Assembly: GCA_032622095.1 (NCBI GenBank)
Contig: CP136064.1
Span: 143,547,954-143,611,953 of the forward strand
DNA from: Siphonodentalium dalli
Taxonomy: Eukaryota > Mollusca > Scaphopoda > Gadilida > Siphonodentaliidae
DNA length: 64,000 bases
Reading direction: 5' to 3'
Below, one piece after another: positions 1 through 64,000 of this stretch. The number at the start of each line of letters is the position of its first letter. Position 1 is the first letter of the stretch. The notes under the pieces are model-generated. The model searched no databases. It was not told the DNA's origin and saw only the letters and a list, made by a program, of their open reading frames with translations. Position numbers and translations under genes: made by a program.

Positions 1-1
1 G

Positions 2-972
2 ATGGCAGTCACTTTGCGGCACCTGGCCTCGGGCACCCAGTACTCCGACATGCAGTACGGATGGAGGGTACCAGACAACACCATCTCAGTCGTGGTCCGT
101 GAGGTCTGCCAAGCCATCATTGCTGAGTACCTGAGTACGAGGTGATGACCTGCCCCACCACTCCTGAGGGATGGCGTGCCATATCAGACAACTTCATGAA
201 CAGGTGGAACTTTCCCCATACATGTGGGGCACTAGATGGGAAGCACGTGGCATGCAGGTGTCCCCCCCCCAAACAGTGGATCCATGTATTACAATTACAA
301 GGGGTTCTACTCTGTGGTACTCCTGGCCCTCGTAGATTATGATTACAAATTTATCTGGGCAGACTTGGGTGGTTTAGGTTCTTCATCAGACGCCCAAATC
401 TACAACAACTGCGAGTTGAAGGAATATGTGGAAGGGGATAACATCGGATTTCCAAGACCAGATCCTCTGCCCAATGACACCCAGGATGTACCCTACTACT
501 TCATCGGAGACGATGCATTCGCCCTCAGAGAGACCATGATGGAGCCATATGCACTCCGTGGTCTGGGTGATAACCACAGGATCTTCAATTACCGGCTTTC
601 CCATGCCAGAAGGTTGTGGAAAATGCCTTTGGCATCCTAGCCAACAGGTTCCAGGTTATGCTTGGCACCATGCAGCATCTTCCAGAAAATGTCAAGCTCG
701 TAACCAAAACCTGCATTTGCCTACACAATCTCATGAGGATACGCTACCCTGGTCTACAGAATCAGCAGCTCGACCGTGTGGAGGTCAACGGTGTCATCAT
801 CGCTGGAGCCTGGAGAGATGGAAGGGATAGGCTGGACACCCAGGTAGTTGTTGGGCCAAACACTGCAACCAACAAAGGAAAGAAGCAGAGGAACCTCCTC
901 AAGCACTGGGTCAACTCAGAGATGCTGTCCCTGGCAAAACAGTATGATCTAGAGGAACCTATGTTGTTGTAG
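2..972 (+). pseudogene. PIF/Harbinger (HARBI1-like) transposase, frameshifted
   Basis: DDE nuclease that in intact form would cut and join Harbinger element ends. Three frames must be joined to read it: frame 2 from base 2 to about 130, frame 1 to about 265, frame 2 to about 604, then frame 1 to the stop at 970-972. The second slip lies in a run of C's. Visible landmarks are CGALDGKHV (first catalytic Asp), then YNYKGFYS, ADLGGLGSSSDAQIYNNCEL (second Asp region), and after the last frame change VENAFGILANRFQVML, which should carry the catalytic Glu. The N-terminal part lies outside the window. The convergent MADF-like gene at 1447-2049 is the usual second Harbinger protein. An AATAAA follows at about 1204. 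The frameshifts argue for a dead copy; sequencing or assembly error in the C-run is the alternative for one of them. Confidence 0.85.
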
Positions 973-1446
973 TGATATCGATGTATATACTGTATTGTTG
1001 TTCCATAACATGTTATATTTACAAACTAAGTGTGATCATCACTAAATCTAGCATTCCGATTGGTCGGCGCCCACGTGGCTAGTTGCAATTATTTCTCGGT
1101 GAATGCGCAACAGCTAATAACTGCAAGCTCATAACAACATCGATACTTCATTTGGGTTTGGAAAGACGAACGCGTAATGTTTTGGGCGCATTTGGATTGA
1201 CTTAATAAATCATCGGGTTTCAATATAAAGATAAATTGTTCCTGTTAACTTTTGCCAAGGGTGCTATGGGATATTTTGGGCTGGTTTTGTACATTTACAA
1301 AAGTGGCTTTTTCGCTAAATGTATATAAATATAAGGATGAACTGTCATATAGACTGTTTTTATGGAGATGTAACCGTGATGTAAGTGGTCATAACTTGTA
1401 AAACACTTTGGTGTTCTGGAGAGCTGTCCGGACACTGACGATGTGC
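973..1446. other. Intergenic spacer of the Harbinger element
   Basis: No coding signal. Lies between the two convergent Harbinger genes, so it probably holds both 3' untranslated regions. An AATAAA on the plus strand at about 1204 could serve the transposase. Confidence 0.5.
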
Positions 1447-2049
1447 TCACGGCGGTGCCGACTGATGCTCTTCAGGAAGGTGAATTGGGTATTGATCCAC
1501 GTCTCCCTCTCGGTCCCTGGCTCCAGCACCGCTCTTTAAATCTTTGTGAAGCTTCACATGGATGTCACGCAAGGACCGGAACCATCGCTGCAAGTGGGCG
1601 CCATCTTTGATCTCACCGTGTGAGGAGTCCAGCACCTGGGCCTGATCTTCCCACCTCTTCAGCCTCTTGGTAGTGTCTTTCTTGGCATTGAGTTTTGGAT
1701 TCCACACCATTGGGTTCTCCCTCAGCCACTCAACCATCAGAATCTCTCTGGCCTCGCTGATAGTAGCAGATTCTTTGATTTTACTGAGCTTGGTGGGGTT
1801 GGTCACCTTCTTCTTCTTCTTGGATTTGGGTGGAGAACCAGAGCCATGTTCATCAGAAGCAATGACTGCTACATTCTTTGAATGCTGTGATGAAATGGAG
1901 GAGTCACGAGTCAATGGTTCTGTAGGCGGATGAGTTGGAGACCGTCCTCTTGCTTGTTGTTTTCGGCGACGGCCACGGGAAGCTGTTTCAGTAGTTTTGA
2001 CATCACTTTTGTGGTCACTTTTATCTGATTTCTTGGTAGCTTTCCTCAT
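1447..2049 (-). CDS. Harbinger MADF/Myb-SANT-like DNA-binding protein
   Basis: Intact 200-residue ORF. The first ~90 residues are low-complexity, basic and serine-rich, with a KSKKKKK stretch (about residues 75-80) suited to nuclear import. Residues ~100-172 match the MADF/SANT-like pattern: EWLRENPMVWNP, then RLKRWEDQAQVL, then LQRWFRSLRDIHVKLHK, with the expected spaced Trp residues, followed by KSGAGA. In Harbinger elements such a protein partners the transposase, helps it enter the nucleus and binds element ends. It faces the transposase gene tail to tail. No frame break is seen, in contrast to the neighbouring transposase, so a domesticated host MADF gene cannot be excluded, but the pairing makes an element origin more likely. 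Confidence 0.75.
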   Translation of the reverse strand: MRKATKKSDKSDHKSDVKTTETASRGRRRKQQARGRSPTHPPTEPLTRDSSISSQHSKNVAVIASDEHGSGSPPKSKKKKKVTNPTKLSKIKESATISEAREILMVEWLRENPMVWNPKLNAKKDTTKRLKRWEDQAQVLDSSHGEIKDGAHLQRWFRSLRDIHVKLHKDLKSGAGARDREGDVDQYPIHLPEEHQSAPP

Positions 2050-2149
2050 GTTGACTCTTCGATGACCAAATCAGTACTGAAGAAAATAATGAATCGGCTC
2101 AGCTTTTATAGGTTTTTATCACGTGACAGATATTCGCAAATATCACGCA

Positions 2150-2382
2150 ACTAGCACGCAGGTCAAACGCAACTTGTAAGTTTTTAACGCAACTCAAACG
2201 CAACTCGTAAGTTCTGCACGCAACTCGCACGTAACTCGTACGCCGGTGATCGCAGATATTGGGGGAATCATAAGTTCAGTTCGCAACCCACATGCAACCC
2301 ACACGCAACTCCCACACAATTCGTACGCCGGTGATCGCAGATATTGGGGAATCATAAGTTCAGTTCGCAACCCACACGCAAG
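2150..2382. repeat. Degenerate CGCAAC-type tandem array, left part
   Basis: Repeated words of the form ACGCAACTCGTA and CGCAACCCACA fill this stretch. It includes a clear duplication of about 85 bp (starting near 2238 and 2321) that contains CGCCGGTGATCGCAGATATT. The same array resumes after the hAT insertion at 4019-4110, so the hAT element landed inside it. Confidence 0.8.
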
Positions 2383-2612
2383 TTTGATGTGGTGGTTACA
2401 ACTGACCATCATCATTCTTTCGAATGTGTCATCTGTCATTCGACACCTGTCGGGTCTGGATATTTTGCCTGCAATACTGAAGAGCCGCTCAACGGGTGCC
2501 GGTGAGGCAGGGACACAGAGGTGCTTTGCAGCTAGCAGGCTTAACCCAGGAAAGTTGGTACAATTAAGTCGCCAGTATGAAGAGGGCGCTCATATTGATC
2601 CCTATGTTTCCG
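2383..2612 (-). pseudogene. hAT transposase C-terminal dimerisation domain, out of frame
   Basis: Begins with RKHRDQYE in the BED frame. Within about 25 bases it switches to another frame that reads SYWRLN, then FPGLSLLAAKHLCVPAS, APVERLFSIAGKI and RMTDDTFERMMMVSCN. That is the conserved hAT C-terminal dimerisation region with its VPASxAPVERLFS core. Upstream of SYWRLN this frame has stop codons, so the junction of the internal deletion (near 2585-2592) is frameshifted and the product cannot be a working transposase. The frame runs on into the host array beyond CNHHIKL. Confidence 0.85.
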
Positions 2613-3191
2613 CTGAAACAAAAATAATTAACATTAAGATACATCATTATGTATAATTTGCCTACATACTAATAGCAGGGATTAAAACAAGCCAGCTAGG
2701 GTTGTAAATCATACACAATGACATAATCAGGATTATGAAGTAAAACAGGCCACAGGTGCGCCTAATGCTGCTTTTGTTAGGGGATTAACGCATTGATAAA
2801 ATACTGCAGTGGAGTCATATAATTAGGACAGCAACACAGATTAAGTGCACAACACTGACCAGATATGGAGGTGAATACAGTTAAGCTCAAAACAAATAGA
2901 TTAAATTAGGTTTTGTTATGAAGACAAAATGCATTTATTATTAATGTTATAAAACAATTATTGTTTTAAAATGAATGTATTACTTTTAAAGATATATTCC
3001 GGGAATGTTCAGAAACAACAATAATGTTAATGAATTTTTTTTTTTTTTTAAATCCAATACATGTACTTGTATTAATTATGTACATATTGTCATGATGATA
3101 TACACATTATTGTAGGTGTATTAAAACATATACATATAATAATAACAATAACATATATAAATAATATAAAATAAAATTCAACATGACTTAC

Positions 3192-3362
3192 CTTTAGATG
3201 TGTGATGAAATTTGAAGTTGCTTTTGCTGAACCCGAAATCAGTGTTGGACAATGTTTACATGTAGCTTTGAATTTGTCAGAAATATCATTGGGCAAGGTA
3301 AAATGTTGCCTCATGAATGAAAAACTTTGAGAAGGCATCGCTAATGACTCTAATAGAGGCAA
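3192..3362 (-). pseudogene. hAT transposase BED zinc-finger exon
   Basis: The translation contains FTLPNDISDKFKATCKHC and then NFITHLK, the first part of a BED finger (Cys-x2-Cys followed by the first His). The exon ends in AAG followed by GTAAGT at 3191-3186, a textbook 5' splice site in phase 0. Joined to the acceptor after TTTTTGTTTCAG at 2613, the frame continues THLK|RKHRDQYE. This restores the second His of the finger at the expected spacing (His-x4-His), so the intron reading is well supported. The start at Met 3362 is the first in-frame ATG and is a guess. Confidence 0.75.
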
Positions 3363-3441
3363 AGAGATAATGATTGCTTGATAGTCAGTGATGCAGTTAT
3401 ATACAAACTTGTAACAACAAATGATTAGACCATCTCATTAT

Positions 3442-3458
3442 GGGGGGGGGGGGGGGGG
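3442..3458. repeat. Poly-G tract (17 G)
   Basis: Uninterrupted G run inside the hAT element, upstream of its BED exon. Confidence 0.95.
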
Positions 3459-3784
3459 CTATCAAAACATTGTTCATATTAATTCTATTGTGACCCACAA
3501 CTTGTGAGTTGTTTTAAATCAAACCACATTTAGACTATCAAAACATTGTGTGACTTCTATAGTGAGAGGGTTTCATGACTCCATCTTTGACGTTTTAATT
3601 TAGAACATGTATCCATGAAACTACTAACATAGAAGGAAAATATGAGGATAATGACCCCATGTGTATAACACTAGTCAAGTAAGTTAGTAACCAAGTGTTT
3701 TACCTGATACTACTAACATATCATAGTCATGTCACATTTCAGATACAAATGCTGATGTGTTAACTTGTTATATTGGTCTGTATT

Positions 3785-4018
3785 TTTGGAATGTAATTGA
3801 AAATGTAATTGAAAATGTAATTGAAAATGTAATTGAAAATGTAATTGAAAATGTAATTGAAATGTAATTGAAATTACACCCCTTTTCTCAATGTAATTAA
3901 TTACATTCAATTACATGTAATTGAAAAACCCTTCAATTACAAATTACATCCAATTACTTGGGAAAATGTAATTAATTACATTCAATTACAATTACAAATT
4001 ACAATTACCCCAACCCTG
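3785..4018 (-). repeat. TAATTG subterminal repeat block and hAT terminus
   Basis: About six 12-bp direct units of GAAAATGTAATT at 3785-3870, then irregular TAATTA/TTACAT words in both orientations up to 4010, ending CAACCCTG at 4018. Dense short subterminal repeats like these are typical transposase-binding regions of hAT elements. Confidence 0.8.
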
Positions 4019-4110
4019 CACGCAACCCATAGGTCAAATAGGTTACAAATTGACAAAATTGTTGATTTCGCTTGTGGTTGGTGCGTATACAAATAGTTTT
4101 TACACGCAAC
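4019..4110. repeat. CGCAAC-type array, right part
   Basis: CACGCAACCCATAGGTC and CACGCAACTCATAGG continue the array seen before 2382. Confidence 0.7.
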
Positions 4111-5927
4111 TCATAGGTTTCAGAATACGCTATGGTGTGAGGGTAGCTTAACAGACTTATAGTGTAGGTTTAGGGCCGATGAGATCGGCCCCTGGCACTC
4201 AAAGGGTTAAAGAGAATGCAATGGCACAGTATTTTTATTGAAAGGGTTAATGAAAGCCTGAGTGCATGTGCAAACCACTATTAAACAGATCTGAGAGAAT
4301 CCCCTTGTGTTGTGCACACTATTGTCTGCTAGTGGAAGCGCTTGTGAAAAGCAAACCACAATCTGAGATATTTTTAGATATCTCACTATGCTAGCTGTTG
4401 ATGGTGGATTATCTGTTATGACTTATATAATGAGATAATTTGATACAACCACATAGTGTCATAAATAATCCCCACATTCATTGCTTGCAAATCAGTATCC
4501 AGCTACTAATCTCAATCATTATCTCCTGATGAATTTATAATGAGTTTTTTTGCTGAGGTAGCAATAAATGACATATTATATTCTCATAGCCTTAGGGAAT
4601 ACAAGTTTAAATTTACCACATTGCGATTGTATATGGCTTTTGATTTTTTAACAGATTTATTTAGTTCTGTTTTCTACAAAGATTTTTCGATGCCATGGCA
4701 TCAAAAGGATTTACATTTAGTGCTTTCGACTTGTGTGAAAGCAAACGGTAACATGTTCGATATTTATATCGAATGTTTATAGACACCAAGCCTATAGAGA
4801 CATACAGCAATGTTAGGCTGTTATAATGTCGAACTCTCCTATTCGGAAACTGAATAATGGCCGAGGGAGATATAAACCATATATATAGCGGCATGCAAGG
4901 CCGGCGATTTATATGATGGTATACACAAAATCGTCTCTCAAGAGACATACAGCTAATATGGTAGGCGGCATGCTAAGCACCGGCAAATTATGGTGAACAA
5001 AATCGTCTTCTGAGACAAACAACAACAATCTTAGACACCCAGTCTAAAGACAATCAGCAAAATGTGAAGGCTGAAATTTTTTTTTATTCGTATAGACACA
5101 CTGGTGTGTCATGCAGGTAGGTATACGGGCACGAGAACAGAGATTGCGAAAACGACACTGCGAAGACATAAATAATTCAGGTCACACTGTCCAATGGGAC
5201 CGACCAAGATTTTATGGACTCGTATCATAAACCAATCATACACCAGAGAGGCGTGATATATTTGGTCTATTGTAAAAGCTCGATCTATATTCATATATTG
5301 TTCAGTTTTCGTTAAAAGTCTCCAACTGGTCTGTTACTACATGTATACCATGCAGAAACATAATTCGGTGATTCAGTGAGGTGACATTATAAAGTCAATG
5401 GGAAAAATGATAATTATAGTCTCATTGTGTATGCATGTGCTAGACACATTAGTCATTGACATGTAGTGTACAGTTATACCTGGATGCACGTATATGTAAT
5501 CTGTATAGATATCATTCCTTTCAAGTAATGTTTTCTTGGTTACGTTATCCGCACATGAACACGTGGTTTTCATAATCAATTCAAAACATGTGGGCATGAT
5601 GGTACGACTTTACCCATGACAAGCTTTAAGTCGGATCTCATTATGCGTAGCTGCATGGTCTGCTACTTTAAATGTTTAGGGGAGGTTTGTATTAGGACCA
5701 CCTCGCGGATCATAATTAGCATCGATCGCTGGTGTCAATGATATACATTGGTACACTTCGTTCTGATCCAAACGAGCGCAATGATTTTCTAATCACAGGC
5801 GATAACATGATTTGGAAAAATGTTGGGGGAATATAACCCGGCATTGTTCATAGGCGATCTACACAAATACGGGATAGCCGGTTTAAAATTTATAGATTTG
5901 GACCCCCATTTGGACCCCCAAGTCCAA
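4111..5927. other. Anonymous AT-rich DNA with a short internal repeat
   Basis: No gene recognised; the ORFs here lack family motifs. Between about 4779 and 5075 a motif pair recurs: TTAGACACC-type words near 4779 and 5031, and a GCGGCATGC...AAAATCGTCT block near 4888 and 4966. This suggests an old duplicated or inverted-end element. Confidence 0.5.
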
Positions 5928-6109
5928 ATTTTTTGAGATATATATACTTACCTTTATGTAACACTATATTGGATACCATCTTACTTTATGCAGGTTTAAC
6001 CCGCTCATTTTGTTTCGTTTCATTCCGTTATAGTCGGAACTATAGCGTAACACGAGCGATAACTCCTCCCGATAATATCTCGTTCATTTCATCTCTGCGC
6101 CAATAAAGC
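5928..6109 (+). repeat. DIRS inverted terminal repeat, distal (recombinase) end
   Basis: Matches the reverse complement of 10532-10719. The best-conserved part (5951-6108) includes CTTTATGTAACACT, GGTTTAACCCGCTC, TATAGTCGGAACTATAG and CGAGCGATAACTCCTCC. The outer ~20 bp match only with small gaps. Confidence 0.9.
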
Positions 6110-6224
6110 CCAGAGACAAACTGAAGGAAGGGGAGGCGGGCTGGTATTCTCCTCAGAAAATTGGATTACAAACAACATTTGAATCCTTGCACTACATGCA
6201 GCAACCCGCAGCAAAGTGGTTCAC

Positions 6225-7616
6225 TCAAGAGTTCAAAACATGAACTCCCACGTCTTTAAGGTAGAAACGGACGAATGTGGATGACTGGCTCCAGTCTGCA
6301 CTGTCCAAAACATGAGTCAGAGTAGCACCATGAACTAGTGCCCAGGAAGGACCAACACCGCGTGTCGAATGTCCTTTGATCTGTGCCGTGGTATCAGGGC
6401 TGGAAGGAGAAGAATATGCCATTTTTATGGTTTTGACAATCCATTTAGAAATAGTTTGAGCAGAAACAGCTTTATGTGGTTCATTTATGGAGAGAAAAAG
6501 TGATGTACCCCCATCGGTTGGCCGATATGGGGCAGTTTTCTCCATGTATAAGAGTAATGTACGTTTAGGGTCCAATAAGGGATTGTCTTCATAGCTAGGG
6601 ACAAACAAAATAGGGTTTTGATGGGATATTCTATCCTGTTTTGATAAATCCTGTCTGATGAAGGTAATGCCTTTAGCTTGAATTATCATGGTACTTTGGC
6701 CCAGAGACAATGATTGGAGGTCACTACAACGTCTAAATGTGGTGATAGCCACCAAAAAGGTTGCTTTCCAAGTGAGATACTTGAGTGGTGCGATAGCCAA
6801 AGGTTCAAAGGGTGGTTGTTGTAGGAGCTCCAACACTTTGGGTAAATCCCAGCTAGGAACCAATGTGCGGACCGGAGGTCTGGAGTTGAACATACCTTTA
6901 AGCATCCGAATTATGGAAGGGTGCTGACCAATTGGAGTACCTTCTACGTGAGGAAGGGAAGATGACAACATAGATCTATAGCCACTTATTGTCCGGTATT
7001 GGAGGCCGGAAGTTAAAAGGTCAGCTAGAAAATTGGCACATTGAATCAAAGAGGCATGAGTGGGATCAATTTCCCGTTCAGTACACCAGCTACAGAACCG
7101 CCTAAATTTGCATCTGTAGTCACGTTGAGTGCCTGGTCGCCAGGAGGCCTGGACAAGTTCACGAGACTGTTTTGAAAAAACATCTGCTTGGAGTTGTCTG
7201 TCGACAACAGCCAAGCAGTCAGATTGAACATTGATGGGTTCGGGTGAACTGCACGATGACAATGCTGAGTCAGTAAATCCTCTACTATCGGAATTTTCCG
7301 CGGGAAATCGATCAGGAGATCCAAGATGTGGGGATACCAATATTGTTTGGTCCACATTGGAGCAATGAGAATGATCAGGCATTGAAATTGCCGAAGGTGA
7401 TTTAAGACCCGTGGAATGAGTGGAATGGGTGGAAATGCATACGCAAAAAGATCCGCCCATTCGATTGACAGTGCATCGGTCGCATATGCCTCCTGATGAG
7501 GTTGCCATGAACAAAATATCGGTGTTTTTCGATTTTGAACGGTCGCAAAGAGGTCCATTGAAGGTTCGCCCCAGGTCTGGAATATTTTCGCCACAATGGC
7601 GGGTGACAATACCCAT
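6225..7616 (-). CDS. DIRS tyrosine recombinase, intact
   Basis: A 463-residue ORF with all expected catalytic positions of the tyrosine recombinase (phage-integrase-like) family. Arg lies in TTFRRCSDLQSL (about residue 288), His-x-x-Arg in IKGHSTRGVG (about 413), and the Tyr nucleophile in FVRFYLKDV (about 450). An N-terminal SAM-like DNA-binding region spans about residues 150-260 (SWRPGTQRDYRCKFRRFCSW, then DLLTSGLQYRTISGYRSML). The enzyme would insert the circular DNA copy. The first ~140 residues overlap the RNase H/methyltransferase frame at 7046-7616, an overlap usual in DIRS elements, so the true start may be internal to Met 7616. No stop or frameshift was found, unlike the RT. Confidence 0.9.
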   Translation of the reverse strand: MGIVTRHCGENIPDLGRTFNGPLCDRSKSKNTDILFMATSSGGICDRCTVNRMGGSFCVCISTHSTHSTGLKSPSAISMPDHSHCSNVDQTILVSPHLGSPDRFPAENSDSRGFTDSALSSCSSPEPINVQSDCLAVVDRQLQADVFSKQSRELVQASWRPGTQRDYRCKFRRFCSWCTEREIDPTHASLIQCANFLADLLTSGLQYRTISGYRSMLSSSLPHVEGTPIGQHPSIIRMLKGMFNSRPPVRTLVPSWDLPKVLELLQQPPFEPLAIAPLKYLTWKATFLVAITTFRRCSDLQSLSLGQSTMIIQAKGITFIRQDLSKQDRISHQNPILFVPSYEDNPLLDPKRTLLLYMEKTAPYRPTDGGTSLFLSINEPHKAVSAQTISKWIVKTIKMAYSSPSSPDTTAQIKGHSTRGVGPSWALVHGATLTHVLDSADWSQSSTFVRFYLKDVGVHVLNS

Positions 7617-9109
7617 TCAGTCGGATGAAAATGAAACCGACTGAGTTGGTCGGCCAGCACATTCGTTCTCCCCGCAATGTGGGTTGCTAATAACCATATG
7701 TTGTTGGTCTGAGCTAATTGCCACAGATCCTGTGCAAGACGGTAGAGGGTGAGGGAATGAGTCCCTCCCTGCTTGTTGATATAACAAGCCACGGTGACAT
7801 TGTCCGTTTGAACTAAAATCGTTTGGTTTCGCAACTGGCGAATAAAATTTTTGAGCGTTAGAAGAACTGCTTTCAGCTCCAAATTGTTGATATGGAGGCA
7901 CGTATCTGCGGCGGACCAAAGACCTTGAATAGTCTGATTCGCAAAATGACCTCCCCACCCCGTCATGCTGGCATCTGTTGTGATCGTAGCCGAAGGACGG
8001 ATTGGTCGAAAGGAGTGACCCTGGGAAATGTTTTGAGTTTGTAACCACCATTCCAGGTGGAAACCCAGTTCCGGAGAAAATGGGATAAGCTGATCGTAAT
8101 TTTGATGACGTTGAACCAATGTGTTGAAAGATGAGCCTGAATGGGCCTCATGTACAACCTGGAGAGAGGAATGAGCTCCAAACAGGAAGCAATTTGGCCC
8201 AGAAATTGTAGGTAAACCCGGGCTGTTTTTGTGCCTGTTAAGAGGGACTGAGCAGTTAATTGAAGGCCTTGTATGCGTTCTGCAGATGGTGATACGAGAC
8301 CCTGAGTCAACTGAAATTGAGCCCCTAGATATTTGACTGTTTGGGCCGGAACAAGATTTGACTTGTCGAAATTTATCACAAACCCCAATTTTGACAGAGT
8401 GTCGAACCAAATCCGTTGGTCTTGGAGCAGAGCAAGGTAATTTTGATTCATTAGGAACCAATTGTCGATGAAAACGATCAGTCGTATACCCATCTGACGG
8501 AGATGAGCGGCGACACAGGACACTACTTTGGTGTAAACTCGTGGGGCACTTTTTGCACCGAAGCAAAGAACTTTCCACTGATATGCCTGGTTGTTGACAC
8601 AAAAGCATAGATATTGACAATGACAGGGCCAAATCTGAATGTGAAAATACGCATGACGAATGTCGTTCAGTCGTTCAGTCGTTCAGTTTTACTAGTTCTA
8701 TGGTCTTTGTTAATGTGTCCATTTTGAAGTGTTCGTCTCGGATGAAATTGTTCAGAGAGCGAAGATTTATGACGGGACGCATTTCCTGGTTCTTCTTTGG
8801 AACCAGGAAAAGCGTACTGTAAAAACCGGAATGGATCTGATCCGGAGGAACTTTATCGATGGCGCCAAGAGCCAAAAGATTTTTTATTTATAAATTGAGA
8901 ATATCGTTTTGGACGCCATGTACCACTGTCATTTTTAAACCGTGAAAAGGGGGTATGGTTTGAAAATCCAATTTGTAGCCCTGACGAATTATATCGAGGG
9001 TCCAAGCATCGTTGGTAATTGCTTCCCATTGAGCTAGGTAATTTGAGAACCTCCCCCCGATCTGCACACTGGGAGAAAGAATTTGGTGAAAATGTATGCA
9101 TGTACTCAC
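7046..9109 (-). pseudogene. DIRS RT / RNase H / Dam-like methyltransferase, broken
   Basis: From the N-terminus: QIGGRFSNYLAQWEAI and WTLDIIRQGYKLDF (DIRS pre-RT region); an in-frame TAA at 8888-8890; GFYSTLFLVPKKN and MRPVINLRSLN (RT); a frameshift caused by three tandem 8-bp copies at 8662-8685; RHAYFHIQI; RLIVFIDNWFLMN, where the catalytic (Y/F)xDD box is FIDN; a second frameshift near 8100; then RNase H with TTDAS, NNLELKAV, VQTDNVTV and NVLADQLSR supplying the D-E-D-D set. After that come PSMDLFAT and LFAYAFPPIPLI, which fit the degenerate Dam-type methyltransferase domain known in DIRS elements. The RNase H/methyltransferase part is open for 528 codons, while the polymerase is disabled three ways plus the Asp-to-Asn change. 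Confidence 0.88.
8662..8685. repeat. 8-bp tandem triplication inside the RT
   Basis: GTCGTTCA occurs three times head to tail. Removing two copies (16 bp) restores the RT frame between TIELVKLND and IRHAYFHI, so the expansion is the cause of the frameshift. Confidence 0.9.
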
Positions 9110-9221
9110 CGAGTCAACTTTTTCTTGGTTTGATATCCTTTGTTACCGGCACCGGTATAGACATTCTTGAGTGGGGTCCGAAAAGTGTCATTCTTTTTGT
9201 TGACGTAGGTGGCATTGGTCT

Positions 9222-10520
9222 TTATATAAAACTTTTACCAGATTTGCCACCTGTTCCCTTTTGCGAACTCTTCCAATCAGTATTAGGTTTGGCAAAGAAT
9301 GTTTTCTTGGCATTGGAAGCCCCATTATCCGAAGGAATGGGAAAAACTCTCTTAGTAGAGGTAATGGTCTTGGTAGCTGGCAACAAATCATCCAGCGCTT
9401 TAGTGCGCTCCTTTTGCGTTTTTAGAACAGATTCTAGTCCACTACCAAAAACACCATCAGCTGATAATGGTAGGTCAGAAAGCTCTTTGGAGTCATCACG
9501 CTTCCATAATTGGGCATCAGCCAAGGCACTTTGACGCCGTAAGATATGGTGATAGGCCCCCGCACGACCAAGTTGATCCATACAGCTGGTAGATATGGCA
9601 AAAATGTCTCGCACATGATGTGACACATCCTCCACCATCATATCTTGTGATGCATTAATGGTTTGCATCAAAGAAGCAAGACCTTGTTGAAGGTAAATCA
9701 TTGCACTAATTCCCATATGAGCGGCCGCCTGTCCCCGGAAGGCCAGCTTTTCTATCATCTTGTATGGTTGTCCTACAAGTGAACGATCTCCAAATGGAGG
9801 TGGTTTGACATTCTTGCCATGTATCTGACTAAGGCAGCGATAAACCAAACTGTCTAGCGTGGGTAGTTTTAAAAACTCCTCGGCTTCAGCAGACAGAGGA
9901 AATTTTTGTGCAGATACCTCGGCAAATGCAGTCAGGGAAAATGGATGTTCACATCTCCAGGATTGCGAAAGCACAAGTCTCTGTGCGGCATCAATGTCTG
10001 CCCCAAGTTTCTTTGGGGGTGGTTTCACTAATGCATCATCACCGAAGATGCTTTCCAGTGTTTTGCTCTTGGAGCAGTCGTTGGAAATGGTTTCCGAAAA
10101 AACCGAACAATGTTCATCAACATGAATTGATCCAATGTCTGTCACATTGTCATTTTCAGACGAATCTTCGTCAGAACTTGGTGGTCTTCGACTCACTGTG
10201 TGAGGTTTTCCTCTTTGTGAGGAAGAAATTGTATGTGTATTGGATATTGGGCAATCATTTGCGATTCCCGTGTCCCCAATAGTTGACCTCATTAGCGATG
10301 GTCGGGAGACGTCAATGGCCGGGCGGCCATGACTTTGCAATTCGATGAGAGCATCAAGCTTGCTCGAAAGTCCCCTGACTTCCGAGCGATAACTCTCCAT
10401 AGTAGACGAAAATTCCTCTTGGAGGATTTGATATTTAGTTTTACGTTTCTTCTTCGTAATTGTATTGTCGATCACCTCTTTGGTAGGTGACGACGGCGAC
10501 GAACTATCGGAGTCCGACAT
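9222..10520 (-). CDS. DIRS gag-like protein
   Basis: Intact 432-residue ORF in the gag position, just inside the terminal repeat and upstream of RT. The N-terminus is Ser/Asp-rich, then a lysine cluster KKKRKTKYQ (about residue 23) leads into a predicted coiled coil (about 28-65). The middle (about 200-330) holds the conserved-looking DIRS gag core, with ETISNDCSKSKTLESIFGDD before it and RSLVGQPYKMIEKLAFRGQA within it. The C-terminus is basic (TDWKSSQKGTGGKSGKS). It would package element RNA. No zinc knuckle is seen, as is usual for DIRS gag. The start Met 10520 is the first ATG after the terminal repeat. Confidence 0.8.
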   Translation of the reverse strand: MSDSDSSSPSSPTKEVIDNTITKKKRKTKYQILQEEFSSTMESYRSEVRGLSSKLDALIELQSHGRPAIDVSRPSLMRSTIGDTGIANDCPISNTHTISSSQRGKPHTVSRRPPSSDEDSSENDNVTDIGSIHVDEHCSVFSETISNDCSKSKTLESIFGDDALVKPPPKKLGADIDAAQRLVLSQSWRCEHPFSLTAFAEVSAQKFPLSAEAEEFLKLPTLDSLVYRCLSQIHGKNVKPPPFGDRSLVGQPYKMIEKLAFRGQAAAHMGISAMIYLQQGLASLMQTINASQDMMVEDVSHHVRDIFAISTSCMDQLGRAGAYHHILRRQSALADAQLWKRDDSKELSDLPLSADGVFGSGLESVLKTQKERTKALDDLLPATKTITSTKRVFPIPSDNGASNAKKTFFAKPNTDWKSSQKGTGGKSGKSFI

Positions 10521-10531
10521 AATTGTGACCT

Positions 10532-10719
10532 GCTTTATTGGCGCAGCAAAATGGAATGAACGAGATATTATCGGGAGGAGTTATCGCTCGTGTTACACTA
10601 TAGTTCCGACTATAACGGAATGAAACGAAACGAAACGAGTGGGTTAAACCTGCATAAAGTAAGATGGTATCCAATAGAGTGTTACATAAAGTTAAGTGGC
10701 TATATATCGATAAAAAATC
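10532..10719 (-). repeat. DIRS inverted terminal repeat, gag end
   Basis: Inverted partner of 5928-6109. It lies just upstream of the gag start and contains the palindrome-like CTATAGTTCCGACTATA, so it probably carries the element promoter. Confidence 0.9.
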
Positions 10720-13700
10720 AGTTTATGTACACAGTTTTATTCAGCGATTGTTTTCCAAGTCTGTTCCGCTAAGGAAACGGAATGAGCATCAGAAATCGCA
10801 GGCGACTTAAAATTCCAACCAAAAATGATCGCGTGAAAGTCGCGCAATAAGAGTTTGGAGGGTATCATGCTGGACTACCCGAACTTTAAACTCTTTGGCG
10901 ACAAGTTCGGAAGAGCGCGTTCCGATTGGTGTGTATCAATATTGAGAGGCAGAAAAACAGAAACCAACTGCAGTTATATCAAAAATACTATAGTCCATTT
11001 CATATTTTCATGCTGTCCGAAGCACGTGTAGTAGAATGATTAGTTGCGATTGCATGGTCGTATCTAAGACTAATTTCAAAACGAAAACCCTTGCATCTGG
11101 TACCAGTTGTGTATACAGGTATATGTGAAAGGGGGTTACCTCATTTTGATTACATTCACTTATTAAATATAAAGGCAATTTTGGATTTTTGTATTAACAA
11201 TTCATTTAGAAATCTGAAATCTTCTGCAAAAACTAATTCCAGAAAATAGTTGGGATTTTTTGGTTTTACAGCAGAGTTGGCCTGGTCTAAAAATGGAATG
11301 CGACCGGAACATTTTCGTAATCGAGACCAGTAAATCATATTTATGTTCTTCACACATGGAGAATGTGGTCGACAGAAACGTTCTTTTTGAATGAGTTCTT
11401 TCACTCTAGGTTTCGTTTATGGAATACAAACTTTCAAACCGTATACTTGCATTATTCCTTCCTGAAGACAGCATGTATTATAACCTAAATACCTACATGT
11501 AACTCTGAATATATTGCAGGGTGAGGTATATATACAGGTACCGGTACTTGACTGGAATTTTTGTATCCTCCTATCCTGTAAGGCCTACATGTGATTTAAA
11601 TTGTCTATCGGTCCATGACTGAGAATCATACAACAAAATGCTTGAAGGAATTCTCACAATATGGAATGTTTGTCATAAACCATCGCATGTGCATATTTGG
11701 GACAGGATAGGGTCACATGCATATTAATGGTGTTGATCCAAAACTGCATTCACACAATATTATGCAGCGGCGGGAACCCGCTTCTTATTTCTCAGTCAAG
11801 CACCAAATCACTATAATGACAAAGGCAAGTGGGTTTTCACTGGACAGGACTGAGACCTAACAGGCCTTAAAAATACATAAAACTTATGTGAGAATCAAAA
11901 TATAACTTTTCTATACAGCAAGTCAGCTGATTTTATGCGAATCACGCTAAGATTGGTGATTCTGATTCTCGCCAGAAGTTAAGCCTAAAGATCATATATG
12001 AGATCAACTACATGTACATATGTCGACCATGGGGGTTGAATGATTTCTCAGTAACATATTATTTTGGGGACATGAATGCTTCAACAATTCTTCTGAGAGG
12101 GTATAAATTCATATCAATCCTAGTGGGGGCTTGATGTTTCCCACCATGAATGCTTTGTATCTTCTGGTGGGTGCTGGAAGTATCCTGCCAGATGTCTGGG
12201 TGTTTCATACCATGATTATATGGATGATTCATACCATGGAATTATAGTCTGGGCAGTTACTTGCAACTAGCATTCAAATGATCTGAGGATTAGCATAGGA
12301 TAAAGTGTGCATTCAAGTTATTAACAACCATTTCATAAGCTTAATATGAGTACATGTATTTTCCAGATAATTCAGAATTTTTTTCTTTTAACCCCAATGA
12401 ATGGAGGGGTCACTCCTCTACAATTATCATATTATTTGCATGAGAACAAAAAAAATCTGCCCTGATCCAACATTGTCCTTTCACCACAGTTTACCTATAT
12501 GTATATAAGTTTGAGCTAGTGCTGTGAGAAAGCCTCCACTGAGATTTGGAGCAATCAAGTAGAGTTAGGAATTATGTAGTGCACCTATTACCTAATTTGC
12601 ATTGTTTAATAATATACAGACAGATAAATTGGATGTTGATTCCACTGTGAATTATATATGATTGAAATCACCTTGGGGTTCCAAAGTCAATTTACTGTGA
12701 TAACACAGCCCAACATAAAAATCTAGCAGACATTGTCTGATTAGATAATATAGTAGTAAACTACCAAGATAGAACTGGTTTTTTTTTTTGACACATCGAT
12801 TCTTTATGTGGAGACCAGTATCAATTGACTAGATAAATATCACTCACTGAGAATACCAGCAGAATAACATTGTATTTTGAGAGCAACGATTCTCTCCCAC
12901 GAATCCATCACAAATGCAATTTTTTTTTAAAGTTCTAGCCTACACACAATGATAGAATATAATAGAATAGAATAAAATATAGTATAAACTTCCTTCATTG
13001 ATAATGCTAAATTTAATATGTTCACTCATTTATGTTAGTATAAGGATCATTCCAATTCACTCATTCACTCTGCTAACAGGTAAATTTAATTTCTGCGGCA
13101 CTGACTGGTCAGTTGCCCAGTTGTAGCTGTCATAAAATGTTATATGATTTGAAGTAGCTTGACACATACGCACAAATTGTGCAGCTCTTGATAAAAAAAA
13201 CATCTGAATTGTTACGGGGTTATCTCGGAAGTACCTTAGATTGTAGGGACAACAATGTAAACAGCAGGAAATTTAAAGTAAGAAGCACAGTGGCTTGATT
13301 CCGTGAATGTCGGGACAATTATTCAGACAGCCCGTTTTAATTGAAACAAGTCTTTCAAATCCAATCGCAGGATGTCGGAATGATGACATAATGACAGCGG
13401 ACATAACGTTGCAAGCAGTGAACCATTGTTCGTTATGCTATTATTAATTTCAATGCCTAGACCATTCGCGACTGGCACTGATGCAATGCAATGCCTGTGA
13501 GTATATATTAAAATTGCAGAAGTTGATGTTAATAGCCTTAAATGCAAACTAGTAATTACAAATTTTTTTCACATTCCTGGGATAAAGATTAATAAAGTTG
13601 ATAATAAATAAAATACTCGATACACATGCTTCATATACTCTGAAAGGACTTGGCTGATTTATTAACTGCTTTCAAATATTCTTCATTTTTACAAAATCAG

Positions 13701-14084
13701 GTAGAAACAAGAAATGTTTTTTAGTGTTGCATGGCAATCAGGACCTGGTTTATTCTATTGTGGCCATATTTCCTATTACCTCACAAATTCTTTCAGATGC
13801 ATATTAAAAGTCTGTATCTATGGAAAAGTGAGCAATGACTAGGTTTAGATCAAGCCTTGAAGACTAAACATCACACTAACAAGTTGAGTGTCACCCACCA
13901 TTCAAAAACAAATGGAAAGTATGATATATCTGATATAACTCAATATCAATGTGATAAAAGGTCTTCTAAACATTCACACACTATTTGTGTTCATGGATAT
14001 CTCCATTGATGTTAATGTCTGACAAAAATATGAAACTTCGTACTAAATATTAAAGTGTGCATTTCTATTATGGCGTTGACTCAC
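10720..14084. other. Anonymous AT-rich DNA, no gene seen
   Basis: 3.4 kb without a recognisable gene or element. Longest ORFs are under 85 codons and lack motifs. There are only short simple repeats (poly-T near 12781, AATAG-type words near 12955) and no terminal repeats I could pair. Confidence 0.5.
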
Positions 14085-14211
14085 CAATGAGCATTCATTT
14101 TCCATTAACGTCTCGTGATGCATGGAATCTATTGAGTCTGTGTGTGTCTTCTGGTCATAGGTGCCACTGTCTGTCGATGTGTCACTTGGTACCTTTGCAT
14201 CAGATGATCTA
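14085..14211 (-). CDS. Candidate internal exon of an unknown host gene
   Basis: A 127-bp stretch opens after a pyrimidine-rich acceptor (TTTTTTCTTTCAG, ending at 14212) and closes with a GTGAGT donor (14084-14079). In the open frame it encodes an acidic, Ser/Thr-rich peptide (SSDAKVPSDTSTDSGTYDQ, then KTHTDSIDSMHHETLMENECSL), entered in phase 2 and left in phase 0. Acceptor, donor and composition together look like a real exon, but no protein family is recognised and no further exon of the gene was found. A small upstream ORF (14316-14435) does not match in phase, so I did not join them. Confidence 0.4.
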
Positions 14212-14315
14212 CTGAAAGAAAAAAGTACAAATATAATTATGTAAGTGACTTTCAACATGAAACATTTAATTCTTTTCTATAATTTATTAAGAAATTGGAA
14301 AATATAACATCAATA

Positions 14316-14435
14316 TCAACCTTTCAATGTCCAATGGAGATTATCACAGCATTCTGGTGTTTTGTTTGAGTCTGATTTCCCGGCAAAAGACGATGGGAAT
14401 AAAAATCCTTCCACCTCTTTCATACCTTCTTCCAT
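14316..14435 (-). CDS. Small ORF, possible first exon
   Basis: Thirty-nine codons starting MEEGMKEVEGFLFPSSFAGK and ending TLKG, just upstream of the candidate exon at 14085-14211. Composition is plausible for protein. A weak donor (AAAG|GTTGAT) sits at its end but gives phase 1, which does not fit the phase 2 entry of the next exon. It may be coincidence. Confidence 0.2.
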   Translation of the reverse strand: MEEGMKEVEGFLFPSSFAGKSDSNKTPECCDNLHWTLKG

Positions 14436-14569
14436 ATTGACTCGATGATCCGCCTTAATGATTGATTTACTTCAGTGTCTCTCACTCCATTCTACACTCC
14501 ATTAGATATGGCAAGGAATGTGAGCAGAATAAAACAGGGTCACAATTTTCGTTTCACGTAGAGGCCCTT

Positions 14570-15600
14570 GAAACAAGTGGAAACAGACATCCCGTGACTA
14601 TATAGTTTTTAAATGTTTTTTTCTTAGGTTCTTTTGACACTATATATTTTTATTTAATTTATTTTTTTGTTTTTTTCTGATACGATGGAAACAGAGGAAA
14701 CAAACCATTCCCGAACAATATTAAGACTCGGGAGCAATTTTATTTCGAGTTGATTCAGTGGAAACATCACGAAACAAACTGGGACAGTGGTTACACTATA
14801 TATTTGTATTTAAATTATTTTTTTGTTTTTTTTCTGATACGATGGAAACAGATGAAACAGAGGAAACAAACCATTCCCGAACAATATTAAGACTTGGGAG
14901 CAATTTTATTTCGAGTTGATTCAGTGGAAACATCACGAAACAAACTGGGACAGTGGTTACACTATATATTTTTATTTAATTAAAAAAAAATTAAAAATTC
15001 TGATACGATGGAAACAGAGGAAACAGAGGAAACAAACCATTCCCGAACAATATTAAGACTCGGGAGCAATTTTATTTCGAGTTGATTCAGTGGAAACATC
15101 ACGAAACAAACTGGGACAGTGGTTACACTATATATTTCTATTTAATTTATTTATTTTTTTGTTTTTTTTCTGATACGATGGAAACAGATGAAACAGAGGA
15201 AACAAACCATTCCCGAACAATATTAAGACTCGGGAACAATTTTATTTCAAGTTGATTCAGTGGAAACATCACGAAACAAACTGGGACAGTGGTAATACTA
15301 TATATTTTCATTTAATTTTTTTTTTCTTTTTTTTTTTTCTGTTTCCATCATATCCGAAAAAAAACTAAAAAATAAATTAAATAAAAATATATAGTGTTAC
15401 CACTGTCCCAGTTTGTTTCGTGATGTTTCCACTGAATCAACTCGAAATAAAATTGCTCCCGAGTCATAATATTGTTCGGGAATGGTTTGTTTCCTGTTTC
15501 ATCTGTTTCCATCGTATCAGAAAAAAAAAAAAAAAAAAAAAATAAAATAAAAATAAATAGTGTTACCACTGTCCCAGTTTGTTTCGTGATGTTTCCACAA
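14570..15600. repeat. Inverted array of 157-170 bp units (foldback-like)
   Basis: Four direct copies start at 14678, 14835, 15001 and 15171, each TGATACGATGGAAACAG, then CATTCCCGAACAATATTAAG, CGAGTTGATTCAGTGGAAAC and an AT-rich tail. From about 15340 the same unit runs in the opposite direction for about one and a half copies. Both outer ends begin GTGGAAACA pointing inward (about 14577 and 15598), so the block looks like an element with short inverted ends whose interior amplified. ORFs crossing it are artefacts of the repeat. Confidence 0.85.
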
Positions 15601-16029
15601 GTGAGGTATGATCATCATATCTCTAAAATATAGTACCAAACACGTGGTTTCGGGGGTCGCCATTTTTACGAACATGAGGTCGATCGTTGCCACGAAGATT
15701 ACACACATGACTTTCTATGGAAGACAGGTCTAGCAATCATACTCATGTATCTGAAGCAGCGACACCAACACGTCCTTGTGATATTTCGTTTGAGCGAAAT
15801 AAATCAGTGATGTACCACGTCAATCCAAAAGCTAACTTTATAATACAAAGATTAGATAATCAACAAAAGGACTGACTCTTATAAGTATATAAATTCATGA
15901 AGATCATGTGGTAATTTCGCATTGAGGTGTGGAATTCTATGAAAAATATGTATATCATACCGGTACATTAAGTATGAACCAGGCATCAATTACATTAGTG
16001 CGAGCCTTTTATTCGCAAGTGCATGACAC
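15601..16029. other. Anonymous spacer
   Basis: No gene or repeat recognised between the inverted array and the next tandem duplication. Confidence 0.4.
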
Positions 16030-16370
16030 AATCTCATTATATGCGCCCATTTAAACAATGTATCCAGGGTTCCAGACCTCCAGTTATAACAACAACATAA
16101 ACTGTGATTTAACGCCGTTTTCTTTTGCATGCTTCGTATAGCTAGTGTTTGAAAAAAATGTTGAAAACGAAATATTACTTATAAACTAAACCTATTACAT
16201 ATCTCATTTTATGCGCCCATTTAAACAATGTATTCAGGGTGCCAGACCTCAAGTTACAACAACAAAACAAAACAAATGTGATTTACCAGTTTTCTAGCTG
16301 CTTCGTTCTGTTGAAAAAAATGTTGAAATATACGAAATACTACATGTATATAAAGTAAACCTTAAAATAC
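16030..16370. repeat. Tandem duplication, ~170 bp x 2
   Basis: Both copies contain GCGCCCATTTAAACAATGTA, CCAGACCTC, GTGATTTA and GAAAAAAATGTTGAAA in the same order (about 16030-16199 and 16201-16365). Confidence 0.8.
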
Positions 16371-18237
16371 CTAATAAGATAGTATTGTTATTAACATATA
16401 TATAGAATATAAGATGAAATAATACATTTACGAATTTGTGTCGAAATAATGAATTCATTTTTTTTAATCTTACCAATATAACTATATACTTTGTGTGAAA
16501 TTTTTAATTGGAATTTATCATGTTGCATGTGCATGCATGGAGGGTGGGTTCTGGACACATTATGGTGGCCTTATACACATATATATTATGCCATTAAACG
16601 TATGATCAAGAGCGTGCACGCATTGAACAAATGTAAATTGGATGGCGTGTTGTATAATATGGCATGTTGTACTATGGTGTATGCACCATGCACCAGCTTA
16701 CCCGTCCGCATCCATCCACTGACCTTTGAACTTTTGTTATTCTCCGGAATAGCTTTATCTGAGTTGAGAAGCATCTCAATATACCATTCCGATCGAAACA
16801 TGAATGGCCATGAATGTCAATGATAAATAATATATTCTGATATATTTATTATTAGACACCATAATATCAATATCTAAGATAATAACACTTAAACACTGGT
16901 ACCAATCACAATTATAGGTTATGGACACGGGGCTCGTGCACATATATACATGTAACTTCCATATATGTCAAGAAAAATAAAAGCGACCACACGATGCTTA
17001 TCCGAAACAAAGTTTGCGTTTTTGCGTACGAATGCCAAAGGCTACTTTCGAAGACAACTATTCTGCCACTTAGCTTACATTTTCCCAGAAAATGCCACTG
17101 GTTTCTGATACTGCAAACCTAGACCTACAATTTGACATATAACTTTAGTCTGAACTCGCAGTTTTCGTCGAGAACGAGCCTCCGGTCCTAACCCAATCTC
17201 GTCGACAAGGTATATCCCGAACCCAGACCGTTATCCCACCTTAATGAACAAAGCAATCATTTTGCATTGTCTGGTGTGGTATCGTGTGTGGCTTTCAAAA
17301 TAGTGTTAATCTGCCTGAATCAATGTAAAGATGCACAGTCATTTTTGCGATGCCAAGTTTATGTAACTAATTTGCATGCGCTGCCTGGGAAGCACACACT
17401 TATTCATAACTAGTAGGAGATAAGGAAATATAATATAATCATATGTGACATGTAGTGGAGCAACCACACATGCTGCGATTCGATATTACAATAATTATAG
17501 GGTCATAATTAGGTGTAGTACAACAATTAATAACATACAGTCCACTATTACTATACCACTCGAAGATACACAGACATATGTGTTTGTACTATCATCACAA
17601 TAAAATACCAAATTTGATTGGGGGCTAAAATAATATTATAGTTATATGTCACTAGCAGAAGACCTCGTCATTCTCCGTAACCGTGCCTAAGAAGTCAAAG
17701 GTCGAAGAGTCCAGAATGGTTACCCGGCATTGCCCAGATTGAGAAGTATGCAAACCATTGATGAGGATAAAAAGTCACAAACTTTGGGAATTCTTATTTG
17801 CACATCCATCTTTTGGCAATTTCCAACACAACATATCTGATTGGAAATTTCCAGCTAAATTTCTGTCCGAAGAATTTACTGAAACGGCGAAAGTAGTAAA
17901 ATATTAAATTTTTGGTATATTCCATAATAAATATATGTTGGAACATCAAACTATCACAACAATTTCAACCTACATGTGGTTTGCAATTTCCAATTGTTGC
18001 TGTGTCAGACATGGAATTTCCAAATGTTGAATATTTTTACCAAAGTTGGAGGGGAGGATTCCGCGGAACACTACAGCCCAACCACAATGCCGCCACGTCT
18101 CTCATTATAGCAACTCAAACACTTCAATGCTCAAACTAAAGCTAGTAATTTCCCATGTTTGTCACCTTCTGGTGACTAAAATAGATCGTTGAACACAGGA
18201 AATCAACCATATATTTTGAGACTTCCGTATATATATA
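16371..18237. other. Anonymous DNA, no gene seen
   Basis: The longest ORF (16491-16823, 110 codons, plus strand) is Cys/His/Met-rich with no motif and no Kozak-like start, so I do not call it. No paired terminal repeats were found. Confidence 0.45.
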
Positions 18238-18866
18238 TCCTTTATAGACTCGAAAATGGCTCGACCGATTGAGCCAAACTTGCTATCTAAGGGTAAAAAG
18301 CCACGGGAAGTGTCATCGCACTGCTTCTGAGAACGTCCGAGCACTCCTTCACCCTTCAACTGCCACCGTAATGGGGATTGATGGGTTAATCGCGTGATAA
18401 TTAATGAGCGTTTGTATACGAGGCGTCACTATTAAAGAGAGTTTATCTACTTTAGTGAAAATACGGCATTTGACCGTCTCGCTCGGAAACTGGGGATATC
18501 GAGACGAAATTTTGTACTTAGGGGTTCCAAGGGACGGGGGAGAATTTAGTCAGGTCAGTTTGTCCGCCCGAGGTTACCTTGACCTTGAAACGGGTACCCA
18601 CAAATGACCTTGGGTGATATCTCGGTAGTCAGCGGTGACATCGATGTGAAATTTGTTATGTATGGTCAACTCGGGATGGGAAATATTTTTCTCTGGTTAT
18701 TTTGTCCACCCAACATGACCTTGACACGGATACCTGCAAATGACCGTGGGCGATATTTCGGGCATCAGCGGTGGCAGCGACGTATGGGGTTACCTTGAAA
18801 AACTAAAATTAATGGATCGACCAAAGCCATGGGACCAATCCCGCCAGTGGCGGGCTAATCTGCTAG
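18238..18866 (+). mobile_element. Non-autonomous Helitron-like element
   Basis: The 3' end carries a perfect 6-bp-stem hairpin CCCGCCAGTGGCGGG, a short spacer, then CTAG immediately followed by T (18863-18867), the classic Helitron terminus and target base. The 5' end is proposed at an A|TC junction inside a TA-repeat (18238) and is less certain. Inside are two diverged ~145-bp units sharing TTGTCC(G/A)CCC, TGACCTTG and GATAT(C/T)TCGG (about 18558 and 18703). Confidence 0.5.
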
Positions 18867-19107
18867 TACTATATATATATAGACTTCGTATTCTGAAAAG
18901 ACTTACACATTAAATAAGCTATTTCCGAATTTCTAACAAAAGTGATTATACACGGTGCTGATAGAGCCTCTATGGATGTCCCTTGTTATAGTAATTGAAG
19001 TGTGTCTGGGTATATATGATTATGTCTAGTCTAGTGATGTGAAATCAGTGTTATTCCGGCAGAGACCACAAAACAAGTGCAATATTTTCTGGATTTTGGC
19101 CCACAAA

Positions 19108-19676
19108 GCCAAATGACATAAATGACATCATGGACCATGTCATGACATCTTCGCTGGTTTTTGTTCAGCTAACCAACGAAATTGGTCAAAATGAAACTAA
19201 TCAATAGGCCTAAATCGCATAGGAATTCTTTGGAAATGGTGAAGTTGCCAATTTCATATTCATCCCGTTGGGCCACTGTGGATTCCGTGATTTAACAATT
19301 TATTTGGGTGATCAATTGCTCCCAGATTGGATACCAATTCAAGAGCAATACATGACCAGAAGTCACGTGATTTTTTCACCCCTATTTTATGAGCCAAATG
19401 ACATAAATGACATCATGGATCATATCATGACGTCTTCGCTGGTTTTCGTTCAGCTAACCAACGAAATTGGTCAAAATGAAACTAAAGATAGGCCTAAATC
19501 GCATAGGAATTCTTTGGAAATGGTGAAGTTGCCAATTTCATATTCATCCTGTTGGTCAACTGCCGATTCTGTGCTTTAACAATTTCTTTGGGTGATCAAT
19601 TGCTCCCAGATTGGATACCAATTCAAGAGCAATACATGACCAGAAGTCACTTGATTTTTCACACCTATTTTATGAG
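19108..19676. repeat. Tandem duplication, ~284 bp x 2
   Basis: Near-identical copies start at about 19108 and 19393, each with GCCAAATGACATAAATGAC, AACCAACGAAATTGGTCAAA, AGGAATTCTTTGGAAATGG and GGTGATCAATTGCTCCCAG. Confidence 0.9.
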
Positions 19677-19830
19677 CCGTGGCAGATCGCATAAAAATTC
19701 GGTTTCATGGTATAATAGAAATTAAAGACGTCATACAAACCTAAACTGGAAAAGAAACAACGGGCGCATTGTGGTTGCTATAATGGCTTTTTGAATGATA
19801 TAATAGGGGTTTCATGTGATATATAATGAA

Positions 19831-22292
19831 AGTGTCAATGACACTGTAGCTCAACTTAGGTAGGGGAATAATTTAATGGTTGACAGTAAATGGAGGAATA
19901 GGAAAGGTGCTAATAGAAATGTCTAACCTGCTCCAAAGGATTTAGTGATGCAAAGAGTAAAATACAAGATGGCTGCTGGTGGCCATTTTTTTTGACCAAT
20001 TGACCCCAAAAGAACTCGTTCCCATCTACGTATAATTCTTAACATCCATGACAAATTTTATGAAGATCTGACCAAAGCTACGACCTACAAATTTCATGAT
20101 GATCAGACGAACAGTACGACCTGTAGACCGCGCCAATGGATTGAATTTTGAAATCCAAGATGGCTGCTGGCAGCCATGTTTTTTGGCCGAATGACCCCAC
20201 AATGATTCGTTCCCATCTACATGTCAATGTCAACATTCATGACAAATTTCATAAAGATTAGACCAAAGGTACAACCTGTAGCCCGTGCCAAAGGATTTAG
20301 TCATGCAAAGAGTAAAATCCAAGATGGCTGCTGGCGGCCATGTTTTTTGGCCGAACGACTCCAAAATCACTCGTTCCCATCTACATGTCAGTGTTAACAT
20401 CCATGACAAATTTAATAAAGATCAGACCAAAGGTATGACCTGTTGCCCACGCCAAAGGATTTAGTCATGCAAAGAGTAAAATGCTGGTGGCCATGTTTTT
20501 TGACCGAATGACCCCAAAACGACTCGTTCCCATCTACATGTCATTGTTATAATTCATGACAAATTTCATGACCATCTGACCAAAGCTACGACCTGTAGCC
20601 CGCACCAAAGGATTTAGTCATGCAAAGAGTAAAATCCAAGATGGCTGCTGGCGGCCATGTTTTTTGACCGAATGACCCCAAAACGACTCGATCCCATCTA
20701 CATGTCATTGTTATCATTCATGACAAATTTCATGATGATCACACGAACAGTACGAACTGTACCCCGCGCCAATGGATTGAATTTTGAAATCCAAGATGAC
20801 CGCCAGCGGCCATGTTTTTTGCCGAATGACCCCACAATGATTCGTTCCCATCTACATGTCAATGTCAACGTTCCTGACAAATTTTATAAAGATTAGACCA
20901 AAGGCAACCTATAGCCCGCGCCAAAGGATTTAGTCATGCAAATAGTAAAATCCAAGATGGCTGCTGGCGGCCATGTTTTTTGGCCGAACGACTCCAAAAT
21001 CACTCGTTCCCATCTACATGTCATTATTAACATCGATGACAAATTTCATGATGATCAGACGAACAGTATGACCTGTAGCCCGCTCCAATGGATTGAATCT
21101 TGAAATCCAAGATGGCTGCCAGCGGCCATGTTTTTTGGCCGAATGACCCCAAAATGACTCGTTCCCATCTACATGTCAATGTCAACATTCATGACAAATT
21201 TCATAAAGATCAGACCAAAGGTACGACCTGTAGCCCGCGCCAAAGGATTTAGTCATGCAAATAGTAAAATCCAAGATGGCTGCTGGTGGCCATGTTTTTC
21301 CGCCGAACGACCCCAAAATCACTCGTTCCCATCGACATGTCATTGTTAACATCCATGACAAATTTCATGATGTTCCGATCAAAGCTACGACCTGTAGCCC
21401 GCGCCAAAGGATTTAGTCATGCAAAGAGTAAAATCCAAGATGGCTGCTGGCGGCCATGTTTATTGGCCGAACGACCCCAAAATTACTCGTTCCCATCTAC
21501 ATGTCAATATTAACATCCATGACAAATTTCATGATGATCAGACGAACAGTACGACCTGTAGCCCGCGCCAATGGATTGAATTGTTTTTTGGCCAAATGAC
21601 CCCCACAATGATTCGTTCCCATCTACATGTCAATGTCAACATTCATGACAAATTTCATAAAGATTAGACCAAAGGTACAACCTGTAGCCCGCGCCAAAGG
21701 ATTTTGTCATGCAAAGAATAAAATCCAAGATGGCTGCTGGCGGCCATGTTTTTTGGCCGAACAACACCAAAATCACTCGTTCCCATCTATATGACAGTGT
21801 TAACATCCATGACAAATTTCATAAACTTCCGACCAAAACAACGACCTGTAGCCCGCGCCAAAGGATTTAGTCATGCAAAGAGTAAAATCCAAGATGGCTG
21901 CTGGCAGCCATGTTTTTTGGCCGAACGACCCCAAAATCAATCACTCGTTCCCATCTACATGTCATTATTAACATCAAAGGCAAATTTCATGATGATCAGA
22001 TGAACAGTACGACCTGTAGGCCGCGCCAATGGATTGAATCTTGAAATCCAAGATGGCTGCCAGCGGCCATGTTTTTTGGCCGAATGACCCCAAAATGACC
22101 CGTTCCCATCTACATGTCAATGTCAACATTCATCACAAATTTCATGAAGATCAGACCAAAGGTACAACCTGTAGCCCGCGCCAAAGGAAATTGTTGACGG
22201 ACACACAGACACACGCGCACACGCACACACGGACACACGGACGCCAAACCATGGCAATAGCTCAAACTTACAAAAGTAAGTTGAGCTAAAAA
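19831..22292 (+). mobile_element. Hairpin-ended satellite element, family 1 (Helentron-associated type)
   Basis: The 5' end is a perfect 15-bp palindrome AGTGTCAATGACACT (19831-19845) followed by TAGCTCAACTTA (19847-19858). The body is 14 satellite units, then an ACAC/ACGG-type microsatellite (22197-22243), then a terminal hairpin (22258-22288) whose distal arm TAAGTTGAGCTA is the exact reverse complement of the 5' subterminal repeat, then A's. No coding capacity. Palindrome, subterminal inverted repeat, tandem core and 3' hairpin fit the description of Helentron-associated non-autonomous elements and the bivalve tandem-repeat elements. Confidence 0.7.
19935..22190 (+). repeat. Satellite array, 14 units of ~130-165 bp in two subtypes
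   Basis: Each unit has CCAAGATGGCTGCTGGCGGC, CATGTTTTTTGGCCGAA, CTCGTTCCCATCTACATGTC and CATGACAAATTTCAT. Subtype A opens GGATTTAGTCATGCAAAGAG and subtype B opens GGATTGAATTTTGAAATCC. The order is A B A A A B A B A A B A A B, with starts near 19938, 20131, 20293, 20457, 20610, 20773, 20925, 21088, 21245, 21408, 21572, 21698, 21863 and 22031. One A unit (20457) and one B unit (21572) carry internal deletions. Short ORFs across the array are not genes. Confidence 0.92.
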
Positions 22293-23943
22293 TGTATAAT
22301 TTATAATATAACTAACAAGATGTATGGGATAGAATAATCTCATCCACAGGGCCACATAGCTGTGCTGGAAATAGGTCGTATCGAAATATATGGCCCCTTG
22401 AGTTATGTTTTTTATTGTGACGAAGTCATTGTTAGTTAAATACAAGTATGGTCTGAGTTTTCTAGATGAAACATAGCATGAGCTAAATTTCCTTCCATAA
22501 GTATGGTGCCATAATAACTCAGTTTAAACATGATCACCTCCATTCCAATTACTCTTCCACCCCACAAGTATAGTTAAAATTTACACCATCAGAGAAAAGA
22601 ACATGACATACAGAACATGACAAACATTGTGCCAAAGATAAACAATACTTGACCAGGGAGACCATTAAATTCATATTTATTAGCTTTGAACATCACATCA
22701 GTTTATGGACCACAAAGATGAATTAAGCAAAATGGATAACATATAGATATAGATACCTTGCCATCCTCATTAAAGGGAGCTTTTAAATCAGCACAACACA
22801 ATGCTTCATGAATCCAAATTTAACATAAAATCCGAAAATTCCATGTTAACTATTAAAGTGTGACACAAACAGAGAGGTCAGCAAGTTTGACAGAACTAGT
22901 ATTGTAAACACTACACAAATGTGCAATCCAAAGTAGGAATCCAAAACAAATGACTGAATCACTCACATTATGAACAGATAGATAAGTCTGTAGCCATGCC
23001 AAGAATCTAAATAGGCCCTTCTGGGTCAAAGAGTGAAGATTCCAGATATACCTCACTAACTTATAAGAGGGCAACGCACCCAAACACGAGGTACAAATAT
23101 TCCGAGATTGTATAATGCACTATCACTTTTGTGTGTGGATATAATCAATATGCCTTGTGAAATGACAAGTGTACACAAACGCTTTCGTCAGCGGGGTGTC
23201 CGGACAACCCCGGACTAATTGCCGGTATGGTGCTGGAGAATTTCGCTAATACAAAAGTCAATATCACATAAGAGATTGAAATCCAGATACATGCAGACGT
23301 CGTGTCCGAGGGACTTGAGAATGAGAACAGTGACACTGAGAAATATCCGAGCTACGCTTGACAAAAAACTTCAGCAAATTTACTCAATGAATATTCAGCC
23401 AGGTGGATGTATGCGGAGTACATGCATTCTTGCTTTATCAACCTATTAGGGAGTACCTGTTGATGTGTGCTGTCAACAGTGAATGGGAAACAGTGGGAGT
23501 TATATATATTAAGTCTCCTCCTCTGGACATGTTTATAGGGGACCTTCACCACTCATTGTTATACTGAGATGTTCACTAATTTATTCTGTCACCTTCCTTA
23601 ATGCATGTGAATAAGGAATGTTGGAGCTCTTGAATACTGTTAGGAAATGGTTTATAGGTAAAGTGTCCAACTCCTGGTCATAAACAATGTGATTTAATTG
23701 TTGTTAGCTGCTGTTAGTAGTGACTTTATAAGTATACACAAATTTATAATGGTAATCCTGTATATATAATATGAAAGAATGGCTACTGAAGCAGGTTCAA
23801 ATACATCAACATTTCTTTTAAAATCCCAGCTAGTATTAAAAGGAGGCCAATAAGGAAGAAACGGCCCTGCTAACCTTCATAGAATGGAGAGACAAAACTG
23901 GAAGTATAGTCAACTCCAGTTAAATTGCGCATCACATTTCGGG
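22293..23943. other. Anonymous DNA, weak coding hints near 23.2-23.5 kb
   Basis: No family recognised. Around 23230-23450 (plus strand) one frame reads an acidic peptide (ADVVSEGLENENSDTEKYPS) and then NLLNEYSARWMYAEYMHSC with two interrupting stops. It could be an old coding relic but is too weak to call. Confidence 0.35.
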
Positions 23944-23947
23944 TAAA

Positions 23948-24232
23948 ATTAAAAAATTTCATTTATCAAGTTGGAATTTTATGAATAAATTATACCTCAT
24001 ATCGCTCAGAATATATCACTTTAACGCTTCTAACTCGCATCGTTCTGTTTCCGGTGTGACTACGTCACCACCAGAATACACCTGCGTAAATCAGTTTAAA
24101 ACTTGGCATCCGAGGAGCCAAGAAAAACTCATTGAAAGGGAGGTGTGGGGGGGGGGGGGGGGGGGGGGTTCACGGATATGGGGTAGGTATAATTTATTCA
24201 TAAAATTCCAACGTGATAAATCAAATTTTTTC
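23948..24232. repeat. Short inverted-repeat (MITE-like) segment at the left end of copy A
   Basis: ATTTATCAAGTTGGAATTTT at the left end is inverted at the right end (about 24190-24232). It contains a 22-G run at 24147-24168 where copy B (near 52800) has only GGTGGGTGGG. Confidence 0.75.
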
Positions 24233-24412
24233 ATTTTATTCCATAAATTATCCTAACTCATATTGCTCAGAAGATTTCCAGAGCTCTGTCATGCTGTGAT
24301 ATGATGAGGTTTTCTAATCTGGTGGTTATCCTCTGGATGGGTTCAGTTCATATGAAAATATATTAAACAACCCATATACCATTAAATATACCGTATATAA
24401 TTATGTACACAG

Positions 24413-24645
24413 CATCATCGGCTCACATTTGTTAGAATGCATCAAAACTGTTTGAAACATGTTCAACGCTTGATGCCTCTAACTGCAGAAAAAGGAATCC
24501 ATCCATCATGCGAATTCACAAAGTTGATAAACATCTACACAATCATAATGTCTACAACACTTCAGTTGTAGAAGGTTCAACCTCACGCAAATATAATTTT
24601 ATGAATGTATTTGGCTGCGACAAATCAGCAGCAAATATTTGTTAA
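24413..24645 (+). pseudogene. Unknown ORF relic of copy A, frameshifted
   Basis: Counterpart of the ORF at 53060-53349. One base and then four bases are missing relative to copy B, so the frame is lost. The downstream stretch still reads KVDKHLHNHNVYNTSVVEGS and FGCDKSA. Protein not recognised. Confidence 0.35.
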
Positions 24646-24696
24646 ATAAACACTTTTGAACAAAGACCATGAAGGGGCCTCGAGAAAGAATAAACA

Positions 24697-25086
24697 TTCT
24701 TAGAGCACAATCCCATTGTTGCAATCGTTCCCTGATTTTGGTAAAGCACACCAATTTCCAAGGCTGGCGAAGGAATAGTTCAATGATTATCCCATTGTTA
24801 GTCACCCACAACTCATAACAAACAAATCGCACGGGCGCTTCAAAGTGGGAACAGTCCGTGTTGTTTCGGACATATCTATTCATGTTCATGTTAATCACGT
24901 TTTTGGGCGTGGCTAACCGGCTATTATGCCCAATCGCGGCCAGCGCACGGCAAATTTCCAGTTTATTGCATTATGTGTGATCAATTGTGCTCTAAGTCGG
25001 TCAGAGCACGCGGATTGTTCTTCACCAGAATAAATCTCGTCTCCGACTCGATTGATTCTGGTAAAGAACAATTCTTGTGCTCTAAC
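24697..25086. mobile_element. 390-bp MITE with TTAGAGCACAA ends
   Basis: Ends are TTAGAGCACAA (left) and TTGTGCTCTAA (right). Extra GAGCAC/GTGCTC words and a TTCTGGTAAAG(A/C)AC motif lie inside. Copy B reads straight through at the matching place (about 53356), which confirms an insertion. The palindromic TTA at each end makes a Harbinger-type TWA target possible, but the flanks do not settle it. Confidence 0.7.
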
Positions 25087-25295
25087 CATTACTTGATCAG
25101 TTACAATCCAGCTTGAAATTGTCTGTGAGGATCACGTATTTGTCAGAAATATATTATTCTCCTGACAGCTCCTGATGAACAATACTTGTTTTCTGTAAAT
25201 AAATGACAATAGATCTGTACAATGTTCAGGTAGTTGATCATCTAAACTATCTAAAAACTAGTATACATGTATATATTTTGCTCAGTAGACTCGAT

Positions 25296-26170
25296 TTTGA
25301 GGTGAACCTAGAACAAATTAGTTACAAGCTGTTTTTGGTGTCATTTTATCGGGCAGAATCTGGGGAACAATATATCCAACATCAGCTAAAATCCGCTTTG
25401 GGGAAAATTTCTACAGCTCATTGAAATGGGGTCCTATTTTTTATAACTTTTTGTGTAAATTTTGCTGTTCCTTATTAGTCTAGTCAATATGATGGAAAGA
25501 AAAACCCAACCATGAACAAATTACTGTGCAATGTCGTTTGGTGTGTTTGAATGTGACTATATCCATATGATAACATAACCAAAATCGCAATGAATCCCAG
25601 GGTGGGAAAATCGTAATTTTTGGGTCAAAAGACAGGAATATGTAAACAAAAATGGTGAAAATTGTAATTTTCTGGTTGAGACTCATATTGTAAGGTGAAC
25701 TTATATTAAATTAGTAACAAGCTGTTGTTGGTGTTATTTTGTTGGGCAGAATCTGGGGAACAATATATCCAAATTTCGCTTTGGGGAAATTTTCTATATC
25801 TTTGAAATAGGGTCCTATTTATGGTTTTTTTGTGTCAAGTTTGCAGTTCCTTATTAGTCCAGTCAAACGGATGGAAAGAAATGCCAAACCGTGAAAAATT
25901 TGCTATGCAATGACTTTTGGTCTTTTTGAGTGTGACTATACTCATATAATAACATATCCAAATCTGGTGAAAATTGGAATTTTGTTAATAAACAAATCTA
26001 CCAACCATAAATGTTCAGTCGAGTTCCCTGACTGCCAAATGTGACCACATAATAACATATCCAAAATGGCCATGCGTTTATTGAAGGGAAAGTCGTTAAT
26101 TTTGGATAAAAATGAAGAAAATATGTAAGAAAATGGTGAAAATTGGAATTTTTGTCTGGGAACCAGGTCG
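25296..26170. repeat. Tandem duplication inside foldback element 1
   Basis: Two ~400-bp copies (from about 25296 and 25690) share AGTAACAAGCTGT, GGGCAGAATCTGGGGAACAA and TCCTTATTAGTC; the second is more diverged. Confidence 0.8.
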
Positions 26171-26599
26171 GCCAAAATGCTTCTCCAGACTGGGGCCCCA
26201 GTATTAATCTTGATCCATTTTTTCGTAAGGATGTCTGCTCCAACTAATTTGACGCTAACATGTGGCCGTGAATGTTACGGGGCAATATGGCGGCAATTTC
26301 ATGGAGTGTACTACCATTCACTACAGGGTCCTCTAAATGTATTAATGTGACAGAAGCCTGCAACAAAAAACCGCATTATTCCTGTTGCCATAGCATAATT
26401 ATGCCTGTCATTTTGTTCATAATTTGACCATAAAACTATAAAATGGCGAATCCTAATCCGTTATAGAAGTCATATGCCGAGGATTTGACAATTCGGTGTC
26501 TAAACAGTTTTCAAAATGGCAGTCGGAAGTGAACAATTGAAGTGTTTTTTTTTTGTTGTTTTTTTTTACCAAATCTTACGATATCGTATAGCCAATATG

Positions 26600-27685
26600 T
26601 AGTCGTATATGCCACCACACAAGTTTCCAAAACCACCAATAGTTTCATAATTCATTAAATTTGTGTCCCAAACCACAAACAGAGTTACAAAACCCATCTG
26701 GTATCCAAAAAAAACCAACATGTGAGTATCCAAATCCATAAGACAGGCTCCCCAAATCCAAACATTGTTCCAAACCATCGACGGGATGTCCCAATCCACC
26801 AAACGAGTTTAACAAACCACCCAGACTGATGTAGACTGAGGTAGATAGCTCCCCAAACGATACTCAACTGGTGTCATTACCCACACATATAGTCCCTCAA
26901 ACAATGCATCGGTATTCAAACTCGCTCAAAATGAGTGTCCCAAACCACTACCGGTAAATGAGTGTCTCAATCGACCTGATTAAGGACCCAATCCATTCAA
27001 CGAATGTCCCCAAACCACACCAGTAGTGCTCCATACGTTGCAACCTATGTTCAAAACAACATAATAGGTGTGTCCCAAGCCATCCAGTAGGTTCCAGAAA
27101 TATCCAATGAGTGTCCATAACCATCAGATGAGTAAAACATACAATGAGCACCAATTGAGTGTGTCAAACCACTCAATCAATGCCCCAAACCACACAATGG
27201 GTGTACCATGGTTACCAAACCATTCATTGGGTGTTCGAAACCACATGAGAGGCAGGCATCCAATATGTAGCCCATGCCATATGTCATACAACATACAACT
27301 GTCATCTCAATCCATTCAACTGTAGTGTCTCAAACGGCCCAACCAGTGACCCAATCGGACACATAGTGTCCCAATGCACATAACCAGTATCTAAAATCTA
27401 TAGCAAGTGTCCCAAACCACTCAATGTGAACTCTCCACCCAATTGGTGTCCCAAAAGCATCCAACTGAAGTCACAAATCACCCAGCGGGTGACCCAAACC
27501 ATAAAATTAGCATCATAAACCATCCAACAAGTTCCCTATCCATCCAACTGGACAGGACTGGTGTTACAAACCAACAACCAACTGTCATATCAATACATCT
27601 ACAAGTGTACAAAACCCTCCATCGAGTATTTCACACGATCAAATGAGTTTGTCAAACCATCCAATGAGTTTACCAAAACATAGTT
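26600..27685 (+). repeat. Minisatellite arm of foldback element 1
   Basis: Dozens of degenerate units of roughly 26-32 bp built on GTGTCCCAAACCATCCAAT. The strand with CCAAACCA is the plus strand here. ORFs in this block are repeat artefacts. Confidence 0.85.
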
Positions 27686-27689
27686 TGAT

Positions 27690-29640
27690 ATATTTGATGG
27701 ATGGTTTTGTACACTAGTTTGGGACACCTATTAAATGACTGAGACATTCAGTGGGTGGTTTGAGACACTAGTTGGACGTTTTAGACACTCCTGATGGTTT
27801 TTATAATCATCGTGTGGCTTGGGACACACATTGCATGATTATGGACACTCATCTGTTGGTTTGGGACACCCACTGGATGGTTTGTGGTACACACTTGATA
27901 ATTTGAGACACCCACTTGTGTGGTTTGGGACACCACGTACATGAATTGGAACACTCGATGGGTGACATATGGCAATCGTTGGATGGTATGGAACACACAT
28001 TGGACTGGTTTGGGCACTACCGGTAATTGGATGGTTTGTGACACTATTTGGGTGGACTGTGTTACATATTATGTGGTTTGGGACACTCGTTGACTGATTT
28101 GGAATGCCCCTTCTATGGACTGGGACACTCACCAATTGATTTAAACATATTTTAGTATCCCTCATGCAGTCAATAAACAAAATACAAATAAAGATAATAG
28201 AATTAATGATATGGATGAGATTAATTTGGTATGTTATTAAGAAGGTGGTTGAGACACCTGTTGCATGCAGTGTTCGCGCTGTCGGTAGCCAAATTAGCCA
28301 ATGGCTAATCTTTTTCGAATTTGGCTAATAAAAATTTCATTTGGCTAAACTTTTGGCTAAACTTTTTTTGAACCCAAATGGAGACTGAAAGCATGGAGCC
28401 AGAAAGCTAATTAATAAAAGCGCTCAATAGATCGACATTCAAGACGAAGTTAGGTGACGAAAGTATTTCATTATTTTCGTATACTTATGAAATTTCGTAC
28501 AAAGGGAAACCCGATCGACAACTCTATCAACCAATCGATCACAAAGTGATATGCAATCATCTTTAGTTTTCACAAGACGGACATTCAAAGACGCATGGAC
28601 ATTAAACCGACCATGGTTGAATTATGACAATGTGAAGAAAGCAATGTTTTGTAACGTGCATTGACGCCGGTATATAAGCAATTTGTTCGTAACAGGCTGT
28701 TTTAATCTGGAGAAAGATTACGTCACTCTGCACGAAGCAGCAAAAGGTCATTATTAATTTTTACATTTAATCCCCTAATCCCCCATTCAGCCCATTGTCT
28801 GTCTGGTCACTCACGGTGCGCCTGCACAATGCATGTTTATGATGACATTGTATTTAAGACGGTCGAGGATTATGAGCACCAAACCAAGTGTAAGACAAAA
28901 GCTTAATCAGCCAAATGTGAATCAAGACAGATATTTTGTGGCTATTTGTCGTCAATACCGATACAGTCAAAATAATATGCATGCTTTTATGACAGATTGT
29001 AATTTGATAATGGCGTAACAATATTAAGTTATTAGTTTCCAGATGTCACTTAGATATTTTCGCAAGGATAAATATTTAATGATTTTAAAAAAGATATTGA
29101 TATAAAACAAAAAAATAATGACATTAAGACGGACACCCCCCCCCCCCCCCCCCCCCCCCAAATCACTCTTTCACATAAAGATTAATAAATTTTTAATAAA
29201 TGATATATATAAAAATACTTCTAGTTCATCAAAATTATTTAAATTATTGTGTATTTTACCTGTGTCTGTTAGATTTTACGTTTTAGTCATTAATTGTGAA
29301 CCGACCAGAAAACGATGATTTAATTTGGCCAATTTTGTTTTTAATTTGGCCAAAAAACATTTGGCTAAAGTTTTTTTCATTTGGCTAATAAAATTTTCAT
29401 TTGGCTATACTTTTGGCTAAAGTTTTTTTCGGTCCAGCGCGAACACTGGTTGCATGGTTTTGCACTCCTTAGATGGTTTGGGACACGCGTTAAGTTGTTT
29501 TTGACACTCATTGGATGTATTTCGATACTAGATTGGTTGCTGTGGACACTCATCAAATTATATTCGATACCGGAAATGAGAAGATTGAGTTAAAAATCAA
29601 TGACGAAATAGATATTTTTGACTTTCGATTGCAATATTCG
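27690..29640 (-). repeat. Inverted minisatellite arm of foldback element 1
   Basis: The same unit in the opposite orientation (GGATGGTTTGGGACACTC) from 27690 to 28180, resuming after the hAT insertion from 29449 to about 29640. With the left arm it could form a very large imperfect cruciform. Confidence 0.85.
28268..29448. mobile_element. Non-autonomous hAT element with perfect 8-bp target duplication
   Basis: 1181 bp. Perfect 14-bp inverted ends CAGTGTTCGCGCTG / CAGCGCGAACACTG are flanked on both sides by GTTGCATG (28260-28267 and 29449-29456), an exact 8-bp target duplication as expected for hAT. Subterminal TTTGGCTAA words recur near both ends. It contains a 24-C run (29136-29159) and no transposase. 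The intact ends suggest a recent insertion. Confidence 0.93.
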
Positions 29641-30571
29641 CCGCCATTTTGGGACTGTAGGGACAAATTCTCGACATATAGCTCATTATTATCGGATTAG
29701 GGTCCGACATCATTTACTGTTGTGCTAGCCATTACATGTTTTTTCGTCTAAATGGAAGCAATCTGGTGAATTTTAACAAAAATTCCCAATTATACTACTT
29801 TCAGTAGCCATAGTGTCCTTATTTTTGGAAGTGATTGCCTCATTTCTGCTAAAATGGGCACTAGTGGTTCATATCTGACGTCTAATGAGTATTCAGTACA
29901 CTGGTGTGTTCGATTTGCGGTTATTCTGGGCATTAAAATAATATTTGATTTTTCTTCGAATTTAGTACTGTCTATTTCGAATTTGAAGGACCCAAATTCC
30001 CAATCCTCGTGATATGGCTCACAATTATCAGACATTGATTTAAAATGGTGTATGTTGGCACAAATTGCCATTTAAACCAAATTTCTTATAAATGGAAACA
30101 ATCTGGTGAAATTTAGTGAAAATTGTCCAATTTTACCAATTTCGGTCGCCATTTTGTCTGCCATTTTGAATTTTGACAATCAAATTGTACACGAAATAAC
30201 ATACGTTTGTCATGACAACAATAATAATATGTTTATGTTGCATATTCCTGCCATCTGTATAACTTTAATTTAAATGACATTCATGTGTATATTTCATAAG
30301 AAACGGAAAATCATACATAAAAAACACAAATAAGACCTTTTTTTTAGCAGATTTTGGATATGTTGTTCCCCAGGTTCTGCCCGACAAAATGACACCAAAA
30401 ACAGCTTGTAACCAATTTGTTCTAGGTCTAATGCTTCAACGACCAGACTACAGTTATAGCTGGGATTACATGAGACCATATTTCCTGTTTTTGACAAGCC
30501 ATGTCTGATATGCATTATACCACTTTGTATTTTAGCCAAGATACATGTACCTGATCTATGGATGAAGATTG

Positions 30572-31836
30572 TAAGTCTTCACATCAATGCAAAATGAGAA
30601 AGCTGTAAGAAAGAATTGTTTTTCATGTGAATTGTTTCATTTTTTTTTTTAAATGGATCATATGGGTGTCGTTCTAACATTCTCAATAGTGCTGTCTTGA
30701 GGGGGGTCAATTTTCGTGGCACTACAATGGCCGAATTAGGAATACTTATGCACCATAGTCATGTTGTGTACTAGTACCATGTCTCCTTGTCAGATGCTGC
30801 CAATAATATTCTATAATTTTTTGGTAAGCTTCTTTCTTGCCAATTTCAGTCGAGAGAAGCCATGTAATCAGAATGTATACTAGTCTATGTCTATATGTTA
30901 CCACGTATTTATTTTACATATACATGTATTTGTATATACCGGTACATATCTATTCTTGTCAACATCATGTAAATATTTCATATGAGAAATAAAACATCTT
31001 CAAGAGTTTCAGATTCGGCCCAAAACTGTGGCTATTCGGATAAGTTGACATTGAATTATTAACATTATTATTTTGCATGTGTGTCAGAACTTGTGATGCT
31101 ATAATTATGCAAACATGTTCTCAGTCCAAGGTCAGAGCCTCTGCTCAGGCATGATCTTGGTGGGGATCGATCCAACTGGAGTTTTCATGTTATGTGTCGT
31201 GTTGATATACTGGACCACTGCAGTACTGTCAGACTGCATTAATATCTGGTGACCCGTTAGTACTGGGGTAATATATATTTGTTTATGTTTTTGTTTTCTT
31301 ATTTCCCAATTGTTTACATGCCTTTAGCTATCCTCCATGATCCATAGACCCAGAAAATGTAGATTGTTGAAATGTGCACCATAATCTGACTGGCTTGCAT
31401 ATCAATAACACTTTGATTATCATCTTAGGGATCAGAGGACAATATATGAGACATTTCACGGTCTTGTCTCGTGTTTAATTTAGTACTGCAATCGGCCTAT
31501 CGATGATTGGCTGTACGGTCTACATATACCTCATTAGACCATTGACTCTCATGTGTCATATTCGCTTTTGAAAAGATGAGTTAAATAAAAAGTTAAAATG
31601 AGAAAGGAAGCGGCAGCGATATGTTTGTTCTACGTGTCTACATGTTCTTGGATACTATTTTGAGTCGGTCATTGACCCTGTCTGCGCACTTACATTGCAC
31701 CTTGCAAACTGGCTTTGTGTCTTGTAATAACACATGTTCTGATAACGTTGTACCGGTACCAATATATTTCATTGTCATTGAGACTGAAGAAAAACTCTTC
31801 TGAGAAGGCTGTTCCCGGCCGGGACTGGTCAAAATT
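30572..31836. other. Extra segment in copy A, unidentified
   Basis: Absent from copy B, which joins directly at about 53656. No terminal repeat or coding signal recognised. Its left edge reads ATT|GTAAGTC, which by chance resembles a splice donor. Confidence 0.4.
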
Positions 31837-32118
31837 AACACATTGGATGAAGCCCATGCAGTCTTGATAATGATATCATTATTTTTTTGTCCTAACGAGA
31901 ATCTGAATTACCAGCACACGCAGAAGCTTTCCTCTGCTGTTCAACCTCAGGCCCGATAAGATGTCATCAAGGATTGGTTACACCTAATGGTAACATTGAT
32001 ATCCGCATAATGTAGACATGTGTCTGTTAAGGCCAACTGTCGTCCCACTATATATGGTGAAATGCAACTGCATGCGTGCGACAGAATTAGTCAAGACATT
32101 GTGTCGATAGAGAAGATA

Positions 32119-32270
32119 CAGTAATGCTCTAAGTAATCGACTCCTTAACCAGAGCAGAATTATGGGTAATTTTTCAGGATTTAGTCGGAAATATGGCTTG
32201 TTGCCATTCACCGGAATGCTCTCATCGAGAGATTTCCGATGAATGGCAACAAGGCATATTTCGAAATTGA
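32119..32270. mobile_element. Palindromic short element, copy 1
   Basis: Inserted in copy A relative to copy B. Shares ATCGACTCCTTAACCAGAG-type and AATTATGGGTAA words with 51680-51838, then an imperfect palindrome (32176-32262) built on CGGAAATATGGCTTGTTGCC. Confidence 0.6.
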
Positions 32271-32399
32271 CGAAATCAGGAGCTGATACAGATTAGGAGT
32301 TTGAACTCGAATAGAGATTGTGTTGTATCGCTCTCCTTCAGCCTTTTCATCAGTATCAAAATCTCTCATGTCAGAGTTTTCAGGGATACTATTGCATCA

Positions 32400-33010
32400 T
32401 AATCGTCTCACTCTCCGTCGGCCTTTCGCCATGATTTGAGCATATATAGCTCTGATTCTACATCAGATTCACAATCCTCTCCCTCTCCGTCGGCTTTCGC
32501 CATGATTTGAGTATTGTGATTCTACATCAGATTCAGTTACCATCCAAGTGTAAACGTGATGAAGTCCTGTATCTAGGCCTAGAGGCACTCGCAATGTGGA
32601 CTGTCCCTTTTCTCCTTTAGAGTCTTCAAAGGAATGATTCTGCCGAGCTACCCGAGATTAAGTCCGTGTCTAGTCTATACCATACTGGCACTAGCACTGG
32701 GGACTTTCTGTTCCTGAATCTTGATCTATAAGGTGTTGGAGCCAAAGTAGGCTATACTGCACCTTCGCCATGATTTGAGCGTTGTTCTGATTCTACATCA
32801 GATTCAGTTACTATCCAAGTTTAAACTTGATGAAGTCCTGTATCTAGGCCAAGAGTCACTAGCAATGTGGACTGTCCCTTTCTCCTTTAGTTCAAGGGAA
32901 TGATTCTGCTGAGCTACCAGCCCGAGAATAAGTCCGTGTCTAGTCTATACCGCACTAGCACTGGGGACTTTCTGTTCCTTGTTCTTGATCTATAAGATGC
33001 TGGAGCCAAA
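32400..33010 (-). other. Duplicated segment with conserved acidic minus-strand frames
   Basis: A ~242-bp segment is present twice in tandem (about 32522-32760 and 32761-33010) and once in copy B (54930-55215). On the minus strand it reads LDTGLHHVYTWMVTESDVES then QYSNHGESRRRGR, close to the copy B peptide. Another short frame reads MRDFDTDEKAEGERYN. Protein not recognised. It may be the remnant of the unit's own coding region. Confidence 0.35.
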
Positions 33011-33390
33011 GTAGGATATACTGCACAGGAAATTTTCCGCCATTTTTTTCCGCAGACAAAGACGAAAATCTCTGGTAAATTGAGGACATACTCTAGCCAA
33101 TTTACAAGGCATACAATAATGTATAATCCTCATATAAAGTGTAGATCGCCAAGCTGGATGCTTTAAATGTGAACAGTATCCATAATAAAATAGAGGAACG
33201 ATTAGAAATGATGTTGCTCCAAGGACGCAAAGTAGATAAACTGATTTACACAGGGGTATTCCGGTGGTGACGTGACATCAGTGAGTGATTAAAAAAGTCA
33301 CACCGGAAACAGAACGATGTGAGTTAAAGTGATATATTCTGAGCGATATGAGGTAGGTTAATTTATGGAATAAAATTCATTTGCACCAAA

Positions 33391-33769
33391 CCATATCCTT
33401 CAAAAAAAGACTAATTTTAATTGTTTATATGCACAGAGAATATGTGGTATTCAGCTTTAAATATTGCATACTAAAATGTACATGTATCATAACAGAAATG
33501 TTATTTTGATTGGACAATTAGACTTATACTAGTTCCTATAAGGTAGTCAAAGCGACAATATAAAATGTAAACCAAGGTTCTGACAGCCTGAAATAGGGGG
33601 ACAGATGGTTGGCCCAGGATAAACGGATGGATATCATGCCAGGAGTCAGTGGTCATGCAGTGGTCGAGTGCAGATGTTTTTATGTGTGCTCCGTGATATG
33701 TAATTGGATAACTCTCAAGTGGTGGCCACTGGATTAATGAATGGTTCTCTTCTAATCGTTTTCGTCTAA
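33391..33769. other. Spacer before the LINE-type ORF
   Basis: No gene recognised. It may hold the 5' untranslated region of the element that follows. Confidence 0.4.
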
Positions 33770-34777
33770 TTGGATTACTTAACGTTAAAAATGGGTTCAA
33801 ATCAATGTCTGTGGGAGGACATTAATGAAGAGGAAATGTATACATCTACTGAGGACTTAACATTTGTAAAGTCGACAGAAACTACAGATAAAAATGATCA
33901 GGATAATATCAACGGTCCAGTTAAACGATTAAACTATGCGCTTGATGTAGACAAAGCTAACGAACGAAAGGTAAACTCCTTGAAAGACATTATGCGTAAA
34001 GACAACGGAAAGGTGCTTGTGGTGACTTTAGATACAACAAAATTCGAACGATATCGTAAAGGAATTACAGATAGATATTGGAACTCTGACTCAGACTGTG
34101 TGAGGTCGAATGCTAACTGGACTACACAAGTTGAGGAATCAGACAACAGTGTTGTGGATAAAATTACAACATTCAGGACTAAAACTTCAATGGCAACTCT
34201 GCATGTGTATCGCACAAAGAACAAGTTGATGATCCAAGTGACAAAACGAAACGTTCACTGGTGGGTGAAGGATGAGTTACCCGAGATATATAAACTTAGT
34301 TTTAATGATTTCGATTGTAAAAATATGGATATCGAAGAAGTTCTAAAACTCATATTCAGCGAGGACAACAGTATTAAAGACACCCCACAAAAAGCCATGA
34401 GCGAAGCGACATATGAACACCCCCACAAAGCGAATGACATCAATATACGACCTCAAGACAGGTGCATCACACGCCAATGGCTTAACGGACATTCAGAGAA
34501 CCATACAGCACATCCAAGATTCTGTAGACGATATCAAGACAAAAGGTATCAGCAAAGAAGATGTCACATGTACTTCGATGCCAATTAGGACACCAACACG
34601 CGACAGTGAAAATGACAAGTTAAATTCACTTACAAATAGAATAGCGAAGTTGGAAAACGACTACAAGACGGTTGTAATGGAAACAAAAGGTCAGCAGACC
34701 ACAATGTCCCCCGAAAACGTGGCAAGTCGATGCCGCTTTGTTGAAGAAATTAAAAAAAAATGTTGAAATTTTCTAAG
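33770..34777 (+). pseudogene. LINE-type ORF1, N-terminal part
   Basis: Open from Met 33770. Residues ~75-185 contain LVVTLDTTKFERYRKGITD, then SMATLHVYRTKNKLMIQVTK and WWVKDELPEIYKL, resembling the N-terminal domain of ORF1 proteins whose C-terminus is an SGNH esterase. A frame change near 34410-34440 moves the reading into LTDIQRTIQHIQDSVDDIKT and LNSLTNRIAKLENDY, a coiled coil. A run of nine A's near 34750 gives another slip. The frame is then broken by an inserted element at about 34778. The rest of the ORF is found at 35692-35754 and 38146-39300. Confidence 0.65.
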
Positions 34778-35691
34778 TTGAAAAAAAAAAAAAAAAAACG
34801 TCATCTAATACATGTTGCACATCTCCAATAAGTGGGTAACAATAATCTGAAGTTTCAAATATCTACGATCAAAACTGTAGGAGAAGTTGATTACACCACG
34901 AAGGTACCCTCATACAGAAAAAGGGTTAATAACTCCGTCAAAAAATAATTTTTCCGTCATCTATATACATGTTGCACATCTTCAATATATGGGCAACAAT
35001 ATTCTGAAGTTTCAAATCTCTGGGATGAAATCTGTAGGAGATGATTACACCATGAAGATACTCAAAAGTGTGACGGACGGACGGACGAACGGACGGTACA
35101 ACGGACGTACCAACAAATGGGTAGATATGTGGCTTCGACCTATGTGGCTAGAAATGGTAATGTGGCTTTAGTTTTTATGTGGCTTCTCAAGTAGCCATAA
35201 AATTTTAAGTGGCTATCAAGTAGTAGATAGTGATAAAACTCCAGATTATGGATTCATAACATGTTGGAATTATAGCAGAAGAAGCTGATTAAAACTCAAA
35301 AACTTGCTCACAGCAACTGGGACAGTGGAATAGGAGAAACTGACAGGTCCGTGATTGGGTGGCTAGCCACATAAATGTCTTGTCAGTGTCCGACATCTCC
35401 TATTGACGGGTCATGGATGTCTAAATCGATGGACTTTTTTTTCTCCAAATTTTGAGTGACTACAAAATTAAATAAGCTGATTAGGCCAAATAGATCATTT
35501 TAGAACGTCCATCTGAAAGCTGTTACGTGGCTAGCCACGCAACGGAAGTTATGCACATAAATATCCATTTTACACAATCTTAGCCACATAAGTAGTCATT
35601 AGTAAACACGGACGGAACAACGGACGGACGGAAGGACGGACGAACGGACCCCGTTTCTATAGTCCCCCAAAAGTAAATTTTTCGGGGGACA
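34778..35691 (+). mobile_element. Hairpin-ended element, family 3
   Basis: Two ~140-bp units (about 34800-34920 and 34921-35060) share ACATGTTGCACATCT(T/C)CAAT and AATCTGTAGGAGA-type words. They are followed by a GACG/ACGG microsatellite (35071-35100, resuming 35609-35650) and a terminal hairpin GTCCCCC...GGGGGAC (35662-35690) running into AAATAAA. The microsatellite is itself split by a ~500-bp insertion. The ORF1 reading frame resumes directly after the hairpin, which fixes the right edge. No 5' palindrome was found. Confidence 0.6.
35104..35607. mobile_element. ~500-bp insertion with TATGTGGCT ends
   Basis: Sits inside the ACGG microsatellite of family 3. Left end TAGATATGTGGCT and right end AGCCACATAAGTA are inverted, and GTGGCTA/TAGCCAC words recur inside. 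That pattern is hAT-like. No clear target duplication. Confidence 0.4.
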
Positions 35692-35754
35692 AATAAACAT
35701 TTGAAAAATGAAGTGAAAACTATGAAACCAAAAATTAAAGAGCTTAATAACAAG
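35692..35754 (+). pseudogene. LINE-type ORF1, middle coiled-coil fragment
   Basis: Between two insertions one frame reads NKHLKNEVKTMKPKIKELNN, a heptad-like stretch that continues the coiled coil interrupted at 34778. This island shows that two separate elements entered the same ORF about 60 bp apart. Confidence 0.6.
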
Positions 35755-36859
35755 ACAGTCAATGACTGTGGAGACACTCACCTACAGTAAAGACTGAGAG
35801 GAAAGTGACTTTGAAGACTAAAACAGTCAGTACTTGTCAAAATAACTTAAGACAAGTAGTTCTAAACAGGAACATAGCTGGGAATTCGCTGATAAGCCGG
35901 GCTCCTCACCTTGAAATCTCTAAGTGCACACTATTGTAAAATCTCCAACCCCCTTTTAAACAAGATAATCTTAACCACACCACAGCCTAAGTTCACAAAA
36001 TTCCTTTTGCACATCCCTCTTATGTTGAAATTTTACAACTGGAACCGGTGCTTCAAGCTCCAAACTTTTGGGATTTTCCAACCTGACATCTTCCATAAAG
36101 TTAAAAGTTGTGGCCCCTTTTGGTATAACAGTTTAACCTGAAGTAGGCATATATGGACTGTTGGTTTAAAAACATACTGGTTGGAAAATAAAATCAAACT
36201 ATGAGAACTATTCTAACGTATTTTTGGTGTGAAAATCTAATCTACAACTAATGTATCAGAAATGAAATTTTTAAGAGGAATATATATCTTATCGTACCAG
36301 TAGCGAACAGCATAGATAGAGGTAGTGTGGGTGGGGCAGAGCTAAATCTCTTACCTCTGCCCCTATTTGAACAAACATGAATCCCCATCTCTGATATCTA
36401 TTCATCTAATAATTTTAAACAGTCGCTTTTAAGAGTTGAAGTTAATTGATTTTCGAAAAAGGACCCCATTGGAACAGATCTAAACATGCCACCCAAGGAC
36501 CCTGCATACACAAATAAAAGCTAAATAGACTTGATGGTTCTTGAGATTTAATAGTTGTTAGAATTACTATGGAGGGAAAACGTTATGGCCCTGGCATCTT
36601 TCCTATTTGACCTGATGAACTTATTTGAACAAATCTGAATGTGAGTCACAAACAGGTAGGGAATTCATATAGATCTCGAAAAGAAAATTATTGTTGATGG
36701 ATGTATGGTCAGAACAATGGATGGAAGGACACTCTGACAGACCAACAGTTTTAATCCAATATACCCCCCATTTTTTTTTCCATAATCAGGTATAATGAGT
36801 TCACATAGATAAGTGGTTAAGAAAATACTATTGGAACAGCCAAGCGTGTTAGTGTGTCT

Positions 36860-36938
36860 GAGGTCCCAAAAGGGTGAATGTAGTGATGCTATTCTGTAAG
36901 GTGGGCTAGCATCACCAAATTCACCATCTGGGAACCCA
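36860..36938. repeat. Imperfect hairpin, ~33-bp arms, copy 1
   Basis: The left arm AAGGGTGAATGTAGTGATGC pairs with GCATCACCAAATTCACCATC. Confidence 0.75.
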
Positions 36939-37133
36939 ATTTTACTTAGTCCTCAACTGCTATGGGAGACTAAGACAGATAGAAGTTCTCCAGCTGAAGT
37001 TGGTGACGTATGACAGTATGCGCACCCATTTGACACCTCAATTATGCATTTTAGAATCTGAACAGAAGGGAAAAAGCTGCTAAACATGTCAATTTGAGAC
37101 TCTAGATACTTCCCAGAAGATGAGGCCTAAGCA

Positions 37134-37219
37134 GAATGAGGTCCTCAGAGGGTGTATTTGGCGATGCTAGCCTGCCGTGCAGGGTAGCATAATTGAATCA
37201 CCCTCTGGGAACCTCATTC
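37134..37219. repeat. Imperfect hairpin, ~40-bp arms, copy 2
   Basis: GAATGAGGTCCTCAGAGGGT pairs with ACCCTCTGGGAACCTCATTC. Same family as the hairpin at 36860. Confidence 0.8.
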
Positions 37220-37589
37220 TACAAATGCCTGACACACTTAATTAAAGCTTGGAGAAAAGGAATTTAATCTGATATTAATGACCAGTGTATTGTAAACAAT
37301 GATGGTGCTACATTGACAACTTTAGAAAACAAATGTTCAACACTATTAATCTCATTTAAATTATGAATGACATGAATTACACTCCCTGGGGACTCTGCCA
37401 CATAAGTTCTGTTATCTATCTATCTGGCATCAGATTCTCAGCCCTGTGGTTCAGAGCAGAGATGGCTGGTAGTGGGAATGCAAGGATATTAAAAGGAACT
37501 TACTGAACATTTCTGTACATCTGTCTGTTCATGTTTTCTCCCAAACCCCTGATTTCAACCAAATTTAGTGGGTTGACTAGAGGTACCTA

Positions 37590-37606
37590 CCCCCCCCCCC
37601 CCCCCC
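37590..37606. repeat. Poly-C tract (17 C)
   Basis: Uninterrupted C run inside the family 2 element. Confidence 0.95.
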
Positions 37607-38145
37607 GAAGATGTAATGTCATAAGTTCTTCAAAATTTGAATTAAATGTTTTTTATTTTATTTTTGTTTAAATATTTTATTTAATAAAAAAATATATTTA
37701 TTAAAAATAAAATATATTTAAAAAAAATTTTGGGTTAAATTGAGCAATAAGTTAAATATAAAAAAAAAATTCTTTTCCACATTTGACCCAGTGACCTCAT
37801 TTGAACAAATCTGAACCACAGTCACCTCATACCAAATATGAACCCATTCGGCCCGACGACTTCAGAAAAGAAGTCGTTTTAAGAATTACTATGTGGAAAT
37901 GTGGAAAAATAGTTATGGTCCTGACATCAAAACTATTTGACTTGGTGACCTCATTTGAACAAATCTGAATATGAGTCACCTGGGGAACATCCACACCAAA
38001 TATGAACCCTTATGGTTCCAGAAGAGAAGATGTTCAAAGAATTGTTGACGGATGGACGGATGGACGGCTCGACGGATGGATGGACGACGGACGAGGAGGG
38101 ATGACTATAGCTCCACTGGAGACTTCGTCTCAGGTGAGCTAAAAA

Positions 38146-39300
38146 GGTGTCGGAATTGCAGGAAAAAATTTCAACAAGGATAATAACTCAGTGAAAGTGC
38201 TCCACAAATGGATGAATCTAGCGAAAACTCGACAGAACATAAACTGGACGAATCAGAAGAAGAATGCCCATCTGAGGAGTCTTTCGAAACAAAGGTACCG
38301 ACAACACCTAATCGCTTCTCGGTATTAGAAAATAGGAATCCATTGTTCTTCATGAACCAAATGTCGCCCATGGTGAGATATCAAAGACGGACACTCTTCG
38401 GAAAAATCCACGATTTCCCCCTGCGGCTATACCTAATGGGATGACGCACCTGCTTGTAGGAGATTCGGTCATCGGAGGGATAGACTCCAGAAAGTTAGCG
38501 TGGGCCGGAGAGAGGATGTACAAAATCGTACAACTAGGCCAATCGCCATCATGACTAATCGACTGGTTAGCGGAGCAGCCATGCATAATGGGTCTCAAGC
38601 AAGTGACGATTCATGTGGGGATAAACGAATGTAAGAAACTATGGAGAATCACGGAAAAACAAGCACATAAACTTATTCATTGCTTGCATACCGCATTTCC
38701 TAATTCTAAAAAAGTGATATATTCAGTTCTGCCGAGTGCGGAGTCAACGGACGTTACCGAAACAATAATTGCATCAAACAAAAATATACAGTCAGCATGT
38801 CAAAAACTGCGTGCTAAGTTTATAGATCACACCCAATCATTCGTGGATAGTGAAGGTTTCGTATTGTCGAATCTGTATCATGATTTCGTGCATCTTAAGC
38901 ACCCTGGATTCGTAGTGTTAGCCAGGGGTTTGAAGCACATGTATCCAGATGTGTGCAGGAACGCAAACGAATTCACTGTTAATGATTCACATCAAGCTAA
39001 TTCACACCAGACTAGGAACGGATCTCACGACTATAACCGATTCGGCCAATCTGGAGTGACGTTCAAGGTACCTTCCGTATCAAATCCATTGACACCGGAC
39101 ACCGTTCAGGAAGCTCTGTTCACCTTGGTGCTCATGAAAAATTCTCATTCGAGTATGGCTGGGATGCCCAGAGCCAAGAAGTCATCATCTACCACCTTTG
39201 CGTTGCTACCTATGTTCAGTCGAACATCGCCACTATAGACCTCGACCAGTATTCCAATGGTTAGCGAATAGTCTACCTATTACCAAATTCAAGTCTCCAC
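38146..39300 (+). pseudogene. LINE-type ORF1, SGNH-esterase part
   Basis: Continues the split ORF. The coiled-coil tail SELQEKIST is followed by an acidic linker (DESSENSTEHKLDESEEECP), a frameshift near 38420, then the esterase domain. THLLVGDSVIGGID supplies the GDS block with the nucleophile Ser, VTIHVGINEC matches the GxN block, and YHDFVHLKHPGF holds the Asp-x-x-His pair. One in-frame TGA lies at 38552-38554, and a later slip near 39125 moves the reading to AHEKFSFEYGWDAQ. SGNH esterases occur at the C-terminus of ORF1 in CR1/L2-group LINEs. No ORF2 (endonuclease-RT) is visible downstream, so the clade is not settled. Confidence 0.7.
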
Positions 39301-39789
39301 TTCTACAACTCTGTCCATATTTGGTCATTTTCTTGTTTGTATGTATGTAAAATGTATGTAACATGATCCCATGGTTTGAGTGGAAGTAATACAGCTGAAA
39401 TTCTAGTCAAGTGCTCTGTGTGGAAGCCAAAGTTCGTTTATATCTGGGTGCAGAAATGTTCTTAAATGTGGGCGCATAGCCTACTCTTCTTCGATACACA
39501 TGGAGTGTCTTTTACATCCAATGGGCATGAACTACCCAAGAGACGGCACAGCCATTAATAAGGTGAGCTCGCGATCTCACCACATCTAGTCATGGCTCAA
39601 CCCTGCAAGTTGAGCCAAGGGGTGGTGTTTGGAATGAACCTCCAGCCACTTGGGACTCGATGTTCCCCCAAGGGCTGCCACTTCCCTTTAACCATAAACA
39701 TATATATGAAATACATCGACATCAAGAAAAATACTGTACAACTATTATATACACTGTCTTTTCTGTGTCCCTCCTACCTGGGAGTCATC
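39301..39789. other. Spacer, possibly retroelement flank
   Basis: No gene recognised. AGCTCGCGATCTCAC- and GGCTCAACCCTGCAAGTTGAGCC-like inverted words around 39565-39620 may belong to an LTR edge of the Gypsy debris on the minus strand. Confidence 0.3.
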
Positions 39790-40320
39790 ATTCATTATTT
39801 TACCCTATGTGGGCCTTCCCACAGTATTTGGGGTTTTAATGCATCACGACCTTCTTGGTCACAGTCATCAAATCCAGCCTTGTCATCAACCTTGCGATGC
39901 TCTTTAATTCTATCTATCGTCCTTGAATCTCCATTGGAGTACCCATGGTGCCGTATCTGGCTTGGGCCATATTTCTTGGGTTTACCACTGGGCTTTCTGG
40001 TTCCTTTCAGTTTCCACCGCTTGCGGTGCCTATTCCACTTTGGAATATGATGAGGAACAGATGCCGTAATATCTCCAAGACCTTGAACATCATTTCCTTT
40101 TTATATGCCCAGTTTACGCCAGTATCAGAACAAATTTTTTCAACGACATACGACAAATTTCGGGCATCAATTATTCAATTCTACCAACAGAGGTATCTTC
40201 TGACATTTTCGTGGGTACGTTCGACAGCGAGATAACCACAAGATTCATCACACTCATAAATAACCTTTTCCACGAAAGAGAGAGAGCAATACTTTGAGAT
40301 GCATTCCAAAATTGTGCACC
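39790..40320 (-). pseudogene. Ty3/Gypsy integrase remnant
   Basis: On the minus strand EKVIYECDESCGYLAVERTHENVRRYLCW (40280-40190) aligns with the H2C2 zinc-binding region of retrotransposon integrases, with the first His replaced. It is followed by stops, then DARNLSYVVEKICSDTG, which resembles a piece of the catalytic core, and a C-terminal stretch IPKWNRHRKRWKLKG. Two or more internal deletions and several stops make it clearly dead. Together with the gag relic at 40491-42040 it is one Gypsy element that lost protease, RT and RNase H. Confidence 0.5.
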
Positions 40321-40490
40321 AGTCCGCCACTTGATTAACGATCACCACAGTGACAGTTTAGCTATTGTTATTTTTGTTTCTCATATTGTTATTTACTTGT
40401 ACACTTGTCTTTTGTCATTATTTGTGTAAAGCATTATGTACCATTGTGGTTTCTTATAACGATTAAATCTTATTTATCTTATCTTATCTT
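40320..40490 (+). mobile_element. LINE/SINE 3' end with (TTATC)n tail
   Basis: A short T-rich segment ends GATTAAATCTTATTTATC and a TTATC repeat (40467-40491), the kind of microsatellite tail left by non-LTR retrotransposons. It separates the gag and integrase relics. It may be the 3' end of the same element type as the ORF1 upstream, but this is not shown. Confidence 0.4.
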
Positions 40491-42040
40491 ACACGTCGAA
40501 TTTCTCTGACCATGTATGTCTGTCAATGTGTCAGGAAGAATATATTTCTCCTGTGCATTGGGTTTCCCTTCAAGATAGGGTGGTTTTGGTTCGGCTCGTT
40601 GGAACTCATCACCATTGCCCATGGCCACAGAAACTACTGCTGCATTTGTATTGTCAACTTTGTCTGAGGCACAGCTACTTGCCGTGTGATTATGGAGACC
40701 CATAATATTTTCGGTAAGCTTTCCGGAAATTTCTGAATTTCCAGAACTTTCAGGAGTCACATGGCGTATTCTACCAATAAATGTGTCCTCTCCAGTAGTG
40801 GTTGCCTTATCCGTTCTGCTTATCGGGGGATAAGAGGGCTTGCGATCATCAGTTTCAACAGTTCCAATTCCTTCTGGGGAATCTGGATTGGTGTGTTCTG
40901 ACAAGTGACAAGATACTATCTCTGGCAGAGTTTCCGATGAGTCAGAAGATACAACTCTGTATGCCTTATTCGTTTCGTTTTGCCCCTTAGGTCTATTACT
41001 CAATTTCTGGAGTTCAGATTCCAGGTTGGACATCCTCCGTTTTAACTCACGATTGCATCGGTTAGTCCCAATGACCATCAATTTCAGTTGCTCATAATCA
41101 TCATCTTCGTCGGGCCCCAACATATCTCGTGCTGGTCTGACGGAGGTCATCAAAGCATCCAACTCAACGGCTAGGTTGATAGCATCGTCGAGCATTTCTG
41201 GATGAGCCAGTTGGACTTTCAATCGTACACCACCATTGTCGATAGCGTCGATGAATTGCTCCTTGGCACGAATATCATTCATCCCATGAGGATAGTTGAT
41301 GTACGTATGCCAATTTGGCAAGTCTTCTTATGTGTTGTCCCATTTCAGGTAGGGATTTTCCTGGTTCCCGTTTCCGAGCCTTGAGCTGGGCTCTATATAA
41401 CTCATCCTGATTCTTGGGTTCAAATCTGATCTCAAGCGCAAATGTCAGAGCTTTATAATTGTTTTGAAGTCCAGGAGACATGTCTCCAAGTAACCCTTGT
41501 GCTACGCCTCTCAAAGAGCTAGCAAGGTAGAGAGACCTTTGTGCAATTTGCTCCACTCATTTATCCGAGATATAATCTCGAAGTGAGCATGGTAGTCCAT
41601 CCACGATTGTTTGCCATCATATGATTCAGGAAGCATTTGGCCTTGTAATTGCTCCAGTAACATATCCTTATGGGCAATTTCTTCATTTGCTATTTCAATC
41701 AACATGTCATTCTGCTCAATCGTGGACTTATACTTATTAAGTAGTCCTTTTGGTCATTCTGCTGCATTTCCTCAGAGAGCAGTGCAATATAGTCTGCCTG
41801 CCTCCCCTCTGCTTGTCAAGCATTAAGAAATACTCGGTTGATTGTCATCTTTCTTTATCAAGCTGATCTTTCAGCTGTTTTATCTCCGAATAGGCACTCG
41901 AATCGTATCCTGAGTCAGAACTCGATACTGAATCTGATCTGTGCCTTTCTTTGTTGTAGCTCAAGGAAGCCCTGAGAGTTCCATCTCCATCAGATCGCTT
42001 TGGATCCTTATCTAGATCAGTTCTAGCTTTCTGTCCTATC
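40491..42040 (-). pseudogene. Ty3/Gypsy gag, frameshifted
   Basis: Three or four frames must be joined. The N-terminus is a Ser/Asp-rich segment SDSVSSSDSGYDSSAYSEIK with a coiled coil (about 42030-41840), then a stop. Next come LPESYDGKQSWMDYHAHFE (about 41640), YLASSLRGVAQGLLGDMSP and ALEIRFEPKNQDELYRAQL (41556-41275), then INYPHGMNDIRAKEQFIDAI and LAVELDALM (41321 onward). This is the retrotransposon gag domain of Ty3/Gypsy elements, which builds the particle. The last 180 residues are an open, hydrophilic tail without a clear zinc knuckle. Confidence 0.75.
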
Positions 42041-42640
42041 GGGCGAAAATTTTGTTATTTGACACTGAAAAGAAGCCACTTCCTTGCACCTGAGTGTCCC
42101 ACAAAGCAATCCAAAGCTACGTATATTATGCAAGTTGATCATTTCCGTGGGTGCATTAATTCTGTTGATGGTATCCAAATAGTTAGTCATTTAATTACAT
42201 ACGTAAGACTGCCGTCTGATTGAAGACTATATAAATGAACGACCTACGAGTTTAATACAGTGTTTACAAATTTATAACTTACAATAAGATTCCAACAAGT
42301 ATATATAATGAAACTAAACACTAAAAAGCATCTTACTTTGACTTTATCTCCATATTGGGGGTGGGGTGGGGGTATGTGTTCGTGTTTATCCTCCATGCAT
42401 GTAATATGGCTCAAATGAATGGTGTTCTCATGCACTATAAATTCCTGCTATAAAGACTGATTTGGAACAGGTTCCGTATTATTGTGAAATAAATCACTTT
42501 GGGATTTTGTTAAGTATGCATGGCAATATACGCATAATAATCAACACACGTAGATAATCACATGTATTTTTCAGGAACTTCGCTTACCGGTACATCGAAC
42601 TAAAAAACAAATGGTAATACAGCAATAAGATAAATGATCA
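42041..42640. other. Anonymous spacer
   Basis: No gene or repeat recognised upstream of the Gypsy gag remnant. It may contain its 5' LTR, but I could not pair it with a second copy. Confidence 0.35.
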
Positions 42641-42644
42641 ACAT

Positions 42645-42870
42645 TGAGTAGTTTCATCCACGAAAATCCCGAGCATAAAAATATCCCCGACTCAGCAATT
42701 GGGTCTTCTTTGATCCAATTATGTAATCGTACGATAGCACGGGGTCGTAATCGTATGATAGCACGGGGTCTTCGAGCATGAATAGTTTCATCCATGGAAT
42801 TCCGTGCACAAAAATATCCGCACTCAACAGTCCGGCATTCTTTGATGTTACCGTGACATGTATTACGCTG
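42645..42870. repeat. Diverged tandem duplication, ~140 bp
   Basis: TAGTTTCATCCA(C/T)G and AAAAATATCC(C/G)C recur at about 42648 and 42782. A second short duplication CGTA(C/T)GATAGCACGGGGTC lies between them. Confidence 0.7.
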
Positions 42871-42994
42871 TATCTAATGTCGCTATTTGACATGCTCTTT
42901 CTTATTGTTTTTTCGGGAGATGGACTGTGTCGATTTCATTTTGTCAATATTAATGAAAATAAGTGTAGATATATAGCCTGTTGACACAGACAAG

Positions 42995-43518
42995 CAGAGG
43001 CAGACTGGCCCATCGGGAGACCGAGAAAATTCCCGATGGGCCAGACGTGGGCCGCCATATGTGTTGTTTAACAAGCCTAATTGGCTGCTCGTAATTTTGT
43101 CATTAAATGAACTTGTCAGCATCATATAACACCACGTAAAGACCCCGTTAATCTCGAGATTTTAACTGTAACTCCCAGCTGTAAATCCCAAATAATTTCT
43201 CATGCATCCCTCCCGGACCCTCCCCCAATTGAAATTTCCAACACAATAGGAACGCATCAGTTGAGGCCAGTCTAGATGCTATGATTAGCCATTTTCTTGT
43301 ATAGTTTTCAAAATTTTATCACCCCGGGCTGAACAACCATGGACAGCCCGGTGTGTGCATGGTCTCTTGTCCGTAGCCGTATGCATTTGTCTGGAGTTAG
43401 ACCGCTAGATGTTAGAATTTATGCAATTTTTCAGGTAAATTATGGAATTATGCAAAAACATGTATTTGGTCTGATTCTGATTCAGGGGGGGGGGGGGTTT
43501 TGGCCCAGTCCGCCTCTG
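42995..43518. mobile_element. 524-bp hAT-like non-autonomous element
   Basis: Inverted ends CAGAGGCAGACTGGCCC / GGCCCAGTCCGCCTCTG, with one or two mismatches. Just inside the left end is a perfect 12-bp-stem hairpin GGCCCATCGGGA...TCCCGATGGGCC (43007-43042). A 13-G run sits at 43485-43497. Flanks are similar (GACAAG) but offset, so the target duplication is uncertain. Confidence 0.65.
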
Positions 43519-43739
43519 CTGAGACAAGACTGAAAAAGTTTTTAATAACGTCATTTATTTGTGTATGAGCGGGATTTCATGCAATGACCGACGGGGGAAT
43601 GGGTCTGTGGGATGGACCCGCAGCCGGCCTGGCGGAAACCCTGCATAAAGGGTGGAGGTGTTATCCTTTATTTTCGAGATACTTTCAAAAATATCTTGAT
43701 TACATCCTTATCAGAAGCCTCAAACAAGGCAGGTGTGTA

Positions 43740-44634
43740 AGTGCTCGATCGGAATATTTGAATATTCAAATATTCGCTTGATTGATGTTGGCTTCCGAAT
43801 GTTTGAATATTCCTCAGAACTTTTAATATTCGTCATAAAACTATTGCTTTGGCTTTCAGTCGTAATTGTACCTTGGGTTCTGCCTAATTCACAGCACTGG
43901 CCTGTATACGACCACGCAAATTTATTTTCGTCGCTTGGGCCATGTCTGTGGCTACAGTATTTTGGCCATTTCGCCCTCTAAACATAAAAGTCGCACAGCA
44001 TATCTATGCAGATTTCAGGCTATTAATGCTAATAAATGTGTCTTCGAATGTATAGAGGTACATGTAGTGTAGAAATTAAATTAGATAAGATTGAAACTTA
44101 AACAAATTCCTGGTATGTATAATACATGTTGTTTCACATTGGCATTGCATGCTATTGTATATAAGTCAGTGGGATCATAAACGGTCTAGGGTCTCTTAGA
44201 AGTTCAAAAATATGGCTTCAGGTCATGAGAAATTGGATATTTGAAATCATTTTACTCTTGACAAACAGAACAAGAAAGTCAAATGCAATGCCAATCCCGA
44301 CCATGTTCAGAAGTATTATGACACAACTACTACTAAATCGGTGGAACTTCATGAAAAGTAAGCATGAGGCCATAATCGCGACAGAACTGAGACATCTCAT
44401 TAGAGTGTCACAAATATAACCTTCACTCGGAATACTAGACATTTTACCTGTTTTGTGTTACATCTTATAGCAAATTCTTATGGTGCAGATATTAACTTGT
44501 TTCTTAAAAAACGAGGTATGTACTTTTCACATTTTTTCATTGTCCCAAACATTTGAATATTATTTGAATATTCGCCCGTTGAGTTGGCCGAATATTTGAA
44601 TGTCAACATTGGCTGAATACCAAACACTAATGTG
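43740..44634. mobile_element. Probable degenerate hAT-like element with AATATTTGAATATTC ends
   Basis: Both ends are rich in the palindromic word GAATATTTGAATATTC. The right end, read inward, starts AGTGTTTGGTATTCAGCC, a common hAT start. The left end is more decayed. No transposase. Confidence 0.4.
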
Positions 44635-44937
44635 TGTTAATATTGAAACCTAACTGCAATCAACTTAGTAACAGAACCAGATGTACTGAAAGCTTTTTAG
44701 TATGTACATCAGAGTGACTCTTTGAACTACACTGATGACTCAAAAGAATTCCACTGATATAATTCTATGTGCAGCTCACATGAGACATTGTAAAATGTTG
44801 AAATCATAACATCTTATACACAATAACAATGAATGGAATGTCTAGTAATTAGCGTTCCAACCAGGAAAACTGTGTGTGACAGAAAGACATATAATCAATC
44901 AAGCTGTCACTGGTTAGATCCCTCAGATGGGTTGACT

Positions 44938-45022
44938 ATCACAAACAGGATTTAATCACAAACAGGATTTAATCACAAACAGGATTTTATCACAAACAGG
45001 ATTTAATCACAAACAGTATTTG
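44938..45022. repeat. 17-bp minisatellite, ~5 units
   Basis: AATCACAAACAGGATTT repeated head to tail with small changes. Confidence 0.9.
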
Positions 45023-45244
45023 TGTATTTATCTGCAAATAGGATTTGTGTACTGTAACGTATTGTATTTTTAATTGTTACGATTTGAAGGTTATTAATGC
45101 TAATAAATTTGATTACATCCTTATAGAGCTTACTTTATTATACGAGACGCCCAGGGATCTTATAGGAAAAGACAGCAGGCCCGATATTCTATGATAATTG
45201 TGTATTCCAATGCTTATTAATTAATATTATTTACATTATGAATG

Positions 45245-45305
45245 AACGAGAGACCGATCACGATCGGCAGATGTTTAACCCATACCTTGGCGATAGTGAA
45301 TAGCT
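45245..45305 (+). repeat. Isolated 5' end of a family 4 hairpin element
   Basis: ACGAGAGACCGATCACGATC then GGCAG and ATGTTTAACCCATACC match the 5' end of the 55252-57409 element. Similarity fades after about 45305 and no matching 3' hairpin is nearby, so it is a truncated or divergent copy. Confidence 0.7.
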
Positions 45306-45898
45306 ATAACTGATAATTTGTCTAAGATATGATCACAGGAATCCATATATCAGTACCCAACTTGAAATCAAAAGCTCAAATAATTTGTCTTAAGAAGGGG
45401 TTAAAGTATTTGGAGTTGGGGAAGAGTAGTTTTAAATCTCATAACTATGTCCCTGTTCACCCAAGAACCTCTCACTGTGAGTTCCAACAGTTTAGTGATT
45501 TCGGAGGATATGTTTAGGAGTTAAAGTTAACTCATTGGAAGCAAAAGTGATAAACCCTTTTGTCCCCACATCCGGTTGTAGCTAGAAATCTGATTGGCTA
45601 CAACGCCACGTTTAAATCACCATGTCCCCCGTCACCCTTGACAGCGGGGTATAAGAGAACGTGCGCCAAACATCGGGGGTATATGAGCATGTGAAACATC
45701 GGGGGTATATGAATGACCCTTGATCTGGCAGTTTCCACCAATCGTGACGTTGCTCTCGCACGCCGAATTTGACGTCACCTGACGCCGGGTCCTTAGGTCA
45801 GCTACTGAATTATTCTTATTGGTGTGAATTAATCGGATAACCTATGAAAAACACACTTAAATTAAGGAGACATGGTTATTGTTGTGGGGACAAAATCG

Positions 45899-46038
45899 TT
45901 ATCTCCGGCAACATCGTGGGGTACATGAAGATTTAATACCTGGATGTCTCTTTTTGAACCCCTCGGCTCCGCCTCGGGGTTCAAAATCGACATCCAGGTA
46001 TTAAATCTCCATGTACCCCCGATGTTGCCGAAGATAAC
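45899..46038. repeat. Near-perfect palindrome with 50-bp arms
   Basis: The arm 45899-45948 pairs with 45990-46038 with about three differences (GCAACATCG, TTTAATACCTGGATGTC and the inverse). The 41-bp centre holds a nested palindrome around CCTCGGCTCCGCCTCGG. Related GGGGGTATATGA(G/A) repeats lie at about 45680-45712. Confidence 0.85.
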
Positions 46039-46083
46039 TAATAATCTCCGCCACTTTTGACCTGCCAGATATTTAAAATTCAT

Positions 46084-46473
46084 TCACTTCTAAAGAGAAA
46101 TTATAATTTGTTGACAAGACAGACTGCTTAAAACAACATACATGTATGGGATTCCATCTCATATTTAAATTAATTTACCCCCCCCCATTCTCCCCAGTTG
46201 CTATTTGTTTATCAAACATAGACAGATAAGATCAGATCTGACATGTGTATTAAATAAGGAATGCTTATATTGTCAGGTACATGCAAGATTAAGTGTTTCA
46301 TAACAGGGGTGTATGGTTTTCAAAAATATATGTAGTTTATACAATACAAAAGTGTTATCTATATAATGTTATACAGACATTATATGATGAGGATGCTGGT
46401 CCGTATGACCCCTAAATCGAAACAGATTACCATAGTTCATATAAAAGAAAGTAAGTAGTCCTCAATTAAATGG
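46084..46473. other. Anonymous spacer
   Basis: No gene or element recognised. Confidence 0.4.
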
Positions 46474-46480
46474 CTTCACA

Positions 46481-47605
46481 CAGGGGGGGGGGGGGTCGTG
46501 AGAAAATTAACACATACAGGGCCCAAAAAAATATTTACAGCCCTTTTGCTACCCACCCACCCTTTTTGTGCAAATAATGTTTTTTTTTCCGCCTGATTTT
46601 TTTGGACCCACCCCCTAAAATAAGAAAAAAATCATTTTAAATATATTCAAGACCAAATCAAACAGAATCAAAGGTAAGTTTTAAATTGGTCCGTTTCTGG
46701 TAGATTCCAAGTGTTAAAACAATTGAAAAACTATCAACAGTTATGATGTTGTTTTCGACATTGAAAAATACATTTTGAAATAAAAAGTGTTTTATTCTAC
46801 AGTATGCAGAGATATTGTGAGGTAATATTTATAGTACCAATAAGCCAACATTGTGTTTAATTTTTACATAAATAGTCCAGTTACTAATTAATGACTTCTT
46901 CACTGTTGTTCCCAAAAAGTGCCACCAACCATCATATCAGAACACCTTATAGCCATACCTGCAATGACAGTTATATAGTATATAAGTATCACTCTATATA
47001 AACAGGCTGGCATGTTTATTTTTTAATTTGAGGTATTTTGTTAGCCAGCACTCTGCAGCACCAGGCAGCGCTAGTATTATTTGGTCATTAGACATGCCAG
47101 AGTGAAAATGCCAGCACTATCAGGCACTATTCAATATTAATTTGAGGTGAAATGCAAACCAGCACTCCTATTCAGTCATCACTTTTATTTGGCACCAGAG
47201 AGTGCTTTATCTTATACCTACATATGTTCTTAAGTGTTGGTTAAGGTCATAATCTATGTTAGAACACATTAGTGAAAATAACTTAAAACAATGTCCATAA
47301 TGTGGGTTGAAAAATATTTGCACAAACAATTTTTTTCAGGCCTCTGAGATGCCCGGTATATGTATGTTTTTGGAAGATCTCCCCTGTATTACTTATATCT
47401 TATACCTACCCTGTTCCTAAGTGTCTGTAAAGGCCATAACCTGCCTTAGAACACAATTAGTAATGAATATATTTGAAAACAACTTAAAACAAGGGCAAAA
47501 ATGTGAATAGAAAAAAATTTGCACAAACTCATTTTTTCGAGCCTCTTCGGACCCACCCACCCCAGCCCTGTATGATAAAACTTTTGTGCGACCCCCCCCC
47601 CCCTG
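46481..47605. mobile_element. 1.1-kb element with poly-G inverted ends and CTTCACA target duplication
   Basis: The left end CAGGGGGGGGGGGGGTCG and right end CGACCCCCCCCCCCCTG are inverted copies, flanked by CTTCACA on both sides (46474-46480 and 47606-47612). CAG...CTG ends with a 7-8-bp duplication suggest hAT. Inside is a ~185-bp tandem duplication (from about 47210 and 47395) with TCTTATACCTAC and TTTGCACAAAC. No transposase. Confidence 0.8.
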
Positions 47606-47612
47606 CTTCACA

Positions 47613-50600
47613 CATTACAATGTTTTACAAGTAGCTTAGACACTAAAATCCATAACCTTCAATGTTAATCTTTTAAGCTCTCTGTGGCCCCTAAAATTCA
47701 ATCAACCATAACAATATGAACAAAAGGGAAAATAAGATTCCTAGAAATATTAACGACATCTACCATCTTGATTTTCAAAACAAGGCATCATCTGCAATGG
47801 TCATGTAGATTTATCTGCCTGTTACCCTTTGCATAGATAAATCATATTGGCTGTCAGCCATTATTTTAATTTCAAATTGAATGCATGTGTCTGAAGGGTT
47901 AATATATTTTTCCAAAATCAATTAATCAGTCAATATCAAAATTGATAGAAGTGAATAATGTGCAAAGATAACCATAGATAAGAAATATGAGGAAGAGTAC
48001 ATTATAGCATGTGTCTATGGGAAGCTTGTAAAGGGTTAATTATTTTATAAGCAGATCATTGGAATATAGAAGACACTTACATAGGTGAGGGGTCCTTTAG
48101 GAGAAACAAGAGACTCATGCTGCCATTAATCAAATAATCAAATTTGACAGATAAGATAAACAATTAGCCAACCACAATTGTTGTTTATCTTTGACTTCAT
48201 CTAACCAAACCCCACAGCTATGTACCATATGTCATCACTCAATTAATGACAAGATTTCACTTGGAATGACACCATCTATAAAATGTATTCTCATATACTC
48301 TGGATATCGGATGTTCACATGGTAATTTATTTATATCATTATAGTACATGTAACTATTGCAATAAAATCATCATATTTTCAAAATTAATGTTATAAAACT
48401 AAAACAAATGAAGTGTCAATGATAATTTTGTTTTTATTATTTTATAATTTGTTTTTATTATTATAAAAGTTAAAAAAAATAATTAAATAATTTTTTTTGG
48501 TTAACCCACTTTTTGGACAAAAACGTGCATGTGCCCCCTGGGCTTACTGACGGGTGTATACGGTAAGCAATCTAAAAAAAATCTAAATTTATTTTTGTTT
48601 CGATAACTCCTTTAAAATAAATTGGATCAAACCCATATTCGAACTCGATCTGTATTTTGAGCTGAGAAACTCACATACCAAATTTGGTTCCAATCAGATA
48701 AAAAAAAATTTAGTTATCGAAGCATCCGTGAATTCTATAAAGTTGTAATTTGGCAGTGAAATGTCAAATTGGTATTTTGGGATTGTTTTTATACAACATG
48801 GCCATAACATTCTAAATAAACATCCAGTAACGTATTTATAAAGCTGTTTATAATAATAAAGTTTTATGCTTCCAGATGCATGATTTTGAAGTTTTTGTTG
48901 ATATGCTTTCCCCTACCCCATTTTCTGCCATTCAAATTTGGAGTAGGTTTCCCAAATGATGAGTGAAATCCAGTGACATTCATTGGTGTAACCATTGAAA
49001 TGCTATTTTCTCAACAAAAATGATTTAAAGGATTACACTGGTGTAATTCTTCTCAGTCATTATAGATGCCCACTAGTCCAATGAGCATGTTGCCGGAAAA
49101 AAATTTGTGATAGGCATTCCGTAACTGAAGTTATGCCAATTCATGTGATTTAATATTACTTTATGGAATAATATGCAGTCTGCATCATACGCCGAAAAGA
49201 TTTTTGTGATAGGCATTCCGTAACTGAAGTTTAATATACTGATTCATGTGATTGAATATCACATTATGAAATAATATGCAATCTGAATCATAAATCTTCC
49301 TTCATGTGATGTCATATGAGCGACTACTAGCGACACGCAGTGTCAAACTTGAAAGGCAGTCGCAATTGGCTTTTATTTACTGATTGTTTTTAGCAATGTG
49401 CTCAGTGGATTAGCGGGCATTGAAAATGATTGAGAAAAATACACTGGTGTAATACTTTGAGAGGCAAGATCAAATAATTTTACACAATAAACTTTCGTTC
49501 ATTTTTCTTAATATACACAAAAACCTATAAAATTTGACAAAAATGCCCCACAATAGCATTTTCGGAAAAGAGGCTATAGACTAATTAAAGAGTTCATAGG
49601 GCCACAATTTAATTATATTCACCAATGTATTTGGAAATTCCTTCACAATTTGTTCAATCTAGTATTCTTAAAAGGTTATGAGAAAAGCAGAGCATATGGA
49701 TATTAATTTATGGAGTTTATATGCATGACCTCAAATATGGCATTTCATCATGAAAGTTCTGTGTCAGAGGCAAATTTGGTTATAAAGTCCATACAATGAA
49801 ACCCACATTTTGTTTGAGAATATTTTATTTTTCTTAATCATAGATGCACATAGAAGTCATTTTTATTGTGTTTTATATAGTGATGAACTTACTAAAATAG
49901 TGAAAAAGTCCTTCATTTTTCTCTAGTCTTTTAAATAATTGACCATAAAATACGGATTTTGGCTATAATTATGAGAAATTGAGGCCCAGAAATCAGGTAA
50001 ACTCTCGTTTTTGAAAGCACACAAATTGAAAAATACTTAACAAATCTGGGAATGGTTTTCTGTTCTGGAATCAGGAAAGTGAGGTCGACAGAATAAACAT
50101 GAAATTGGAAGGACATGTGAAATTGAATTTTTATACACATTCATGTATATCCATAAATTGATGAATTGATCAAATTTTCCCAAATTTATTTCACGAAATT
50201 CACCAATTTTCCGAATTTTGCTGATTTTTAGTATGTTGTTTATGGAGGTTTTATGCACCTACTCAAGCAAAAAAAATTAGTTCTGAATAAAACCATAAAT
50301 GCACTTGACTATAGCGACGAGGCGACCTTGGTTGCCGAGTCGCTATGTGGCCACGAAAACTACCCGAGTCGCGATACATTAATCGGATCAAATACATTTT
50401 GTATATAAAACGTTTATCTACCATTGGTGTGACAGAATCCACCACACAAATTACATCTTAGGATTTTCTTAAATGTCAAAATTGATGGATTTGTGTCCGA
50501 CGATTAGCTTTCTTGAGTAAATTCTCCCAACATGCAAGTTCAAGCGAATATGCCTATATTAAAACGGAAATTGAATTCAATGGACAAAATCTCTTACACC

Positions 50601-51679
50601 TGCAATTTTTCTATAATTGTATAATAAATACTCAACAAATACATATGTTAGTTACATTTTGATATGGTATACCATAATGCCCATGGTGGTATAGGCAATC
50701 AAATAATGTTAAAACCTAGGAACTATAGTATGCAAGAATATATGTTGGAATGTTGTTTTGAATTTTCAAGCGATTGATGTGACATCAGTTCATTCATGAT
50801 TTTGAACCAGTCAATGACGTCATGCACGCCTTGTACCACAAATGCAGTAACGATTAGTGTTGAAATGACTAGCGTATTTCGTAGTCAACTAGTCAGTGGC
50901 CTTTAAATAGTCAACTACTAGTCAACTAGAAGACACCTACTATATACATAGAAAGATCAAAAACCAACACAGGATTATCAAAGTATTTTCTTAGACATCA
51001 ATGATCTGTCCATTTCACAGCTGTTTGTCATCATAAATTTATTAAAACATGCATATGTATCATTATATTTATCGATGTTGACAGCCTTATAGACAGGTAA
51101 GTATCATGAACATCACTCATATCATATAATATTGGGGTAAACTTCACAGTTGTTATGTTCGCGAGCGATCCCGAGAAAGTGACAGTCATAAAATACTATA
51201 GAGAGACTTCAAAACAGCTGGATGCAACAAGTTTACTAACTTCCGGTGCATGCGCAGTCTATTTTTCGCCCAATAATATCACAACTGTACCATTTTACGC
51301 AGTGTTCAGTGAGCTATTCCGCTATATACCATGTAACCCTTGGTCTACTTTTAATAGGGGTGTGTGGTTGTATGACAGTGAGTCATTGACTTGTTTAGAA
51401 ATCTGACTGATATTTTGGCATAATCCAGCACAATATAAATATAATTATACCAGTACCCAGTTAGGATGAAGCGAGCACATCGGAATAGATTTGATCTTGA
51501 ATCAGTGACCGCATTGTCAAAACAACATATCTATTGCAACGTAGAATATCGTAGATCAAAGGCACCGTATTTTGAATATGGGAATGTGTACAGTAAAATC
51601 TGCTGTTGCGACTTAGCTGAACAATGATTGTTCCAATCGATGAGACATCAGAAGGGTCCCTTTTTCAGGCAAATAACAT
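47613..51679. other. Anonymous AT-rich DNA with scattered repeats
   Basis: No gene recognised. One isolated monomer of the family 4 satellite lies at about 48585-48735 (ATCAAACCCATATTCGAACT). A ~105-bp tandem duplication lies at 49099-49290 (TTGTGATAGGCATTCCGTAA twice). The ORF at 51155-51406 has no motif. Confidence 0.5.
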
Positions 51680-51838
51680 ACAGTTATGCCCTACATAATC
51701 AACTCCTTAACCACAGAAGAATTATGGGTAACTTTTCAGGACTTTTTTCGGAAATATGGCTTGTTGCCATTCATCGGAAAGCTCTCAGCGAGAGCTTTCC
51801 GATGAATAGCAACAAGCCATATTTCCGACTAAATAAAA
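51680..51838. mobile_element. Palindromic short element, copy 2
   Basis: Contains an 81-bp palindrome (51748-51828): two 39-bp arms with a single mismatch around a 3-base loop, built on CGGAAATATGGCTTGTTGCC and CGGAAAGCTCTC. A diverged copy sits in copy A at 32119-32270. Confidence 0.75.
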
Positions 51839-52567
51839 TAAAAATCTAAGTCAAATGCTTTCACAATTTGGACCAACAGCAAGCTTGGGGTTACCGGTAA
51901 CAGCAAACAAATACCTATGTATGTTGAGATCTTCAGGTTTATTTATATAACAAATAGTATACATTAGGGACCTAGGAATTGACTGAGACTGTCATGACAT
52001 GTGTGGCACCTATATGTTATGAGGAAGAGAATATATTTAGTGAGTCTCTGTGAAAATACTTGAGAATGCTGTAAAGTGTATTCAATGTAAGCTGTTTTCG
52101 TCATTAAAGAACATATGTGAGAAAAACATTTTGTGAATGCAGTTGAAAGAGGAAAATATGTTGAGTCACAACATGTGACTAGTCAATGAAAATGTGTTAC
52201 ACTATTTTACTAAAGCAAGTTTAATAATGATAGTTCACCAAAGAAATTGCTTGAAATTTCATTTATGTTGTATGAGCAGAATACTTAAGATATTATGTAT
52301 CCTAAGGAAACCACAATAAAGAGAAAAGTATCAGTTCATTGAGAAAAAATTCAGTTGAAAGGACTAGGCTCGCTTCAACCACCAAATTATGTATACCTCA
52401 TTTGAAAGAAGGGATATCAAACAATACCAACGTGGAATATTTCTTACCAAACTCACTATATATATTGGGCTACAAAGCTTCCTTTCTTTGTTATAATTTT
52501 CTGTGCAATGACCATTTAAAAACAACTAGAAAAATAGGCCCCTTTTTTGTTTGTGAACTGGTAAATT
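51839..52567. other. Anonymous spacer
   Basis: No gene or repeat recognised to the left of copy B. Confidence 0.4.
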
Positions 52568-53059
52568 CTATGACTACAATTAAAAAAATTTGATTTATCA
52601 AGTTCTAATTTTATGAATAAATTATACCTGTACCTCATATCGCTCTGAATATATCACTTTAACACTTCTAACTCGCTTCGTTCCATTTCCAGTGTGACTT
52701 TTTCAATCACTCACTGATGTGACGTCACTCCCAGAATACCCCAAATAAATCAGTTTACAACTTGGCGTTCAAGGAGTAAAGAAAAACTCATCGAAGGGGA
52801 GGTGGGTGGGTTCGCGGGTATGAGGTAGGTATAATTTATTCATAAAATTACAACTTGATAAATCTAATTAAAAAAATTTATTCCATAAATTAACCTACCT
52901 CATATTGCTCAGAATATTTCCAGAATATTTCTGTCATGCTGTGATATGATGAGGTTTTCCAATCTGGTGGTTATCCTCTGGATGGGTTGAGTTCATATGT
53001 ATATATATTATGCAACCCATATACAGTTATATATATATATACCATATATAATTATGTTC

Positions 53060-53349
53060 ACAGCATCATCAGCTCACATTTGTTAGAATGCATCAAAAAC
53101 TGTTTGAAACGTGTTCAACGCTTGATGCCTCTATATAGCCGCAGAAAAAGGAATCCATCCATCATGCGAACTCGCAAAGTAGATAAACATCTACACAATC
53201 ATAATGTCTACAACACTTCAGTTGTAGAAGGTTCAACCTCACGTATATATAATATTCTGAATTTATTTGGCTGCGACAAATCAGCAGAAAAATATTTGTT
53301 AACGAACACATTTGAACAAAGACCACGAAGGGGCCTCAAGAAAGAATAA
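53060..53349 (+). CDS. Unknown ORF of composite repeat copy B
   Basis: An open frame that follows a possible acceptor (ATTATGTTCACAG) and reads SIISSHLLECIKNCLKRVQR, then RRKRNPSIMRTRKVDKHLHN, LFGCDKSAEKYLLTN and FEQRPRRGLKKE before a stop at 53347-53349. It is basic, with no recognised domain. Copy A has the same region with two frameshifts (24413-24645). Differences between copies are not clearly biased to synonymous sites, so selection on a protein is not shown. It could be a relic of the unit's own gene. Confidence 0.3.
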
Positions 53350-54285
53350 GCATTCTTAATCAGTTACAATCCAGCTTGAAATTGTCTGTTGAGATCTGTG
53401 AGGTTCACGTATTTGTCAGAAATATATTATTTTCTCCTGATGAACATTACTTGTTTTCAGTAAATAAATGACAATAGATCTGTACAATGTTGATCATCTA
53501 AACTATCTAAAATATAGTATATATATTTGGCTTGGTTATAGCTGTGATTACATGAGACAATATGTCCTGTTTTTGACAAGGCATGTATGATATGCATTAT
53601 ACCACTTTGTATTTTAGCCAAGATACATGTATCTGATCTGTGCATGAAGATTGCATTGGATGATGCCCGGTCTTGATATTAATGACATCACTATTTTATT
53701 GTCCTAATGAGAATCTGAATTACCGGCACATGCAGAAGCTTTCCTCTCGCTGTTCATTTACCTCAGGCCAGATACTTGAAGACGTCATCAAGGATTGGTT
53801 ACACCTAATGGTAACATTGATATCCGCATTATGTAGACATGTGTCTGTTTTATAGGCCAACTGTCATTTTTTATGGCGAAATGCAGCCACACGTGAGCGA
53901 CCGAATTAGTCAAGACATTGTGTCGATAGAGAAGATATCTCTAAATGTGAGTTTTCAGTGCATCTTCAATGGTCTAACACTGCCTCGTGCACAATTGAGA
54001 GTTTTCACCACAGAACCAAGACTCTAAGCAGTGTATATAGCTACATGTTCCCTGTACATACTGCTGCCTGGCAACAAAAAATCAATAGTTTCGGCTGTGA
54101 GTGTATATTTTAACCTTAATTGTAGGTAATCCATAATGAGAAGGGCCGTGTAGATGAATCAGCATTTTAATACATAATATAGCTGCTCAAAAATCAAAAA
54201 TAATCTCGGCCAATGGCCTTCCTCAGCAATGACACACTGAATGTATATTTTAAATGTACCTCTCGGCCAGTATATAGTAGCATTG

Positions 54286-54346
54286 AAGAATGTTTATTGG
54301 CAATGCACTTGACCATGAAGAATGTTTATTGGCAATGCACTTGACC
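54286..54346. repeat. ~30-bp tandem duplication
   Basis: GAAGAATGTTTATTGGCAAT then GCACTTGACCAT, twice head to tail. Confidence 0.9.
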
Positions 54347-54913
54347 ATTATCTCAGATAATTAAGGAATATTAAAAATTCTTCTGCATCTTTTAACACAG
54401 GAAAAACAGCTGGTTTTTATATGAAACTGTGGGATGATGGATCAGTTCCGTTCAAACAGTAAGTGGCGACTGTTCTCAGTAAGGATAAACCAAGAATAGC
54501 TACCTCTCCGTTACATTCGTAATTAAGTGCATCGGCTCTGAACATTCGTATAAGAAAACCACTGAAGGTCCGATTGGAGGTGCTTTTCTTTGCTGAATTT
54601 TTTTATATATCAACTTGAAGCACACTATCCGTATCAAATTCTCTCTTATTAGATTAATATAGCGATTGTATTGTATCACTCTTCCTCGGCCTTTTCGCCA
54701 TGATTGAGTGTTCTGATACGAAATCAGGAGCTGATACAGATTTGGAGTTTGAACTCGAATAGAGATTATATTGTATCGCTCTTCTTCGACCTTTTTGTCA
54801 ATATCAAAATCTCTCACGTCAAGAGTTTTCAGGGATACTATTGCATCATAATCGTCTCGCTCTCCGTCGGCCTTTCGCCACGATTTGAGCGTTGCTCTGA
54901 TTCCACATCAGAT

Positions 54914-55195
54914 TCACAATCGTCTCCCTCTCCGTCGGCTTTTGCCATGATTTGAGCGTTGTGATTCTACATCAGATTCAGTTACCGTCCAAGTGTAAAC
55001 TTGATGAAGTCCTGTATCTAGGCATAGAGGCACTCGCGATGTGGACTGTCCCTCTTCTCCTTTAGAGTCTTCAAGGAATGATTCTGCTGAGCTACCCGAG
55101 ATTAAGTCCGTGTCTAGTCTATACCATACTGGCACTAGCACTGGGGACTTTCTGTTCCTGAATCTTGATTTTGATCTACAAGGTGCTGGAGCCAA
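54914..55195 (-). other. Conserved minus-strand open frame of copy B
   Basis: Reads WYRLDTDLISGSSAESFLED, then SKGEEGQSTSRVPLCLDTG and TVTESDVESQRSNHGKSRRR. The corresponding peptide is partly kept in both tandem copies of unit A (32.5-33.0 kb). Acidic then basic; family not recognised. Listed as a possible coding relic, not as a gene. Confidence 0.3.
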
Positions 55196-55251
55196 AGTAG
55201 GCTATACTGCACAGGGAATTTTCCGCCAGTTTTTTCCGTGGACAAAGACAA

Positions 55252-57409
55252 ACGAGAGGCCGATCACGATCGGCAGATGTTTAACCCATACCTTGGCGAT
55301 AACGATTAGCTATTTTCATAAATCCTTACACCAACCTTTTCAACAATTCACACCTTACCATTAAAGCTACTCGATCCGATTAAGCACCCCTCAGTTACTA
55401 TTTATTTGGCTTCAGGGGTAACAAATATTTTATTCAAATCGAGGAATCCATTCATCAAATTCAGAGTAAGCAGATATCAATTTTTTAAATCCATTATCTT
55501 TAACCACCTGGAATATTTAGTGGCCGTATGAAAGTCGATGAAGATGGATAACTCTATAATTAAGTGGCTTTTTTGTGTCAGATATATGACAAAGCAGCAA
55601 AATTTCATTGTACAAATGTTGATAAATAACAGGTTTTGGGCAATTTTATACTATAGTGGACTGTGGTTAGCATTATTTTTGGGCAATTAATCGATTCTGA
55701 TAACTGAAGCGGAATTGTTGTTGGAATCTGATGATATGGGGACCATCAAATTGGATTGAGTACCTTTAAGTTCACAAGTGGCATAAGCCTTATTGGGCAC
55801 CTTCCATATGAACATGGATGTGGCATTTGATTCCAATCCATTAAGTCAGTTTAAAATAGATATATAGTCTTATAGAGCTCAGTTAGACAGAAGAACCGTA
55901 CATAATAGTTAAAGATATTAAAAAAAAATTGTAAAATATGATTGATAATGATTGGATATAACATACTTTAATGCATAATTATGAGATAACTAGAGGTTGG
56001 ATTTGAGATTGAAGATATTAAATTCATTACATTGGATAGCATACTGTATGTCTATGGAATGGGTGTGTTAATTTTATTAATATTTTAAAGCAATTAAACC
56101 AAATGACCCTCTCTATACAGGTTAGGGGTCTGTTATCATAAACTATGACTTGAAATATAATATAATCAATGACAAATATTTGAGTTATTAAATGAGATAG
56201 CAAGGGGTTGATCTTAATCACACTAATGAACTGATCAAAATAGTCTATAAATGCATGTATATGGATTTAGAAGCCCACACAATAAGTCAGTCTCAAGAAT
56301 ACAAGCAACATTATTATTATCCTGCACCCCGAATGCAATAGATGGAATTTCAAAATAAGACAATTCCTCTAATGTTTTAAGAAATCCTTACTGAACCTGG
56401 CTCAAAGTGAAAGATATAATTTAATATCTGCCTATCAGATATCATTTGTCTATGGAATGGGTTAATTTTAATCCCAAAATCCATGCAAGACCAGGGAGCT
56501 ACTAGTATGTTGGAGTTGATCAATCCTGAGAAGTCACTCTCAACACACTATGGAAATGCAATAAACAACAGATAGCTATTAAAGTGCAGCAGTGAATATC
56601 AGATTTCTTTATCAATAATAGAGATGATCTCTAGTCTCCATTACTGATACCACAGCTGTAAGCTGCTACAGTTATATATTTTAAGCAAATCTCAAATCTG
56701 TTCAATTCTTAGTTAACAAGAGAGAGAGAACTTCATGGCTTTGTAACTGGATATACTATCTCTGTGTCTGCATAGCATTGTGAAACTGATTTATTAGATA
56801 TTATCTAGACAGTGCCACCTGTGTATCTTTGATATATTTTAGCCATGAATAAAATAATCAAAGGGCCATAACCCCATTAAAAAGTACTGGATCAAACCCA
56901 TATTCGAACTTGATCTGTATTTTGAGTTGAGAAACTCACATACAAAATTTTGTTCCTATCAGTGAAAAAATTGTAGATTTATCGAAGCATTCATGAATTA
57001 TAAGTCAAAGGGCCATAACTCCATTAAAAAATATCATATCAAACCCATATTCGAACTCGATATGTATTTTGGGCTCAGCAACTCACATACCAAATTTGTT
57101 TATGGTCAGATAATTTTTTTTTTCGTTATGGCAGCATGCATGAATTCTAAGTTGAAAAAGGGCCATAACTCAGTTAAAAAAAACTCTGATCAAACCCATA
57201 TTCGAACTCGATCTGTCTTTTATGCTGAGAAATTCATATACAAAATTTGGTTCCGATCAGATATAAAACGTTCGAGTTATCGCACCATGCATAAAGTGTC
57301 TACAGACAGACAGACAGACAGACAGACGGACGGACGGATGGACTAATGGCGAGTGGTCAATCCGGACAACGACACTATGTTTACCATACTATGGTATGGG
57401 TAAACATAA
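55252..57409 (+). mobile_element. Hairpin-ended element, family 4, with empty site in copy A
   Basis: The 5' end ACGAGAGGCCGATCACGATC contains a 14-bp palindrome (55260-55273), then ATGTTTAACCCATACC (55277-55292). The 3' part has three ~145-bp units (56858-57300), an ACAG/ACGG microsatellite (57301-57343) and a terminal hairpin (57377-57407) whose distal arm GGTATGGGTAAACAT inverts to the 5' repeat, then A's. Copy A reads GACAAAGACGA|AAATCTCTGG at 33063 without the element, so the boundaries are confirmed and no target duplication is made. The interior 55310-56855 shows no gene. Confidence 0.8.
56858..57343 (+). repeat. Family 4 satellite units and ACAG/ACGG microsatellite
   Basis: Three units, each with AAGGGCCATAAC(C/T)C, ATCAAACCCATATTCGAACT and AACTCACATAC(A/C)AAATTT, lead into ACAGACAG and then ACGGACGG repeats. 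Confidence 0.9.
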
Positions 57410-57647
57410 AAATCTCTGGTAAATTGAGGACATATACTCGATCTAGCCAAATTACGAGGCAAACAGTTAATGTATAATCCTCATATAGAGTGTCGTTCAC
57501 CAAGCTAGTGGCTTAAAATGTGAACATGCAGAGTCCGTCATAAAATAGACGAACGATTAGAAACGATGTTGCTTCAAGGATGCAAATTGGATAAACTGAT
57601 TTACGTGGGGTATTCTGGAGGTGATGTCACATCAATGAGTGATTAAA

Positions 57648-58560
57648 CAGACTGTAGGGTCGCCCACCTGACTGTAAAGACTGAGAAGACTGGGACTCTG
57701 AAGACTACAAGTCAGTAATTGTCAAAATCACTTAGGACAAGTAATTCTAAACTGGGACATAGTTGATGGTTCTCAGATGAGCATGGCTCTTCACCTTGAA
57801 TTTTTTAATTGCACACCACTGACAAATATCAAACCCCTTACCCTTTTTAAACAAGACTACCAGACCACAGTCCTAAGTTCACAAAATTCCTTTTGCACAT
57901 CCCTCTTAGAATGAAATTTTACAACTGTTACCGGTACTTCAAGCCCTCGAACTTGGAAATTTCCAACCTGACATCCCCCATAAAGTTAAAATTTGTGGCC
58001 ATTTCGGTCCTACAGTTTAACCCAAAGTAGGAAAATTATGGACTGTTAATTACTGGTTGAAAAATCAAATCTACAACTAATGTTGTATCATGCATGAAAT
58101 TTACAGATACAGGTAGGGTGGCTGGTTGAGAGTTAAATCTCTTATCTCTGCCCCTATTTGAACAAACATGAATCCCCATCTATGAAATCCATTCATCTAG
58201 TAATTTCAAACGGTAGATTTTAAGAGTTGAACTGAACTGATTTTCTTTTAAAATATCCTAAAATCACCCCAAATCTGAACAAACTGAACAAAATTCCTTT
58301 GCACATTACTCTTAGAACGAAATTTTACAACTGTTACCAGTACTTCAAGCTCTCAAACTTGGAAATTTCCAACCTGACACTCCCCATAAAGTTAATATGT
58401 TTGGCCATTTCGGTCCTACAGTTCAACCCAAAGTAGGAAAATAATGACTGTTGAAAAATCAAATCTACAGCTAATGTTGTATCAGGCATGAAATTTCTAA
58501 CGGTTAGAAAATTATGATCAAAGTAGGGGGGTAAAAACTCCACCCATCTACACTTCTGCC
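57648..58560 (+). mobile_element. Family 2-related element, truncated
   Basis: Starts CAGACTGTAGGGTCGCCCAC, then runs parallel to 35755-36430 (TTCACAAAATTCCTTTTGCA, CAACCTGACATC, CCCCTATTTGAACAAACATG). A second partial unit follows at 58260-58560. No 3' microsatellite or hairpin is found, so the end is missing. Confidence 0.6.
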
Positions 58561-58973
58561 CCATTGCCCCCATAGTCTGGTCAGAAAAGCTACATTTGTG
58601 GAATACTAGAACCATAGAGGCATTTTTGGGGAAAAGCATGAAACTAAGTTTTCTAGCATAATTCAAGTATGCCGAGTCCAATGAGGGTGCCTGTCGCTGC
58701 CTTTGACCCATATTTCACCCATAAAATCAACTTAAAGTCACATACTGTTTGTATTGCCGCGAAAATACAGTAAGTCAATATCGAGACATATTTCACGCTC
58801 GTTATACATATCTCATGAACATGGGAATACTTTGTTATTTGAATCACCCCTCGTGACCTTTCTGTCAGAACTATCTCATTATCTGCTATACATATATGGA
58901 CAATTATGTTATTTAATAAATAAACGCTCTTCATGAAATCACACCAGGTTGAAAGTTCTGTGAATCAGGATTA
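58561..58973. other. Anonymous spacer
   Basis: No gene recognised. Confidence 0.4.
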
Positions 58974-61123
58974 AGTTGAAAATATGACTTTTTTTTCACA
59001 AATATCTTCTAGATCAGTTCATGCTGTTTGGAACTGGTTGAGTAATGTGACTCTATTTTGTGTTTTGTATATTAACTGATCATTGGAGCAATTAAATATG
59101 CAATTATTGGGGTCCTAGCCCCTTCCCTCAAAAATTTGATTTTTTAGAACTCGGTATAAAATTTCACAAAAAGTCACAATTGGGATTCTTAGTAGTCATA
59201 TTTCAACAAGAAATGAACAGAACTTTGTAATCTAAGTGAGGCATATCATTACCTATGAATATTCCAACTCATTGGAACCAAAAGTCTTACTTTGGCTGCC
59301 AAAATATGGAAAATGGTAAATATTGCCCTAGTGTGTCCTGCAATCGCTTACAAGTTGTGGTTGATGTATAAAATTGGCTATTCTGCCTCCTAAACATTGA
59401 ATACTAACATGTCTGATGCACCATGGTTAATTGTTACTATTGTCACCGCTGACATCAGCAAAAATATTGGACATTTCTCTCAAAAACTTGACATAAATAT
59501 CGGCAAAAATTAACTTTTCAGGTATGGAGCATTTTTTCAAGTAAAATGTAACTGTTTTTGGATTCAAATGTGTTTATTGTTTTGGTCTATCTTAAATGTG
59601 TCACACTACGGTATTTATAGACCAAATTGCTCAAGATGGCTTCCAAAATGGCAACCAAATTTGTAAAAAGTTTTTTTTACATATATCCTGAACATTATTC
59701 TCTGTGTTATCCGAAAAGGTAGAAAATTGTGACTCACTTGGTTATTATACGTGTTAGTTAATTAACTGACAACTATATGTTCTATTCTGGTTGTCCCAGT
59801 TCCGTATGGGGCATGACAAATTCATTTTAAAGTATGGAATTTTGCCGAGAACTCCTCTTTTGTGATTCTGGCCATATTATTGAACGGAAATGAGCAGAAA
59901 TTTGAGACGGAACCGAGATGAACCATAATCTGTGGCTAATCTGGTCCATTATGATAACAAAAAATATCAACTGGATACAGGGTGGATGCCAAGATGGTAG
60001 TCAGGGAGTTACTCTATGATCATAGGTGAGGTGAATAGGTATACAGGGAGTTATTGTATGTCATGAATGATGTGAATAGGTATACAAGGAGTGACTATAT
60101 GGTTATGTGTTGGTTGTCCATGGTAAGATGTATAGGTATACAAGGAGAGGTCATGGTCATGTGTGAGGTGAATCGGTATGAATGGAGTGACTGTATGGTT
60201 GTGTCTATCCAGTACGGGTGCACCCGATGTGCCTGTATGGACATTGATGTGGTGTATGGATATAGCTACATGGTCATCTATGTGTTCATTATGTATATAT
60301 GGAGTGACTGTAAGGTCATGGGTCTGTATGATCATGGATCTGTGTGTGGATAAATAGGGAGTTATTTTATGGTTACGGGTAATGTGTATAGGTATACATG
60401 GAATGAATGTACGGTCATGATTGAAGTGTATATGCATACCTGGAGTAAGCTGGGTGGACATTATCGAGCATGTGGGTATATAGGGAGTGTCCTAGCCACC
60501 CAAGGTACACATGTATATACAACCCATCCATTACCTCAGTCACTCCATATGTACATAAACACCACACAAATGACAATATAGTCACCCACTTTATACACGT
60601 ACACCTGACCATACAGCCATACTTGGTTATACCCGTACATACCACAAATGACGATACAGCCACGATTCACCATGCATGAACACCAGGTATACTCCAACAC
60701 CTGGCACATGACCATATAGTCACTCTATGTATACATATTCACCACATTCACGGTCATACATTCACTCAGTGTATACATATTCATCTCACTATATATATGT
60801 GGACCATACAGCCACTACATGTATACCTATTTGCCATACTCATAACCATAGGGTCAATCCAGGTATACATATACACCTCACCAATGGTGAGCCCTTCCAG
60901 ATATACCAATACCCACACACACGACCACTTATACCTTCCATACTTGCATATACACCTCACACATGACAATTCAGCAACTTACTGTATACCATACTCATAC
61001 ACACCGCTCCAATGATCAGCTAATACACAAAACACAAAATAAAGTCATATTACTTAACCAGTTCCAAACAACATGAACTGATCATGATGAAGATATTTGT
61101 GAAAAAACGTAATATTTTCAACT
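58974..61123. mobile_element. Foldback-type element 2 (2.15 kb)
   Basis: Inverted ends of about 115-120 bp: 58974-59093 pairs with 61010-61123, sharing TTGAAAATAT, TTTTTTCACAAATATCTTC, GTTTGGAACTGGTT and TATTTTGTGTTTTGT. Inside, after ~900 bp of anonymous sequence, a ~60-bp minisatellite runs forward (60003-60490) and then inverted (60500-61009). Same plan as element 1 but unrelated sequence. No transposase. Confidence 0.8.
60003..61009. repeat. Inverted minisatellite arms of foldback element 2
   Basis: Units built on GGTGAATAGGTATACAAGGA and GTGACTGTATGGTCATG, direct up to about 60490, then the reverse complement (TCCATGTATACC, CATACAGTCACTC) to 61009. ORFs here are artefacts. Confidence 0.88.
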
Positions 61124-61440
61124 TCCGGAGGCCATTTTGGCGGCCATCTTGGAGGGTAGGTTTCAATTTTGCGCCAAAAAAGTGTCATTATGTCTTAGCT
61201 TCATGAAAATATATCATTTGTATACATTTTACTAGATTTTCCTGCTATAATTTGCATAAAACTGACTTAGGGTCTGATCTGAAAAACGGCGGCCAGGATG
61301 GACGCCATCTTGTCTGGAGTCTACACGGGCACTTTTTGTTCTTGTTAACATTGTTTAAAAGTTGAAGGACATAATAAGGAACAAAATGAGTGGGGTCATA
61401 GACTAAAAATAGGATAGACGTCGCACTCATGTTATCAATC
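61124..61440. other. Spacer with GCCATCTTG-type words
   Basis: No gene. GGCGGCCATCTTGG (about 61139) and GACGCCATCTTGTC (about 61302) resemble YY1-type sites, which could belong to the promoter that follows. Confidence 0.35.
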
Positions 61441-61570
61441 CAAGTACGTTAATCCAGAGTATGCGCAACTGGCGCGAGATCTCGCAAAAGATCGCGAACT
61501 CTTTTGTTCCGTTTAAAAGCGGGCGTGATTGCGCGAGACTGCTGTTTCCAATGGTAATTGCATAAACAAC
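61441..61570 (+). promoter_or_regulatory. GC/CpG-richer promoter-like block
   Basis: Locally CpG-rich (CAACTGGCGCGAGATCTCGC, GCGGGCGTGATTGCGCGAG) in an otherwise AT-rich region, and directly upstream of a small ORF. TCCAGAGTATGCG (61453-61465) recurs inverted at 63886-63898 in the promoter of the minus-strand gene. Confidence 0.4.
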
Positions 61571-61672
61571 ATGGCGATAACCACGACAATTGTAGTCGTA
61601 GTCTTAACCGCATATATTAACAAGAATACTTTCGTCCAGTCCACCACACAATATCAAAATCACCGAAACTAG
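61571..61672 (+). CDS. Possible 33-residue membrane microprotein
   Basis: ATG in a fair context (CAACATGG) opens MAITTTIVVVVLTAYINKNT, a hydrophobic segment that could be a signal anchor, and stops after 33 codons. AATAAA lies 25 bases after the stop (61697-61702), and a CpG-rich block lies upstream. The compact arrangement of promoter, ORF and poly-A signal suggests a small gene, or alternatively the first exon of a larger one. No family is recognised, and chance AATAAA is common in AT-rich DNA. Confidence 0.3.
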   Translation: MAITTTIVVVVLTAYINKNTFVQSTTQYQNHRN

Positions 61673-62448
61673 ATACACCACCATATGGCGTAATGAAATA
61701 AAACAAAACCAAACATTTGTACGTGGGTTTAATATTACCAGAGGATTACATGAGCGTGATAATGCCAAACAAATCCTCATGTTTTCGTCTTCTTTTATTT
61801 TAATAGCAATTATAGCATTGTATTGGTAATCCTGTGTGCAATTAATTATGATTTCCGCACCATTGCTACTAGTATTAGCCATTATATTGTCATGGCTGTC
61901 AAGATATAACTTATATTACTTATTTCAACAAAAAGTCGCCAATCCACAACAGACGCTTTGATTGTTTTGCCGATGGTGGTGATGTAATTAGTTACCTATT
62001 ATGACTAATTGCATTTCCCCAACATAGGCCCCTACTGTATGGATACACTGGATAGGTGTTACATGATCATCTAATACTAGTATTGGTGATTTGAGTAAAC
62101 AACTCCACATTCCTAATAGCTTTAAACATCCATAATTACACATACTTATAATCAACCCATTCAATTATATTGTAGTGGCTATTTGTCAATAATTCCAGCA
62201 TGGCAGTAGAATTGTGTTAACATTGTTTTATGGTACATTTGAGATAGAGACCGTAATTCTGGTCTAGCCTAAATAATTTGGGCATTAAAATAATCCCATA
62301 TTAGAACAAGTGACAATGATAAAATTTGTAATGAAAACAAAAGCTAGGCGCCTATTCAAAATCTTGAACACCATGATAAGTGTTCTGGTCCCATATTTGT
62401 AAGTAAGTATATGAAAGGGTTAAAGTGAAGAAAAGATCAAGACATTGT
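61673..62448. other. Anonymous spacer between convergent small genes
   Basis: No gene recognised. The minus-strand ORF at 61604-61882 overlaps the plus-strand candidate and lacks support. Confidence 0.4.
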
Positions 62449-62454
62449 TTTATT
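62449..62454 (-). terminator. Poly-A signal AATAAA
   Basis: AATAAA on the minus strand, 53 bases beyond the stop codon of the 47-codon ORF. It marks that exon as terminal. Confidence 0.55.
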
Positions 62455-62507
62455 GTGAATAGGCTCCCATCAGCTGTGTTTTTGAGATGGGACATTTATA
62501 TAGAAAG

Positions 62508-62651
62508 TCATAAAATATTTAAAAACATAACGAATCCTGAATTAACATCACACTGAGTATCATACAGGTATTCCTGAGGCGACGTTGAATTTGTTTTCCA
62601 TGCATGATTCTTGTTCATTGTAATCTTCTTACGTTTTTTAAGTTTTGGCAT
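62508..62651 (-). CDS. Basic 47-residue protein, terminal exon of a two-exon gene
   Basis: The exon starts exactly at the ATG, right after an acceptor (ATTGTTTTGCAG ending at 62652). The protein begins MPKLKKRKKITMNKNHAWKT, with a classical basic nuclear-localisation-like stretch at residues 3-9, continues STSPQEYLYDTQCDVNSG and stops at 62508. Joined to the donor at 63742, the base triplet just before the ATG is TAA in the same frame, so this ATG is the first possible start. AATAAA follows 53 bases after the stop. Family not recognised. A weak alternative donor (CCT|GTATGA) inside the ORF would make it the first coding exon of a longer gene; the nearby poly-A signal argues against that. Confidence 0.5.
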   Translation of the reverse strand: MPKLKKRKKITMNKNHAWKTNSTSPQEYLYDTQCDVNSGFVMFLNIL

Positions 62652-63742
62652 CTGCAAAACAATAAACATACATTACAGCAATATTATAAAGTGACATAAT
62701 ACTCAACTTTTTTACATTCTACAATGAGATAATAGCTCTTTAATAATTTAATTTAAATGTAGTAAATGTATTAGAGATACATTTAATAAAACAAGGAACG
62801 CTCTTTATTGTTACACATCACATTCCATAATTATTGTGTCACATGTAAAAATAACATATGATTTCAATGATGATAACTAACTTGGCATAATATTAGAACT
62901 TTCTAGGATGAAAGAGAATTGATGTTGCTAACTTGCTAGTCCAACAATGCACGTGATGATATCATGACAATAATTTGATCTGTTTAACGCATGTGAAGCA
63001 CAACTGTCAATGAAAAGATACCAAACAAAACTTGCAAGATTGTGTGTTTATTATTATATAAGACACATTTAATTTTAAGTTAATTCCACGGTACATTACA
63101 AGTAAAACAGTTCCAATATTATTCAAAGCTAAATTGGCCAGTGGGTTTTGTTAAATTTGTCTAGTGAATCGCCCAACAAAATTATTGAGTGCCATGGCAT
63201 GTTTTCATTGCACCTGGCGAAAAGGTGAAATTTTTGGAAACTTTGTACAAGTAATTTTCGGTAATCTAATGCAAGATCAAACTGAAATTGCTTAGATTGT
63301 AGGAATACTGTCTTGTGAACACAAACAGACTTGTCTGGTCGAAATTATATGAAGCAATCTACATTTTTTGTGATTAGATAGGAACCATCTATTTCTACTG
63401 AAAAATAAGTCGAAATTAGGAAACACAACCGATCTTTTGATACTTAGGTAAAAGTTTTGCAGTTTCGTGAACGTAACCGACATTTTCTGGAAAATCAATT
63501 ATTAAGTAACTTTAGGAGTACAAAATTTATCCCACACGACCAATTACGTTTATTTAATTGAAGAAAAATTAAATTTCGTAGTTTTCCCATTGTTCGTTGA
63601 CTATCAAAACAACCAGAACAATCGTCGAATAAAGCCATCGAATTTACGTTTCTGCGGTCAGAAAACATTAATTAACTACAATCAAAACATACAACCAAAC
63701 ACGAAGAAAAGACTTATTCAGTAAATAAAACATGTTACTTAC
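62652..63742 (-). other. Intron of the right-edge gene
   Basis: Starts with GTAAGT (63742-63737) and ends TTGTTTTGCAG (62652). About 1.09 kb, AT-rich, with no other gene seen inside; ORFs there are short and motif-free. Confidence 0.5.
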
Positions 63743-63960
63743 TTATTATTGGAATTATTCACACTTATGTACTCCACAGAACAACTAAACAGGTACTTCA
63801 AACATCGTCTGAAATGAGATCTTGTCAATTCCCGTAGCGTTCGCGATATCTCCACGATGCGTTATAGAGCCAGCACTGTGAGTCTCGCATACTCTGGATC
63901 AGTGATATTGTAAACGGGATAGGACAGTGTGATACAGCTCTATAGTAATTACTTTTTAGC
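63743..63960 (-). other. 5' untranslated exon and promoter of the right-edge gene
   Basis: The leader ends at the GTAAGT donor. It contains a seven-codon upstream ORF (63785-63805: ATG, five sense codons, TAG), which could dampen translation. Upstream are CpG-containing words (ATATCGCGAACGCTACGGG) and CGCATACTCTGGA (63886-63898), the inverse of a motif at 61453. The transcription start cannot be fixed by eye; 63960 is an upper guess. Confidence 0.4.
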
Positions 63961-64000
63961 AGCGCCACCTGTCCGCTGAGAGGGTTGGTCTGCTAGCTGG

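Follow-up and report, generated by a model that had tools for sequence, protein, structure and literature searches.

Eleven HINEs, some interrelated and others independent, have been described in Crassostrea gigas (Cg_HINE), and none of 10 autonomous C. gigas elements could be related to them (PMC7492417). In flies and mites, the account of DINE-1 and HINE-Mo lists subTIRs, a microsatellite, optional central repeats, a 3' stem-loop and a TT target, as well as an IR near the 5' end of DINE-1, all of which recur in the elements studied here (PMC4067079). The modular pearl family (CvA, DTC84) and BIV160/Cg170 of bivalves, which have internal repeats, some of them satellite-related, can be likened to these elements by their description (PMC5139131).

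Here, we analyzed a window of 64,000 nucleotides (the whole stretch of Siphonodentalium dalli DNA under study) containing four repeat-bearing elements, F1 to F4. These very probably represent four HINE families, that is, non-autonomous Helentrons moved by a rolling-circle route. An earlier note on this DNA had proposed a Helentron/HINE reading, which genome copies now support, together with a small number of empty sites, the TT junctions and the presence of a Helentron-type gene in this genome. The association of HINE ends, microsatellite and satellite has been published before (PMC7492417, PMC4067079) and is therefore not a new discovery.

Anatomy of the four elements

All four elements share a minus-strand layout, consisting of T(n), a 5' subTIR with its inverted copy, a GTC-type microsatellite, repeats, a 3' subTIR, a short palindrome and TT. 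The inverted copy (IR) adjoining the 5' subTIR gives a terminal hairpin in F1, F2, F3 and F4, and the palindrome at the opposite end has arms of 7 nt in F1, F3 and F4 and short arms of 4 nt in F2. SubTIRs of ~11-15 bp, a Helentron/HINE criterion, are found in F1, F2 and F4 and not in the window copy of F3; the microsatellite and/or central repeats, which are typical of HINEs though not universal, are present, and are absent from 1 of 20 F4 copies. Copies genome-wide align sharply at the ends and diverge in their flanks. This anatomy is that of HINEs. Canonical Helitrons start with 5' TC and finish with 3' CTRR; such ends did not appear in our alignments, where the termini are a T-run and ...TT.

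An element with a short tetranucleotide-type microsatellite, a terminal hairpin and then A's was indeed found at all four places where the earlier note had put one. The polarity given in that note is reversed: it was dropped after an alignment of both ends from many copies and a comparison with HINE maps in the literature, and the structure that the note called a 3' hairpin corresponds to the 5' subTIR plus its inverted copy.

F1 spans 19825..22292 on the minus strand (running from 22292 at its 5' end to 19825 at its 3' end, each ± a few bases), and its ends are conserved in genome copies. Its 5' terminus (22239..22292, minus strand) comprises the T-run, the subTIR TAGCTCAACTTAC and the inverted copy, followed by the microsatellite (22197..22242, minus strand; ACGGACAC on the plus strand), a satellite array with a period of ~164 bp (20151..22188, two TRF rows) and a 3' terminus (19825..19860, minus strand) with the subTIR, the palindrome AGTGTCAATGACACT and the end TTCATT. 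F4 (55250..57412, minus strand, limits ± a few bases) has a 5' terminus with a TTTTTATGTTTACCCATACC... hairpin (57350..57412, minus strand), a microsatellite of ACAG then ACGG (57302..57343, minus strand), a satellite array of 2.9 copies with a period of 147 bp (56860..57292) and a 3' terminus (55251..55292, minus strand) with the subTIR GGTATGGGTTAAACAT, a palindrome and the end CTCTCGTT. That the two ends match in inverted orientation had previously been proposed for these two families, and in both the match is beyond chance, with 12/12 nt in F1 and 15 matches with one 1-nt gap in F4 (for each, 0/1000 shuffles over 60 + 45 nt and 1/500 over longer stretches).

F2 lies at 34681..35693 (minus strand). 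Its start had been placed at 34778, where no end-to-end match is found (452/500 shuffles as good), and genome copies moved this boundary to ~34681; with the corrected start the ends match in inverted orientation over 13/13 nt (0/1000 shuffles), and F2 therefore has the inverted end match too. The 3' terminus (34681..34720, minus strand) carries the palindrome GGTCAGCAGACC and the subTIR GTCCCCCGAAAA, the ACGG-like microsatellite occupies 35608..35649 (minus strand), and the 5' terminus (35644..35693, minus strand) is a hairpin with CCCCC/GGGGG arms. A stretch of 497 bp (35111-35607), flanked on both sides by ACGG repeats, is absent from copies L049 and L052.

F3 (35749..38145, minus strand) has a 3' terminus (35749..35771, minus strand) with the palindrome ACAGTCAATGACTGT, the end CTTGTT and a subTIR that is decayed in the window copy, an ACGG/ATGG microsatellite (38047..38091, minus strand) and a 5' terminus with a TTTTTAGCTCACCTGAGAC hairpin (38089..38145, minus strand). 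The end-to-end match of the window copy is not significant (123/500 and 66/1000 shuffles). Among 12 further F3 loci (L031-L042), both ends were recognized in 8, of which six show a 9/10 match between GCTCACCAGA and GCTCACCTGA and two show none; the inverted repeat of F3 is weak.

Tandem units of ~140-160 bp had been reported in all four elements. TRF detects arrays in F1 and F4 only; in F2 there are roughly two units, which have diverged from each other, and in F3 a small number of scattered, diverged units of ~154 bp lie at the microsatellite side. The claim that the units are unrelated between families holds in 11 of 12 pair-by-strand tests, in which the score was reached by at least 17 of 200 shuffles, and fails for a 29-nt motif common to F2 and F4 (0/200 shuffles). 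The microsatellites also differ from one element to the next. Similar (GTCY)n microsatellites, of the same motif type as here, reportedly hitchhike in the lepidopteran mobile elements of Coates et al. 2011.

Helentron-type genes and candidate partners

We identified a Helentron-type gene, H1, whose ORF extends over 2,864 aa from stop to stop. A domain search of this one ORF, as two in-frame halves, returned OTU, DUF6570, Helitron_like_N, PIF1 and Exo_endo_phos domains. The earlier note had suggested looking for a Helentron Rep/helicase element with shared termini; the gene and family-like ends nearby were found, and at the loci examined no autonomous element could be resolved in full between any of the F1-F4 end pairs. 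The Helentron loci are nests of several HINEs: besides the ends nearest the gene, an F1 3' end lies farther upstream in the H1 group, and F3 ends occur in the C1 group.

It is rather unlikely that a single Helentron moves all four families by recognizing the shape of the hairpin and not its sequence, as might be suggested by the common layout, by the palindrome core GTCAATGAC in F1 and F3 (with TAGCTCA in both 5' ends, by eye) and by the presence of ends of several families at single Helentron loci, given that the ends nearest the gene differ by group (F4-type in the H1 group, F1-type in the C1 group) and that a rule of at least 11 identical subTIR bases, taken from PMC4067079 and applied here by us, would make four separate families. 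The idea of one mobilizing machinery is retained as one mechanism; the terminal sequences differ from family to family, and therefore several related Helentrons, rather than one, are probably involved.

In two groups of Helentron-like genes, a partial 3' end of F4 or F1 type stands shortly 5' of the inferred start codon. From the final matched base to the inferred ATG the distance is 19 nt in the F1-type group (2 loci) and 207, 215 and 214 nt at three loci of the F4-type group; the matches cover 27/36 (F1-type) and 30-33/42 (F4-type) positions, with the last bases missing, and the F4-type loci have a second, full-length F4 3' end farther upstream. We consider it a tentative and rather doubtful possibility that Helentron genes carry the 3' end signal of their own family in this leader. 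If true, the signal could be an internal terminator that shortens rolling-circle copying and yields gene-less HINEs, or could instead be an operator through which Rep autoregulates its gene. Alternatively, the leader ends may reflect chance nesting that was later copied; only two independent groups show the pattern, and HINE ends from several families crowd these loci.

Other candidate limits and partners were set aside. H1 and C2:5304k are alike to the end of the compared stretch, ~8.9 kb past the ORF; setting the 3' limit of H1-group elements at the point where copies diverge was rejected, as five other matches stop at minus-strand positions 3078-3090 of L080, where there is no recognizable F terminus. 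An LTR-like "HINE-gene-HINE" arrangement at C8:4875k was discarded, as the blocks on its two sides align with each other over no more than 159 columns, at 74%. By eye, the downstream block at C8:4875k looks like a nested F3 HINE. Shorter Helitron-type ORFs were not retained as partners, two stretches between neighboring Rep domains being without F ends (best E 0.15), and with cut-offs of E 0.01 or 34 bits none of the F ends was found at C3:265652k or C1:61520k.

Genome-wide ends, junctions and empty sites

The first 40 nt of the F4 5' end have 7,186 genomic matches and the F4 3' end has 6,736 copies (both at <=3 mismatches; reversed controls, 0), so that the two ends are near-equal in number, about 7,000 genome-wide. 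Among the matches listed on C1 (100 exact F4 5' ends and 96 exact F4 3' ends), 37 of the 100 5' ends are followed, on their own strand and at most 6 kb downstream, by a 3' end (median distance 2,066 bp), compared with 0 on the opposite strand and 2 upstream. The copies examined came mostly from the upper part of the match lists.

Exact head-to-tail junctions were homotypic (F4-F4) in 113 cases and heterotypic (F4-F3) in 6, these being counts of copies, not events, because a dimer could itself have been copied. F3 5' ends are at least as common as those of F4 (8,548), although the greater divergence of F3 may lower the number of matches to its pattern. Of the 100 F4-F4 junctions listed, 83 have exactly TT and the other 17 have extra T's; this excess of F4-F4 junctions with TT fits rolling-circle copying. 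Empty sites were compared for F2 + F3 (five unoccupied paralogues in two sequence groups) and for F4 (one, inside the window at 33020..33200, plus strand), and in each case the insertion had occurred into A/T runs (TT).

These data bear on whether the elements could be foldback elements or MITEs mobilized by a TIR transposase, with the inverted repeats as TIRs. We regard this as very improbable: inverted repeats do sit at the ends, and similar elements were formerly classed as MITEs (PMC4067079, PMC5139131), but the repeats are subterminal and asymmetric, 83 of the 100 listed head-to-tail junctions have a fixed TT, and none of the empty sites compared for F2, F3 and F4 has a target-site duplication beyond the A/T run. 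Termini of a TIR transposase family were one of the refuting cases named in the earlier note; independent occurrence of hairpin, microsatellite and satellite was the other. That satellite, microsatellite and hairpins are independent neighbors spread by recombination is scarcely credible, as the F4 microsatellite lies within 68-92 nt after 19 of 20 exact F4 5' ends (picked irrespective of microsatellite) and F4 ends pair at ~2 kb on the same strand, against which stand single copies only, namely L102 (an F4 5' end without microsatellite or satellite) and L007 (F4 ends with almost no F4 satellite).

The microsatellite may be a structural part, as had been suggested, or a by-product; it regularly follows the F4 5' end, though one copy lacks it. 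F4 copies with both ends contain at least four interior types, in agreement with the proposal that one machinery spreads different satellites.

Proposed mechanism and comparison with known systems

The enzymatic steps, like the pairing of Helentrons with HINEs, are inferred, as follows. A Helentron-type protein (OTU, Rep, PIF1 helicase, endonuclease) would nick at the T-rich 5' end, one strand would be peeled off during copying, and copying would stop on reaching the 3' subTIR and the palindrome. Insertion between two T's, without target duplication, would follow, either of the strand itself or of a circle derived from it. Where copying now and then failed to stop, or a circle was used, head-to-tail copies with a single TT between them would result. 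Any sequence enclosed by the ends, in this case unrelated satellite arrays behind a GTC-type microsatellite, would be carried along.

As described in PMC7492417, Cg_HINEs resemble F1-F4 in having a 5' subTIR, a complementary IR, a microsatellite (GTCY, GTCC or GTCK in several elements, compared with the GTC-type here), satellite-like central repeats, a 3' subTIR and a palindrome, and resemble F2-F4 in their TT preference without duplication; their sequences differ. DINE-1 and HINE-Mo belong to other hosts, and autonomous partners with shared ends are described for them (PMC4067079). Compared with C. gigas, Helentron-like genes with family-like ends nearby are found here, though no complete partner, and they offer candidates for the passenger link that the oyster study left open (PMC7492417). 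For a large animal genome, our analysis confirms that the ends of rolling-circle transposons can carry satellites between them as interchangeable cargo, and supplies countable marks of the mechanism in the form of paired ends, fixed TT junctions and empty sites. F1-F4 are further HINEs of a kind already known from oysters and flies.

Anatomy and polarity of the four elements

All four blocks that the earlier note had described were found in the window (C4:143547954-143611953, within a 2.23-Gb genome of 9 contigs), where they correspond to four families of HINEs (non-autonomous Helentrons) in minus-strand orientation: F1 (19825-22292), F2 (34681-35693), F3 (35749-38145) and F4 (55250-57412). 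As claimed, each of the four carries a microsatellite adjoining a terminal hairpin, which is itself followed by A's. Read on the minus strand, the modules follow the order T-run, 5' subterminal inverted repeat (subTIR), inverted copy of that repeat, GTC-type microsatellite, repeats, 3' subTIR, palindrome, a few bases and TT. This order matches the one given in parts of two published accounts, for C. gigas HINEs (PMC7492417) and for DINE-1 (PMC4067079); therefore, the hairpin end previously labeled 3' is the 5' end. In addition, the F2 start, formerly placed at 34778, moves to about 34681, based on genomic copies whose matches start at 34677-34682.

TRF calls a 164-bp array in F1 and a 147-bp one of 2.9 copies in F4, but none in F2 or F3, whose interiors hold a few diverged units. 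The comparison applied detects no relation between units of different families apart from a 29-nt motif common to F2 and F4. Using the corrected boundaries, the inverted match between the two ends outscored every one of the 1000 shuffles in F1, F2 and F4, and 66 of 1000 shuffles reached the F3 score. Using longer stretches and the former F2 limit, the score was reached by 1 (F1), 452 (F2), 123 (F3) and 1 (F4) of 500 shuffles. Both F3 ends were recognized in 8 of 12 loci (L031-L042), and the match of GCTCACCAGA with GCTCACCTGA was present in six of these eight and absent in two, so F3 is the weakest of the four.

The window also holds a further F4 3' end (45245-45307; 63 bp, 94% identical) and a lone F4-like unit (48603-48737), with no F4 5' end matched nearby. 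Some 240 bp beyond F4 lies another, diverged F3-like copy (57650-58453; 78-87% identical in pieces), whose microsatellite and hairpin end were unmatched within the window. Minus-strand ORFs at 6225-10520, with a weak reverse transcriptase match (RVT_1, 23 bits, below the family cut-off), perhaps belong to a DIRS-like element, and the direct repeats of ~166 bp at 14637-15598, which have large inverted arms, are reminiscent of a foldback structure.

Conserved ends and variable interiors among genomic copies

To compare copies, loci were fetched for F4 (n = 14), F1 (n = 14), F3 (n = 12) and F2 (n = 10) from the best 40 scored of 632, 1,842, 1,991 and 1,819 candidates, respectively; the window copy (L001) and L002 were cut in addition from the F1 matches. 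The picks lay mostly near the top of these lists and the queries included the microsatellite, so the sample favors young copies bearing it. Alignment of hairpin-anchored copy ends, proposed in the earlier note, showed that F1, F3 and F4 copies agree up to a sharp limit beyond which the flanks differ, and the hairpin end was recognized in every F1, F3 and F4 locus searched. The far end was recognized in 13 of 14 F4 loci (unrecognized in L004, altered in L006), 11 of 16 F1 loci (window copy excluded), 9 of 13 F3 loci and 8 of 10 F2 loci. For F1, the outer part of the far end is missing in L020, and L029 and L030 count as one event because their flanks are identical; the fetched stretch cuts off the far end in L022 (F1) and L036 (F3). 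Loci without a recognized far end may be truncated, longer than the fetched stretch, or diverged.

Allowing up to three mismatches, the genome contains 3,562 + 3,624 occurrences of the F4 5' end (40 nt), 3,370 + 3,366 of the F4 3' end (42 nt) and 4,389 + 4,159 of the F3 5' end (40 nt), with no genomic match for any of the three reversed-sequence controls. On C1, at least 37 of 100 exact F4 5' ends have a 3' end within 6 kb downstream on the same strand (96 3' ends entered), a lower bound because it was counted among the first exact matches listed, with a median spacing of 2,066 bp among these; the controls on the same 100 x 96 ends gave none on the opposite strand and two upstream.

Between these ends, the interiors of 13 two-ended F4 elements (the window copy and those of 12 fetched loci, with two entries for L015, where two 5' ends have a single 3' end in common) fall into several types. 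Mutual coverage is 0.86-1.00 among the window, L005 and L013, 0.99-1.00 among L008-L011, and 0.69-0.88 between L003 and L007. The first type has 0.31-0.40 in common with the second and 0.01-0.20 with the third. L012, L014 and L015 overlap partially with others (up to 0.68), L016 is covered to at most 0.25 by any other element, and the F4 satellite is nearly absent from L007 (0.02 covered by the window copy).

The microsatellite was examined at every fifth of 100 listed exact F4 5' ends, which lie within the first 96 Mb of C1, an unbiased choice since the 5'-end pattern ends before it. A GTCY block follows 19 of the 20, first detected 68-92 nt from the T-run; thus, the microsatellite is a regular module of young F4 copies, which may or may not require it. 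The exception is L102 (extended by L110; C1:85142921-85145000), where an exact 40-nt F4 5' end is followed by neither microsatellite nor satellite but by ~2 kb of other DNA, in which no F4 3' end was recognized. About 2 kb on from this 5' end lies a short stretch like the F1 3' region.

At 48 + 65 = 113 genomic junctions, counted as copies rather than independent events, 0-4 bases separate an exact F4 3' end from the exact F4 5' end after it; one (C4:184378940) falls within L014. Among 100 such junctions listed, the intervening bases are exactly TT in 83 and include extra T's in 17. Unequal crossing-over could also place F4 copies head to tail, but it would not give a fixed TT, whereas rolling-circle copying past the terminator, or use of a circle, would. 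With an F3 5' end in second place, the same F4 3' end gives 3 + 3 = 6 junctions, though F3 5' ends are not rarer; the greater divergence of F3 may lower the number of matches to its pattern. On C1, exact F4 3' ends at 78331208, 78333135 and 78335057, all of the same strand and spaced by 1,927 and 1,922 bp, look, from their coordinates, like a tandem F4 array. At ~110-145 of L061 (C8:4869782-4872282), near a Helentron-like gene, inspection by eye shows an F3 5' end immediately next to an F2-like 3' end, a heterotypic junction.

Insertion sites and nearby Helentron-like genes

The joined flanks of the neighboring F2 and F3 insertions, used as a single empty-site query, gave 16 matches: five unoccupied, nearly full-length paralogues (80-86% identical, in two sequence groups), three pieces of the window itself, and partial matches. 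Alignment with the five paralogues places F2 and F3 in short runs of A (of T on the opposite strand), with no target duplication beyond ambiguous A's. For F4, the joined flanks align over 300 columns, at 83% identity, with an unoccupied paralogue at window 33020-33200. The same insertion behavior is described for HINEs in parts of PMC4067079 and PMC7492417. The F2 and F3 target is a few-copy repeat family that includes a 272-aa ORF (33770-34588) and its flanks; at E 0.001 the ORF matches nothing in Pfam.

A PF14214 profile search returned 151 matches (best 150 of 457 candidates scored), from which ten loci were examined that have long open frames and score in the weaker range of 90-111 bits. 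The ORF of one, H1 (2,864 aa stop to stop; the only ORF covered by the domain search), has predicted OTU, DUF6570, Helitron_like_N, PIF1 and Exo_endo_phos domains, the Helentron set. Family ends lie near the gene in eight of the ten loci: F4 ends at four loci of the H1 group, F3 ends at C8:4875k and C4:255311k, and F1 ends at C1:214418k and C1:169483k; under the thresholds applied, none was found at C3:265652k and C1:61520k. These associations are not exclusive, as F1 and F2 ends occur in the H1 group too, and F3 ends in the C1 group. Such ends are common: with a minimum of 34 bits, ~97 kb of these gene flanks contain 29 family-end matches, many being copies of one another, and the 64-kb window contains nine, of which eight belong to the four elements. 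A small control of two stretches between neighboring shorter Helitron-type ORFs showed no family ends. The proposed search for a Helentron gene sharing these termini thus yielded the domains and nearby ends, with no complete ends of an autonomous element resolved at these loci; therefore, Helentron-like genes are a likely, not a proven, kind of partner for these HINEs.

As an odd and unproven side observation, partial 3' ends lie in the leaders of some of these genes, 19 nt before the start codon at C1:214418k and C1:169483k, and 207, 215 and 214 nt before it at C2:5304k, H1 and C8:164614k, respectively, with the last bases of the terminus unmatched in both groups. Distances are the ATG coordinate minus the last matched base, the start being taken as the ATG following a pyrimidine-rich CAG; they cover these five loci, since no start was recognized at C3:300744k and at the F3 loci the gene start is outside the fetched stretch.

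Relation to published HINEs

The finding of four HINE families is, with good support, ordinary in kind. Sections of PMC7492417 describe 11 HINEs that contain satellite-like repeats, of which some are related to each other and others independent, several of them with GTC-type microsatellites, together with a TT preference and empty sites, and state that these HINEs could not be tied to the autonomous elements examined there. The design of F1-F4 is the same as that already published, in those sections, for the HINEs of C. gigas.
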